NCBI RefSeq assembly: GCF_963675165.1
Contig: NC_087379.1
Span: 6,658,839-6,722,838 of the forward strand
Direction: 5' to 3'
DNA from: Halichondria panicea
Taxonomy: Eukaryota; Porifera; Demospongiae; Suberitida; Halichondriidae
Length of the DNA stretch: 64,000 bases
The notes under the pieces are model-generated. The model saw nothing but the letters and a program-made list of their open reading frames with translations. It did no database searches and had not been told where the DNA came from. The position numbers and the translations under genes are program-made. Positions 1-64,000 of the stretch are shown in pieces (the first letter of the stretch is position 1; the number at the start of each line of letters is the position of its first letter).

Positions 1-30
1 GTGTGTGTGTGTGTGTGTGTGGGGGGGGGT
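1..30. repeat. GT microsatellite and poly-G at window edge
   Basis: Ten GT dinucleotides run into a G tract. The stretch is in non-coding sequence 3' of the last visible ankyrin exon on the minus strand. Nothing else recognisable was seen between here and 278. Confidence 0.9.
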
Positions 31-278
31 GGGCACATGTAACAGTATTCATGCTTGTTTGGGTGTGTGTAATATTGAAACTGTAGTTTGCACTCCATAC
101 AGTTAATGGACAGTATTGAGCTTATGATCTTAAATTGTCAAAATAGCAAAATACTCGTAAAAAAGAATGTTTATTCGATGTACATATAATAATGTATGCA
201 CTATTTAATTATTCGGCACAATAAACTAAAACACCATCATGATCATGCAGTGTGTGCATTATTGAGGTATGGACTCAC

Positions 279-3200
279 ATGTGATTCAGTAGCTTCTTCA
301 AGGAGCTTTATTGTTGAAGGGTTAGAGTAATGTGAACTCTTGGCCTCCATCAGAGCAGTCTGTCCACGCTGTGATGATGATCATATGAAGGGATGAGATG
401 TACATTGTAAGAGGTAAAGTGGTGTAATGCGTATGACATGTACTTTGCTGACAGAGCAATACTGGCAACGGTAATTGCATATTAAGAGGTCGGGTATTTC
501 TGTTTAGGTACAAATGACAGCTCTGTTCAGTCATTAACTAGTGTAAGAGGTATAGGTGTACAGTACATGTAAAGCTGTTTGTTAAGTATAACTATGCAAC
601 TATATGTACTCTATAAAGTGCATGTGCTCACATTATCAGTGCAGAAAGGGGAAGCCCCTGATGAGAGAAGCTCCTTCACAGTATCTTCACGTCCCCAGTA
701 GGCTGCTACCATGAGTGGAGTGTCCCCATCCTGCAAGAGTGGAGACAGTGACAACATAATATGAATGTACATTGAACAATACAGACATTCACTGCTCTAC
801 ATTTCCAACCACATCCTACAGTGAGAACACAAGCATAACAGTCATACGTATTAAGCCAGCTAGTACAGTACATGTAAATAAACCGGCTAGTACGTCAGTT
901 TAAAGCACTAAAATCCACAGGGAAATGTAATTGTCAGCACATGTAAGTTCATAATACATTGTACAGTACATCTACAACTGCATGTATATACTTAGCCTCG
1001 TTCTCCCAGGCCGAGTTGTCTCTAAAATAATGCTAGGACATCAACTAGGCCTGAGATAGATTGTATCTGGTATAATTATTGTTATAATTATTGTCCATAA
1101 TGAAAATACAGCTAGAGAAAATTAATGACAAAGAAATATGATATTAGCCCGAGTGCACGTGTCATAACTAGTTTATAACCCTAGCAACACAAAATACACC
1201 TATGCTATATGTCCAGGTAGATCGAGCTAATGGCTTCCAAGTTCATTGTCTGCAGCAACTGGTAGCACAGTAGGGAACCACACAAAATGTCCCTTCCTTC
1301 ACACTGGAGTTGATAGCTTGGACCTGACGCTCATTGAGGGGGGCCTCTTGTTTGACACAACTTGATAGCTACCACCTAGATCTAATACCTAGTTAGCTAG
1401 TTAGCTAGGTTAGCTTTCTTCAAGAGATGATTTGTAACACGGAGCTATATTTGTGATGACGGCAGCTTTTACAGAGAAATCATTGAATCCTAACGAATTG
1501 AAACCACGCCGATATGCAATCTTCCCCAGGCCTAGTTGCACTACCTAGCGTCATTTTAGAGACACCTCGGCCTGAGAACGAGGCTAGTATAATTATACTG
1601 TATAATGTATCACTATATATATTAGATTTTCAAAAATGCCGGTAATACTTAGTGTACAATATGCAAGAAAATGCAGTTTGTTAACTTATAAACACAAATA
1701 AATATATCTTATAGGCAAAACATAATAAGGGTTTTAATTTTTAATTCAAAATGCCGACAACGTCCATAATTGTAAGTACATGCATGGTCACGAACATGCT
1801 GCCTATAGTACGGTGAGGTACACACATAGTAGGCTCGAGGCTACGGAAATTCGTTATAGTTATAACACGGGCACCAGGGATGTATGGAATATATTGCACT
1901 GAAGCACGAGGGCGTAAGCCCCGAGCGCTGAGTGCAATATATATATTCCATGCATCCCGAGTGCACGTGTAATAACTAGTTTATATCCCGAGGGCATAGC
2001 AACATAACACTGTCTTAGTAACACAATATAAACTGCACAAAAAGATGACAAAGACAACTCTAGACACAGCTCCATCTCTTCTCTCTCCTTGACGCCAGTA
2101 TATGCAGCGTATAAGATTGGCATGACAGACGAATGGCTTGACACAAAATTATTGTAGTTCCAACGCTGAAACCACTGCAAAACAGCCCCACCCCACTTCT
2201 GGTGCTGCAAAACAGCCCCACCCCTCTACTGCTGCAAAGAAACAGCCCCAGCCCATTTACTGCTGCGAAGAAACAGCCACACCCCACTATACTACTCAGT
2301 GTAACTGCTGCTCGAACAGCCCCGGCCCCCTCCACTAGCACTATCCTCGGTATCACAACCAAGCCAAAGAAGCTCGCCTCTACACTGCTGCAAAACAGCT
2401 CAAGCCCCCTGCAAAAAGAGCCGCTTCTAGTGCTATGATGAAGCCAGAATTGACCGTGCATCAAGAAGTGGAGAACTAGGCCTAGGATCACAGAATCTTC
2501 ACAAAATGAGCCTGGGACGATTTTAAAACCTGCATGGTTGCAAAGAAACTCCAGCAGTGCTGAACATTCATGCATGGCTGGACTTACTTTGATACTTATT
2601 ATTTCTCGTGATACAATATTTAATTTAATTATGCCAGAGGGGCGTTTCGTGGTCAGTGCAATATGACTTTTCAGCAGTGCAATATGCTTCATATTGCACT
2701 TGGCAACAACATAGCAACGGGATATAATCTATATATATATAGTGTACGTCATTTTAACTACCTAGAAATAATTATATCAGGTGTGTTTTAAATAGAAAAC
2801 CACACTCTGTCTGTCTGTCATGGCTAAAGCAGAGGCTACAGACCTCAACGGTATATAGAGTCATTAGCTAGCCTATAGGTAACTATTCCGTTAGCACTAA
2901 TCCACCCTTCACAAACTTGCTTGGAGATGCTTGGAGACTCTTTTTTGATTTTGTAATATTGAAAACCTCTTCTTATAAAAGTACATTAATATTAGTGAAT
3001 TGCCATAGCCTCAGTTCAATGAAGCTGACCTCAGTTGAATTGACGTAGAGAATTGCCGTAGCCTCGAGCCTACTATGTGTGTACCTCAGGGCCACCGTAC
3101 TATAGACACATCAGTTTAGTATCAGATACTCACCTTGTCAGCCAGGTCCACCACGGCTCCTGAGGAGAGCAGCTCTCGAACACAGTCAGTGTGCCATTCA

Positions 3201-6200
3201 TTGGCTGCCCAATAGAGTGGAGTACGCCCATCCTACAAGAGTGAGAGCATACAGTAACAACACATCTGTGTGATAGACCATAAACAATGTAACGGGATTG
3301 GCAACGAGCATATTGCAACTAGGTTAACAGTCGGTCAATTTCCGAGCAATTAGCCTATAATTATGATCGACCATTTAGCTACTTGCTCGGTCATAGTGTC
3401 CTAGCATGCAAAGATTGAAGGCCAAAGGTCATAGTTATGATGCGCATGCGTACTAAAATAATGATCTCATAACAGCCATGTTCATTGCACAAGAGGAGGC
3501 CTAGATATTTATATAGCTATGTAGCAGAGTGACAAGATGACTAGGTAAGCTTCTATTTTATGTGCTAAGCTTATCTTCCCTAAACCCTCCTTTTTTTTTA
3601 TAGAGATTACTAAGGATATTGCTTGGGTAATTTAGTGTCTGACCAATATCACCTGATGGCAAAACAAAATGTACTTTGCTAGGACAACTTGTCAGGACAA
3701 TCAAGATGTGTTATTTATATATGCATGTATATATATCCATGATGCGCTATCATTTTATGACAATGTATACTAGAAAACTGTTTCAAAAGACGCCTCTCCC
3801 TTTATTGCTCACACGCAAACAAATTCTCACATGTCCATGCAGCTACTACATAAAAATAGATCTAACAGGATTGAGCTATTATTGAACCTGCCATAATTAG
3901 ATGGGGTTAGGGGGCGTATTATTGAGATAGAAAATATCTCTGCAATACATTTCCTGCTCTGGCTAGGGGGGCATAAATTCGAAGGGGGCCTATTTTCGGG
4001 TGAGTATACGGTACATGTAAAATAATTCCTAATGATGTAATGGTCACGGTGTAACCTGCCCTTATGAGTGGAGTCCACCCATCCTACAAGAGTGAAAGAG
4101 TTTTGACAACGTGATAGCTAGGCCATAAATATAGGAAAGGAATGAGATTTTCAACGAATAAAAATACATAAAATGCAACTATCCGTGATGCGCGATATCA
4201 GAAAACTGTTTCGAAATGACGCTCCCTTCACTGCTCACACACAAAAAACATTCTCAGACATCCAGTGCAGTGCAAGACACAAGTAAAATTATCACATAAG
4301 TGTACAGTAAACTTGCTAATCAGGACCACTTTAGTCCGAAACATCGCAAATCCGGACAAAATGGCAAACTGAAAAGAGGACGGACTGTTAGTAGAAAGAC
4401 TACTGCGCATGCGCACTCTAGTACTAGATCTATGATACAATGGCCACTGCAAAGAAAACGAAGAGAGACCCACTGTGTTGGAGACAAAGTTGAAAACTAT
4501 TCTAGCTAGCAGCTTTCTTTCTGGCCACAGTAATAGCATAATATAATACACGTGCACAAGTGTCATTGGTAATGAAATCCATAATCACTTATGACATTCA
4601 TGTATTCGGATCGGGTCTGGTCCCGCTCTATTCAGACTAGCGAGGTTCTACTGTACTACAAAACACATCTTCAAAGGAAATACTCAGTATATCTAGATCT
4701 CTAGCTAGCTAGTTTGTTCAGTCTCTTTTACACTATAGAACTGGAACACTAACCGTCAGTAGATCTATGGCCAGCAACTCTTGCCCGTCCAGCAACTATG
4801 TTTAGTTAACAAGAGCTATTATTGAACTAGATGGGGTTATGGGGCGTATTATTGAGATAAAAATACATTTCCTGCTCTGGCTAGGGGAGGGATTATTTTC
4901 GGGTGAGTATAATTATTATACATGTATGGAATTATGTATGTAACTAATTCCTAATGATGTGATGGTCACGAACATGCTACCTATAGACACATCAGTTTAG
5001 TATCAGATACTCACCTTGTTAGCCAGGTCCACCACGGCTCCTGAGGAGAGCAGCTCTCTTACACAGTCGGTGTAATCTCCCATGGCTGCCCAATGGAGTG
5101 GAGTACATCCATCCTACGAGAGAGAGAGTATACAGTAACTTGTGACAACACATCTGTGTGATGGACCATAAATAATGTGGGATTGGCAACGAGCATAAAT
5201 ATCCGTAATGCGCTATCATTTTAGTACTATTTCAAAAAGACGCCCCTCCCTTTACTACTCACGCACAAAAAACATTCTCACATGTCCATGCAGCTACTAC
5301 ATAAAAATAGATCTATTATTGAGCCTGCCATAATTAGATGGGGTTATGGGGCGTATTATTGAGATAGAAAATACCTCTGCAATATACTCTGGCTAGGATG
5401 GGGCGTAAATTCAAAGGGGGCATATTTTCGGGTGAGTACGGTACACGTAAATAATTCCTAATGATGTGATGTCACGAACATGCTGCCTATAGACACATCA
5501 GTTTAGTATCAGATACTCACCTTGTTAGCCAGGTCCACCACGGCTCCTGAGGAGAGCAGCTCTCTTACACAGTCGGTGTAACCTCCCATGGCTGCCCTTA
5601 TGAGTGAAGTGTCCCCATCCTACAAGAGTGAAAGAGTTTTGACAACGTGATAGCTAGGCCATAAATATAGGAAAGAAATACAGAAAACTATTTCAAAAAG
5701 ACGCCCCTCCGTCTGGTCCCGCTCTATTCGTACTAGCGAGGTTCTACTGTACTACAAAACACATCTTCAAAGGAAATTAACTTAGATCTCTAGCTAGCTA
5801 GTTTGTTCAGTCTCTTTTGCACCATAGAACTGGAACACTAACCGTCAGTAGATCTATGGCCAGCAACTCTTGCCCGTCCAGCAACTATGTTTAGTTAACA
5901 AGAGCTATTATTGAACTAGATGGGGTTAGGGGGCGTATTATTGAGATAAAAAATACATTTCTTGCTCTGGCTAGGGGAGGGATTATTTTCGGGTGAGTAT
6001 AATTATTATACATGTATGGAATTATGTATGTAACTAATTCCTAATGATGTGATGGTCACGAACATGCTACCTATAGACACATCAGTTTAGTATCAGATAC
6101 TCACCTCATCAGCCAGGTCCACCACGACTCCTGAGGAGAGCAGCTCACTAATACAGTCAGTGTGACCGAAGCTGGCTGCCACTATGAGTGGAGTGTTCCC

Positions 6201-9200
6201 ACTCTAGAGTGGGAGCATAATTATAATAACTTTTGACAAAACGTCTGTGTACAACCTTTTCACCTCACTTGAAATATCAGTTTAAAAACAAAAAAAGAAA
6301 CATACCACTATTGACCTCAGGTATGTGTACATATAGTAATGGTCAGAGCTGGGCATGCTCACAGTTTCAAATTGTAAATGAATGATTGGTTGTGCAAGAC
6401 CTACATCTATTTTTAGAGCGTTGTATTGATGTGTTTAGCCTTCTTTCGAGTGAATCCTAGGCGTTTAAGTAGACAGTATAATGTGGCAGCACTTTAGATC
6501 TACCAGTAATCTGAAGCAATTGGGTCAGAATTTAGGTAGTCGGCTTTTCACAAATAATTTCAATTCATCGTGAGATCATCTAGACAGTGCTCCCTTGGGC
6601 TGGCTTTATAAGCAGCGACACATCTCCAGTGAATTGAAATCTATCAACAACCCTCGGGCCAAACATGTAGTAGCTTCAGCAACAAACAATCTATCTGCTG
6701 CTTCCCGATGGTACAGCAATTGACAAGCTTTTGCCATACCATTCTCCACCTCAGATATAAGGATTATAGGATTTTGCACAGCCAGGTTCCCCCATTATTA
6801 CTTGCAATCATTTATTTACTGTGAGCATGCCCAGCTCTGACCATTACTATATGTACACATACCTGAGGTCAATTAGTGGTACATTTCTTTTTTGTTTTTA
6901 AAATGTATAATTATATTTCAAGTGAGGTGAAAAGGTTGTAATGTAATGCAACTATTAATGATGTGATATGTTTAGAATGTATATCATCTTTTGCAGCCTC
7001 TACTTAATTGAAAATGCCGGTAATGTGCCGGTAATGTGTGTAATTGAACGTACATGAAACCAAATGATGTGAGACAAATCAGTTTAGTATCAGATCGATA
7101 CTCACCTTGTTAGCCAGGTCCACCACGGCTCCCGAGGAGAGCAGCTCTCTTACACAGTCGGTGTAACCTCCATTGGCTGCCCAATAGAGTGGAGTACACC
7201 CATCCTACAAGAGTGAGAGTATACAGTAACTTGTGACAACACATCGTGTGATAGACCATAAATAATGTGGGATTGGCAACGAGCATAAATATCCGTGATG
7301 CGCTATCATTTTAGAAAACAGTACTATTTCAAAAAGACGCCCCTCCCTTTACTACTCACGCACAAAAAACATTCTCACATGTCCATGCAGCTACTACATA
7401 AAAATAGATCTATTATTGAGCCTGCCATAATTAGATGGGGTTATGGGGCGTATTATTGAGATAGAAAATACCTCTGCAATATACTCTGGCTAGGATGGGG
7501 CGTAAATTCGAAGGGGGCATATTTTCGGGTGAGTACGGTACACGTAAATAATTCCTAATGATGTGATGGTCACGAACATGCTGCCTATAGACACATCAGT
7601 TTAGTATCAGATACTCACCTTGTTAGCCAGGTCCACCACGGCTCCTGAGGAGAGCAGCTCTCTTACACAGACGGTGTAACCTCCCATGGCTGCCCAATAG
7701 AGTGGAGTACACCCATTCTATACAAGAGTGAGAGTATACAGTAACTTGTGACAACACATCTGTACCATAAACAATGTGGGATTGGCAACGAGCATAAATA
7801 TCCGTGATGCCCTATTATTTTAGAAAACAGTACTATTTCAAAAAGACGCCCCTCCCTTTACTGCTCATGCACAAAAAACATTCTCACATGTCCATGCAGC
7901 TACTGCATAAAAATAGATCTAACAGGAGCTATTATTGAGCCTGCCATAATTAGATGGGGTTAGGGGGACGTATTATTGAGATAGAAAATACCTCTGCAAT
8001 ACATTTCCTGCTCTGGCTAGGGGAGGCGTAAATTCGAAGGGGGCATATTTTCGGGTGAGTACGGTACACGTAAATAATTCCTAATGATGTGATGGTCACG
8101 AACATGCTACCTATAGACACATCAGTTTAGTATCAGATACTCACCTTGTTAGCCAGGTCCACCACGGCGCCTGAGGAGAGCAGCTCTCTTACACAGTCGG
8201 TGTAACCTCCCATGGCTGCCCTTATGAGTGAAGTGTCCCCATCCTACAAGAGTGAAAGAGTTTTGACAACGTGATAGCTAGGCCATAAATATAGGAAAGG
8301 AATGAGATTTTCAACGAATAAAAATACATAAAATGCAACTATCCGTGATGCGCGATATCAGAAAACTGTTTCGAAATGACGCTCCCTTCACTGCTCACAC
8401 ACAAAAAACATTCTCAGACATCCAGTGCAGTGCAAGACACAAGTAAATTATCACATAAGTGTACAGTAAACTTGCTAATCAGGACCACTTTAGTCCGAAA
8501 CATCGCAAATCCGGACAAAATGGCAAACTGTTAGTAGAAAGACTACTGCGCATGCGCACTCTAGTACTAGATCTATGATACAATGGCCACTGCAAAGAAA
8601 ACGAAGAGAGCTCACAAGACCTACTGTGTTGGAGACAAACTTGAGATAAAGACTATATTCTAGCTAGCTAGCAGCTTTCTTTCTGACCACAGTAATAGCC
8701 TCATAACACACGTGCACAAGTGTCTTCGATAATGAAATCCATAATCACTTAATGACATTCATGTATTCGGATCGAGTCTGGTCCCGCTCTATTCGTACTA
8801 GCGAGGTTCTACTGTACTACAAAACACATCTTCAAAGGAAATTAACTTAGATCTCTAGCTAGCTAGTTTGTTCAGTCTCTTTTGCACCATAGAACTGGAA
8901 CACTAACCGTCAGTAGATCTGTGGCCAGCAACTCTTGCCCGTCCAGCAACTATGTTTAGTTAACAAGAGCTATTATTGAACTAGATGGGGTTAGGGGGCG
9001 TATTATTGAGATAAAAATACATTTCCTGCTCTGGCTAGGGGAGGGATTATTTTCGGGTGAGTATAATTATTATACATGTATGGAATTATGTATGTAACTA
9101 ATTCCTAATGATGTGATGGTCACGAACATGCTACCTATAGACACATCAGTTTAGTATCAGATACTCACCTCATCAGCTAGGTCCACCACGACTCCTGAGG

Positions 9201-12200
9201 AGAGCAGCTCACTAATACAGTCAGTGTGACCGGAGCTGGCTGCCACTATGAGTGGAGTGTTCCCACTCTAGAGTGGGAGCATAATTATAATAACTTTTGA
9301 CAAAACGTCTGTGTACAACCTTTTTCACCTCACTTGAAATATCAGTTTAAAAACAAAAAAAGAAACATACCACTATTGACCTCAGGTATGTGTACATATA
9401 GTAATGGTCAGAGCTGGGCATGCTCACAGTTTCAAATTGTAAGTGAATGATTGGTTGTGCAAGACCTACATCTATTTTTAGAGCGTTGTATTGATGTGTT
9501 TAGCCTTCTTTCGAGTGAATCCTAGGCGTTTAAGTAGACAGTATAATGTGGCAGCACTTTAGATCTACCAGTAATCTGAAGCAATTGGGTCAGAATTTTA
9601 GGTAGTCGGCTTTTCACAAATAATTTCAATTCATCGTGAGATCATCTAGACAGTGCTCCCTTGGGCTGGCTTTATAAGCAGCGACACATCTCCAGTGAAT
9701 TGAAATCTATCAACAACCCTCGGGCCAAACATGTAGTAGCTTCAGCAACAAACAATCTATCTGCTGCTTCCCGATGGTACAGCAATTGACAAGCTTTTGC
9801 CATACCATTCTCCACCTCAGATATAAGGATTATAGGATTTTGCACAGCCAGGTTCCCCCATTATTACTTGCAATCATTTATTTACTGTGAGCATGCCCAG
9901 CTCTGACCATTACTATATGTACACATACCTGAGGTCAATTAGTGGTACATTTCTTTTTTGTTTTTAAAATGTATAATTATATTTCAAGTGAGGTGAAAGG
10001 TTGTAATGTAATGCAACTATTAATGATGTGATATGTTTAGAATGTATATCATCTTTTGCAGCCTCTACTTAATTGAAAATGCCGGTAATGTGCCGGTAAT
10101 GTGTGTAATTGAACGTACATGAAACCAAATGATGTGAGACAAATCAGTTTAGTATCAGATCGATACTCACCTTGTTAGCCAGGTTCACCACGGCTCCTGA
10201 GGAGAGCAGCTCTCTAATACAGTATGTGTGACCTCCATTGGCTGCCCAATAGAGTGGAGTACACCCATCCTACAAGAGTGAGAGTATACAGTAACTTGTG
10301 ACAACACATCGTGTGATAGACCATAAATAATGTGGGATTGGCAACGAGCATAAATATCCGTGATGCGCTATCATTTTAGAAAACAGTACTATTTCAAAAA
10401 GACGCCCCTCCCTTTACTACTCACGCACAAAAAACATTCTCACATGTCCATGCAGCTACTACATAAAAATAGATCTATTATTGAGCCTGCCATAATTAGA
10501 TGGGGTTATGGGGCGTATTATTGAGATAGAAAATACCTCTGCAATACATTTCCTGCTCTGGCTAGGGAGACGTAAATTCGAAGGCGGCGTATTTTCGGGT
10601 GAGTACGGTACATGTAAATAATTCCTAATGATGTGATGGTCACGAACATGTTGCCTATAGACACATCAGTTTAGTATCAAATACTCACCTTGTCAGCCAG
10701 GTCCACCACGGCTCCTGAGGAGAGCAGCTCTCTAATACAGTCAGTGTGACCTCCACTGGCTGCCCTCTGGAGTGGAGTCCAGTCATCCTACAAGAGTGAG
10801 AGCATACAGTAACTTTTGAAAACACATCTGTGTGATAGACCGTAAAGGAAAGGGATTGGCATAATAGAGAGTGGTTGCATCTGACGTCATCCACCCACGC
10901 ATGAAAGAGTACATAACACTAACTCTAACCTTTCAGCAAACTAGCTCGTAGTTGAGCGACAGCAGATTAAAATCTACACACGACCAAAAATAATACATGT
11001 AGCATAGATTGAAGAGTAGAGGGATCCGGATAGGAAACGGAGTGGTGCACGTGATGATTTACATTGAATCTGCAGTGGAGCCTCGAAAATTATCCGCGTT
11101 ACGAGGCTATTAAGCACATTTTTGCTGGGTAACTCCCAAAGTTGTGTTTCCTCGAGACATCGTCTCTTTCAGCAATTTATAACACGCCTAGTCCATGAAC
11201 CACGTGTAGTACTTGCTAATGACTGACCACACCCAGTAAAAAGAGACTTTCCAATAAAGTTATATGTTCTCAAGGCTGTTTTAGAGCTATTGGAACATAT
11301 AACGTGTAAGCGTGCTGGTTATGACTACTACAATAGGTATAGACCTTGAAATATAAGTGAGTTGCACGGACTAAGCACAGTTACTTGTAGTTTATTATGC
11401 ACTGAGTGTAGAAATAGATATTGTTGTGATGGCCTCGATTAAACCGCAGCGTAGCGCGGATGTTACTCGAGATACCAACCGTTTCCTATCCTTCAATCTA
11501 TGACTGTAGTCACACCAAATTCAATTTTTATGCCTCGAGGCGTAGCCGCACGAGGGATACGGTAAAGCTGACTGTGTGTGTGTGTGTGTGTGTGTGTGTC
11601 TGTTCCAGCTGTAACTGCTCAACGGTTGCAATGCAACGAAAACCAACAGCTTCTATAGGCTTCTAGCCACGTTCTCTTGGATTTTGATTCGTAGATTAGC
11701 AAACTAAAGCTTCTTTCTCAAGTTATGGCTAGTTTGACTCACATTGAAGGCTGTTGCAGTCTCTTCAGAATCTTTCATAGCATCATCTGTTCGCACAAAC
11801 TTTCTATTCAACATATGGGTTAGCCTTGCACTAAAGCTCTAGCTTTTTGTTAGCTACACGAGTAAAAAATATCTGTTAAAACAGCTAGCTAGCTAGCTAT
11901 AGTATAATATATAGCCATTTGTGAAATTGATCTCTTTGGACACACCCTTTAATTATTCCTGTGGATACAAATTTTCCTGTGGATATCCAGGCAGATTCTT
12001 GAGGGCCTGGTAAGCCACAAAACCTACCATATAAAAATGATAACAATAATTTTTATGCATGTACACAAGTCTTTTCTTCTCAAAGATATTATATACACTG
12101 AACTCCAGATCCTGGAAGAATCAATTTTCTTCTTTCTTGAGGTCCTGGTAAGCATATGTAAATAAATAAGTCTTTTCTTCTCGGTGAGTTTATATAGATA

Positions 12201-12720
12201 AGCTAACTTTAATGTAAAATTCATTATAGAAACTAGATCTACTTTAACACTAATACTTTTTGAGCGAAAGCATAACATGGCGAGAGGCATTAGCAAGCGC
12301 ACGCTTGCAACACTCGTCCACAGTTATTCCGGTGACAGAGCACATGCACGGCAACTATCTATCACCACAGTATGGTTCTGAAGTGGTTTGCTCCATCATT
12401 ACTATAAATTATGTAGCCTGAAATACGGCTGTATGGTGACCGACGACCTTACCTTTCATTTAAGATAGACAGACAATATTTGGGGACAAGAATAAAGCAT
12501 GGAATCAAGGGATATCGTACATTCGTATATTATTATTAATTAGCATGACAGTATCAATTAAAAACAGACTTTCACAGCTTCAGCTCTACATACCCACAAA
12601 CCAGCTTACCCTATCCACACTGTTGACATCCTCTCCCCTCCTGATGGCATGTTTTAAAGCACTCAAGTTACCAACCCTGGCAGCATCGTGTATGTTGTCC
12701 ATTTTCTTGGAGAGTGCCAT
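279..12720 (-). CDS. Ankyrin-repeat protein with tandemly duplicated one-repeat exons (3' end outside window)
   Basis: Spliced minus-strand gene. The first exon is 12610-12720: ATG at 12720, 37 codons, start MALSKKMDNIHDAARVG, ending in a GTAAGC donor. The next exons are 10689-10787, 10171-10269, 9169-9267, 8145-8243, 7619-7717, 7106-7204, 6105-6203, 5521-5619, 5015-5113, 3134-3232 and 632-730 (99 nt each, phase 0-0), then 279-368 (90 nt), which ends in a donor and so continues off the left edge. Each 99-nt exon encodes exactly one 33-residue ankyrin repeat. All begin with a DGxTPL-like turn and most end with ELLSSGAVVDLA[DN]K, so the exon ends fall at the repeat boundaries. No signal peptide is visible, so the protein is probably intracellular and interaction-mediating. 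C-terminal domains are unknown. Splicing of every copy into one mRNA is assumed; mutually exclusive or optional use is equally compatible with the phases. Confidence 0.88.
993..1586. mobile_element. Non-autonomous inverted-repeat element (MITE)
   Basis: The ends are inverted copies of each other: TAGCCTCGTTCTC at the left and GAGAACGAGGCTA at the right. The match continues inward for about 60 bp and includes TGTCTCTAAAAT and its complement near the right end. No coding sequence was seen inside. It lies in an ankyrin-gene intron. The target duplication is unclear. Confidence 0.7.
1809..3099. mobile_element. 1.3-kb inverted-repeat element with CTATAG target duplication
   Basis: Terminal sequence TACGGTG at the left and CACCGTA at the right. 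Both ends extend inward with matching GAGGTACACACATAG and GGCTCGAGGCTACGG blocks. CTATAG flanks it at 1803-1808 and 3100-3105. The same intron position in the other tandem ankyrin copies (for example around 4982 and 7586) has a single uninterrupted CCTATAGACACATC, so those copies show the empty site. Inside are a palindromic stretch near 1858-1975 and degenerate CTGCTGCAAAACAGCCCC tandem units at 2150-2420. A 210-codon open frame over the tandem units looks like repeat translation rather than a transposase. Confidence 0.85.
4051..4083 (-). pseudogene. Truncated ankyrin exon relic
   Basis: The first 11 codons of a standard ankyrin exon (DGWTPLIRAGY) follow a good TAG acceptor. The sequence then jumps directly into what is downstream intron in the other copies (TGACCATTACATCATTAGG). 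The rest of the repeat and the donor are deleted, so this copy is probably not spliced. Confidence 0.75.
4305..4653. mobile_element. Tigger/pogo-like MITE, copy 1
   Basis: Left end CAGTAAACTTGCTAATCAGG and right end TTCAGACTAGCGAGGTTCTACTG are imperfect inverted repeats of pogo/Tigger style (CAGTA start), flanked by TA on both sides. No transposase frame was seen. The family assignment rests only on end sequence and TA flanks. Confidence 0.55.
6252..6938. mobile_element. 687-bp MITE with about 115-bp inverted ends, copy 1
   Basis: Left end CAACCTTTTCACCTCACTTG is mirrored by CAAGTGAGGTGAAAAGGTTG at the right. The mirror extends about 115 bp to GGGCATGCTCACAG, with small indels. TA flanks both ends, as expected for Tc1/mariner-type insertion. 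The roughly 440-bp core has no convincing transposase. It lies in an intron between two ankyrin exons. Confidence 0.85.
8464..8814. mobile_element. Tigger/pogo-like MITE, copy 2
   Basis: Nearly identical to the element at 4305-4653 and inside the duplicated intron block, so it was copied with the block rather than inserted separately. A third, left-truncated copy remains at about 5717-5753, where the block suffered a deletion. Confidence 0.6.
9316..10003. mobile_element. 687-bp-type MITE, copy 2
   Basis: Nearly identical over its full length to 6252-6938, including the inverted ends and the TA flanks. Because the flanking introns and exons are also duplicated, this copy arose by segmental duplication. 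Confidence 0.85.
11003..11502. mobile_element. Inverted-repeat element, CATAGATTGAAG family
   Basis: Begins CATAGATTGAAG and ends CTTCAATCTATG, with further mirrored sequence inward (GGATAGGAAACGG and CCGTTTCCTATCC). It lies in the first intron of the ankyrin gene. The element at 40945-41476 has the same termini. No coding sequence was recognised. The target duplication is not clear here. Confidence 0.65.
11573..11599. repeat. TG microsatellite
   Basis: Pure TG dinucleotide run in the first intron of the ankyrin gene. The rest of 10788-12609 has no supported exon. It contains two related stretches with TCTTTTCTTCTC and GTCCTGGTAAGC around 12000-12190. Confidence 0.85.
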
Positions 12721-13065
12721 GCCCCTTAAACGAGCATGTTGGCTTTAATTACAGGATTAGCCACTTCCGGATCCAGGAGCGAGTTTTGAGTATAAAAAGA
12801 GCTGCCCAGGACGCGACCTTTGACCCCGAAAATTTCATTCAAGCCTTAGTAACGAGCTGTTTTTTTCTCTTGCGCAAAAGCGCTCAGAACCCATTCATAC
12901 ACACCGTGAACACTAAAAAAAAATACACAGAAGGGAAGGGAATACATTCCTGGTGGGTTTTCTTCTTTACCAGAATCAAAAAGAAAAAAATAAAATTTAT
13001 GATTATGGCTGACAAATAAATAATGCTTAGAGTACAGTAAAAGGCTATGTCTATTCAGCTCCAGG

Positions 13066-14308
13066 TTAGCTACAGTGAGCATTACTCCAGTGAACTCTTC
13101 CAAAGAGTTTTCCTTGCTTTCTTGCATATAAATAGACGGCATTGAGACTTGAGACTACGCCATTGTGCATTGTAGAAAGTTGACGAAATTGATTCTGAAA
13201 AAGAATTTATATCAGCATTAATTAATGTCAGTATATCAAACAAATCTTTGCTATCATTTAGAGTTGTAGAGTGGGGTGCAAACAAGTGAGAGCTCTCCCG
13301 GGTAGGGGTTGGTAGTGCTGGCATAATTTTGAGCATAATTTTTGGGGAAGAATTATGCTGGTATCATGGGCACATTAGTGAGAATAATAGGCAGGTTTTA
13401 GAAATACAGGTCAGTCGAGTCAGTAGTATAAACATCTGTAGGCCTGATGGAAGTTGCGAGTACATGGGATGTAGTCTATGTTATACTTTGGAGGAATAAC
13501 GTGGGAATGAATAATAGAACTACCAACCCCTAGCAGTGAGTCTTCCTCCAGAAAAGAGGCCAGAGAGGTAACGATATAATTATTGCTTGCAATTGATACA
13601 GTAGTAAGACTTACATTTTCTATATACATAGGTTTGATGCCAGGAAGACTTTCAACAAGCGAGGGTAGTCCTTCAAAGCGACCTGAGAAAAGATGAACGT
13701 TATTAATAATAATGACTCTATGTATGAAGGTTATTATACAAATGTCATGGTGGCTATGAGCATGATGACCCACTAGTAATTGAACGGAAAAAACACTCGT
13801 CCATTTTGTCACTAGTCACCCTTCACCCTTCACCACAGCCACAACACCCAGCTGCTGTTTGTGCGATATTTTAAACTTACAATACCAATTTTCGTTCTTC
13901 AGGAGGTACTTGGACGATACCCGAACCCACTAGGTGTTCCCTGGCCCTACAGACTTTCAGCACTTCACTTTGTTACTTTATCCATGTAAAATGAAATATT
14001 AATGTTAAAAAGCACTCGCAGGTTGATAAAGTCACATTACTGTATACTATATACTACTTAATTTTATACTATAGACTAGACTACTTACCTTCTTCAACAA
14101 CAACATCAGTTTGCCAAATCTTCATGTTTTTCCATGGCCAATGAACCTCTGGCAGCAAGAAAATTAAACGCTTAGCACTGTCAATTCTATCAACAAAGAT
14201 CTGCTTGGTATCTTCAGTCTCGAACCAAAGCTCCTGTGGAACCCCAGTAGGCTTCTTCTGAGGTTGAGAACACTTCTTGAAAATAAACTTTGACAGCCAT
14301 TTTTTAGT
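13066..14308 (-). CDS. Small unrecognised three-exon gene (5' end unresolved)
   Basis: Three minus-strand exons fit together in phase: a 5' exon from at most 14308 down to 14089 (GTAAGT donor), 13615-13682 (68 nt), and 13066-13194 ending in TAA at 13068. The joined frame encodes a hydrophilic protein. It includes FVDRIDSAKRLIFLLPEVHW in the first exon, RFEGLPSLVESLPGIKPMYI in the second, and a C terminus with ARKQGKLFGRVHWSNAHCS. The junctions keep the frame (phase 1 then phase 0) and all borders have GT/AG. I do not recognise the family. An in-frame stop sits at 14309-14311 and no ATG begins the open stretch, so either an upstream exon is missing from this model or the 5' exon starts at an internal acceptor. 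It lies between the ankyrin gene start and the phosphatase gene, on the same strand. It could be a transposon-derived or lineage-specific gene. Confidence 0.55.
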
Positions 14309-14827
14309 TTATGTCATGTCTACTATCTCGTGAGAGCGCGGAAGAAGGCGTATCAAAAGAAGACTGTAAGAATGTAAAGAATGTGCATTATACTGTCAAG
14401 GGCGTCTTTTTGCAAGACTCAAGTAAATTCATTTTTTCATTTTTGCCATTTTCCCGTTGCATCCGATCGGAGCTGTCCTGGGCACGCCTTTTTATAGTCA
14501 GCATGCTCGTTTGACCCCTCCTTACTTAGTCGGGCGCCGCACCCCTCTACCTTTGCCCGGAAGGAGGGCGGTGGCGCTCGACTACTCCTTACTGACATTC
14601 ATGCTTGATCAATATGCAATAACTTTCACAGCTAGCTCAGTGTGGGCCAGTAAGTGCATGGCATTGTGCTAATATGATATGGTTGATATACTAGTACTAT
14701 ATATTAAAAAAAATGACTGTCAGAGTATGGTAGCTGTAGTATGGTTGAGCTGTAAGGTTTTAACGCACACATTTAGTAGCCGCGGCTCCTGATCAAGCAT
14801 ATACGGTAATATACAGCCCAACTGTAG

Positions 14828-16146
14828 CTATGTAGTTGTACACATGTTATTGTAATACTTGAGTTCTCTGTGTGTCCCCGAGGTGAGGAACACCTTCAAG
14901 ACTGGGTATGGAATCAGTTCATCATTCATCCCCTCTCTCCAACCACCACACTGTGGAGTCACCACTTCTCCATTCAGTAATATTCGAATCTCATACAATT
15001 CTTCATCTTTCTTTTTCCAAAGTTCAAACACAACTCTAGTTGCATAAGGTATCCATTCACTCACACGCACACCCAGGTTCGTTAACATCTTAGTGATTGC
15101 ATCATCGTGTGTCAGCGATACCATGAACTTGTAAGAACCAGCCAATGAAATGCTTCTCTGATAACTCTCAATTACTTGTTGCATTGGAGACAATATGGAA
15201 TGAGTCAAAAACGGCATTGTTGCGATGATAGATGTCTTCAGAGGGTAGCCATTGCTCCAAGCCCAGTCAGCAAATTTGAATAGCTCCAAAGCTTGCGGGT
15301 ACGAAACACACGGACCGTTGTCTTTCACACAAGGTAGAGGGTCTAAAGGTCGGTGGCAGCCTCTGATAGAAAGTTGCTCAAACACTTTGGCTACTGACAG
15401 GCTTTGGCATTTGCTCACTAGTCCAAACATGCCACAGAGATTGGTAATTAAGTGTCTTCTTTTGTCTTCACTCGTTAGGTAACCAGTTTGTCTACGATCT
15501 TCATTCCATAGTTGAGAGTAGCCATGGCAATGTTTATAAACAGTCTCAATGCCAACTGGAGGGGCTTCAAGCAGTGTACCCTGTGAGATGTGCACGTTTG
15601 TAGCTCGTCGAAGCTCGGTTGAATCTGGTAGAAATCCCAACATAAAGCAGACAGACTGAGAATTGTCCTGAGCACCTGAGTGGATTGTACGTACACACCA
15701 TTCCTTAGAGATGGAACATTCTCAATAATGGGAGCCAAAAAATTGTCATATTTGTCTCGCATCAGTTTGCCCAAGTATACATGTTGCTTGTAGCCTAGTA
15801 ACGTCAGTTTACCGATTCCCTTGATGTCCCCACACTCGTGTCTTTGGGTTCCGGGATGGAACTGAATTTGAGGCTCAATTCCACGTGATGAAGGAGTCAG
15901 AAAATGTGGAGTAAAATCTTTGAGTCCGTTCCAATTAATTGATTCCTGGACCAGGCCACATTCATAGTACACTCTGGGACCAAGCCGTAGGTTGGAGACG
16001 GGGGTACGATCTCCATGTCTTGCTACAATGTGCACATGTACCAGCTCATAGTCATCATTAGTTAGCCTGCCTTCATTCGAAGAGATTTGTTCGCTTCCAT
16101 CAAATAATGAGCTGTGGCAGTAGCGCTTGAGACGATTAGTATAAGC
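14828..16146 (-). CDS. Histidine acid phosphatase, 2-phosphoxylose phosphatase 1-like, with one frame discontinuity
   Basis: The N-terminal frame (16146 down to about 15650) has VHIVARHGDRTP, the phosphate-binding RHGxRxP motif of histidine acid phosphatases, and STQVLRT, carrying the second conserved Arg. The C-terminal frame (about 15650 to the stop at 14828) has MLGFLPDS and SLTHDDAI, where HD is the proton-donor motif. The LVxVHxxxRHGDRTP context resembles PXYLP1/ACPL2, a Golgi enzyme that removes phosphate from the xylose of proteoglycan linkers. The two frames meet in a CTGCTTTATG stretch (about 15643-15650), where one base is missing relative to the family spacing. That is either a real frameshift or a homopolymer error. 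No intron signal explains it. An upstream exon with the membrane anchor is expected but was not identified; an in-frame stop lies at 16147-16149. It is divergent from the sorting nexin gene. Confidence 0.8.
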
Positions 16147-16720
16147 TTAACAATCACCACTGCATGGAGAGGAGGGTTCAGAGTTGTAATAATGGAAACA
16201 GTAGCACATAGTCATGTGACACAATTCATGTGTATGATACTGAAATGCATTTAATATCAGTCCTTGAGGTCATTGTTATGAGGGGGCTTGTAAGCTAAGC
16301 TCTCGTACAATGTAGGCAGGTAGAGGATCACATACTTCTGACTCACATTGTCTCTTGGCAATGCTTGAACACTTGCTAGGAGGCCGGCTGCGCGCTGGAG
16401 AATCTCCTCTTTTTTATTTGCTTCTTTATTGGCTCAGTAATTTTGTGATTCGGTAAAGAGTGTCAATTCTAATTGCTTTATAGTTCAATGACACAACAAT
16501 TAGTTTGTTTCACTGATGATCCTTACCTTATGAATGTGGGTGTGTCTGCATCAAAGGTCATAGAAAAATACGGTAGCTTGTAATTGTTACTGCACTGTAC
16601 TGTACAGAACTAGTACTGAGCTTGAATCAAGAATCAAGGAATACAGGTCAAGCAAGGATAGGTAAGAGATTCACATAATTATAGTATCACTTGTAACTGG
16701 TGTCCCCCCACACTCTACAG
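16147..16720. promoter_or_regulatory. Head-to-head intergenic region and 5' UTR of the sorting nexin gene
   Basis: About 0.5 kb separates the minus-strand phosphatase from the plus-strand sorting nexin, so a shared bidirectional promoter is likely (inference). A probable untranslated first exon of the nexin ends at 16661 (GGATAG|GTAAGAG). A CTCTACAG acceptor at 16720 leads into the coding exon 8 nt before the ATG. No TATA box is obvious. Confidence 0.5.
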
Positions 16721-16728
16721 GACAGGTC

Positions 16729-17513
16729 ATGAAGTTGAGTGATGTCCTGCACGACTGGAGGACACACCTTCTCCTGGGACTCTTATCCACAACCGTCATA
16801 TATTTTGTATTCCCTCTTCTACTCTACATTTTCTTCCTCCTATTGACGATCCTCCTCTCCGTAGCTCTGGCATTATTTCATCACCCAGGACCGTACGAGA
16901 GACGATGCAAATCCACAGTCCCCCACCCCCCTACACCAGCACCTCAAGTCCCCCTGTCGAAGATCAAACCATACCCCCCTCAAGGGGTCAAGCCGACCCT
17001 GATATCCATTAACGTGGACGCGTACCTACAGCAAGTTATAGACCTAACGCTACAACATCATGTGATACCAACTTACAAAACCGTTGGACTCGATCAGAAG
17101 GCTTTCTTTCTCAGCGTGATGCCGGAGATATGGAAGACCCTGGGGGCGTTACTGAAGAGGGTGGGGCAAATGGACACGATGAAGTTGGTCACCCACGATG
17201 TTGCACAGACACTGTGCTCTCACTTCGAACAGTTTAGAGGGATCCATTACCAGGACACTCAGGTGAGCGAGTGAGAATGGTGCTCTGTGGTGTCATTTAG
17301 GTAGTAAAGATAGCATTGTTAGTAGCATCAAAGTAGCGTCAAAGTATACCTAATAGACATTACTGATTACGTGTACTGTACAGTGTGTGTATAGTAATGG
17401 AAAAATGGTAAATTCCCTTTTGAAGTAGAAATGAACAATGGATTTATAGTGTCCTTTGACAGCATTACATGTACATTACCATTCATGATTATGATGACCA
17501 CATACCCCTCCAC

Positions 17514-17548
<35 letters not shown>

Positions 17549-19974
17549 CCTCCACCCACACACACACACACCTGCAGGACTCCACCAAGTTCCCCAACCT
17601 CTCTCTATTCCCATACCTCGATTCACCCGAACACGAACTGAACTATCTTCGTCAAGTATCGGAGGTCCTACTCTGCACATGCTTGTCACGTGACCTCCTT
17701 GAATGCACCCTCGTACGTGTACTCATCCGTGAATACCTGGCCTGTCAAATTCTGTTACCAACCATTGAAATGCTCTGCGATCCCGACTACATTAATCAGA
17801 AGTTGTTAGCTGATCTAGTGAAAAAAGAAGAAGCTACTAAATCTGCTCGCAAGAGACCCGCATACGCTGATTTCGAGGACTTTATGAAGCATGTCTCAAA
17901 AAGCGAGGATGTAAACGAACTGCAACAAATTCGCGAGTCAATTATTACCGATATCATTCAAGCTAAGGCCGTCCACAAGATGATGTCATCACGACTGACT
18001 GGACTACACGGACGACAATTTCCGATTCCAATTCCAGCGGATAAAGTGAAATCACTCATGGAACGAGACCTGGACGTGTACCTGAACCAACTGAGCACTG
18101 CTAAAGGACTCTCTGAAAGACAACTGAGAAAACTGGGCGTGGAGGACTACACTGCCGCTGTTACCACGGATATGTTTCCAGAGGATTTGTCGGCAGGACC
18201 ACTCGGTATACCGTTTGAGACGATTATGAAGAACGAGGTAGCACGAATGTATCTGTTTCAGTTCATGGAAATTTGTGGTTTTGGAAGTCTCCTGACGTTC
18301 TGGGTATCGGTCGGCGAACTATCCACAGTGCCCTCAAGTTTATTACGCAAGAGCTTGACATCTTTGTACAATGAGCATCTCTCGCCAAGCTCCTTCGGTA
18401 GCGTCCATCTTGAAGTCAGCGTGTTGAGCTCCATCAAAGACACACTCGACAACGACAGCCAGGCTTGCTTGAAAATTCTCAACAAAGTACGATCGGATAT
18501 CTACGAGGAAATCTACGAGTTGTTCTACCAAAACTTCATCTATAGCTGCCAGTACAAGGAGCTAATGCAACAGCCGAGTGGCGATGGACTATTCCCCTCA
18601 GTAGCTGGATTTGCCGAGGCCTCTTTGAACGAAATGGCCGATGACAGTCAGCACAAACAGAAATTGTACTCACTCAAATACATGCTGGAGAAGAAAGACA
18701 ATGAGTTGTCTCTAATGCCGGAGGTTCGATCCAGTCGTTCCCTCACTCAACGAAAGAAAGCCCTTCAAAAAGATCGTTCTCAACTTTCAGAGGAGATAAA
18801 GAAATTGGAGCACTACATAGACCACACGGAGGAATGGTTTGGTACGATTGGACAATGGAGTATCCAAGTGCATTCCGTTGACGTATCCAAGGCCGATAAA
18901 TACGATCAAGATCCGCTGTTTGTGATGGTTATTCATCGCCCTGAGTTGGCACGTAAGAACAAAGCTCGCTCCATCTCCACAAGCAGTCTCTCCTCCCTAG
19001 AGGAGTCCAGTCTCACACCTCACCTATCCCTTACAAAGACAAAAGATGGTGTGGCTAGTATGGTCGATTCAGAAGAAGGTGCCGGGACGGCCTCGGAGAT
19101 ATCTGAGAGTAGCGACGGAGCACAGGCCGGCTGGGTGATCGGTCGACGTTTGTCAGAATTCGAGGAGCTCCACGAGAAAGTATCCCAAGTCTGCCCGAAT
19201 TTGAAGTTCCCCCCACTCCCGAAGAGGTTGTTTCCGTTTATTCGCGTCGATGCACAGTCTAGTTACTGGACCAAGTACTGTCAGGCTCTGCAAGGCTACC
19301 TCAATATGGTCATGCAGGATGATCGACTTCAAGAGAGCGAAGAGGTGTTTATTTTTCTCAGTCCCGTCTCTGACAATCTCAGAAAATCGAGTATGATTCG
19401 TCGCGAGAAACGTTCCCTTGCCAACCGTTTATCGTCCTTCCCAGTACCATCGTTTCCAGGCAATAAAGAGCAAGAAGAAGACCCTATCACAGAGCAAATG
19501 TTCATTGTAGTGAGTGAAGTGTTTGAACTGGACCAATGGAGTCGCGTCCTTCGCAAGCAGCTAGTGGAACTGGTACAGCTGACATATGGCAAAAGCATCG
19601 ATCGACAGCTGCAAGAGTTTATGAGTTGGGTGGTTTCTGAGTCCATGCTTGTGTACTATCTGGAGGTGTTCAGGGACTCCATGTGGCCAGAGGGGAAACC
19701 CGGTCCCCCCTCCCCTACCAGATCTGATTCTGATAAGGCATATACGAGAGACGAAGCCAAGAAACGATTTCTAAAAAGCTCTCCACAAGCTTTGCAGACA
19801 ATTTTGGGACAAAGAAACTGCCAGATTGGATTTGGGAAGATTTTCGAGTCATTACAAGATCCCCGTGGTAACAAACAGTTGTTCTATTCTATGCTGGAGA
19901 TATTTATGTATGCTCTTATACCTGAACTTCAGACTGTTGAGATAGATGAGAATGGACCAGATTGGAAGTCCTAA
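16729..19974 (+). CDS. Sorting nexin with PXA, RGS, PX and nexin C domains (SNX25-like)
   Basis: Two coding exons, 16729-17262 and 17578-19974, join in phase 0 to give 976 residues. The intron, 17263-17577, ends in a CA-rich tract before CCTGCAG. The frame opens upstream at 17431 but that is intron, so the ATG at 16729 is preferred. The N terminus has a hydrophobic hairpin (about residues 14-50) as in ER-anchored SNX13/14/19/25. A PXA domain with LCDPDYINQKLL follows, around residues 90-280. An RGS domain (about 387-510) has LFQFMEICGFGSLLTFW. A coiled segment follows, then a PX domain (about 604-772) with GRRLSEFEELH and PPLPKRLFPF, and a nexin C domain (about 817-965). These proteins act in endosome or ER contact-site lipid and receptor trafficking. 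The RGS plus DPDYINQ combination favours SNX25 or SNX13; I cannot separate them firmly. Its 3' end converges on the array gene ending at 20215. Confidence 0.88.
17517..17571. repeat. CA microsatellite beside the sorting nexin splice acceptor
   Basis: Two CA runs, separated by CTCACCCTCCACC, abut the CCTGCAG acceptor at 17577. Length changes here would directly alter the polypyrimidine-type context of the only coding intron. Confidence 0.8.
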
Positions 19975-20214
19975 TGTATTCCCTATTGTAAACTATTTAG
20001 AATAGCGAGCTTTTAACTGTGTACATCGGTTTGTTGTTGTTAAATTGTTGTTCCATATGCAAGATTGTTTACACTATCTATAGTAATCACAATTGTTGTG
20101 TACATATTCAAAAAAGAAGCAATGAAAAAATAACATGCCAAGTACAAAACCATATACATAAGATGAGTGCATGAGAAGTCATTGACGTTGTACGAAAGTA
20201 AGTTTGTTAATCAG

Positions 20215-23188
20215 TTAGTACTTGTGCTGTTTCTTGGTGTTGAGGGAATAGTAACCAGACTTGATCCGACATGTGATGAATAGCCAGCTCAGGACAATCA
20301 CTAGTAGAGCCACAATTATTGCTGTGATCAGGAACGTTACTATAATCCCCACGGCAACGTAGGTACCATCCACATAGCCACTGGCTGTGGCACTTTGGGT
20401 ACTGCATAATGGAGGACCTGTGTATGTAGGAGAAATAAGGAGTAAATTATCATTAAGTGGTAAGTGACTTTAAAAGCTTCATCTGTCTTAGCTTGTTTAT
20501 TGCACATTGTAAATCTAACCAGTAGAATTCGATGACGGTGGGGTGATAGGTGGTGGACAGGTAGTAGGGGGCAGTGTAGGGGGCAGTGTAGGGCATGTAG
20601 GGCACGATACTTCAGTAGGTGGTGGGCAGGTTGGGGGAGGCGTTGTAGGAGGGCACGAGACTTCAGTAGGTGGTGGGCAGGTTGGGGGTGACGGTTCTGT
20701 CGTAGGGCACATGGGTGGAGTCATTATAGGGGGGCATGTAGGGCATGTGATCTCAGGAGGACAGGTAGTGGGGGCCATTGTAGGGGGGCATGTGATCTCA
20801 GGAGGACAGGTAGTGGGAGCCATTGTAGGGGGGCACGTGATCTCAGGAGGACAGGTAGTGGGGGCCATTGTAAGGGAGCATGTAGGGCATGTGATCTCAG
20901 GAGGACAGGTAGTGGGAGCCATTGTAGGGGGGCATGTGATCTCAGGAGGACAGGTAGTGGGGGCCATTGTAGGGGGGCACGTGATCTCAGGAGGACAGGT
21001 AGTGGGGGTCATTGTAGGGGGGGTCATTGTAGGGGGGCATGAGCTCCCTGGAATTGGAAAATACAGAATGCAGTGTGTGCATTCATTGCTGTCAATCAGA
21101 CTCACCTGTGTACTGTATCAGACTACTGTACAGTCCAGGGCCAATAGATGTCCTTGCTCGTACCTGAAGAATTTTAGATCTTACATATACGTATAATGGA
21201 TTGTAATGCTTACTGAAACTCGAATGTTACTGCCAAGATTTCTGATATTATCGTCAGTAACAACGTGATAGCTCTCAGATGGCAACTTGTTGACAGTGCG
21301 AGTTAAGGATCCAGAAAACCTTAACTGGTAGACAGTAATAACTCCATTAGGCTCAGCTGGGGGTCCCCACACAACAACTCCTGAGAATACCTGGACATCT
21401 CGTGGGACACTCGGAACTGCAAAGTCAGTCAGTTATTGTAAGTAAGCATACAATATAGTGTTTTGAGAAGAATCAAAAGATAAAGGTTTCCAAACTAATT
21501 CTCTTACCCCCCTCCCCTGTTCTGGTTGGAAGGTCTACTCTCCTTAGAGCTTCGTTCTCAGTATCTTGGTCGCTGACTCCATTGTGAGTGGTCACTCGTA
21601 TGGTGTAGGGTGTGTTGGGACGCAGGTTAGGGACTGTGTAGGAGACTGTGAGTACAGAATTGACATAGTTTCCATTGCTGAGTATGAACGACCCAGTGTT
21701 AGGATCACTGTACTCAATGGAGTAGTAGAAGTCATCTCTTCCGGTGACCTCAGGTCTGGTCCATAAGAGGCTAACACTAGTGGAAGTGATGGTGGTTGTA
21801 AGGAGGTTTCTTACTGGGCCAGGGGGAGCTGTATTGACAAGTGATGACATAATTATAATTATAATTATAGGTATTCCGAATTTGTATAGGTTCAACTTAC
21901 GTGTACAAGTCACTCCAGGTCCTTCATTAGTTTGCTCATCTCTGTAGAATCCATCCAGACAGCTGCAAATTGGAGCACCCTCCACATCCATTGCTGTGTT
22001 TATTGGACAATCTAGACAAGTGCCTTGGTCATCAGTTAGAGAGCGATAGGTTCCAGAAGGGCATTCTATTGTGGAAAATTGCATGCATGAAACAATACTC
22101 AATAGAATACCTTCACATCGATGTGTTCCATCTGCATTCACGATCAGTTTGTACCCAGCATCACAGTCACACCTTACGTTGCGCTCACATCTTTCATCAC
22201 CAGTAGTTCCATCAATGGCACTGAGAGCTCTGAAGGTGAGAGAGGTGGTGGGGTGAGAGTTGGGAGCACAGCAAGCCATGCCCTCGTTTGGTAGAGAGCC
22301 GCTGGGGGCACGAACAAGCTCAGGATAGTTGACCAGTCCATCTTGTCGTTCCTTACAAGGTGTGTAGTAGAAGAAGATTCGGTTAATTTGGCCACAATTT
22401 CCAGAGTCTCTGATGCCAAAATGGAATCCATTGGTTCTCGAGGAGAAGGGAGAAGTAATGGTAAGAGTTCTAGTGTCTGAAACAGTCCCACCACTCCCTG
22501 TCTGATCCAATCGAGATGTTGTCATATCTCCAAACAACGGAGTAGAGAGGTAATTGCTTCTGTCTGTTCGGTCACTCTCTGAGGCAATGCTGTTTGTGTC
22601 ATATCTGTATAGATCAGCAAAGTTATTCACACAGGCATCATTACACTGAGTGAATCTGAAGGAGACATCGAGATAGATCTCTGTTGGTAGACCCCCACCA
22701 AGGGTAGTACTTCCTGGGGGGTATTTGATGTGAGGGGAGAACACCCAGTTGTCTTGAGCTCCTAGTGTATAGGCACACACTCTCAAACCACGCTGACAGA
22801 TACCACCTCGATCCTCCCACTGATCAGCCACTGTCTGCAATGAAGGAAAGGATACTTAATTACATAAATATCGTCAAATTTGTCTCACCGGCACAGCTTC
22901 ATCATTGTCAAACTCTCTGCTGAGGAACACTGGCCCCACCAAGCTCTCGTAGTCATAAGAGTCAAACATCAGCTCCCACTCCGGGGGAAGAACGTGATCA
23001 GGTGAAAATCGGAAACTGGTGTGACATTGGTCAGTCGACGAGGTGATTAGTCGATCCTTTGGTGCACAGTTGTCAACACCCTGGCTGTTAATGCAGTAAC
23101 CATGGATAACTGGTGGTTGACATGTTGGAACCAGTGCAGACACTTGCACCACCAGAGCAGCAGCAACAGCAAGAATCCACAAATTCAT
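20215..23188 (-). CDS. Gene 1: kinase-less Eph-like single-pass membrane receptor, complete
   Basis: Eight exons: 22889-23188, 22111-22834, 21901-22065, 21508-21828, 21214-21416, 21106-21163, 20520-21047 and 20215-20417. Together 2502 nt, 833 residues, with every junction in phase. Signal peptide MNLWILAVAAALVVQVSA. Residues about 68-341 match the Eph ligand-binding domain in order: EWELMFDSYDYESL, QDNWVFSP, FRFTQC, GFHFGIRDSGNCG, FYYTPCKE and CDCDAGY. Next come a Cys-rich GCC2/GCC3 module (342-396), FN3 (397-503), FN3 split over two exons (504-590), and a Cys-Pro-Thr repeat exon (591-766). The last exon has a transmembrane helix (about 787-815) and an 18-residue basic tail containing YYSL, a possible YxxPhi endocytic signal. 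No kinase, SAM or PDZ motif follows; the stop is at 20215. The introns 22066-22110 and 21829-21900 are multiples of three without stops, so their retention would keep the frame. Binding partners are unknown; ephrin-like ligands are only a guess. Confidence 0.85.
20520..21047 (-). repeat. Cys-Pro-Thr-rich tandem repeat exon of gene 1
   Basis: A 528-nt exon (176 codons) made mostly of 45-54-nt units encoding TCPPTMAPTTCPPEI, some with an added CPTC. It lies between FN3 and the transmembrane exon and forms a stalk that is likely O-glycosylated and disulfide-rich. Unit number differs widely between homologous exons in the array (48 to 257 codons). Confidence 0.85.
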
Positions 23189-24694
23189 CAGTTACTATTA
23201 CTGTATAGTATTACTGTAATAGAATCAGCTGATAATACTATAGTTCTATGCAAATCTTGTTTATTATACCAACAGTAACTTCATGCATGCACCAAGTCCA
23301 GTTGTTGTGGTTTAATTGAGGTGATTGGCTTCTTATATTACCTCAAGTTTCCTGTGTGGGTGTAGTAGCACACACTGTCAAATATGGCAGCAGATGAAAC
23401 CAGTTAACTTGCTGTCAGTTGGAACACAACACTTTGTTGATTCAATTGGCACTAATTTACAATTCCCTAATCCCGTCATTTAAGAACGGAGACATAGTTA
23501 CCACGAAGGGTAGATTTAATATAGCTCACCCATAAAAGTAATAGTTTTGAAGGAATAGTCTCTGGTAAGAATAGATTCTGCACAGTATTTCCTACAAAGT
23601 ATTTCCTTTTCCTCTTCATAGAAATGTCTAGTGCCAGAGGAGAAGTATGTTCTCATTCACACAATACACGTCCTATATAAGGTGCTAATGATTTGTCAAC
23701 ACTTGTACTATACATATAGGCATACTACTGTTATAACACATAACTAAGTAAACAGTCCTCCCACACAATGTACAACACTAAAAGTAATTTCAAGCTCTCG
23801 TTGATGTGTTGATGTTTGCACAAATAAAGGCCTTGAGCATTTCACAAGCTTCTGCAGTCCTTATATGGAGGTTTCAGAGTGTGCGTATGTGTGTGTGTGC
23901 AGGAGTCAAGAGTCTACCCACCATCCTACTTGAAGCTATACGAATTTCACCTGTATAGTACCTTAATTGGTTAGGTCCTATCAAACCACAACGCTTCACC
24001 ACATGTAAGAGAATGATTGATATGGTTTGACAAGACTTGCAGGTGCCAATAGCAGCACAGGAAATGGAAGTTTATATTGTGAGCTGGGATTCAGTGAAAC
24101 TATAATTATACCGTTAAGAGTTGTGGGGATTTACTAGGTCATTAAGCAAGTGCAGTCTATATAAAACAGGTGCAGTGATGCTAATGATAACTGTTTTCTG
24201 AAACATCAACCAAGAAAACTTTCAATTAAGTCCTAAGGTCACCATGAAGATTTGTATTATTAGGAGATCCGATTGATGATTACACAATGAGTCCATATCC
24301 ATTTGGACCCATGCACTACATTATGTTTACTTGGGTTTGAGTACAATGGGTAATGTAATTACAGTTGCCATAGCGAGCAGCCCAGTACATGCCACTAATG
24401 CAATTTCTCATTATCTACAGGACATTTACTGCATGGTCATGTATTCATAATTTGTCAATACACAGCTGAAGGTAAATGGCTCAATAAAGTAAGGCTTCAT
24501 GGATCATGTGGTATACCAGTAGCAAAACATTGAACAGTACACTAAGAGGTGAGAGTAACTTTGCATATAACTGCAAAACATTAGAAGACGGTACAAATTA
24601 GTGGTCATGGGGTGGTATAGCTATAGACTAGAAAAACACATACAAAATGTACAATCAATATAGTGGGTACGTACCAGCTTTGGCAGGTTCATGA
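23189..24694. other. Intergenic region upstream of gene 1
   Basis: No gene was seen. The stretch is paralogous to 39846-41825 upstream of gene 3, sharing among others ACACAACACTTTG, CTAGTGCCAGAGGAG and GGAAATGGAAGTTTATATTG. It should hold the promoter of gene 1 and the 3' flank of gene 2. Around 24279-24285 it preserves the uninserted version of the site occupied by a transposon at 40945. Confidence 0.7.
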
Positions 24695-27600
24695 TTAAGC
24701 TATAATGTTTGCACATATTCGGTGAAGGTTACCATCGTTGTTGGGCACAGTACAACAGTACAGTCCAGGGATTGCAGCTTGACCAGTGAATATCTTATTC
24801 TTATTGAGTCGAACCAGTTGAGAATCACGGTTGCGATACAATTCATTATTGAATGCTCTAATACTTAATTCAACACCGTGGGGATCGTAGCATTGTCCGA
24901 TCTTTTGCACTTTGCAGCAATCCTTAATTTCTGTTCGGAAGATGAGAGCTTCATCAGTTTCACCGATATCTTCGAGGGAGATACTACTGCCATTAGCGAA
25001 GGTTTCTCCTCTTAGCATGAACCCAATAGCATCTAAGACAGAAAAATAAGATGATTAAATCTCTAACAATATTTAACGAATACCACAATAAGCCATATAA
25101 ACATACCTTGTTGGCAAGTAGGTGCATTTCCACAACATTGCCCATTAGGTAAACAGGTTCTTCTTGAAGAGTCACTCAGAGTGTAACCAGGGTTACAGGT
25201 GTAGGTGGCCAGACTTCCTACAGCTATTGAAAGAGACAACACTCGCACTCCTCCATTAGCCGGATTGGAAAGTACAGGGCAGGTTACTGGAGGTGGTGCT
25301 TCACCTGTACGTACAGTGTGGAGGGTAACTAGGTCACCAAATGAAAGTATGGACTCTCATACCTGCTACGATGTTGACGTAAACACTTCTTGTCACTCCA
25401 CTTGCATCAGGGATGGCACATCTGTATCTACCCAGTGGAGAGGTCGCACCGTTCCTTCTGTTGAGACCAATAAACTGTTCTCCTCTGTTTCTGTATAAGG
25501 AATTTATGCTGGAGAAACCGACAGCTGTACCATCAGGATAGAAGAACTCTCCCTCATCAGGTGGGTCACAGCACTCAGTGTTGTCAGTCACACACAACAG
25601 AGCGTTATCTCCCTCTCCAATATCAGTGATCATCACAGTGTCTCCATCAGTGTAATTCTTTCCACGCAACATGAAATACACGTCACCTGTAATAGGTACG
25701 ATTAAAGCTACAAGCACAATGTGACATTCCTCACCTTGTTCTGGGGGACATGTTGTTGGGGGTGGTGGGCAGGTTGTGACTGGACAAGGAGTGGACGGTT
25801 CTGTTGGAGCGCACGTAGGTGGAGGTAGTGTAGGGGGGCATGTAGGGCACGTGGGTGGAGGCAGTGTAGGGGGGCACATAGGGCAGGAGACTTCAGTACA
25901 GGGGGTAGGTGGTGGACAGGCAGTAGAGGGAAGTGTAGGAGGGCAGGTTGGGGGAGGTAGTGTAGGGGGGCACGAGACTTCAGTAGGTGGTGGGCAGGTG
26001 GTTGTAGTTACAGTTGGACACATTATCACAGGAGGCATGGTTGATGCTTTAATTTGAATATGGAGTTCATAAACATAAAAACAATGACTATGATATACCT
26101 ATGTTGATGAAAATGCTTCTTGTCACTCCACTTACATCAGGGATGTCACATCTGTATCTACCCAGTGGAGAGGTGGCACCGTTCCTTCTGTTGAGACGAA
26201 TAAACTGTTCTCCTCTGTTCCTGTATAAGGAATTTGTCAGCGAGAAGCCGACAGCTGTACCATCAGGATAGAAGAACTCTCCATCGCCACCTCAGCGACA
26301 GCACTCAGTATTGTCAGTCACACACAACAGAGCGTTATCTTCCTCTCCAATATCAGTGATCAGCAATGTGTCTCCATCAGTGTATGTCCTCCCACTCAAC
26401 ATAAAATGCACATTATCTGTGGGCATAAATTCCACCCTAAAAATAATGCATCACTATATATAAGTCTAACCTAATGGGGTAGGTGTAGGGAAAGTTTGAC
26501 AAGGAGTGGACGGTTCTGTTGTGGGTGGAGGCAGCGTAGGGGGGCACATAGGGCACGAGACTTCAGTACAGGGGGTAGGTGATGGGCAGGTGGTAGGGGA
26601 CATTGTAGGGGGGCATGTAACCTCAGGACAGGGGGTAGCTGGTGTACAGTTTGGAGGGGGTACTGTAGGGGGGCATGTAGGGCACGAGGCTTCGGTACAA
26701 GTTGGGCAGGTGGTTGTAGTTACAGTTGGACAGTCAGTGGGTGTGGGGAGAGTTGGACACGTCATCACAGGAGGCATGGTTGATGCTGTGGAGATTGAAT
26801 AGATTTCATCATAAACAATGACTATGACATACCTATGTTGATGAAGATGCTTCTTGTCACTCCACTTGCATCAGGGATGGTACATCTGTATCTACCCAGT
26901 GGAGAGGTGGCACTGTTTCTTCTGTTGAGACCAATAACTTGTTCTCTTCTGTTCCTGTATATGGAGTTTGATGTGGAGAAGCCGACAGCTCTACCATCAG
27001 GATAGAAGAACTCTCCACGGCCACCTGTGCGGCAGCACTCAGTATTGTCAGTCACACACAACAGAGTGTTATCTTCCTCTCCAATATCAGTGATCAGCAA
27101 TGTGTCTCCATCAGTGTACATCCTCCCACTCAACATGAAATGCACATTATCTGTGGGCATAAATTCCACGCTAAAATAAAATTCACATTACTACGAGAAG
27201 TAAGTCTAACCTAACGTGGTGGGTGTAGTAGGGAAAGTTGGACAAGGAGTGGATGGTTCTGTCGTAGGGCATATAGGTGGAGTCATTGTAGGGGAGCATG
27301 TAGGGCATGTGATCTCAGGAGGACACGTAGTGGGGGCCATTGTAGGTTGAGTTCCTTGGAATTGGAAAGTACAGAAAGCACTATAATTATTCAGACTCAC
27401 CTGTGTACTGTATCAGACTACTGTATGTTCCAGGGCCAGCAGATGTCCTTGCTCGTACCTGAAAATTAAATTCTGCTAGACAGACATATAGAATTCTAGT
27501 GCTTACTAAAACTTGAATATTACTGCCGAGATTTCTGATATTATCGTCAGTAACAACGTGATAGCTCTCAGATGGCAACTTGTTGACAGTGCAAGTGAAG

Positions 27601-29841
27601 GATCCAGAAAACCTCAACTGGTAGCCAGTGATAACTCCATTAGGTTCAGCTGGGGGTCCCCACACAACAACTCCTGAGAATACTTGGACATCTCGTGGGA
27701 CACTTGGAACTGCAAGGTCACGTGAAAGCATATGTAACGATAAATACATTATTAAAAGCTTTCCAACTAGTAAGTAACGTTTCAATTACTTACCCCCCTC
27801 CTCTGTCCTGATTGGGAGGTCCACTCTCCTCAGAGCTTCATTCTCAGTGTCTTGGTCGCTGACTCCATTGTGAGTAGTCACTCGTATGGTGTATGGTGTG
27901 TTGGGATGCAGGTTAGGGACTGTGTAGGAGACTGTGAGTGCAGAATTGACATAGTTTCCATTGCTGAGTATAAACGACCCAGTGTTGTCAGGGTCACTGT
28001 ACACGATGAAGTAATATAAGCCATTTCCGGTAACCTCAGGTCTGGTCCATAAGAGAGTAACACTAGTTAAAGTGGTGGTTGTCACGCGGAGGTTTCTCAC
28101 AGGGTCGCTTAGAGGTGTGCAATCCAATGAAAGGTCCGGTGTGGGTCTCCGGAATCCATCCAAACACTGGCACATTGCAGCACCTTCCACATCCATTACA
28201 GTGTTCCTTGGGCAATCGAGACAAGCTTCATTAGAACTATATCTCCCAGCAGGGCACACTGTAAAAGATCATAAACTCAATTTAATTAGCCAGGCTTGTT
28301 ATTACCTACCTTCACATTCTGTTCTATCTTCATTGAATCCGTACCCAGCATCACACTCACACCTTACGTTGTGTTCGCATCTTCCATCACTGGCACTGTG
28401 AGCTCTGAAGGTGAGAGAGGTGGTGGGGTGAGAGTTGGGAGCACAGCAAGCCATGCCCTCGTTTGGTGGAGAGCCGCTGGGGGCACGAACAAGCTCAGGA
28501 TAGCTGACCAGTCCATCTTGTCGTTCCTTACAAGGTGTGTAGTAGAAGTAGATTCGGTTAATTTGGCCCCAATTTCCAGAGTCTCTGATGCCAAAATGGA
28601 ATCCATAGGTTCTCGAGGAGGGAGAAGCAATGGTAAGAGTTCTAGTCTCTGAAACAGTCCCACTGCTCCCTGTCTGATCCAATCGAGATGTTGTCATCTC
28701 TCCAAACAACGGAGTGGAGAGGTAATTGCTTCTGTCTGTTCTGTCACTCTCCGAGGCAATGCTGTTTGTGTCATATCTGTATAGATCAGCAAAGTTATTT
28801 ACACAGGCACCATTACACTGAGTGAATCTGAAGGAGACGTTGAAGTAACCACGCTGACAGATACCACCTCGATCCTCCCACTGATCAGCCACTGCCTGCA
28901 ATGAAGGAAGGGATATAATTAATTATTATACCGTATAGCGGGTAAGTTTCGTGGGGTAAAAAATTCGTTCAACTCGAGAAACGGCGGTTTTCGTGAGTAA
29001 AATTTTGGTTTAGTCTCATTGCCTGCACTGCATTCCTACGTTCCGGTAAGCCACGCCTACGTTAAAATTTCGTGGAGGTCAGCTTGCCCATGAAAATAAC
29101 GAATACTTACCCCACGAAAATTAGCTGCTATACAGTAGCGGGTAATTTTTTTTGTGGGGTAAAAATATTCCTTATTTTTGTGGTCAAGCTGCATGACCTA
29201 CACGCAAAATTTTCCTCCAAAAACGTAGGGGTGGCATACCGGAATGCGTAATGAAGCCAAACGAATTTTTACTGGCAAAATCACCGTATTCGAGTTAAAC
29301 GAATTTTTTTACGCCCTGAAAATTACCCGCTAAAACAAAATACTCGTTATTTTCGTGGGAAAGCTGACCTCCATAAAATTTTAACGTAGGCGTGGCTTAC
29401 CGGAACGTATGAATGCAGTGCAAGCAATGAAACTTAACGAAATTTTTACTCCTAAAAACCACTGTTTTCGAGTTGAACGAATTTTTACCCAACAAAAATT
29501 ACCCGCTATACGGTATATGGTACATAAATGTTTCTACATATTGTCTCACCAACACATCTCCATCATTGTCAAACTCTCTGCTGAGAAACACTGGCCCCAC
29601 TAAGCTCTCGTAGTCATAAGAGTCAAACATCAGCTCCCACTCTGGGGGAAGGATCAGGTGAAAATCGGAAACTGGTTCGACATTGGTCAGTTGACGAGGT
29701 GACCAATCGATCCTCTGGTGCACAGTTGTCAACACCCTGGCTAATGCAGTAACCATGGGGATCTGGTGATTGACATGTTGGAACCAGTGCAGACACTTGC
29801 ACCACCAGAGCAGCAGCAACAGCAAGAATCCACAAATTCAT
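24695..29841 (-). pseudogene. Gene 2: single-module Eph-like gene with several lesions
   Basis: Exons: 29550-29841 (signal peptide and start of the ligand-binding domain), 28310-28895, 27794-28258 (Cys-rich module and first FN3 in one exon), 27507-27709, 27401-27458, 27211-27354 (CPT), 26833-27150 (Ig), 26471-26785 (CPT), 26099-26416 (Ig), 25735-26046 (CPT), 25363-25686 (Ig), 25107-25304 (CCP) and 24695-25032 (terminal Ig, stop TAA). Lesions: exon 1 lacks 5 nt near 29652 (other copies read GATGTGATC, this one GATC) and goes out of frame. The ligand-binding exon is 138 nt shorter than in gene 1 and has lost the segment with QDNWVFSP. The Ig exon at 26099-26416 has an in-frame TGA at 26292-26294. 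The CCP has Cys in place of its conserved Trp (NGQCCGNAPTC). All other junctions are phase-consistent. The gene is probably non-functional unless damaged exons are skipped; the stop-bearing Ig exon is phase 1-1 and could be. Confidence 0.78.
28931..29513. mobile_element. Inverted-repeat MITE in intron 1 of gene 2
   Basis: Left end CCGTATAGCGGGTAA and right end TTACCCGCTATACGG, flanked by TA. Internally it contains several alternating copies of CGAAAATT/TTTCGTGGGG and CTTACCGGAACGTA-type segments in both orientations, so it may be two nested or tandem elements. No coding content. Confidence 0.75.
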
Positions 29842-30149
29842 CACTATTATTTAGCTCAGCTAGATCTATTTATAGTTATATTCCTAATGCAAAATATGCC
29901 AGCTAGCTATAGTCTGATCACACCTATATACTAATAAAATGGGAATATATAGAGAATACAAGTTAATAGTCTACTGGCCCTGGCCTCAGGTATGTAAAGC
30001 CATGTGACAATGGGACTGTCCCTATAGATTAAGTACTAATGAAAACAATGGTTATACAAATTCACCATTGAGGTGATAAAATAATGAGACATGTAAACAA
30101 GGCAAAATATATAAAAATACTACTTTTCCTTAATCTACTCAGTTCAGTT
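29842..30149. promoter_or_regulatory. Short conserved spacer between gene 3 stop and gene 2 start
   Basis: Only 308 nt separate the gene 3 stop from the gene 2 ATG. The stretch is closely paralogous to 48860-49200 and 60979-61266, sharing CCATGTGACAATGGGACTGTC and AATTCACCATTGAGGTGATAA. It must combine a 3' processing signal and a promoter (inference). The conservation across three spacers marks it as a duplicated unit boundary. Confidence 0.6.
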
Positions 30150-33100
30150 TCACAATACAATATTAACACACACTTTGTCAGTTACTACTACGCCAGTTTC
30201 AGTCTCTGAGCTGGGTACATCACAACAATAGAGTCCTGGCAGAGCTGCATTACCCGTGTAAGACTGGCGATTCAACCGAACAAGTTGACGTCCTCTTTTT
30301 CGATAAAGCTGATTTCTCGTGGTTCGTATATTAATCTGTCCTCCATCGGGTCCGTAACATTCTCCAATCCTCTCTGCTCGGCAACAATCAGTGAAATCAG
30401 TTCGAAAAATCAATCCATTATCGCCTTCACCAATATCACTTAGTAGTACACTTGAGCCGTTTGAAAACAATGTTCCTTTTAGTTCAAATGTGGCTGGAGA
30501 ATTATGTAAGAGTCATAGTAATATAATGATATGAGCAGCATACGAAGATAGAGCTATGTAGCAAGCAAACAACTTATTATGCAATACTACAAACGATCCG
30601 TACATGTACATACATGTATACATGCATGTACGATAAACAAATTGAGTGGGCTGGTATGCATTATTTCCTCACATTCACAGCTAGGGGAAGGATTGGTCCA
30701 TGCAGCGGAGAGTTGACACACCCTCTCTCTGGGTCCAGAGATTATGAAGCCAGGCTCACACGAGTAGCTAGCCACAGAACCAACAGAATTGTTCGACTTT
30801 GACACGGCTCCATTCTCTAGTGACTCCAGCTCATCACACTCAAAACCTACAGTGGGAATTAGAACACTGTTGAGTCTCCCATGAACAGTATCATATGGCT
30901 AGGGATACTACTAAATTCTGCACCTTAATTAACTAACCAGTATAATTCAAGGATGGTGCGGCAGAAGGAGGGGGGCATGTGACAGTCGGATAGTCTCTGG
31001 GTGTGGGGGTAGGAGGGCATGTGACTGTCGGACAGTCTCTGGGTGTGGGCGTAGGGGGGCATGTGACAATCGGACACTCCCTGGGTGTGGGGGTAGGAGG
31101 ACATGTGACAATCGGACAGTCCCTGGGTGTGGGCGTAGGGGGGCATGTGACAATCGGACAGTCCCTGGGTGTGGGGGTAGGGGGGCATGTGACAGTCGGA
31201 CAGTCTATGGGCGTGGGGGAAGGGGGAATTGTGAACTCAGCGCATTCGGAGGGAGGACAGGTTGAACATTCACCAACTGTATAATTATATATAATAATAT
31301 AGGTGTCATGTTATCTGTGGATATAGTATAATTATACTAACCTTGGTGACCAATATTGATGAATACGCTTGTTGTCACTCCATTTGCATCAGGGATGGCA
31401 CATCTGTATCTACCTAGTGGAAAGGTGGCGTTGTTCCTTCTGTTGAGACTAATAAACTGCTCTCCTCTGTTCTTGTATAAGGAATTTGAGGTGGAGAAGC
31501 CGACAGCTGTACCATCAGGATAGAAGAACTCTCCATTGCCCCCTGTGCGGCAGCACTCAGTGTTGTCAGTCACACACAACAGAGCATTATCTCCCTCTCC
31601 AATATCAGTGATCATCACAATGTCTCCGTCAGTGTACTTTCTCCGACGGAGACTGAAATATACATCATCTGCATGTGGGGTATATATGCATAAAACTATA
31701 CTAAGTCTTGTATAAATTTCACCTTGTTCTGGAGGAGATGTGGTGGGCGTAGGGCAAGCTATGGAGGGTACTGTGGGGGGGTGGGGTATAGAGATGATTG
31801 ATAAGACTGTGTGCAATAATGCGAGCACAAAGGATGTATTCACAGAAGCCTCATTTGTATTATATACCGTATAGCATACAATTTTGGCAGGTGAAAAATC
31901 TTCGCTATTGGCTTGAGAGCCCTCAGAAGATTTTCGTGCGTTGTATAATATTCGCGTTTCAATGCCAGGAAACCCACCCACCCACTAAGAGCTTTGCATG
32001 TGAAAAACCGTTGAGTTTTATCCCAGTTTAAATTTTCTGGTTAACTGCTATATATCTTTAAAAAATTTATACCTCACGAAAATTTCCCGCTGGCGTGATG
32101 CTACGACTAATTTATGTCCCAAGGGCATATAATTATCAATGCATAAATAAAATACACCTTTACTCAAAATGCTCTATTAAATTAGTGTGGTTTGCAATGT
32201 TAGCCCCATACTGGGGGATTTGACCTGGCTTTGCGTAGTAGAGACTGCTTGTATAACCTGTTTGGATGTGTGCAACTGCTTGCTTAGGGCTCAAAAACCC
32301 CCTGTTGACTGGGGGATTTGAACACCTTCCTCCACCAGGGGGAATTTGATCTGAGGTATGGTAAAATCCCCATGCTAGCCCTCCCCCTCCCGGGGGGGGG
32401 GCGACACATTGATAGGTGCATAAACCGTACTATTGACTTCTACAATTAAGACTCTGATTTTAATATTTAATGTCAATACATATATCAGTCGCGGCTGTTA
32501 TTCGAAAACAAGTCCCTGTGCAATTACGTCGTCCATGACAACGTGCAAATACTGGTCCAGATGTGATGCGTGATATTATTAATGCACTACTTCACTGTAC
32601 AAATTCCAGTGCACTAAATAGTACATCATACGATTATTATGTATAACTCTCCTTCATTGCATTGGTCGGTGCATGTGCTGCATAACAATACATGCACATA
32701 CGTACCGGGTATAGCAACAGCATTGATGGATTATGCTGTTGCATGAACTCACCTGTGTACTGTATTAAAGCACTAGATGGTCCAAAACGAGATGTATTTG
32801 CTCGCACCTGAAGTTAACAAAAAACTGCAATATACATACATGTAATTATAGGATTGAATTTCTTACTGAAACTCGAATATTACTGCCAAGATTTCTGATA
32901 TTATCGTCAGTAACAACATGGTAGTTCTCACACGGCAACTTGTTGACAGTGTGAGGAGAGGAAGATCCAGAAAACCTCAACTGGTAGCCAGTAATAACTC
33001 CATTAGGCTCAGCTGGGGGTCTCCACACAACAACTCCTGAGAATACTTGAACATCTCGTGGGACACTTGGAGCTAGAAAATAGTCGTAATTATATAGTGT

Positions 33101-36100
33101 TGTATTGAGGGAAACTTTTGTACCTCTCTCCAATGTTTTGATTGGAAGGTCTACTCTTCTTAGAGCTTCATTCTCGGTGTCTTGGACACTGACTTCATTG
33201 TGAGCGGTCACTCGTATGGTGTATGGTGTGTTGGGACGCAGGTTAGGGACTGTGTAAGAGACTGTGAGTGCAGAATTGACATAGTTTCCATTGCTGAGTA
33301 TAAACGACCCAGTGTTAGGATCACTGTACTCAATGGAGTAGTAGAAGAAGTCATCTCTTCCGGTGACTTCAGGTCTGGTCCATGAGAGGCTAACACTAGT
33401 GCAAGTGATGGTGGTTGTATGTACGTTTCTTACAGGACCAGGGGGAGCTGTATTTATAACATAAACTGCACGAAGAGAAAGATTTCCACTAACTTTCTTA
33501 CCTCCATCCCTTGTTCTGACTAGAAGGTCTACTCTCCTCAGAGCTTCATTCTCATTGTCCTGGTCACTGACTCCATTGTGAGTGGTAACTCGTATGGTGT
33601 ATGGTGTGTTGGGACGCAGGTTAGGGACTGTGTAGGAGAATGCAGAATTGACATAGTTTCCATTGCTGAGTATGAATGACCCAGTGTTAGGATCACTGTA
33701 CTCAATGGAGTAGTAGAAGTTATATATTCCGGTGCCCTCAGGTCTGGTCCATGAGAAGCAGACACGAGTGGCAGTGATGGTGGTTGCATGTAGGTTTCTT
33801 ACAGGACCAGGGCGAGCTGTATTTATTAATAATCATAACAGTAAATATTCAGTTTACCTGTACAATCGCCTTGCCCATCTCTGAAGAATCCATTTAGACA
33901 GCTGCAAATCGAAGCACCCTCCACATCTATTGCTGTGTTCATTGGACAATCTATACAAGTGCCTTGGTCATCGGTCAAAGAACGATAGGTTCCAGCAGGG
34001 CAAACTGGAAGAAGCATAAACTCAAAAAGTTAACCAACGCTATTACCTTGACATCCTGTTCTAGCTGCATTCAGTCTGTACCCAGCATCACACTCACACC
34101 TTACGTTGCGCTCACATCCTTCATCACCAGTAGCTCCATCAGTGGCACTGTGAGCTCTGAAGGTGAGAGAGGTGGTGGGGTGAGAGTTGGGAGCACAGCA
34201 AGCCATGCCCTCGTTTGGTGGAGAGCCGCTGGGGGCACGAACAAGCTCAGGATAGTTGACCAGTCCATCTTGTCGTTCCTTACAAGGAGTGTAGTAGAAA
34301 TACATTCGGTTAATATTGCCACAATTTCCAGAGTCTCTGATACCAAAATGGAAGCCGTTGGTTCTCGAGGAGGAGGGAGAATCAATGACAAGCGTTCTAG
34401 TATCTAAGTTAACCGCTTGTTGCAGTCGAGATGTTGTCATCTCTGTTCCTGTTCCAAACATTGGAGTGGAGAGGTAATTATTTCTGTCTGTTCGGACATT
34501 CTCCGAGGCAATGCTGTTTGTGTCATATCTGTATAGATCAGCAAAGTTATTCACACAGGCACCACTACACTGAGTGAATCTGAAGGAGACATTGAAGTAG
34601 ATCTCTGTTGGTAGACCCCCACCAAGGGTAGTACTTCCTGGGGGGTATTTGATGTGAGGGGAGAACACCCAGTTGTCTTGAGGTCCAAAAGAATAGGCAC
34701 ACACTCTCAAATTGTTCTGACAGACAACACCTCGCTGCTCCCATTTATTGCTCTGAAGGAAAGGATATAATTTAGTGCATATAAAAGCATCATCTACTAT
34801 CTAGATCTATAAAAATGTTGTCTCACCGACACATTTCCATCATTATCAAACTCTCTGCTGTGGAACACTGACCCCACCAAGCTCTTGTAGTCATAAGAGT
34901 CAAACATCAGCTCCCACTCTGGGGGAAGGATGTGATCAGCTTTGAATCGGGAGTCATTTCGACACAAGTCTTCCGCGGAGATGATCAGTCGATCCTCTGG
35001 TGCACAGTTGTCAACACCCTGGTTGCAGTAACCATGGGGATCTGGTAGTTAAGTGCATAAAGCTATACATGTAAAAGGTGCCATTTCTTACTTTGTACAG
35101 TGGGGCATGTGCTGGTTGTTGGAGGACAGGTTGTGACTGGACAAGGAGTGGACGGTTCTATTGGATGGCACGTGGGTGGAGGCAGTGTAGGGGAGCATGT
35201 AGGGCATGAGATCTCAGGAGAACATGTACTAGGTGGTGCACAGGTGGTGGGGAGTGAAGAGGGGCATGAAGGGCATGAGGTGGGTGAAAGGGCACCTGGA
35301 AGCATACAATGCAAGCTAGCATTTTTACATTTACATTATACTGTGGGACTCACCTGTATACGGTATTGAATTACTGTACGGTCCATAGCCAGCAGATGTC
35401 CTTGCTCGTACCTGAAGTAATAAAATGAGCACTGCAAGTACAAAATTATAATAATTTACTTCAATACTACTGCCGATATTATTGTCAGTAACAACGTGAT
35501 AGCTCTCATATGGCAACTTGTTGATAGTACTAGTACGACTGAGGGATCTAGAAAACCTCAACTGGTAGCCAGTAATAACTCCATTAGGCTCAGCTGGGGG
35601 TCCCCACACAACAACTCCTGAGAACACTTGGACATCTCGTGGGACACTTGGAACTGCAAGTAAAAGCAATTAAGGTGACATATTTTCGCTGGTGCAATTT
35701 CGGTGAATGAGAGTAAAATCGCAAAAATAAATGTTTACTCGCAGATATTGGAAAATGCATTAAAACGACTTGCGAGTAATTAGAAACCCTACATTAATTT
35801 CACAACTTGAGCAGATTTAATACCAACAAACGAGCTAAACAGTGAATTCGTACAAATCTAACTGTGAAAACATATCACCTTAAGGTAGTTCTAATTCTCT
35901 TACCCCCCTCCACTGTCCTGGTTGGAAGGTCCACTCTCCTCAGAGCTTCATTCTTAGTGTCTTGGTCGCTGACTCCATTGTGAGTGGTCACTCGTATGGT
36001 GTATGGTGTGTTGGGACGCAGGTTAGGGACTGTGTAGGAGACTGTGACTGTAGAATTGACATAGTTTCCATTGCTGAGTATGAACGACCCAGTGTTAGGA

Positions 36101-39100
36101 TCACTGTACTCAATGGAGTAGTAGAAGTCATCTCTTCCGGTGACCTCAGGTCTGGTCCATGATATACTAATACTGGTAGAAGAGATGGTGGTGTTACGGA
36201 GGTTTCTTACGGGACCAGGGGGAGCTGTATTGATGTGATAACATGTGTACGTAATAAATATTTAGCTTAATTTACTTGTACAATCCTTTTTAGATCCTCC
36301 TCTATAGAATCCATTTAGACACCTGCAAATTGCAGCACCCTCCACATCTGTTGCTGTGTTCATTGGGCAATCTATACAAGCTCCTTGGTTATCAGTCAGA
36401 GAGCGATAGGTTCCAGCAGAGCAAACTGTAAAGGAGCATGAACTCAATATGTTAACTACCTAAGATTTCATTACTTTGACATCTCATTACTGCACTCAGT
36501 CTGTACCCAGCATCACACTCACACCTTACGCTGCGCTCACATCCTTCATCACCAGTAGTTTCATCACTTACTACTTCGTCTTCACATCTTCCCTCACTGG
36601 AAGTGTAAGCTCTGAATGTGAGAGAGGTGGTGGGGTGAGAGTTGGGAGCACAGCAAGCCATGCCCTCGTTTGGTAGAGAGCCACTGGGGGCACGAACAAG
36701 CTCAGGATAGTTGACCAGTCCAACTTGTAGTTCTTTACAAGGTATGTAGTAAAAATAGATTCGGTTAATTTGGCCACAATTTCCAGAGTCTCTGATGCCA
36801 AAATGGAATCCATTGGTTCTCGAAGAGGGGGGAGAATCAATGACCAGAGTTCTAGTATCTGAAACAGTCCTTCTGTGACCTGTTTGATCCAATCGAGATG
36901 TTGTTATCTCTGTTCCTATTCCAAACAACGGAGTGGAGAGGTATTTGCTTCTGTCTGTTTGGTCACTCTCTGAGGCAATGCTGTTTGTGTCATATCTGTA
37001 CAGATCAGCAAAGTTATTCACACAGGCACCATTACACTGAGTGAATCTGAAGGAGATATTGAAGTAGATCTCTGTTGGTAGACCCCCACCAAGGGTAGTA
37101 CTTCCTGGGGGGTATTTGATGTGAGGGGAGAACACCCAGTTGTCTTGAGCTCCTAGTGTATAGGCACACACTCTCAAACCACGCTGACAGATACCACCTC
37201 GATCCTCCCACTGATCAGCCACTGTCTGCAATGAAGGAAAGGATACTTAATTACATAAATATCGCTACCTTTTGTCTCACCAATACAGCTTCATCATTGT
37301 CAAACTCTCTGCTGAGGAACACTGGCCCCACCAAGCTCTCGTAGTCATAAGAGTCAAACATCAGCTCCCACTCCGGGGGAAGGATGTGATCAGGTGAAAA
37401 TCGGGAACTAGTTCGACATTGGTCAACTGATGAGGTGACCAAGCGATCCTCTGGTGCACAGTTGTCAACACCCTGGCTAATGCAGTAACCATGGAGATCT
37501 GGTTGGTAGCATTAAAATAAAGAAAAAGAAACACATCATTCACCTTGTTCTGGGGGACATGTTGTTGGAGGTGGTGGGCAGATTGTGACCGGACAAGGAG
37601 TGGACAGTTCCGTTGTAGGGCACGTGGGTGGAGGCAGTGTAGGGGGGCACATAGGGCATGAGACCTCAGTACAGGGGGTAGGTGGAGGACAGGTGGTGGG
37701 GGAAATTGTATGAGGGCATGAAGGGCATGAGATGGGAGAAGGGGCACCTGGAATTAATTGGATTTAATGTTAGCATTTACGTTACTGTGGAACTTACCTG
37801 TGTACAGTGTTGAATTACTATACGGTCCATAGCCAGCAGATGTACTTGCTCGTACCTGAAATAAATAATTAAACTGCAAGTACATCTACGTATAATATAA
37901 TTTTTACTTGAACATTACTGCTGAGATTTCTAATATTATATTCAGTAACAATGTGAAAGCTCTCAAATGGAAGCTTGTTGACAGTTCGATTAAAAGATCC
38001 AGAAAACCTCAACTGGTAGCCAGTGATAACTCCATTAGGCTCAGCTGGGGGTCCCCACACAACAACTCCTGAGAACACTTGGACATCTCGTGGGACACTT
38101 GGAACTGCAAAGTCAGTCAGTTATTGTAATAAGCATGTAATGATAAGCTGCTAGAAAATAAAGTTTCTCTTACCCCCCTCCCCTGTTCCGGTTGGAAGAT
38201 CCATTCTCCTCAGAGCTTCATTCTCAGTGTCTTGGTCACTGACTCCATTGTGAGTGGTCACTCGTATGGTGTATGGTGTGTTGGGACGCAGGTTAGGGAC
38301 TGTGTAGGAGACTGTGAGTGTAGAATTGACATAGTTTCCATTGCTGAGTATGAACGACCCAGTGTTAGGATCACTGTACTCAATGGAGTAGTAGAAGTCA
38401 TCTCTTCCGGTGACCTCAGGTCTGGTCCATGAGAGGCTAACACTAGTGGAAGTGATGGTGGTTGTACGGAGGTTTCTTACTGGGCCAGGGGGAGCTATAT
38501 TGACAAGTGATAATATAATTATAGGTATTCCGAATCTGTATTGTTTCAACTTACGTGTACATGTTACTCCAGGGCCTTCGTTAGGTTGCTCATCTCTATA
38601 GAACTCATTTAGACAGCTGCAAATTGCAGCACCCTCCACATCCATTGCTGTGTTCATTGGACAACTGAGACAAGCTCCTTGGTCATCAGTCAGAGAGCGA
38701 TAGGTTCCATCAGGGCAAACTGCAAAAAGTTAAAGGAAACATAAATTATATATAAACTCAAATAAGCTAAGACCTGTTATTACCTTGACATCCTGTTCCA
38801 GCTGCATTCAGTCTGTACCCAGCATCACACTCACACCTTACGTTGCGCTCACATCCTTCTTCATCACCAGTAGTTCCATCAGTGGCACTGTGAGCTCTGA
38901 AGGTGAGAGAGGTGGTGGGGTGAGAGTTGGGAGCACAGCAAGCCATGCCCTCGTTTGGTGGAGAGACGCTGGGGGCACGAACAAGCTCAGGATAGTTGAC
39001 CAGTCCAACTTGTCGTTCCTTACAAGGTGTGTAATAGAAGTAGATTCGATTAATTTGGCCACAGTTTCCAGAGTCTCTGACGCCAAAATGGAATCCATTG

Positions 39101-39845
39101 GTTCTCGAGGAGGAGGGAGAAGCAATGGTAAGAGTTTTAGTATCTGAAACAGTCCCTCTGTGACCTGTCTGATCCAATTGAGATGTTGTCATCTCTGTTC
39201 CTGTTCCAAACAACGAAGTGAGGTAATTGTTTCTGTCTGTTCGGACACTCTCTGAGGCAATGTTGTTTGTGTCATATCTGTATAGATCAGCAAAGTTATT
39301 CATACAGGGACTGTTACACTGAGTGAATCTGAAGGAGACGTTAAAGTAGATCTCTGTTGGTAGACCCCCTCCAAGAGTAGTACTTCCTGGGGGGTATTTG
39401 ATGTGAGGGGAGAACAACCAGTTGTCTTGAGCTCCCAGTGTATGGGCACACACTCTCAAACCGCGCTGACAGATACCACCTCGATCCTCCCACTGATCAG
39501 CCTGCAATGAAGGAAAGGATACAATAAAATATTGCTAGATACTTGTCTCACCGACACATCTCCATCATTGTCAAACTCTCTGCTGAGGAACACTGGCCCC
39601 ACCAAGCTCTCGTAGTCATAAGAGTCAAACATCAGCTCCCACTCCGAGGGAAAGATGTGATCCCTCATAAATCGGAAACTGGTTCGACATTGGTCAGTGG
39701 ACGAGGTGACCAAGCGATCCTCTGGTGCACAGTTGTCAACACCCTGGCTAATGCAGTAACCATAGGGATCTGGTGGTTGACATGTTGGAACCAGTGCAGA
39801 CACTTGCACCAGAGCAGCAGAAATAGCAAGAATCCATAAATTCAT
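30150..39845 (-). CDS. Gene 3: three chained Eph-like ectodomains in one frame, secreted form
   Basis: Module A exons: 39552-39845 (ATG, signal peptide), 38784-39501, 38555-38719, 38174-38494, 37908-38104, 37798-37855, 37544-37747. Module B: 37281-37498, 36475-37225, 36276-36425, 35904-36224, 35460-35653, 35354-35411, 35092-35295. Module C: 34827-35041, 34047-34752, 33858-34004, 33502-33816, 33124-33447, 32867-33072, 32753-32807. The 3' end: 31723-31770 (short CPT), 31342-31668 (Ig), 30938-31276 (CPT with PTPRDCP units), 30673-30846 (CCP), 30150-30493 (terminal Ig, stop TGA). The sum is 7053 nt, 2350 residues, with no stop and every junction in phase. Each module is ligand-binding domain, Cys-rich module, FN3, FN3; module C has an extra FN3. 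Modules B and C lack the signal peptide and start at D/N-x-HGYC. No transmembrane segment is visible. The model rests on splice signals; transcripts could still be split. Confidence 0.78.
31771..32752. other. Long gene 3 intron with repeat debris
   Basis: No exon is supported here. From 31862 there is a TACCGTATAGCATACAATTTT start like the ends of nearby MITEs, with CGAAAATTTCCCGCTGGCG near 32080. GGGGGATTTGA-type short repeats occur at 32210-32350. Otherwise nothing was recognised. Confidence 0.5.
35674..35879. mobile_element. TTAA-flanked MITE in a gene 3 intron
   Basis: GGTGACATATTTTC at the left and GAAAACATATCACC at the right are inverted repeats. TTAA flanks both ends (35670-35673 and 35880-35883), as for piggyBac-type insertion. 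The 206-bp body has no coding sequence. The equivalent introns of the other modules lack it. Confidence 0.8.
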
Positions 39846-41825
39846 CCTCCTCCGATATGGATACAAATGCACAATATTTTGTTAGTACTTGTGGTTAAAT
39901 GAATGAGGTGGATGGCTTCTTATATTAACTCAGCTTCCTGTGTGGGTGTAGGTTTGATAGCAGATGAATTCAAAACCAGTTAACAGTTGGAACACAACAC
40001 TTTGTAATGGTGGTCGTAGGTGGTGAGTGATTCATTACAATAACCTAATCCCGTCATTTAGAACGGTGGACATCATTATATTCACCACAAAGGGTAAATG
40101 TATAATTGCTCACAGTTTTAGAAATAATCTCTGAAAACAATAGAGAATAAACTAATATGCACAACATTTCCTACTAGCTATTTTCTTTGCACATAATCTA
40201 TAGCAAAAGCTAGTGCCAGAGGAGGTGCATGTTCTCATACACACATGCAATATGTATATACGTACACACGTACTATATCAGGAGCTAATAATTATAATAA
40301 TTTGACACTTGTACACAGCATGCAACTGGAGTTTGCAGAATCTTTGCAACGCACCAGTAAAAGCGTAGAGCATTACACGTTCATATGTATACACACTGTG
40401 GTCTGTTTTAGGCCAAGGGTATGAGCATTTCCCATATAAGGAACCACAGTGCTTAACTCTTGGTGTTGCAAAGATTTTGCAAACTCCACTACAATACTAA
40501 GTAAACAATCCTCCCACAAAATGTACTGTACAAGAAGTGATTTTAAGCTCTCGTTGATGTGTTGATGTTTGCACAACTAAAGGTCTTACCAATGAGCATT
40601 TCACAAGCTTCTGAAGTCCTTACATGGAGGTTTCAGTGTGTGTATGTGTGTGTGCAGGGGAGTCAAAAGTTTACCCACCATCTTACTTGAAAGCTATATA
40701 ATATTCACCTGTGTAGTACCTTAATTGGTTTGGTCCAATAGACCCACAACATTCACCCACATATAGACTGATACAGAAGTCCATGAAAGTGCTATTATTT
40801 AGCAACACAGGAAATGGAAGTTTATATTGTGAGCTGGAATTCAGTGAAACTATATACCGTTAAGCGTTGTGGGGGTTTACTAGGTCATTAAGGAAGTGCA
40901 GGCAAGAAATTGTATTATTAGGAGGTTTGATAGATGATTATACCATAGATTGAAGAGAAAAGGATTGGCAACGGAGGCAGTTCACGTGATGCTTTTACAT
41001 TGAGTATACACAGATGGGCCTGAAACCATTTGTGTTTTGCCCTAGCTAAAACTCCTGCGAAAACCCGGGAAACTTATTGTGTCTAATGCATACTTCTCAA
41101 AGACCCCTCCAACACTTACATATGCCCCCTGATGGTAGGTATCATTTGGATAAAATATAATCTTAATCTTCGTGAAGTAGCTAGAGGTACACAGAGCCTC
41201 TGTCAGAGGCTTTTTTATGTGTTCCTATAGCACCTACGATATAGCTAAGGTTGTGTTACTAAGTATAGTATGCTATGTCCTAAATGGCCACGCAAATGAG
41301 GTGAAGTTGCATGATATTTAGCAGCAGAACTACTTGTAGACTTTTTTACAGATGGCAAAAACAGTTCTCATGAATTATTCATGTTTAGACTCCCACGTTA
41401 GAAGTAAGCCTCGGGGGGAAACATGGATGGCACCAGAAGTGCACTCCGTTGCCAATCGCTTTCTCTTCAATCTATGATTATACAATGGGTCCATATCCAA
41501 TTTGGACCCATTACATTAACATGTATGTTTATACTGGGATAAAGTACATGCATGGTACAGTTACGGTACGGTTACCATAGTGAGCAGTCCAGTTATATAA
41601 TACCACTAATGCAATTGTCAATGTGTATATATATATAGAGAAGAGTAATAAGTAGTATTAAGTACCAGGTGTCACAATGGTATACGTAGCAAAATACAAT
41701 AATTATACCAACCAGTTTATAGGATGTGATAAAGTCAGGGACAAGCTGCAGCTATGGCTTTGAGAAGCTGCATAAAGATATATAGGAGATAATCTTTTCT
41801 TTGACTTATAACAAATCTCAATTAC
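39846..41825. other. Intergenic region upstream of gene 3
   Basis: Paralogous along most of its length to 23189-24694, in the same orientation. It carries an inserted transposon at 40945-41476. No exon is supported. The inverted stretches GGAGTTTGCAGAATCTTTGCAA (about 40328) and TTGCAAAGATTTTGCAAACTCC (about 40465) form another short inverted pair. Confidence 0.65.
40945..41476. mobile_element. Inverted-repeat element with ATTATAC target duplication
   Basis: Starts CATAGATTGAAGAG and ends CTCTTCAATCTATG, with GGATTGGCAACGGAG mirrored near the right end as CTCCGTTGCCAATCG. ATTATAC flanks at 40938-40944 and 41477-41483. The paralogous intergenic region reads GATGATTACACAATGAGTCC uninterrupted at 24276-24295, so it shows the site before insertion. 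Same termini as 11003-11502. No transposase was recognised. Confidence 0.85.
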
Positions 41826-44600
41826 CAATGTTAATGAAAACACTTCTTGTCACTCAACTTGCATCAGGGATGTCACATCTGTATCTACCCAGTGGAGAGG
41901 TGGCACTGTTCCTTCTGTTTAGACTAATAAACTCCTCTCCTCTGTTCCTGTATAAGGAGTTTGATATGGAGAAGCTGACAGCTGTACCATCAGGATAGAA
42001 GAACTCTCCATCGTCAGGTGGGTGGCAGCACTCATGATCAGTGTTGTCAGTTATACACAACAGAGCGTTATCTCCCTCTCCAATATCAGTGATCATCACA
42101 TGCAGTGTCTCCATTAGTAATTCCTCCCACGCAACATGAAATACACATCACCTGTGGTCATATAATTATTATTAAAATAAATATTCATCTCTACACAAGA
42201 GTTGTTTCTAACCTTCTGTGGTAGGTGGAGGGCAAGTGATAACTGGACATGAAGGGCAGGTGGTGGAGTCACCTGGAATTATAAGCGTACTCTGTATTAT
42301 TGCCTTTAGATTATAAGCCCACTAGTGTACTGTATCAGACTACTATACTGCCCACCAGCAGATGTCTTTGCTTGTACCTGAAGCAAATAACGAACACTGC
42401 AAGAATATATACCGTATAGTGTCAATGGTGCAAATTTTTTATGAACCACCAAGTTCGTATTCTAAATACTCTTACAGCTCAGAACATTGACGTAGACCCT
42501 ACATGTATTGAAATTATAATTTTCAAAATCAATAAAATTGGAAAGTAACCTGCTATACGGTATATACGTACACAGGATCAAATTAACGATTGCTTACTGA
42601 AACTTGAATATTACTGCCGAGATTCCTGATATTATCGCCAGTAACAACGTGATAGCTCTCAGATGGCAACTTGTTGACAGTGCGAGTAAAGGATCCAGAA
42701 AATCTCAACTCGTAGCCAGAAATAACTCCATTAGGCTCAGCTGGGGGTCCCCACACAACAACTCCTGAGAACACTTGAACATCTCGTGGGACACTTGGGA
42801 CTGCAAAGTCATTTCGTTAATAAAGGCTGCAACGTTTCATTGAACTAAATTTCTTACTTCCTTCCCTCATTTTGATGAATAGATAAGCTATCCTCAGAGC
42901 TTCATTCTCAGTGTCTTGGTCGCTGACTTCATTGTGAGTGGTCACTCGTATAGTGTATGGTGTGTTGGGACGCAGGTTAGGGACTGTGTAGGAGACTGTG
43001 AGTGTAGAATTGACATAGTTTCCATTGCTGAGTATGAACGACCCAGTGTTAGGATCACTGTACTCAATGGAGTAGTAGAAGTCATCTCTTCCGGTGACCT
43101 CAGGTCTGGTCCATGAGAGGCTAACACTAGTGGAAGTGATGGTGGTTGTACGGAGGTTTCTTACTGGGTCAGGGGGAGCTGTGTGTAATATAATTGTATT
43201 GTTGCTCAGAGACATACAAAAATGCTAACTTGTGCAAGATTGAAAGTTTGTCTCAGTGACACCTCGGAAGAAGCCAGCCAAACACCGACATACTAATGCA
43301 GCCACTGCAAATCTCACAGTGTTTGAGGGACAACTAATACACCGTGTCTCTTGTGAGTCTGACCCAGAGCGATAAGTATCAACTGGGCAAGCTGGATAGA
43401 TACATGTTTGCGCAATGACGTACATTATAATTTATACTTACCCTGACAGTAGACTTGAGATGCTCTTCTGTAGTAACCACCTAAACATCTACAAATCGAT
43501 GCTCCCACAACATTTGATACAGTATTTGTTGGACATGTTATACACACTCGTGGAGGATCTAAAAGAGAGCGGTAGGTACCAGCAGGACAAACTGAATTTG
43601 AAAGTGTATTATGAAATTAGAATTACAAATACGAACAAGGCTTACCTTGACATCCTGTTCCAGCTGCATTCAGTCTGTACCCAGCATCACACTCACACCT
43701 TATGTTGCGCTCACATTCTTCATCACCAGTAGTTCCATCAGTGGCACTGTGAGCTCTGAAGGTGAGAGAGGTGGTGGGGTGAGAGTTGGGAGCACAGCAA
43801 GCCATGCCCTCGTTTGGTAGAGAGCTGCTGAGGGGACGAACAAGCTCAGGATAGTTGACCAGTCCATCTTGTCGTTCCTTACAAGGTGTGTAATAACAAG
43901 ATTCTCTTAATCTGACCACAAGTATACCTCCATCTTTGATTCCAATGTAAAACCTTTCTTGCCAGTAGAAACAAAAGACCCTCCCTACCCGAGAACTTGA
44001 GCCAAACAACATCTGATTATAATTAATGTATTTTGGCGATCAGACATCGAGACAACACCGTTTGTGTCGTACTTGTACACGGTAGGAGAACCATGAAAAA
44101 TTGCATATATAATGCTATATATTTCAGTTTCACTAATTGTAACACTTAATTCCTAGAGGATATTTGGAGAAAATACCCAATTATTCACTCCAGTGCCAAA
44201 GCTGCAGGTCAGCAACAGATTCCGACAGCACTCTCCTTGCTGATGCCACTGAATAAAGACGATATTTGTTTAAAAATAGCCATTGAAGGCCTAATCTAAA
44301 TAAACATATCTCAACCTGATCGTTATCTATGTCTCGGCTTATTAATTGCTTACGCCCCTGTTACCCATACCGAGTTGGGCCCTCCAGAAGGTTCAAGTAA
44401 GCATTGGGATCAAACAAAATTACTCTCTCATCAGACACACTAGATCGAGATATGCATGGTGTTGAACTCATCTGGTGCGCATTGAAACCCAAAGCAGTAG
44501 ACATGGACACTCCCCTCCAGGCTGTAGCTGGCATTGAAGCATTGCAGACACATGAACCTCATCATCACACTAGCTAGCTTGTTATTGTGCTCTACCACCA
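41826..44600 (-). pseudogene. Diverged and decayed Eph-like gene relic
   Basis: 5' part, about 44360-44600: a strongly diverged first exon with VHVYCFGFQCAPDEF and, after a frame change, ERVILFDPNAYLNLLEGP, equivalent to GYC..NCAPEDR and EWELMFDSYDYESLVGP elsewhere. Next is a decayed ligand-binding exon (GVNNWVFSPNI near 44170, KYDTNGVVSMSDR near 44050, with stops) whose 3' half, 43646-43900, is almost the standard sequence. Two separate Cys-rich exons follow (43442-43591 and 43230-43391), then FN3 42858-43178, FN3 42598-42800 and 42323-42377, a short CPT exon 42213-42272, and an Ig exon 41826-42151. The Ig exon carries indels and a GATGCAAGTTGA stop. The CCP and terminal Ig exons present in gene 2 are absent. 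Two Cys-rich modules in series are unique in the window. Confidence 0.75.
42409..42565. mobile_element. Short TIR element in the relic gene
   Basis: ACCGTATAGTGTC at the left and CTGCTATACGGTATAT at the right are imperfect inverted ends of the same type as the MITE at 28931-29513. No coding content. Confidence 0.5.
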
Positions 44601-44835
44601 GGTATGTGTGGCAATGGGACTGTCCCCTGAACATGTAGGATTATGTGGTTACAAATTCAATCAAAAACATGCAGTTACAATCAAGATCAGAAACATGCAC
44701 TGTTGAAATAACACGTACTTTAGTCCAGTTTCACAATACAGTAATTTTCAAAGGGGAAAAGTCAATGGATGGTAGCTACGCAAACGTAAATTAAACAATT
44801 GTGCGATATTACTATACGAGGGGGAGGTGGGTGGT

Positions 44836-47800
44836 TCAAGCTATGATGTTTGCACATATTCGGTGAAGGTTACCATCGTTGTTGGGCACAGTACAACAGT
44901 ACAGTCCAGGGATTGCAGCTTCACCAGTGAATATCTTATTCTTATTGAGTCGAACTAGTTGAACATCACGGTTGCGGTACAATTCATTATTGAATGCTCT
45001 AATACTTAATTGGACACCGTTGGGGTCGTAACATTGTCCGATCTTTTGCACCTTGCAGCAATCTTTAATTTCTGTTCGGAAAATGAGAGCTTCATCAGTT
45101 TCACCGATATCTTCGAGGGAGATACTACTGCCGTTAGCGAAGGTTTCTCCTCTTAGCATGAACCCAATGGCATCTACAACAGAAAAATAACAATATTAAT
45201 TTTAATTAATGATTGGGAAGATAGAATACCACAATAAGCAATATAAACATACCTCGTTGGCAAGTAGGTGCATTTCCACTCCACTGCCCATTAGGCAAAC
45301 AGGTTCTTCTTGAAGAGCCACTCAGAGTGTAGCCAGGGTTACAAGTGTAGGAGGCAAGACTTCCTATAGCTATTGAAAGAGATAACACTCGTACTCCGCC
45401 ATTAGCCGGATTGGAAAGCACAGGGCAGGTTACTGGAGGTGGTGGTACTTCACCTGTATGTACAGTGTGGAGGGTAACTAGGTCACCAAATGAAAAGTAT
45501 GGACTCTCATACCTGCTACAATATTGACGTAAACACTCTTGTCACTCCACTTGCATCAGGGATGGCACATCTGTATCTACCCAGTGGAGAGGTGACACCG
45601 TTCCTTCTGTTGAGACGAATTAACTGCTCTCCACTGTTCCTGTATATTGAATTTATGCTGGAGAAGCCGACAGCTGTACCATCAGGATAAAAGAACTCTC
45701 CATCGCCACCGCGGCAGCACTCAGTGTTGGCAGTCACACACAACAGAGCGTTATCTCCTTCTTCAATATCAGTAATCATCACAATGTCTCCATTAGTGTA
45801 ATTTTGTCCACGCAACATGAAATACACGTCACCTGTAAAAGTATGCTATACAAGCACAATGTGATATTCCTCACCTTGCTCTGGGGGACATGTTGTTGGA
45901 GGTGGAGGGCACGTTGTGAGTGGACAAGGAGTGGACAGTTCCGTTGTAGGGCACGTGGGTGGAGGTAGTGTAGGGGGGCACATAGGGCATGTGGGTGGAG
46001 GGAGTGTAGGGGGGCACATAGGGCATGTGGGTGGAGGTAGTATAGGGGGGCACATAGGGCATGTGGGTGGAGGGAGTGTAGGGGGGCACATAGGGCATGA
46101 GATCTCAGGAGGACAGGTAATGCAAGAGTTCCCTGGAATTGGAAAGTATAGAATGCAATGTGTGCACTATAATTATTCAGACTCACCTGTGTACTGTATC
46201 AGACTACTGTATGGTCCAGGGCCAGCAGATGTCCTTGCTCGTACCTGAAAATTAATTCTGCGCTAGAAAGACATATAGAATTCTCGTGCTTACTGAAACT
46301 TGAATATTACTGCCAAGATTTCTGATATTATCGTCAGTAACAACGTGATAGCTCTCAGATGAAAACTTGTTGACAGTATGAGTGAAGAATCCAGAAAACC
46401 TCAACTGGTAGCCAGTAATAACTCCATTAGGCTCAGCTGGGGGTCCCCACACAACAACTCCTGAGAATACTTGGACATCTCGTGGGACACTTGGAACTGC
46501 AAAGTCATGTTGAAAGCATATGTAATGATGATGTAGTTTTTTTTTACAAAGATCAAAGGAAAAACTATGCTAACAAATGCCATAGACTAGGATCTACAAC
46601 TGCATGCAGTAACCACAGACCGTGCTCTATTATTCTGTGGTTAGCATTTTGCTCTTTGGAACAACTTGGTAGTTAGAGCAGGCTAGGGTAGTTAGAGCAC
46701 GGTTGTCAAAATAACTGATTTTTAAGCCATAAAATTAGAATAGCTATACAACTGCTCCATGGTTGCAATGCGAGTACAGCTAAGTGATTCTATAAGCTTC
46801 TATAGCAATACTATCTTGCTAACAAAGGATTTTATTCTCGAGTAAAGGCTAGTTTTGCTTACTAGTACATTGAGGCCAATGCAGTCTCTCCAGAATCAGG
46901 AATAGTAAAATCGTTTTGTAGAAGGTTGATTCTAGTTAGCTCTATACTAGAGCCGATAGCTATATATATTGGTAGCTGCAAGAAGCTAAAAACTACAAAC
47001 CAGTTGATGCACTGTTTTACGCTCGTGCTCTATGGATATTATTTGCCTCGCGGAAGTTCTCGAAGCATCATGTAGCTCGAGGCGAAAGTTTGGCCAATAA
47101 TATCCATAGAGCACTCGCAACCATGCATTAACTAGTACTTGTGCACATAGATAAAGTTTTCCAACTAGTAAGTATATACGTTTCAATTACTTACCTCCCT
47201 CCCCTGTTCTGGTTGGAAGATCCATTCTCCTCAGAGCTTCATTCTTAGTATCTTGGTTGCTGACTCCATTGTGAGTGGTCACTCGTATGGTGTATGGTGT
47301 GTTGGGACGCAGGTTAGGGACTGTGTAGGAGACTGTGAGTGCAGAATTGACATAGTTTCCATTGCTGAGTATGAACAACCCAGTGTTAGGATCACTGTAC
47401 TCAATGGAGTAGTAGAAGTCATCTCTTCCAGTGACCTCAGGTCTGGTCCATGAGAGGCTAACACTAGTGAAAGTGATGGTGGTTGTACGGAGGTTTCTTA
47501 CTGGGCCAGGGGGAGCTGTATTAACGAATGATAACATGTTGATACTCTAAATCTCTGTAGGTTCAACTCACTTGTACAAGTCACTTCAGGTCCTTCATTA
47601 GTTTGCTCATCTCTAAAGAATTCATTTAGACAGCTGCAAATTGCAGCACCCTCCACACCCATTGCTGTGTTCATTGGACAATCTAGACAAGTGCCTTGGT
47701 CATCAGTCAGAGAGCGATAGGTTCCAGAAGGGCATTCTATTGTGGAAAATTGCATGCATGAAAACAATTACTCAATAGAATACCTTGGCATCCTGTTCCA

Positions 47801-48859
47801 GCTGCATTCAGTCTGTACCCAGCATCACACTCACACCTTACGTTGCGCTCACATCCTTCATCACCAGTAGTTCCATCAGTGGCACTGTGAGCTCTGAAGG
47901 TGAGAGAGGTGGTGGGGTGAGAGTTGGGAGCACAGCAAGCCATGCCCTCGTTTGGTAGAGAGCCGCTGGGGGCACGAACAAGCTCAGGATAGTTGACCAG
48001 TCCATCTTGTCGTTCCTTACAAGGTGTGTAGTAGAAGTAGATTCGGTTAATTTGGCCACAATTTCCAGAGTCTCTGATGCCAAAATGGAATCCATTGGTT
48101 CTCGAGGAGGAGGAAGAAGGAATGGTAAGAGTTCTAGTATCTAATACAGTTGACCTATGACCTGTCTGATCCAATCGAGATGTTGTCATCTCTGTTCCTG
48201 TTCTAAACAACGGAGTGGAGAGGTAATTGTTTCTGTCTGTTCGGACACTCTCTGAGGCAATGCTGTTTGTGTCATATCTGTATAGATCTGCAAAGTTATT
48301 CACACAGGCACCATTACACCGAGTGAATCTGAAGGAGACATTGAAGTAGATCTCTGTTGGCAGACCCCCACCAAGGGTAGTACTTCCTGAGGGGTATTTG
48401 ATGTGAGGGGAGAACACCCAGTTGTCTTGAGGTCCCAGTGTATGGGCACACACAAACAAACCACGCTGACAGATACCACCTCGATCCTCCCACTGATCAG
48501 CCACTGCCTGCAATGAAGGAAAGCATACTTAATTACATAAATATAGTTACATTTTGTCTCACCGATACATCTCCATCATTGTCAAACTCTCTGCTGAGGA
48601 ACACTGGCCCCACCAAGCTCTCGTAGTCAAAAGAGTCAAACATCAGCTCCCACTCCGGAGGAAGGTTGTGATCAGTTGAAAATCGGAAGCTGGTTCGACA
48701 TTGGTCAGTTGGTGAGGTGACCAAGCGATCTTCTGGTGCACAATTGTCAACACCCTGGCTAATGCAGTAACCATGGGGATCTGGTGGTTGACATGTTGGA
48801 ACCAGTGCAGACACTTGCACCACCAGAGCAGCAGAAACAGCAAGAATCCACAAATTCAT
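44836..48859 (-). CDS. Gene 4: single-module Eph-like secreted protein with a late frameshift
   Basis: Exons: 48563-48859 (ATG, signal peptide), 47784-48507, 47572-47736, 47195-47515, 46294-46496, 46187-46244, 45875-46132 (CPT repeats), 45513-45832 (Ig), 45253-45453 (CCP) and 44836-45173 (terminal Ig, TGA). The order is Eph ligand-binding domain, Cys-rich module, FN3, FN3, CPT stalk, Ig, CCP, Ig. All junctions fit except through the Ig exon. That exon is 320 nt and lacks one T near 45538 relative to its homologues (ACACTCTTGTC against ACACTTCTTGTC). The frame then closes at a TAG (45516) inside the same exon, giving about 780 residues and dropping the CCP and last Ig. It may be a true truncation or a consensus error, since the downstream exons remain intact. 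The CCP keeps its Trp (NGQWSGNAPTC), unlike gene 2. No transmembrane segment was seen. Confidence 0.78.
46510..47190. repeat. Enlarged gene 4 intron with an inverted repeat
   Basis: This intron is far longer than the same intron in genes 1 and 3. It holds a near-perfect hairpin at 47021-47118, with GTGCTCTATGGATATTATT on one arm and AATAATATCCATAGAGCAC on the other. It also holds GGTTGCAATGCGAGT-type sequence related to that near 11620. Probably a MITE or several; exact ends were not determined. Confidence 0.6.
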
Positions 48860-49202
48860 TACTCTTATTTAGCTCAGCTACAATGCAAAAAATATGCCAG
48901 TTAGATTTAGCTAGATCTGTATCACTATGATCACACCTACTAATAAAAATAGGAAGAGAGATTTAGCTATAGATACAGGGATCATTTACTGGCCCTGGTA
49001 TAAATATTATAAAGCCATGTGACAATGGGACTGTCCCTAAGTAGATGTTTACCAAGAAATCTATAATGAAAACAATGGTTATACAAATTCACCATTGAGG
49101 TGATAAAAATATATAATGAGACATGTAGATAAACAAGCTAGGCAAAATTACTTACACTAATCTATTCAGTTCAGTTTCACAATACAATATTAACACACAC
49201 TT
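48860..49202. promoter_or_regulatory. Conserved spacer upstream of gene 4
   Basis: Homologous to 29842-30149 and 60979-61266 (shared AAAACAATGGTTATACAAAT and GACATGTA). It separates the gene 4 start from the decayed 3' end of the next unit. It probably contains the gene 4 promoter. No other feature was seen. Confidence 0.5.
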
Positions 49203-51664
49203 TGTCAGTTACTCAGTTTCCGTCTCTGAGCTGGGTATATCACAACGATAGAGTCCTGGCAGAGCTGCTTTCCCAGTATAGAGCTACTAGAGTAAGGCTG
49301 ACGATTCAATCGAATAACTTTATCTCCTCTGTTTCGATATATCTCATCTCCTGTGGCTCTCGCACACAAATTTTCAACTGATTGGAATTCCAATCCTCCT
49401 TGCTTGGCAACAATCAGCCCGAAATATTAATCCATTATCGTCTTCACCGATATCACTCAGTTGTACACTAGAGCCATTTGGTTCAAAGGTGAGTGGGGGA
49501 TGAACATTGGTCAGGGTTGATGCATTTCGATCGTGTCTCGTCTAAGACATTTCCCAGAGGACATGCAGGAGCATCCAGAGAGACAGAGAGGGCTATGCAG
49601 AATGGGGCGGGGTCTTTGCAGGTGGATGGACAAGCCGAGGCACACGTACTGAACACTTCACCTTCATTGTCACACGCAGGGGCTGCAGGAGGGGAGGGAG
49701 ATTAAACGATAAATGCACAACACTGAAATGACCCATTACATAAGTTAAATGTTATAATGATCAAATGCATACAAGACAAGATACAGTAGGTGCATAACTG
49801 ATAAGTGTTTGATGCTCAAATAGTAGTCATGCAGTTATAAAGTCCTGTGGTAGATTGGTATACAAACGAGAGGTGTATGTTAGCTGTATTGACTCTGTTA
49901 ATATTATAGTTGATGTACTAATTAACTCACGAATGAACGAATGAATCGGTTGTTGCCCAGTCCACTGATACACTGTCTCTGTGTTCTGCCGACCAGCTCG
50001 TAGGGTGCATCACACTCAAACACTGCCAGTGAGCCCAGCGTCACTCCAGTCACCTCCATCTTACCATTCTCAAAGCCATCCTCGAATGATTCACAATCCT
50101 TAACTGTAAGTATAAAACATTGCACAACAGGTAAATGTAAGTAAGCTAATAATGCTGGAGTTATGGCCACTTAGTTCCAAAACAGCTAGGGCTATTTCAG
50201 CAGAAAAACACCAACAAGATTTTGAACTTGGATGTAGCTACGCTAAAATGAAATGAAAAAATTAGGCTCGTAGACTCGAAAGTATAATCATTGATGGAGT
50301 GAGATTATGGTTTAGTCACACTGATGTATAACCAACCACATGCACGGTTAGATTGAATGCATGAAACAGTTCCACTCACTGCAGGTCGGCTCTCTCCCTG
50401 CCCAGCGTCCATTAGGTCTACACTCTCTGAAGTTAGAGCCAGATAGTGAGTAGCCAGGCATTGTTGCACATGTACAGGACAAAGGAACCATCATTCATGT
50501 ACTATAGCTCCATTCTCCGGTACTGAAAGCTTGTCACATGATACGCCTGTATGTATGTATGTAGGCAAGCAAGAGTCTTGTGGATCACCCTCGGCTCATA
50601 TACCAGCTTCACAACCTAAATGTTAAAAGTAGTTTGTGCAACCTTAACATCCTGTTCCAGCTGCATTCAGTCTGTACCCAGCATCACACTCACACCTTAC
50701 GTTGCGCTCACATCCTTCATCACCAGTAGTTCCATCAGTGGCACTGTGAACTCTGAAGGTGAGAGAGGTGGTGGGGTGAGAGTTGGGAGCACAGCAAGCC
50801 ATGCCCTCGTTTGGTGGAGAGCCGTTGGGAGGACGAACAAGCTCAGGATAGTTGACCAGTCCATCTTGTCCTTCCTTACAAGGTGTGTACATTCCGTTAA
50901 TATTGCCACAATTCTCCGGCAGAGTCTCTAATGCCAAAATGGAATCCATTGGTTTTCAAGGAGGAGTGAGAAGCAATGGCAAAATGTCTAGTCTCTAAAA
51001 TGAAGATAAAGATCGGAGTGGATTTTAAACATCACGTTTGATAACTGCTTTAAGGGAACCTACAGTGTACGTTATCCAATTGTATGCATGTATGTGCTCT
51101 TAAACTGTGGAATTTTGGGTATAATTTTGGGCAACTGTCTCGAGAATTTGGGAATAGAATTTTGGGGAGTTAGAAAAGCATAATGTGCTCCTTCCTGCTA
51201 CACACTCAGCTAAAGACGTACAAAGGAGCGTGACGTCTTCCAGGAAGCATGACTATGTCTGGCAAAAAAAATCGAAAGCGAGATTAGATCATGTATTGAA
51301 CGCAGTTCAATTTGGAGATTACACAGTCCATATTCATTTATATAGGGAGAATGAATTGACGTGCCAGAGTGTAGCCTGAGTTGCAGGTGTAGGTGGCCCT
51401 CGACCCAACAACCCCTGAAGAGCCGGACACTCTTCCATTAGCAGGATCGGAGAGTCGTTGATTAGGAATACATCATAATTATACTTGCATAGTCTCACCA
51501 CATGTTGATGCAGTTTCACTCCACGCTCCATTGGTCTGACAGGTTCGCCTTGAAGAGCCACTCACAGTGTAGCCAGTAAAACAGGTGTAGGTAGCTGTAC
51601 CTCCGCTAAGCGCTAGCAGACACTCTTCCATTGAGAAGAGGGAGGAGAGTGGAGCATTGTGGTG
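49203..51664 (-). pseudogene. Decayed 3' unit: CCP, TIL and Ig relics plus a stray Eph ligand-binding fragment
   Basis: Read on the minus strand: a CCP exon 51499-51664 that is one nucleotide out of phase (NGRVSASA then stop; the other frame gives GGTATYTCFTGYTVSGSS). Then a truncated CCP near 51360-51460 (ATYTCNSGYTL), and the 3' half of an Eph ligand-binding exon at 50645-50990 (GMACCAPNSHPTTSLTF, CECDAGYRLNAAG) with internal deletions. Then a partial CCP near 50385-50510, a CCP near 49930-50105 (FENGKMEVTGVTLGS), a TIL-like segment near 49490-49690 and the terminal Ig at 49203-49480. The last four parallel the intact 3' end at 61267-62669 but contain indels in TIL and Ig. Could be the mutated 3' end of gene 5 or remains of a separate gene. 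Confidence 0.7.
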
Positions 51665-53329
51665 CTGGTATATGGGTAGCCTCGATCCTAGGCCGCATGG
51701 TATCGACTGCTTGCGCATGCGCTAACCATCCGCCGGTATCTGGCGGATCCGGATAACAACGTTTATGGTCAGTAAAACAGTGATGAAACAATGAACGGAA
51801 GTGGATTGAAGGAAGTAGATAGAAAGTTCGATTGAAGGTTTCTAGCCCATCTGATAGCATTCTAATAGTTACCTTTAGCCTGCCATGTTAACAAAAGACT
51901 CACAGCCAGCAACAGTGTGGATGACAATCGTCTGAACGAAGTAAAAGCTGACAAATAGCCTATGGACAGGCCACGCCCATCCAATACTAACTACTACTGC
52001 TACCGTGACTGACTCTATCAGACTGTCTCTAGCTATAGCTATAGCTCTAGCTCTGTGAATGACTTTCAATACTTTATCACAGATATTATTTTTCTCATAA
52101 TAAATACAAGGAAATTATACGGGAAAAATATTAAATAATTTGCGCATGCGCAAGCAGTCAGTAGCAGGCTTTCTCTTCAGGGGAGGCCAGTGAAGGAGGC
52201 TAGTATATGGGAGAAAGATGTAGTTGAGCTGTTACTTATTTTAGAATAACAAAATTAATGCAGAAATAATTTATTAGCCTGTATAGTATACGTGATTGTA
52301 GTAGAGTAAAGTATCAATTATCAGACAGAACGTATAATCAGACAGCTGCCGAATGAGAACGGATGTGCGAAACAAGCTGATATTTTTCACCCGACAATAG
52401 GCCTAGCCACAAAACCTCCAAAAATAATAGTCTAAATAAAAACGAGCAAAAGCAAAAGCTCAAACCTGCACGTTGGCCTAGATGTACACGCGGCTTTGAC
52501 TCGAGGCTGTAGACTCACTATATAACCTATAAACGCCAAGGGTTTGCATTTCAGTGCTCTAGTTAATAGCTTCTCAATAATCAAGAAAGGCCAGTTAAAA
52601 AAACTGTTACTGTCTGTAATTCCTTCCGGAAGACCAGCAAATATTGTTGATGAGACTCCCCTGTCTAAATATAAAATTTGCTACTAGATCTACTACAGTA
52701 AAGTATCGATTATCAGACAGAACGTATAATTAGACAGTTGCCGGATGAGAACGAATGGGCAAAACATGCAGATTTTCCCCCCGACCGATAATTACAAAAT
52801 GTGGTTGTGTCAGATAAATTGATTAATCAGACGAAATAAACGCTATAAGTCCCCTACAACATAAAATATTATCACAAAAGCTACATCTCTATCCTACGCA
52901 TGACAGCAGCAGTTACAAAACCACTAACATGTAGTTTTTTTGTTTTGTGGCATGTTGTAAGGGAGACTTTTAGCTACCAAATCACCTTAAACTTGTGGCT
53001 CTGCCTCTTCATTAATTCGTAGTGTCTGATATTACGTTATTTCATCAGACACGCCCACATGTTGGTACATAATTATAGCATGCTTATTTTAGAATCGACA
53101 TCGAAGCTTTAATCAAAATCTGCCAAATTTATAACTATACTATCTTATTGTGTTGAGGGTTGAGGCTATCCATGCATGGTATAAACACAGTGCTATCGCA
53201 TCCAGTTGAGTAGACTCAGAATACACGGACAGACAGACTGACCGACTACTATAACCCGTGGCGCCGCGGTGCGTCTCGGGTTAATAATAATAGAAGCCAT
53301 GCATGCATGCATGCCAACATCACAACCAC
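51665..53329. other. Gene-free stretch with pogo-like repeat pair
   Basis: No exon is supported. Two direct copies of an approximately 90-bp segment start AGTAAAGTATCAATTATCAG (52305) and AGTAAAGTATCGATTATCAG (52698). Both continue through AACGTATAAT and GATGAGAACG, and the style is like pogo/Tigger ends. TGTCTGATATTACG and ATCAGACACGCCC lie near 53023-53057. The motif TTGCGCATGCGC recurs at 51710 and 52140. Confidence 0.55.
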
Positions 53330-56300
53330 CTTGACAAGTTGGTGCATTTCCACTCCATATTCCAGATATTAGACAAAAACGTGTAGAGGAGCCAATCAGA
53401 TTATTGCCAGTGTTACATGTGTATATGGCTCTGCCCCCAGGGGCACCTGAAGTTATAGTCACAGTTCCATCCGATGGTTGAGATAGTTCAGGGCATAGTA
53501 CTGCATATGGTCGTTGTAGGTGCATATACATGGCAATCGATTTTGATTGATAGAACTCACCGCATGTTGGTGCAGTTTCACTCCACAATCCATTGGTCTG
53601 ACAGGTACGTGTAGAGGACCCACTCAGAGTGTAGCCAGTGTTACAGGTATAAGTAGCAATCCCATAGGAAGATCTTGAAGACACAAGCACCCTTCCATTT
53701 GTGGGACTAGTCAGACTAGGACACTCCCGAACCAGTACTGCAGCAATGGACAAATTAAAAGCATATCTAACAACACAAGAGCTGACTCAAACAACACTCC
53801 AAGATGAGTCTCCACTACACTCTATCACTATATAATTATATACCGTATATCACTAAAATGTTTTCCGAGCATCAAATATAATTGATTATGCAAACTTTGC
53901 GAGTGTTGATCAAATCACAACAACGCAAAACCTATGACACACGATCCTTGCTAGAGAACGCGATCGCAAAGGGTCAATTTAATGTTCTGCTGGTTTGGCT
54001 TATTATGCCTCAGTGTGCACGCGCAAGCGAGGTATACTGCATGTGTTTGTGTGTGTATGTAGACTGCTACAGTGTTTCACCTACACATTAAAGAACAGGG
54101 CGCCCCGCCCTGTTTGAGTAACTAATTGGATTTGAGAATCTGTGTTAAAGCTTAATTTAACTCGACACTCAGGAAGCTATTCACTTAATCTACTGAAAAG
54201 TTCACCACTGTTCCTAGCTGGCAGCTCTAGCTGTCTGCATGGGAGGCCTTTTTGAACTGCCTCTTTGATAAACTTATAGCTTTATGCTATGTAGCTTTAA
54301 CACCTCCACTGAGGCATCAGCACCCGCATTGCTTTCATTCGTAAACGAGTTTTTCACTTGCAAAGATTCTAGTAATATGATATATAATTATAGAGAGGAC
54401 AACAACAAATGCATATTTGATTGTAACTAACCTGTGAAACAGTTCAATGATGGCAACAGTAGGACTGTCCCTGGGAGTGCAGTAGGGTATGTAACCTTAG
54501 GACAGGGGGTACCTGGAGGACAGGTTGTGGGGGGAATTGTAGGGGGCATTGTAGGGGGGCAAGTTGGAGGTTCAGGACAAGACTTTCCTGGAATTGGAAA
54601 AACTGAAATGAAGTATGCATGTGCATGCACTCAATCAGACTCACCTGTGTACTGTATCGGACTACTGTACGGTCCAGAGCCAGCAGATGTACTTGCTCGT
54701 ACCTGAAATAATTGAAGAATAAATACGTATAACTATAATAATAGTATTGAATTGCTTACTAAAACTTGAATGGTGTTACTGCCAAGATTGATATTGTCTT
54801 CAGTAACAACGTGATGGCTCTCAGATGGCAACTTGTTGATAGTACGAGTGAAGGAACCAGAAAACCTCAACTGGTAGCCAGTGATAACTCCATTAGGCTC
54901 AGCTGGGGGTCCCCACACAACAACTCCTGAGAGTATTTGGACATCTCGTGGGACACTTGGAACTACAGAGTGATTCAGTTAAAACTGATGTTGTTTCATG
55001 TTCTAAATTTCCTACCTTTCTCCATCGTTTTGATGAACCGATAAGCTATCCTCAGAGCTTCATTCTCATTGTCTTGGTCGCTGACTCCATTGTGAGTGGT
55101 CACTCGTATGGTGTATGGTGTGTTGGGACGCAGGTTAGGGACTGTGTAGGAGACTGTGAGTGCAGAATTGACATAGTTTCCATTGCTGAGTATGAACAAC
55201 CGAAGCATGTCAGGATCAATGTACTCAATGGAGTAGTGGAAGTCATCTCTTCCAGTGACTTCAGGTCTGGTCCATGAGAGGCTAACACTAGTGGAAGTGA
55301 TGGTGGTTGTATGGAGGTTTCTTACAGGGCTAGGGGGAGCTATATATTGACAAGTGATGAAATGTAGGAATTAAATTTTTTAGGTTCAACTTACGTATAC
55401 AATCTACTTCCGGGCCTTCGTTAGTTTGCTCATCTCTAAAGAATCCATTTAGACAGCTGCAAATTGCAGCACCATCCATATCCGTTAATGTATTCATTGG
55501 GCAATTGAGACAAGCTCCTTGGTCATCAGTCAGAGAGCGAAACGTTCCAGCAGGGCAAACTGCAAAAATATAAACAATTATAAGCTATAAGGCCTGCTAT
55601 TACCTTGACATCCTGTTCCAGTTGCATTCAGTCTGTACCCAGCATCACACTCACACCTTACGTTGCGCTCACATCCTTCATCACCAGTAGTTCCATCAGT
55701 GGCACTGTGAGCTCTGAAGGTGAGAGAGGTGGTGGGGTGAGAGTTGGGAGCACAGCAAGCCATGCCCTCGTTTGGTAGAGAGCTGCTGGGGGGACGAACA
55801 AGCTCAGGATAGTTGGCCAGTCCATCTTGTCGTTCCTTACAAGGTGTGTAGTAGAAGTAGATTCGGTTAATTTGGCCACAATTTCCAGAGTCTCTGATGC
55901 CAAAATGGAATCCATTGGTTCTCAAAGAGGAGGGAGAAGTAATGGTAAGAGTTCTAGTATCTGAAACAGTTCCACTGCTCCCTGTCTGATCCAATCGAGA
56001 TGTTGTCATCTCTGTTCCTGTTCCAAGCAATGGAGTGGAGAGGTAATTGTTTCTCTCTGTTCGGACACTCTCTGAGGCAATGCTGTTGGTGTCATATCTA
56101 AATAGATCAGCAAAGTTATTCACACAGGCACCAACACACTGAGTGAATCTGAAGGAGACATCGAGATAGATCTCTGTTGGTAGACCCCCACCAAGGGTAG
56201 TACTCCCTGGGGGGTATTTGATGTGAGGGGAGAACACCCAGTTGTCTTGAGATCCCAATGTATGGGCACACACAAACAAACCACGCTGACAGATACCACC

Positions 56301-59300
56301 TCGATCCTCCCACTGATCAGCCTGCAATGAAGGAAAAGATAACTAATTAATATTGCTACATTTTGTCTCACCGATACATCTCCATCATTGTCAAACTCTC
56401 TGCTGAGGAACACTGGCCCCACCAAGCTCTCGTAGTCATAAGAGTCAAACATCAGCTCCCACTCTGGGGGAAAGATGTGATCCCTCATAAATCGGAAGCT
56501 GGTTCGACATTGGTCAGTGGACGAGGTGACCAATCGATCCTTTGGTGCACAGTTGTCAACACCCTGGCTAATGCAGTAACCATGGGGATCTGGTTGCATG
56601 ATTGTATTAAGCTACATACACATGAATCGAAGTATGAAAATCACTTACTTTCTACTACTGTTGGGCACGTTGTTGGGGATGGAGGGAAGGTTGTGACTGG
56701 ACAAGGAGTGGCCGGTTCTGTTGTAGGGCATGTGGGTGGAGGTAGTGTAGGGGGGCATGTAGGGCATGTGATATCAGGAGGACAGGTAGTGGGGGCCATT
56801 GTAGGGGAGCATGTAGGGCATGTGATCTCAGGAGGACACGTAGTGGGGGCCATTGTAGCTATAGGGGAGCATGTAGGGCATGTGATCTCAAGACAGGTAG
56901 TGGGGGCCATTGTAGGGGAGCATGTAGGACATGTGATCTCAGGAGGACAGGTAGTGGGGGCCATTGTAGCTATAGGGGAGCATGTAGGGCATGTGATCTC
57001 AGGAGGACACGTAGTGGGGGCCATTGTAGCCATAGGGGAGCATGTAGGGCATGTGATCTCAGGAGGACACGTAGTGGGGGCCATTGTAGGGGGGCATGTA
57101 GGGCATGTGATCTCAGGACAGGTAGTGGGGGCCATTGTAGGGGAGCATGTAGGGCATGTGATCTCAGGAGGACATGTAGTGGGGGCCATTGTAGGGGGGC
57201 ATGTAATCTCAGGAGGACACGTAGTGGGGGCCATTGTAGGGGGGCATGTAGGACATGTGATCTCAGGAGGACATGTAGTGGGGGCCATTGTAGGGGGGCA
57301 TGTGATCTCAGGAGGACACGTAGTGGGGGCCATTGTAGGGGAGCATGTAGGGCATGTGATCTCAGGAGGACATGTAGTGGGGGCCATTGTAGAAGGGCAT
57401 GGCGTGGGTAAGAGGTCACCTGGAATTAATTGGAAGCATAAAGTACGAGCATATATTTACATGTACATGGGACTCACCTGTGTACTGTATTGGACTACTG
57501 TACGGTCCATACCCAGTAGATGTACTTGCTCGTACCTGCATGAGAATACTGCCAGTACAATATATAATATATCAGTATAGAATGCAATGTCTAGGATTGG
57601 CTAGGGGAAACACCAAAAAGCGTGGAAACAAGAAATCTGGCCAATGCCGCATGTATAGGTCCATCTACCCCACCACTTCATGCATGCATACTTATTGGAT
57701 GAACTGTGCCATTGTATTATGTCATAAATGGTGCAATCTGCATGATATGGATTGGTTACTGAGATGTCCCTTATTACACTTAGAGAGACCTCAGCATATA
57801 GGTATTCTACGGAGGGGTCCATTATAATGTACTTGCTTATATGTTGAAATCATAGTAACGATGATGCAGTGCATATAGGTCTCGGCCAGTATTGAAGGCA
57901 CACCCATAAGGCGTCCAATTAGGTATGCATAAACTGCATTTATTTTTAGTCTTCGCATTCTGCAGCATGGGCGTAACTACATCAATGAGGCAGAGGAGGC
58001 CCTTGCAATTGCCTCCTGAACTATTGAACTTCAAGTGTCATATGACTCACCTCACTAGCTTTTAATAGCTCTGGTTAGCTAACTTCTGGATAACTATCTA
58101 ACTAGAATGAGCAGAAAATGAGCTCTATCACTGTCTTGTTGATGAAGAAAAGAGAAGAAGAGCAAGTAAATAGCAGTTTACTGCCATTTGCATGCACTTC
58201 TACACGATAATTAGTGGGTGTGGTTTCCGGTTAAACATTTTGCGGGGTCTTGCACAAGCGCTCTTGTTGCCTCCTTCCCGTAAAATTTCTAGTTACGCCC
58301 CTGTGTAGTGCAGCTTGACAACTTTTATTTTACTCCTGTATTAAACTACTAAGTATAGAGAATAGCAACTTTCTATTAGCAGTTTTTTTCCTATATGCAT
58401 GATTCTCAACGCAAGAGACGGAAACGGCCCTCAATGTGAGTTTTTTATATGTTGACTAGCGAGAGCAAAGCTTTAACGCTGCTTGAGGCTTGTAAAAACT
58501 AATAGCCTAGCTTGCTTTTTTATAGCACCAACGATCACACATAATCTCATGGAGACCCAAGTTAGTCTTCCATTCTTCTTTACAATGTTGAACTCAGCCT
58601 ATAACTAGAAACATCATCACAATGACCTCCCCTGTGTAGGGAATTACATCACCTACCATTATTCATTGCTACGCGTTGTCAGCCAGAGCAATAAGCACAT
58701 TACAAACAAGGAGTGTGGTTAAACGATAGTGAGTCCGCAGTACTGTGCATAGTAAGACGCTTCATCTCCTCATGTGCTCCTGGTTATACCAAAGGCGTAT
58801 AAAACACCAAAATTCAAAGCGTGTGCAAATGAAAGGAATGTGCATGAAAAAATAACCACTTCAAACGTCTTTATGCATCCGCTCACGCTTTTAATTTTGG
58901 CTGCTACGTGCCTACTAGATAGTTTTTTCATGCACCCTTGATTATATTACATTATAATTATAGCCAGTTTTCAGATGTGGAGCTGCAGAGTATGAACATG
59001 AGTCAAAATAAATATTGCTATAACACCTGGCCAATCTAAATTTCTTACTTGAATATTACTGGTGAGATTTCTGATATTATCGTCAGTAACAACGTGGTAG
59101 CTCTCAGATGGCAACTTGTTTACAGTGCGATTGAAGGATCCAGAAAACCTCAACTGGTAGCCAGTAATAACTCCATTAGGCTCAGCTGGGGGTCCCCACA
59201 CAACAACTCCTGAGAATACTTGAACATCTTGTGGGACACTTGGAACTGCAAAGTCATTTAGTTAATAGAAGCAGTATTCCATAGTTCTGAACTGCTTACT

Positions 59301-60978
59301 TCCTTCTAATGTCCTGATTGGAAGGTCCACTCTCCTCAGAGCTTCATTTTCAGTGTCTTGGTCGCTGACTCCATTGTGAGTGGTCACTCGTATGGTGTAT
59401 GGTGTGTTGGGACGCAGGTTAGGGACTGTGTAGGAGACTGTGAGTGTGGAATTGACATAGTTTCCATTGCTGAGTATGAACGATCCAGTGTTAGGATCAC
59501 TGTACTCAATGGAGTAGTAGAAGTCATCTCTTCCAGTGACCGCAGGTCTGGTCCATGAGAGGCTAACACTATTGTTAGTGATGGTGGTTGTACGGAGGTT
59601 TCTTACAGAGCCAGGGGGAGCTGTATTGACAAGTAATGACATCTAGGTACTCTAAATGTTTACGTTAAACTTACACGTGCAATTCACTCCAGGGCCTTCA
59701 TTAGTTTCCTCATCTCTAAAGAATCCATTTAGACAGCTGCAAATTGCAGCACCGTCCACATCCATTGCTGTGTTCATTGGACAATCTAGACAAGTGCGTT
59801 GGTCATCATTCAGAGAGCGATAGGTTCCAGCAGAGCAAACTGTAAAAAGTTAAAGGAAACATTATTATATAAACTCAATTAATTTGCTAAGGCCTGTCAT
59901 TACCTTCACAACCTGTTCCAGTTGCATTCAGTCTGTACCCAGCATCACACTCACACCTTACGTTGCGCTCACATCCTTCATCACCAGTAGTTCCATCAGT
60001 GGCACTGTGAGCTCTGAAGGTAAGAGAGGTGGTAGGGTGAGAGTTGGGAGCACAGCAAGCCATGCCCTCGTTTGGTGGAGAGCCGCTGGGGGCACGAACA
60101 AGCTCAGGATAGTTGACCAGTCCATCTTGTCGTTCCTTACAAGGTGTGTAGTAGAAGTAGATTCGGTTAATTTGGCCACAATTTCCAGAGTCTCTGATGC
60201 CAAAATGGAATCCATTGGTTCTCGAGGAGGAGGGAGAAGTAATGTAAAGAGTTCTGGTCTCTAAAACAGTCCCACTGCGACCTGTCTGATCCAATCGAGA
60301 TGTTGTCATCTCTGTTCCTGTTCCAAACAACGAAGTGAGGTAATTGTTTCTGTCTGTTCGGACACTCTCTGAGGCAATGCTGTTTGTGTCATATCTGTAT
60401 AGATCTGAAAAGTTATTCACACAGAGACTATTACACTGAGTGAATCTGAAGGAGACATCGAGATAGATCTCTGTTGGTAGACCCCCACCAAGGGTAGTAC
60501 TTCCTGGGGGGTATTTGATGTGAGGGGAGAACAACCAGTTGTCTTGAGCTCCCAATGTATAGGCACACACTCTCAAACCACGCTGACAGATACCACCTCG
60601 ATCCTCCCACTGATTAGCCACTGTCTGCAATGAAGGAAAGGATACTTAATTACATAAATATCGTCAAATTTGTCTCACCGGCACAGCTTCATCATTGTCA
60701 AACTCTCTGCTGAGGAACACTGGTCCCACCAAGCTCTCGTAGTCATAAGAGTCAAACAACAGCTCCCACTCTGGGGGAAGAACGTGATCAGGTGAAAATC
60801 GGAAACTGGTTCGACATTGGTCAGTCAACGAGGTGATTCGTCGATCCTCTGGTGCACAGTTGTCAACACCCTGGCTAATGCAGTAACCATGGGGATCTGA
60901 TGGTTGACATGTTGGAACCAGTGCAGACACTTGAACCACCAGAGCAGCAGAAACAGCAAGAATCCACAAATAATTCAT
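53330..60978 (-). CDS. Gene 5: two chained Eph-like ectodomains followed by CCP domains (3' end unresolved)
   Basis: Module A exons: 60679-60978 (ATG, signal peptide), 59904-60624, 59675-59839, 59300-59620, 59049-59245, 57478-57535, 56649-57419 (257-codon CPT repeat). Module B: 56372-56589 (no signal peptide), 55604-56321, 55395-55559, 55016-55339, 54760-54962, 54645-54702, 54432-54587 (CPT). Then CCP exons 53561-53737 (NGLWSETAPTCG) and 53330-53500 (SGIWSGNAPTCQ). The reading frame is open and every junction fits up to 53330, about 1574 residues. The next CCP candidate (51499-51664) is out of phase, so the true C terminus is uncertain. The gene may end in the decayed unit at 49-51 kb or have been truncated. 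The donor after the last CCP is GTGGTTG, weaker than the others. The domain order repeats that of gene 3. Confidence 0.75.
56649..57419 (-). repeat. Expanded Cys-Pro-Thr repeat exon of gene 5
   Basis: A 771-nt exon of alternating 45- and 54-nt units encoding TCPPTMAPTTCPPEI with or without CPTC. A few units carry an extra ATMAP triplet block (GTAGCTATA or GTAGCCATA on the plus strand). It links the first and second Eph modules. Neighbouring units are almost identical at DNA level, so length is probably variable between alleles. Long antisense open frames here are by-products of the repeat. Confidence 0.88.
57590..59048. other. Enlarged intron between the two halves of an FN3 domain in gene 5
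   Basis: The same intron is about 40-60 nt in most other units. It contains a TIR element with GGGCGTAACTA at 57969 and TAGTTACGCCC ending at 58300, whose interior has GCCTCCTGAACTATTGAA. The rest has no supported gene. Confidence 0.6.
57969..58300. mobile_element. MITE with GGGCGTAACTA ends
   Basis: Perfect 11-bp inverted ends. Near the left end it has GAGGCAGAGGAGGCCCTTGC and near the right end GTTGCCTCCTTCCCG, a partial inward mirror. No open reading frame of note. Target duplication not identified. Confidence 0.6.
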
Positions 60979-61266
60979 TATCTTATTTAGCTCAGCTATT
61001 ATATTCCCAATGCAAAATATGCCAGCTATGCTTTAGATCACACCTACTAATAAAAATGGGAAGAGAGATCTAGATACAAGTTAATACTGGCCCTGGCCTC
61101 AGGTATGTAAAGCCATGTGACAATGGGACTGTCCCAAGTAGACTACCGTGCAAGTAATGAAAACAATGGTTATACAAATTCACCATTGAGGTGATAAAAT
61201 AATGAGACATGTAAACAAGGCAAAAATACAAAAATACTACTTTTCCTTAATCTACTCAGTTCAGTT
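60979..61266. promoter_or_regulatory. Conserved spacer between gene 6 stop and gene 5 start
   Basis: Less than 300 nt lie between the TGA of the upstream gene and the ATG of gene 5. Sequence is near-identical in blocks to 29842-30149 (CTGGCCCTGGCCTCAGGTAT, AATTCACCATTGAGG). Likely promoter of gene 5 and 3' signals of gene 6. Confidence 0.6.
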
Positions 61267-64000
61267 TCACAATACAATATTAACACACACTTTGTCAGTT
61301 ACTACTACGCCAGTTTCAGTCTCTGAGCTGGGTACATCACAACAATAGAGTCCTGGCAGAGCTGCTTTCCCAGTAGAGCTATTAGAGTAAGGCTGACGAT
61401 TCAATCGAATAACTTTATCTCCTCTGTTTCGATATATCTCATCTCCCGTGGCTCGCACAAAAATTTTCAACTGATCAGGTCCGTTACAATTTCCAATCCT
61501 CCTTGCTTGGCAACAATCAGTTAAACCAGCCCGAAATATTAATCCATTATCGTCTTCACCGATATCATTCAGTTGTATACTAGAGCCGTTTGGGAACAAG
61601 TGACCATTTAGTTCAAAGGTGAGTGGGGAGGAACATTGGTCAGGGTTGATGCATTTCGACTGTGTTTCATCTAAGACTGTTCCCAGAGGACAGGAGCATC
61701 CAGAGCGACAGAGGGCTATGCAGAGTGGGGCGGGGTCTTTGCAGGTGGATGGACAAGCCGAGGCACACGTACTGAACACTTCACCTTCATTGTCACACGC
61801 AGGGGCTGCAGGAGGGGATCGAGGAGGATTTGATTAATGCACAACACTGAAAGTACCCATTACACAAGTTACATGTTATATAATTATAATGATCAAATGC
61901 ATACAAGACAAGATACAGTAGGCCATAAGTGGTTGGCGCACAAATAGTAGTCATGCAGTCATAAGGTCCTGTGGTAGATTGATACGAACGAGAGGTATGC
62001 ATATATTAGCTGCATGATATTGACTCTGTTGATACATAGTTGATGTACTAACTCACGAATGCATGTTGGTTGTTGCCCAGTCCACTCTCCATTGATACAT
62101 TGTCTCTGTGTTCTGCCGACCAGCTCGTAGGGTGCGTTACACTCAAACACTGCCAGTGAGCCCAGCGTCACCCCAGTCACCTCCATCTTACCATTCTCAA
62201 AACCATCCTCAAATGGTTCACAATCCTTAACTGTAAGTATAAAACGTCGCACAACAGGTAAATGTAAGTATTACTAAGCTAATAATGCTAGAGTTATGGC
62301 CACTTAGTTCCAAAAACAGCTTGGGCCAATTTCAGCAGAAAAACACCAACAGGATTTTAAACTTGTATATGTAGCCTGTACGCCAAAATGAAATGAACTC
62401 ATAGACTCGAAAGTAATCATTGATGCAGTGAGATTAATTATGTAACCAAGCCCACATGCACGATCAGATTGAAAGCAAAGAATGCATGAAACAGTTCCAC
62501 TCACTGCAGGTCGGCTCTCTCCCTGCCCAGCGTCCATTAGGTCTACACTCTCTGAAGTTAGAGCCAGATAGTGAGTAGCCATTGTTACACATGTACAGGG
62601 CAAAGGAACCATCATTCATGTACTGTATAGCTCCATTCTCCGGTACTGAAAGCTTTTCACATAATACGCCTGTATGTGTATAAGGTTATGGATCAGTTCA
62701 TGCATGAGCAAGAAAGAGGATCAATACACACTCTGTATTATATACTATGTGAATGAATTGTTGTGGCATTATACCTTCACAGCTTGGGGTCGACTCGCTC
62801 CATGATGCAGCAGAGAGTTGACACACCCTCTCTCGGGGTCCAGAGATCATGAAGCCAGGCTCACACGAGTATCTAGCCACAGAACCAACAGAATTGCTCG
62901 GCTTTGACACGACTCCATTCTCTAGTGGCTCCAGCTCATCACACTCAAAACCTACAGTGGGATGTTGAGTATCCACACTTAAACAAATCCTCTCCAACGT
63001 AAGTGTACGATCATGATATATGGAGAGCTAACTTCTGCACACATAATACTAACCTGATGGTGCGACAGTAGGAGGGGGGCATGTCACCTCAGGACAGGTG
63101 GTAGTTGGAGGACAGATTGTGGGGGGCATTGTAGGGGGGCACATAGGGCACTCGGTGCAGGTTACAGGAGGGAGGACGGTAGGAGGAGGTGGGCAAGTAG
63201 GTGTGGGACACTCTGTGGATGGTGGACATTCGGTGCAGGTCACGGTAGGGGGGCACACTGGTGGAAGTAGCGTGGGACAGGAGGGACAGGTGGGAGGCGA
63301 AGGGGAGGAAGGGGCTAGTGGAGGTAACAAAGAAGAGCATCAATTAACTTCAGACGATAATCAATATTAAAAGACAACACTGTGAATTCACTAGTACGTA
63401 TACATTAATTTATATACATGGGTTGCATCATTATGTTTCTTTTCTAACAGTCGTACCTTGAACACACTCTGGTTCCAGTCCAGTCCAAGTACCGTCCATC
63501 TGACAGAATCTCAGACGGTCGCCGGTGACAAAGTACCCCTCACTGCAAGTGTACTCTGCTACTGAGTTGAGCCTGGTACCATCTCTAAGAGACACACGTC
63601 CGTTGGGGGGACTGGACAGTGCACCACAGGTAATGGCTGTACAAGAAATGCAAGGAATTAAATGGCTAGCATAGTTTGAATTAAGGTTTAAACTTCAGAT
63701 GTACAACATCCAAATTCGATTATAGAATACCATCTGAACAGGTTTCTTGTAAGCTCTCAGAAAATTATGAATTTGGATCACCAGAACTCTAGATATACAG
63801 AGTCGACTATACAATCATGCACTGAGCATTTAGTTGTATCATACTTACGTTCACAAGTTGGTACGTCTCCACTCCAAGTCTCGTCCGGCCGACACACTCG
63901 CCTCGAATCACCCACCAGACTGAATCCGTTATCACAGAAGTACCTTGCACTACCGCCCACAAGGGAGGACATGAGCACAACCTCTCCACTGAGGGGAGAA
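61267..64000 (-). CDS. Gene 6: 3' part with CCP, CPT, TIL and Ig domains (5' end outside window)
   Basis: Exons from the right edge: 63849-64000 or beyond (CCP with ETWSGDVPTCE), 63457-63636 (CCP, GTWTGLEPECVQ), 63054-63314 (87-codon CPT exon), 62775-62951 (CCP, SWSESTPSCE), 62505-62669 (CCP, GRWAGREPTC), 62057-62230 (CCP, GEWTGQQPTC), and 61267-61805. The last exon combines a TIL-type Cys-rich domain (CASACPSTCKDPAPLC, CRSGCSCPLGTVLDE) with the terminal Ig-like domain, stop TGA at 61267. Borders are GT-AG and phase 1-1. TIL domains are known from protease inhibitors and von Willebrand-type proteins; inhibitor activity is not implied. The family resemblance of its last exon to genes 3 and 5 suggests that an Eph-like module lies upstream, outside the window. 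No transmembrane segment is visible. Confidence 0.8.

Follow-up and report, generated by a model that had tools for sequence, protein, structure and literature searches.

The window analysed here is a stretch of 64,000 nucleotides from the genome of the sponge Halichondria panicea (131 Mb, 39 contigs), located at C3:6658839-6722838 (NC_087379.1). From ~61 kb down to 20.2 kb its minus strand carries a repeated exon set in which exon 1 specifies a signal peptide and the start of an Eph-type ligand-binding domain (LBD), exon 2 (~240 codons) the main part of the LBD and the Cys-rich end, exon 3 a GCC2/3 module, exon 4 an FN3 domain, and exons 5-6 a second FN3. A single scheme of splice phases (0, 1, 1, 1, 0, 1) fits all intact copies. 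These exons are followed by 3' modules, namely Thr/Pro/Cys stalks, Ig-like, sushi and TIL domains and, in one case, a TM exon. The array extends ~110 kb past the window, with sushi runs. The genes and gene remnants in the window are:

20215..23188, minus: g6; signal peptide, Eph LBD, Cys-rich/GCC2-3, FN3, FN3, Thr/Pro/Cys stalk, TM, 17-residue tail
20215..20417, minus: last exon of g6; TM helix and short tail ending ...SGYYSLNTKKQHKY, then stop
24701..29849, minus: g5; one LBD, stalk/Ig-like pairs, sushi, terminal Ig-like
30150..39845, minus: g4; signal peptide, three Eph ectodomain units, Ig-like, stalk, sushi, terminal Ig-like, stop
30153-30488, minus: terminal Ig-like domain of g4
41827..44251, minus: decayed copy; frame-broken LBD exon, two GCC2/3 exons, FN3 exons, Ig-like exon with stop
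44836..48859, minus: g2; one LBD, stalk, frame-broken Ig-like exon, sushi, terminal Ig-like, stop
49215..60978, minus: g1; two Eph ectodomain modules, sushi exons, LBD fragment, TIL, Ig-like exon with stops
61267..64000, minus: 3' end of another gene of the array; sushi exons, stalk, TIL (37.9 bits), terminal Ig-like, stop

The eight LBD main exons, one of them internally deleted, and two decayed fragments are:

60624-59905, minus: LBD main exon
56321-55605, minus: LBD main exon
48507-47785, minus: LBD main exon
38785..39501, minus: representative LBD main exon, g4 unit 1, phase 0 to 1
37225-36476, minus: LBD main exon
34752-34048, minus: LBD main exon
28895-28311, minus: LBD main exon of g5, internally deleted
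22834-22112, minus: LBD main exon
44251-43647, minus: decayed LBD fragment, frame-broken
51001-50647, minus: decayed LBD fragment

A sorting nexin gene (17398-19974, plus; Pfam PXA, RGS, PX and Nexin_C) adjoins the 3' end of the array, and at 14828-16146 (minus) two overlapping frames match branch 2 of the histidine phosphatase superfamily (Pfam).

The g6 model comprises eight exons with an open frame of 833 aa, and all seven introns are GT-AG. Its stop codon (TAA, 20217-20215) was read from the sequence and the TM and tail boundaries were set by manual reading; the product is predicted to be membrane-anchored and to lack a kinase. The g4 model has 26 exons (7,053 nt; 2,350 aa) with no internal stop, and its predicted product is secreted. 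Its three complete units are linked by in-frame stalk-to-exon-1 splices and, since the inner units have no signal peptide and start at a phase-1 acceptor, they are modules and not separate genes. The same acceptor is found in g1, whose 3' half is partly decayed and whose model is incomplete. The two g1 ectodomain modules are probably joined via a long Thr/Pro/Cys exon (57419-56649, minus). This exon encodes 256 residues of near-exact Thr/Pro/Cys repeats (about TMAPTTCPPEITCP) and is a candidate length-variable stalk. Gene g2 is open (854 aa) solely when the model omits the broken Ig-like exon. With a frame break in exon 1, a deletion in the LBD exon and a stop within one Ig-like exon, g5 is a probable pseudogene. 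From their order and strand, the exons at 61267..64000 would belong to a divergent LBD ~2 kb past the window edge.

The locus had been described, in a sequence-only reading, as a tandem array of Eph-like ectodomain genes with about ten copies of the LBD exon. The tandem arrangement, with every copy in the window on the minus strand, and the copy number both hold. The assumption of one copy per gene does not, as there are three LBD units in one gene and probably two in another. Similarly, the order LBD, GCC2/3, FN3 was correctly read while the stalk, Ig-like, sushi, TIL and TM exons were overlooked; it is the identification of these 3' ends that settles the nature of the products, predicted to be secreted or membrane-anchored.

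Canonical Eph receptors are membrane tyrosine kinases with a single ligand-binding domain and one fixed layout, and the Eph LBD is a galactose-binding-like jelly roll. The profile comparison proposed in the sequence-only reading (EphR_LBD, GCC2_GCC3, fn3) gave significant Pfam matches for all three domains on one joined unit: Ephrin_lbd 31.6 bits (cut-off 27), Ephrin_rec_like 26.7 bits (cut-off 23.1) and fn3 64.1 bits (cut-off 25). In g4 Ephrin_lbd is matched in three stretches, Ephrin_rec_like in three, fn3 in five and Sushi in one. PF01404, which marks membership of the Eph receptor family, thus scores 31.6 bits in a single unit and 83.5 bits (cut-off 27) over the three g4 units, and the succession LBD, Cys-rich, GCC2/3, FN3, FN3 is the Eph order. 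Against PDB sequences, residues 167-587 of the g6 ectodomain are colinear with EphB2 (7s7k; E=2.6e-29), and the best 10 of the 40 sequences matched are all Eph chains. With the LBD region alone, phmmer places Eph chains at just E 0.53-0.74, below two unrelated chains; Eph identity is therefore argued from the Pfam profile together with the whole-ectodomain alignment. Judged on these matches the ectodomain is Eph-homologous, as had been proposed.

Read by eye, the introns flanking the LBD exon agree in phase with those of this genome's kinase-bearing Eph gene and sit at almost identical positions. In an alignment (A1) of the seven open LBD exons of the window, the cysteines aligned with C70-C188 and C105-C115 (numbering from PMC6485061) and the Q-x-N-W residues are invariant; part of the disulphide cysteines is absent from the broken g5 and from a divergent LBD at 66 kb. 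An AlphaFold2 model of the LBD main exon alone, made with the seven near-identical window paralogs as alignment, reached a pLDDT of 32.5 and was not used.

The kinase-bearing Eph gene lies on the same contig, ~0.34 Mb from the array (C3:6.304-6.318 Mb), and has LBD, GCC2/3, FN3, EphA2_TM (37.5 bits), kinase and SAM exons, the last scoring 51.5 bits with Pfam SAM_1. By comparison, no tyrosine kinase was detected by tblastn in the 214 kb made up of the 64-kb window and 150 kb beyond it (L011-L025). Two unrelated tyrosine-kinase domains gave a best E of 0.23, and as a control the same two recovered the kinase exons at 6.304-6.318 Mb with E down to 1.9e-14. The genome's own Eph kinase exons gave a best E of 0.043 over the 214 kb, again not significant, and the SAM exon of the kinase Eph a non-significant 0.098; as these Eph-specific probes were cut from the kinase Eph, finding them there again does not amount to an independent control, and the SAM search is without one. 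The sequence-only reading, which saw no kinase or SAM exon in 44 kb, agrees with these searches, as none was detected over the whole 214 kb. Kinase-probe matches near 198-199 kb resemble, on manual reading, a serine/threonine CDK-like kinase. As background only, 129 of 1,749 candidates were scored in a genome-wide kinase search, and a catalytic-loop pattern gave 138 matches genome-wide with none on C3 among the matches listed; this pattern overlooks the kinase Eph, whose catalytic loop is split by an intron.

Twelve terminal-type Ig-like matches with >38% identity occur in the 214 kb, and ten of them reach the domain end (two partial ones are uncounted); a stop follows within 0-2 codons in all ten, one of which, at 49 kb, is itself broken. 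The products of genes ending in this exon look secreted. A TM helix, as in the Eph family, is present in g6 and apparently in p1, the first plus-strand gene beyond the window, and absent from g4 and the genes ending in the Ig-like exon. Nine gene ends have another gene after them on the same strand. In eight cases the distance to the next signal-peptide exon is 0.3-2.4 kb; the remaining end (44.8 kb) is followed by a 5 kb gap holding a decayed copy. The ends themselves, either a stop after the Ig-like exon or a TM helix and a short tail, speak against these genes being spliced to distant kinase exons, the outcome that had been named as contrary to a kinase-less family.

The terminal domain itself has no Pfam match in any of eight members, nothing better than E 0.74 among PDB sequences, and a model (pLDDT 60.3) with no Foldseek match at E<=0.001. 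The label Ig-like derives from a Y-x-C motif and a C-terminal hairpin and is not established. Matches to it number 145 in the genome, ~110 of them in C4:0.09-4.1 Mb, where tyrosine-kinase catalytic loops are clustered as well (C4:2.51-2.77 Mb).

The array head recurs outside the window in plus-strand genes at 123-176 kb (window numbering), in most of which long sushi runs and the terminal Ig-like domain come after it. Gene p1 apparently ends in a TM exon instead of the Ig-like one, and p4 has a stop within its LBD exon. At C3 ~6726-6732 kb (67.9-73.4 kb in window numbering) lies a gene whose divergent Eph LBD scores 28.3 bits with Pfam. Its Cys-rich stretches match no Pfam family, and it has a TM exon whose tail contains tyrosine; a Calx-beta reading of this gene was dropped for want of Pfam support.

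Genome-wide there are 26 Pfam LBD matches (24 above cut-off), and an array LBD protein used as probe finds 28 places, three of them partial. Counting the divergent copies at 66 kb and 72 kb, ~30 LBD exons or fragments were found in all, and a kinase was located behind one. The 12 Pfam matches outside the array comprise one with a kinase, nine with a TM exon only, and two with neither (C3:303-308 kb, where a short downstream stretch was examined). The nine dispersed TM-bearing genes (L026-L030, L037, L039, L040) are on C14, C3 (two genes at 5.30 Mb), C6, C2, C3:8.37 Mb, C10, C1 and C11. No kinase match at E <0.04 was found within 3.6 to 8 kb downstream of them, the best being E 0.049 (in L027, where the matching stretch contains stops) and E 0.12 (13 residues at the far end of L026); the TM match of L037 reaches just E 0.003 and its LBD is only 45% identical. 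NPSY occurs in the tails of five of the nine and a similar tyrosine motif in three more, and the L026 and L030 tails end in DYEVV-like tyrosine motifs.

In a tree of 25 LBD rows, whose bootstrap is not fully settled, the 12 LBDs of the array group together with support of 98/98. The LBD of the kinase Eph is unresolved among short-branched dispersed LBDs, eight of the nine dispersed copies lying on short branches beside it. The tree left out p4, g5, fragments and the first LBD of L038, and the long branches of the 66 kb and 72 kb LBDs, L037 and L038 are unreliable. Searches elsewhere are uninformative on other sponges: among 7,994 candidates scored in a protein collection none reached E<=0.001, and no animal Eph appeared either in a collection seemingly without animals, while 44 pattern matches in prokaryote contigs and 94 in viral contigs included no relatives.

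Pairwise dS among 13 array LBD exons is 0.06-0.19 with a mean dN/dS of ~0.66 (13 of 14 exons; p4 was dropped for its internal stop), values which fit recent duplication or conversion under moderate constraint. Pooled over 12 exons (g5 omitted as well), pN/pS is 0.66 for the LBD as a whole. By region it is 0.64 for the first part, 0.44 and 0.82 for the loop-rich middle, 0.24 for the core block GFHFG..CKER and 1.02 for the last part, this final value being a ratio of two low rates. No stretch is clearly >1 in these pooled values, and positive selection on the LBD was not found.

The array shares with the Eph receptor tyrosine kinases (EphB2, EphA4, EphA2 and the kinase Eph of this genome) the signal peptide, LBD, Cys-rich region with GCC2/3 and two FN3 domains, as well as the conserved LBD cysteines and the introns of phase 0 and phase 1 on either side of the LBD exon. 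It differs from them in that kinase and SAM are undetected, several LBD units occur per chain, stalk, Ig-like, sushi and TIL modules are added, and the products are predicted to be secreted or to have just a 17-residue tail.

Krishnan et al. 2019 (PMC6485061) report 100 sponge Ephs, 15 of them full-length, together with sponge ephrins, and describe some sponge, cnidarian and ctenophore Eph architectures without a tyrosine kinase that could act in adhesion rather than signalling; missing domains are partly ascribed to partial gene models. Like the array products these are LBD proteins with no tyrosine-kinase domain, and the sections of that paper available to us make no mention of arrays, multi-LBD chains, or sushi, Ig-like or TIL fusions. 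With kinase-less sponge Ephs in print since 2019, the sequence-only reading went too far in proposing an undescribed system. The same applies to its term sponge-specific, given that our survey covers one genome and that kinase-less Ephs are mentioned for cnidarians and ctenophores too. Kinase-dead and truncated Ephs and sponge ephrins are discussed, in the part of the article available to us, by Arcas et al. 2019 (PMC6993872). Vertebrate kinase-truncated splice forms and the kinase-dead EphA10 and EphB6 resemble the array in having the ectodomain without kinase activity; as presented there, they are isoforms or dead kinases of ordinary genes, whereas the array consists of separate kinase-less genes. 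The SRCR-sushi proteins of a sponge (PMC8242945, available sections) are likewise modular sushi-repeat chains, the array being set apart by its Eph ectodomain head. No such array is described in the available sections of PMC8242945 and PMC9798719, or in the titles and abstract openings of open-licence literature on secreted, sushi-bearing, immune or allorecognition sponge Ephs.

We favour, with moderate confidence, the explanation that the array encodes multivalent recognition or adhesion proteins of Eph type that act independently of a kinase, some of them soluble and others tethered; a recognition or adhesion role had also been suggested in the sequence-only reading. Eph-receptor-derived proteins would have lost the kinase and then divided into secreted and membrane-tethered forms. 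The LBDs may bind a cell-surface partner, be it an ephrin, a cupredoxin-like relative or another surface ligand; the secreted multi-LBD chains could cross-link or mask it as agglutinins or decoys, and the tethered copies may serve as adhesion receptors or co-receptors. Both forms would tune cell contact, adhesion or recognition with no kinase activity of their own, beside the kinase-bearing Eph. Counted against this explanation are the weak constraint on the LBD (dN/dS ~0.66) with no diversifying signal, the broken copies, the phmmer result for the LBD region alone, the low-pLDDT model, which did not confirm the LBD fold, and an ephrin-domain search of this genome that gave no match; this last point is weak, as the search had no positive control and ephrins are known in other sponges (PMC6485061).

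A possible though less probable role is innate-immune or microbe recognition, in which the Eph LBD would act like a lectin at the head of a secreted, complement-like chain of sushi, Ig-like and TIL modules, with no link to ephrins. Complement regulators are sushi-rich secreted recognition proteins. Sushi modules are common to them and the array, for which binding of complement components is only putative. The long sushi runs and Ig-like tails of the plus-strand half would suit such a role, as would the recent duplication under weak constraint, the search without positive control that found no ephrin, and the concentration of Ig-like matches in one 4 Mb stretch of C4. It sits less well with the retention of the whole Eph ectodomain, not the LBD alone, or with the LBD exons, on which diversifying selection was not found.

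We are doubtful that secreted multivalent chains and tethered partners form a distinct recognition system, with the Eph module as a kinase-independent extracellular code for self/non-self, cell-type sorting or symbionts. Structural proteins of the extracellular matrix or mucus, a sticky modular matrix in which the LBD no longer needs to bind a ligand, seem similarly unlikely. The Thr/Pro/Cys-rich repeats of up to 256 residues per exon, the modular secreted chains and the weak overall constraint are in keeping with a matrix; the pN/pS of 0.24 in the block GFHFG..CKER, the preserved cysteines and Q-x-N-W residues of the LBD, and the existence of membrane-tethered copies are not.

That the array is mostly a decaying pseudogene remnant of Eph duplication appears very improbable. 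Damage is plain in g5, in the two decayed LBD fragments (44 kb, 51 kb), in an Ig-like exon of g2, in the final Ig-like exon of g1 and in the p4 LBD exon. Set against this, g4 is open across all 26 exons and g6 across eight, and with ~14 nonsense changes expected in g4 at an assumed 5% neutral divergence, none is present. Ordinary Eph receptors with kinase exons supplied by long-range or trans splicing are scarcely credible: nothing was found in favour, the kinase Eph lying on the same contig, ~0.34 Mb away, and the stops in the last exons, the closely following signal-peptide exons and the 214 kb in which no kinase exon was detected all speak against them.

Under the favoured explanation of kinase-independent recognition or adhesion proteins, what this genome offers is an Eph ectodomain that has been duplicated, concatenated, recombined with sushi and Ig-like modules and, by prediction, secreted, with a kinase located behind just one LBD. 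As far as can be judged from sequence, this suggests that the Eph ectodomain can exist apart from kinase signalling in an apparently early-branching animal lineage. Kinase-less sponge Ephs, which in the earlier survey were not always separable from partial transcript models, now have complete gene models, and with these the idea of a role in adhesion or recognition becomes directly testable.
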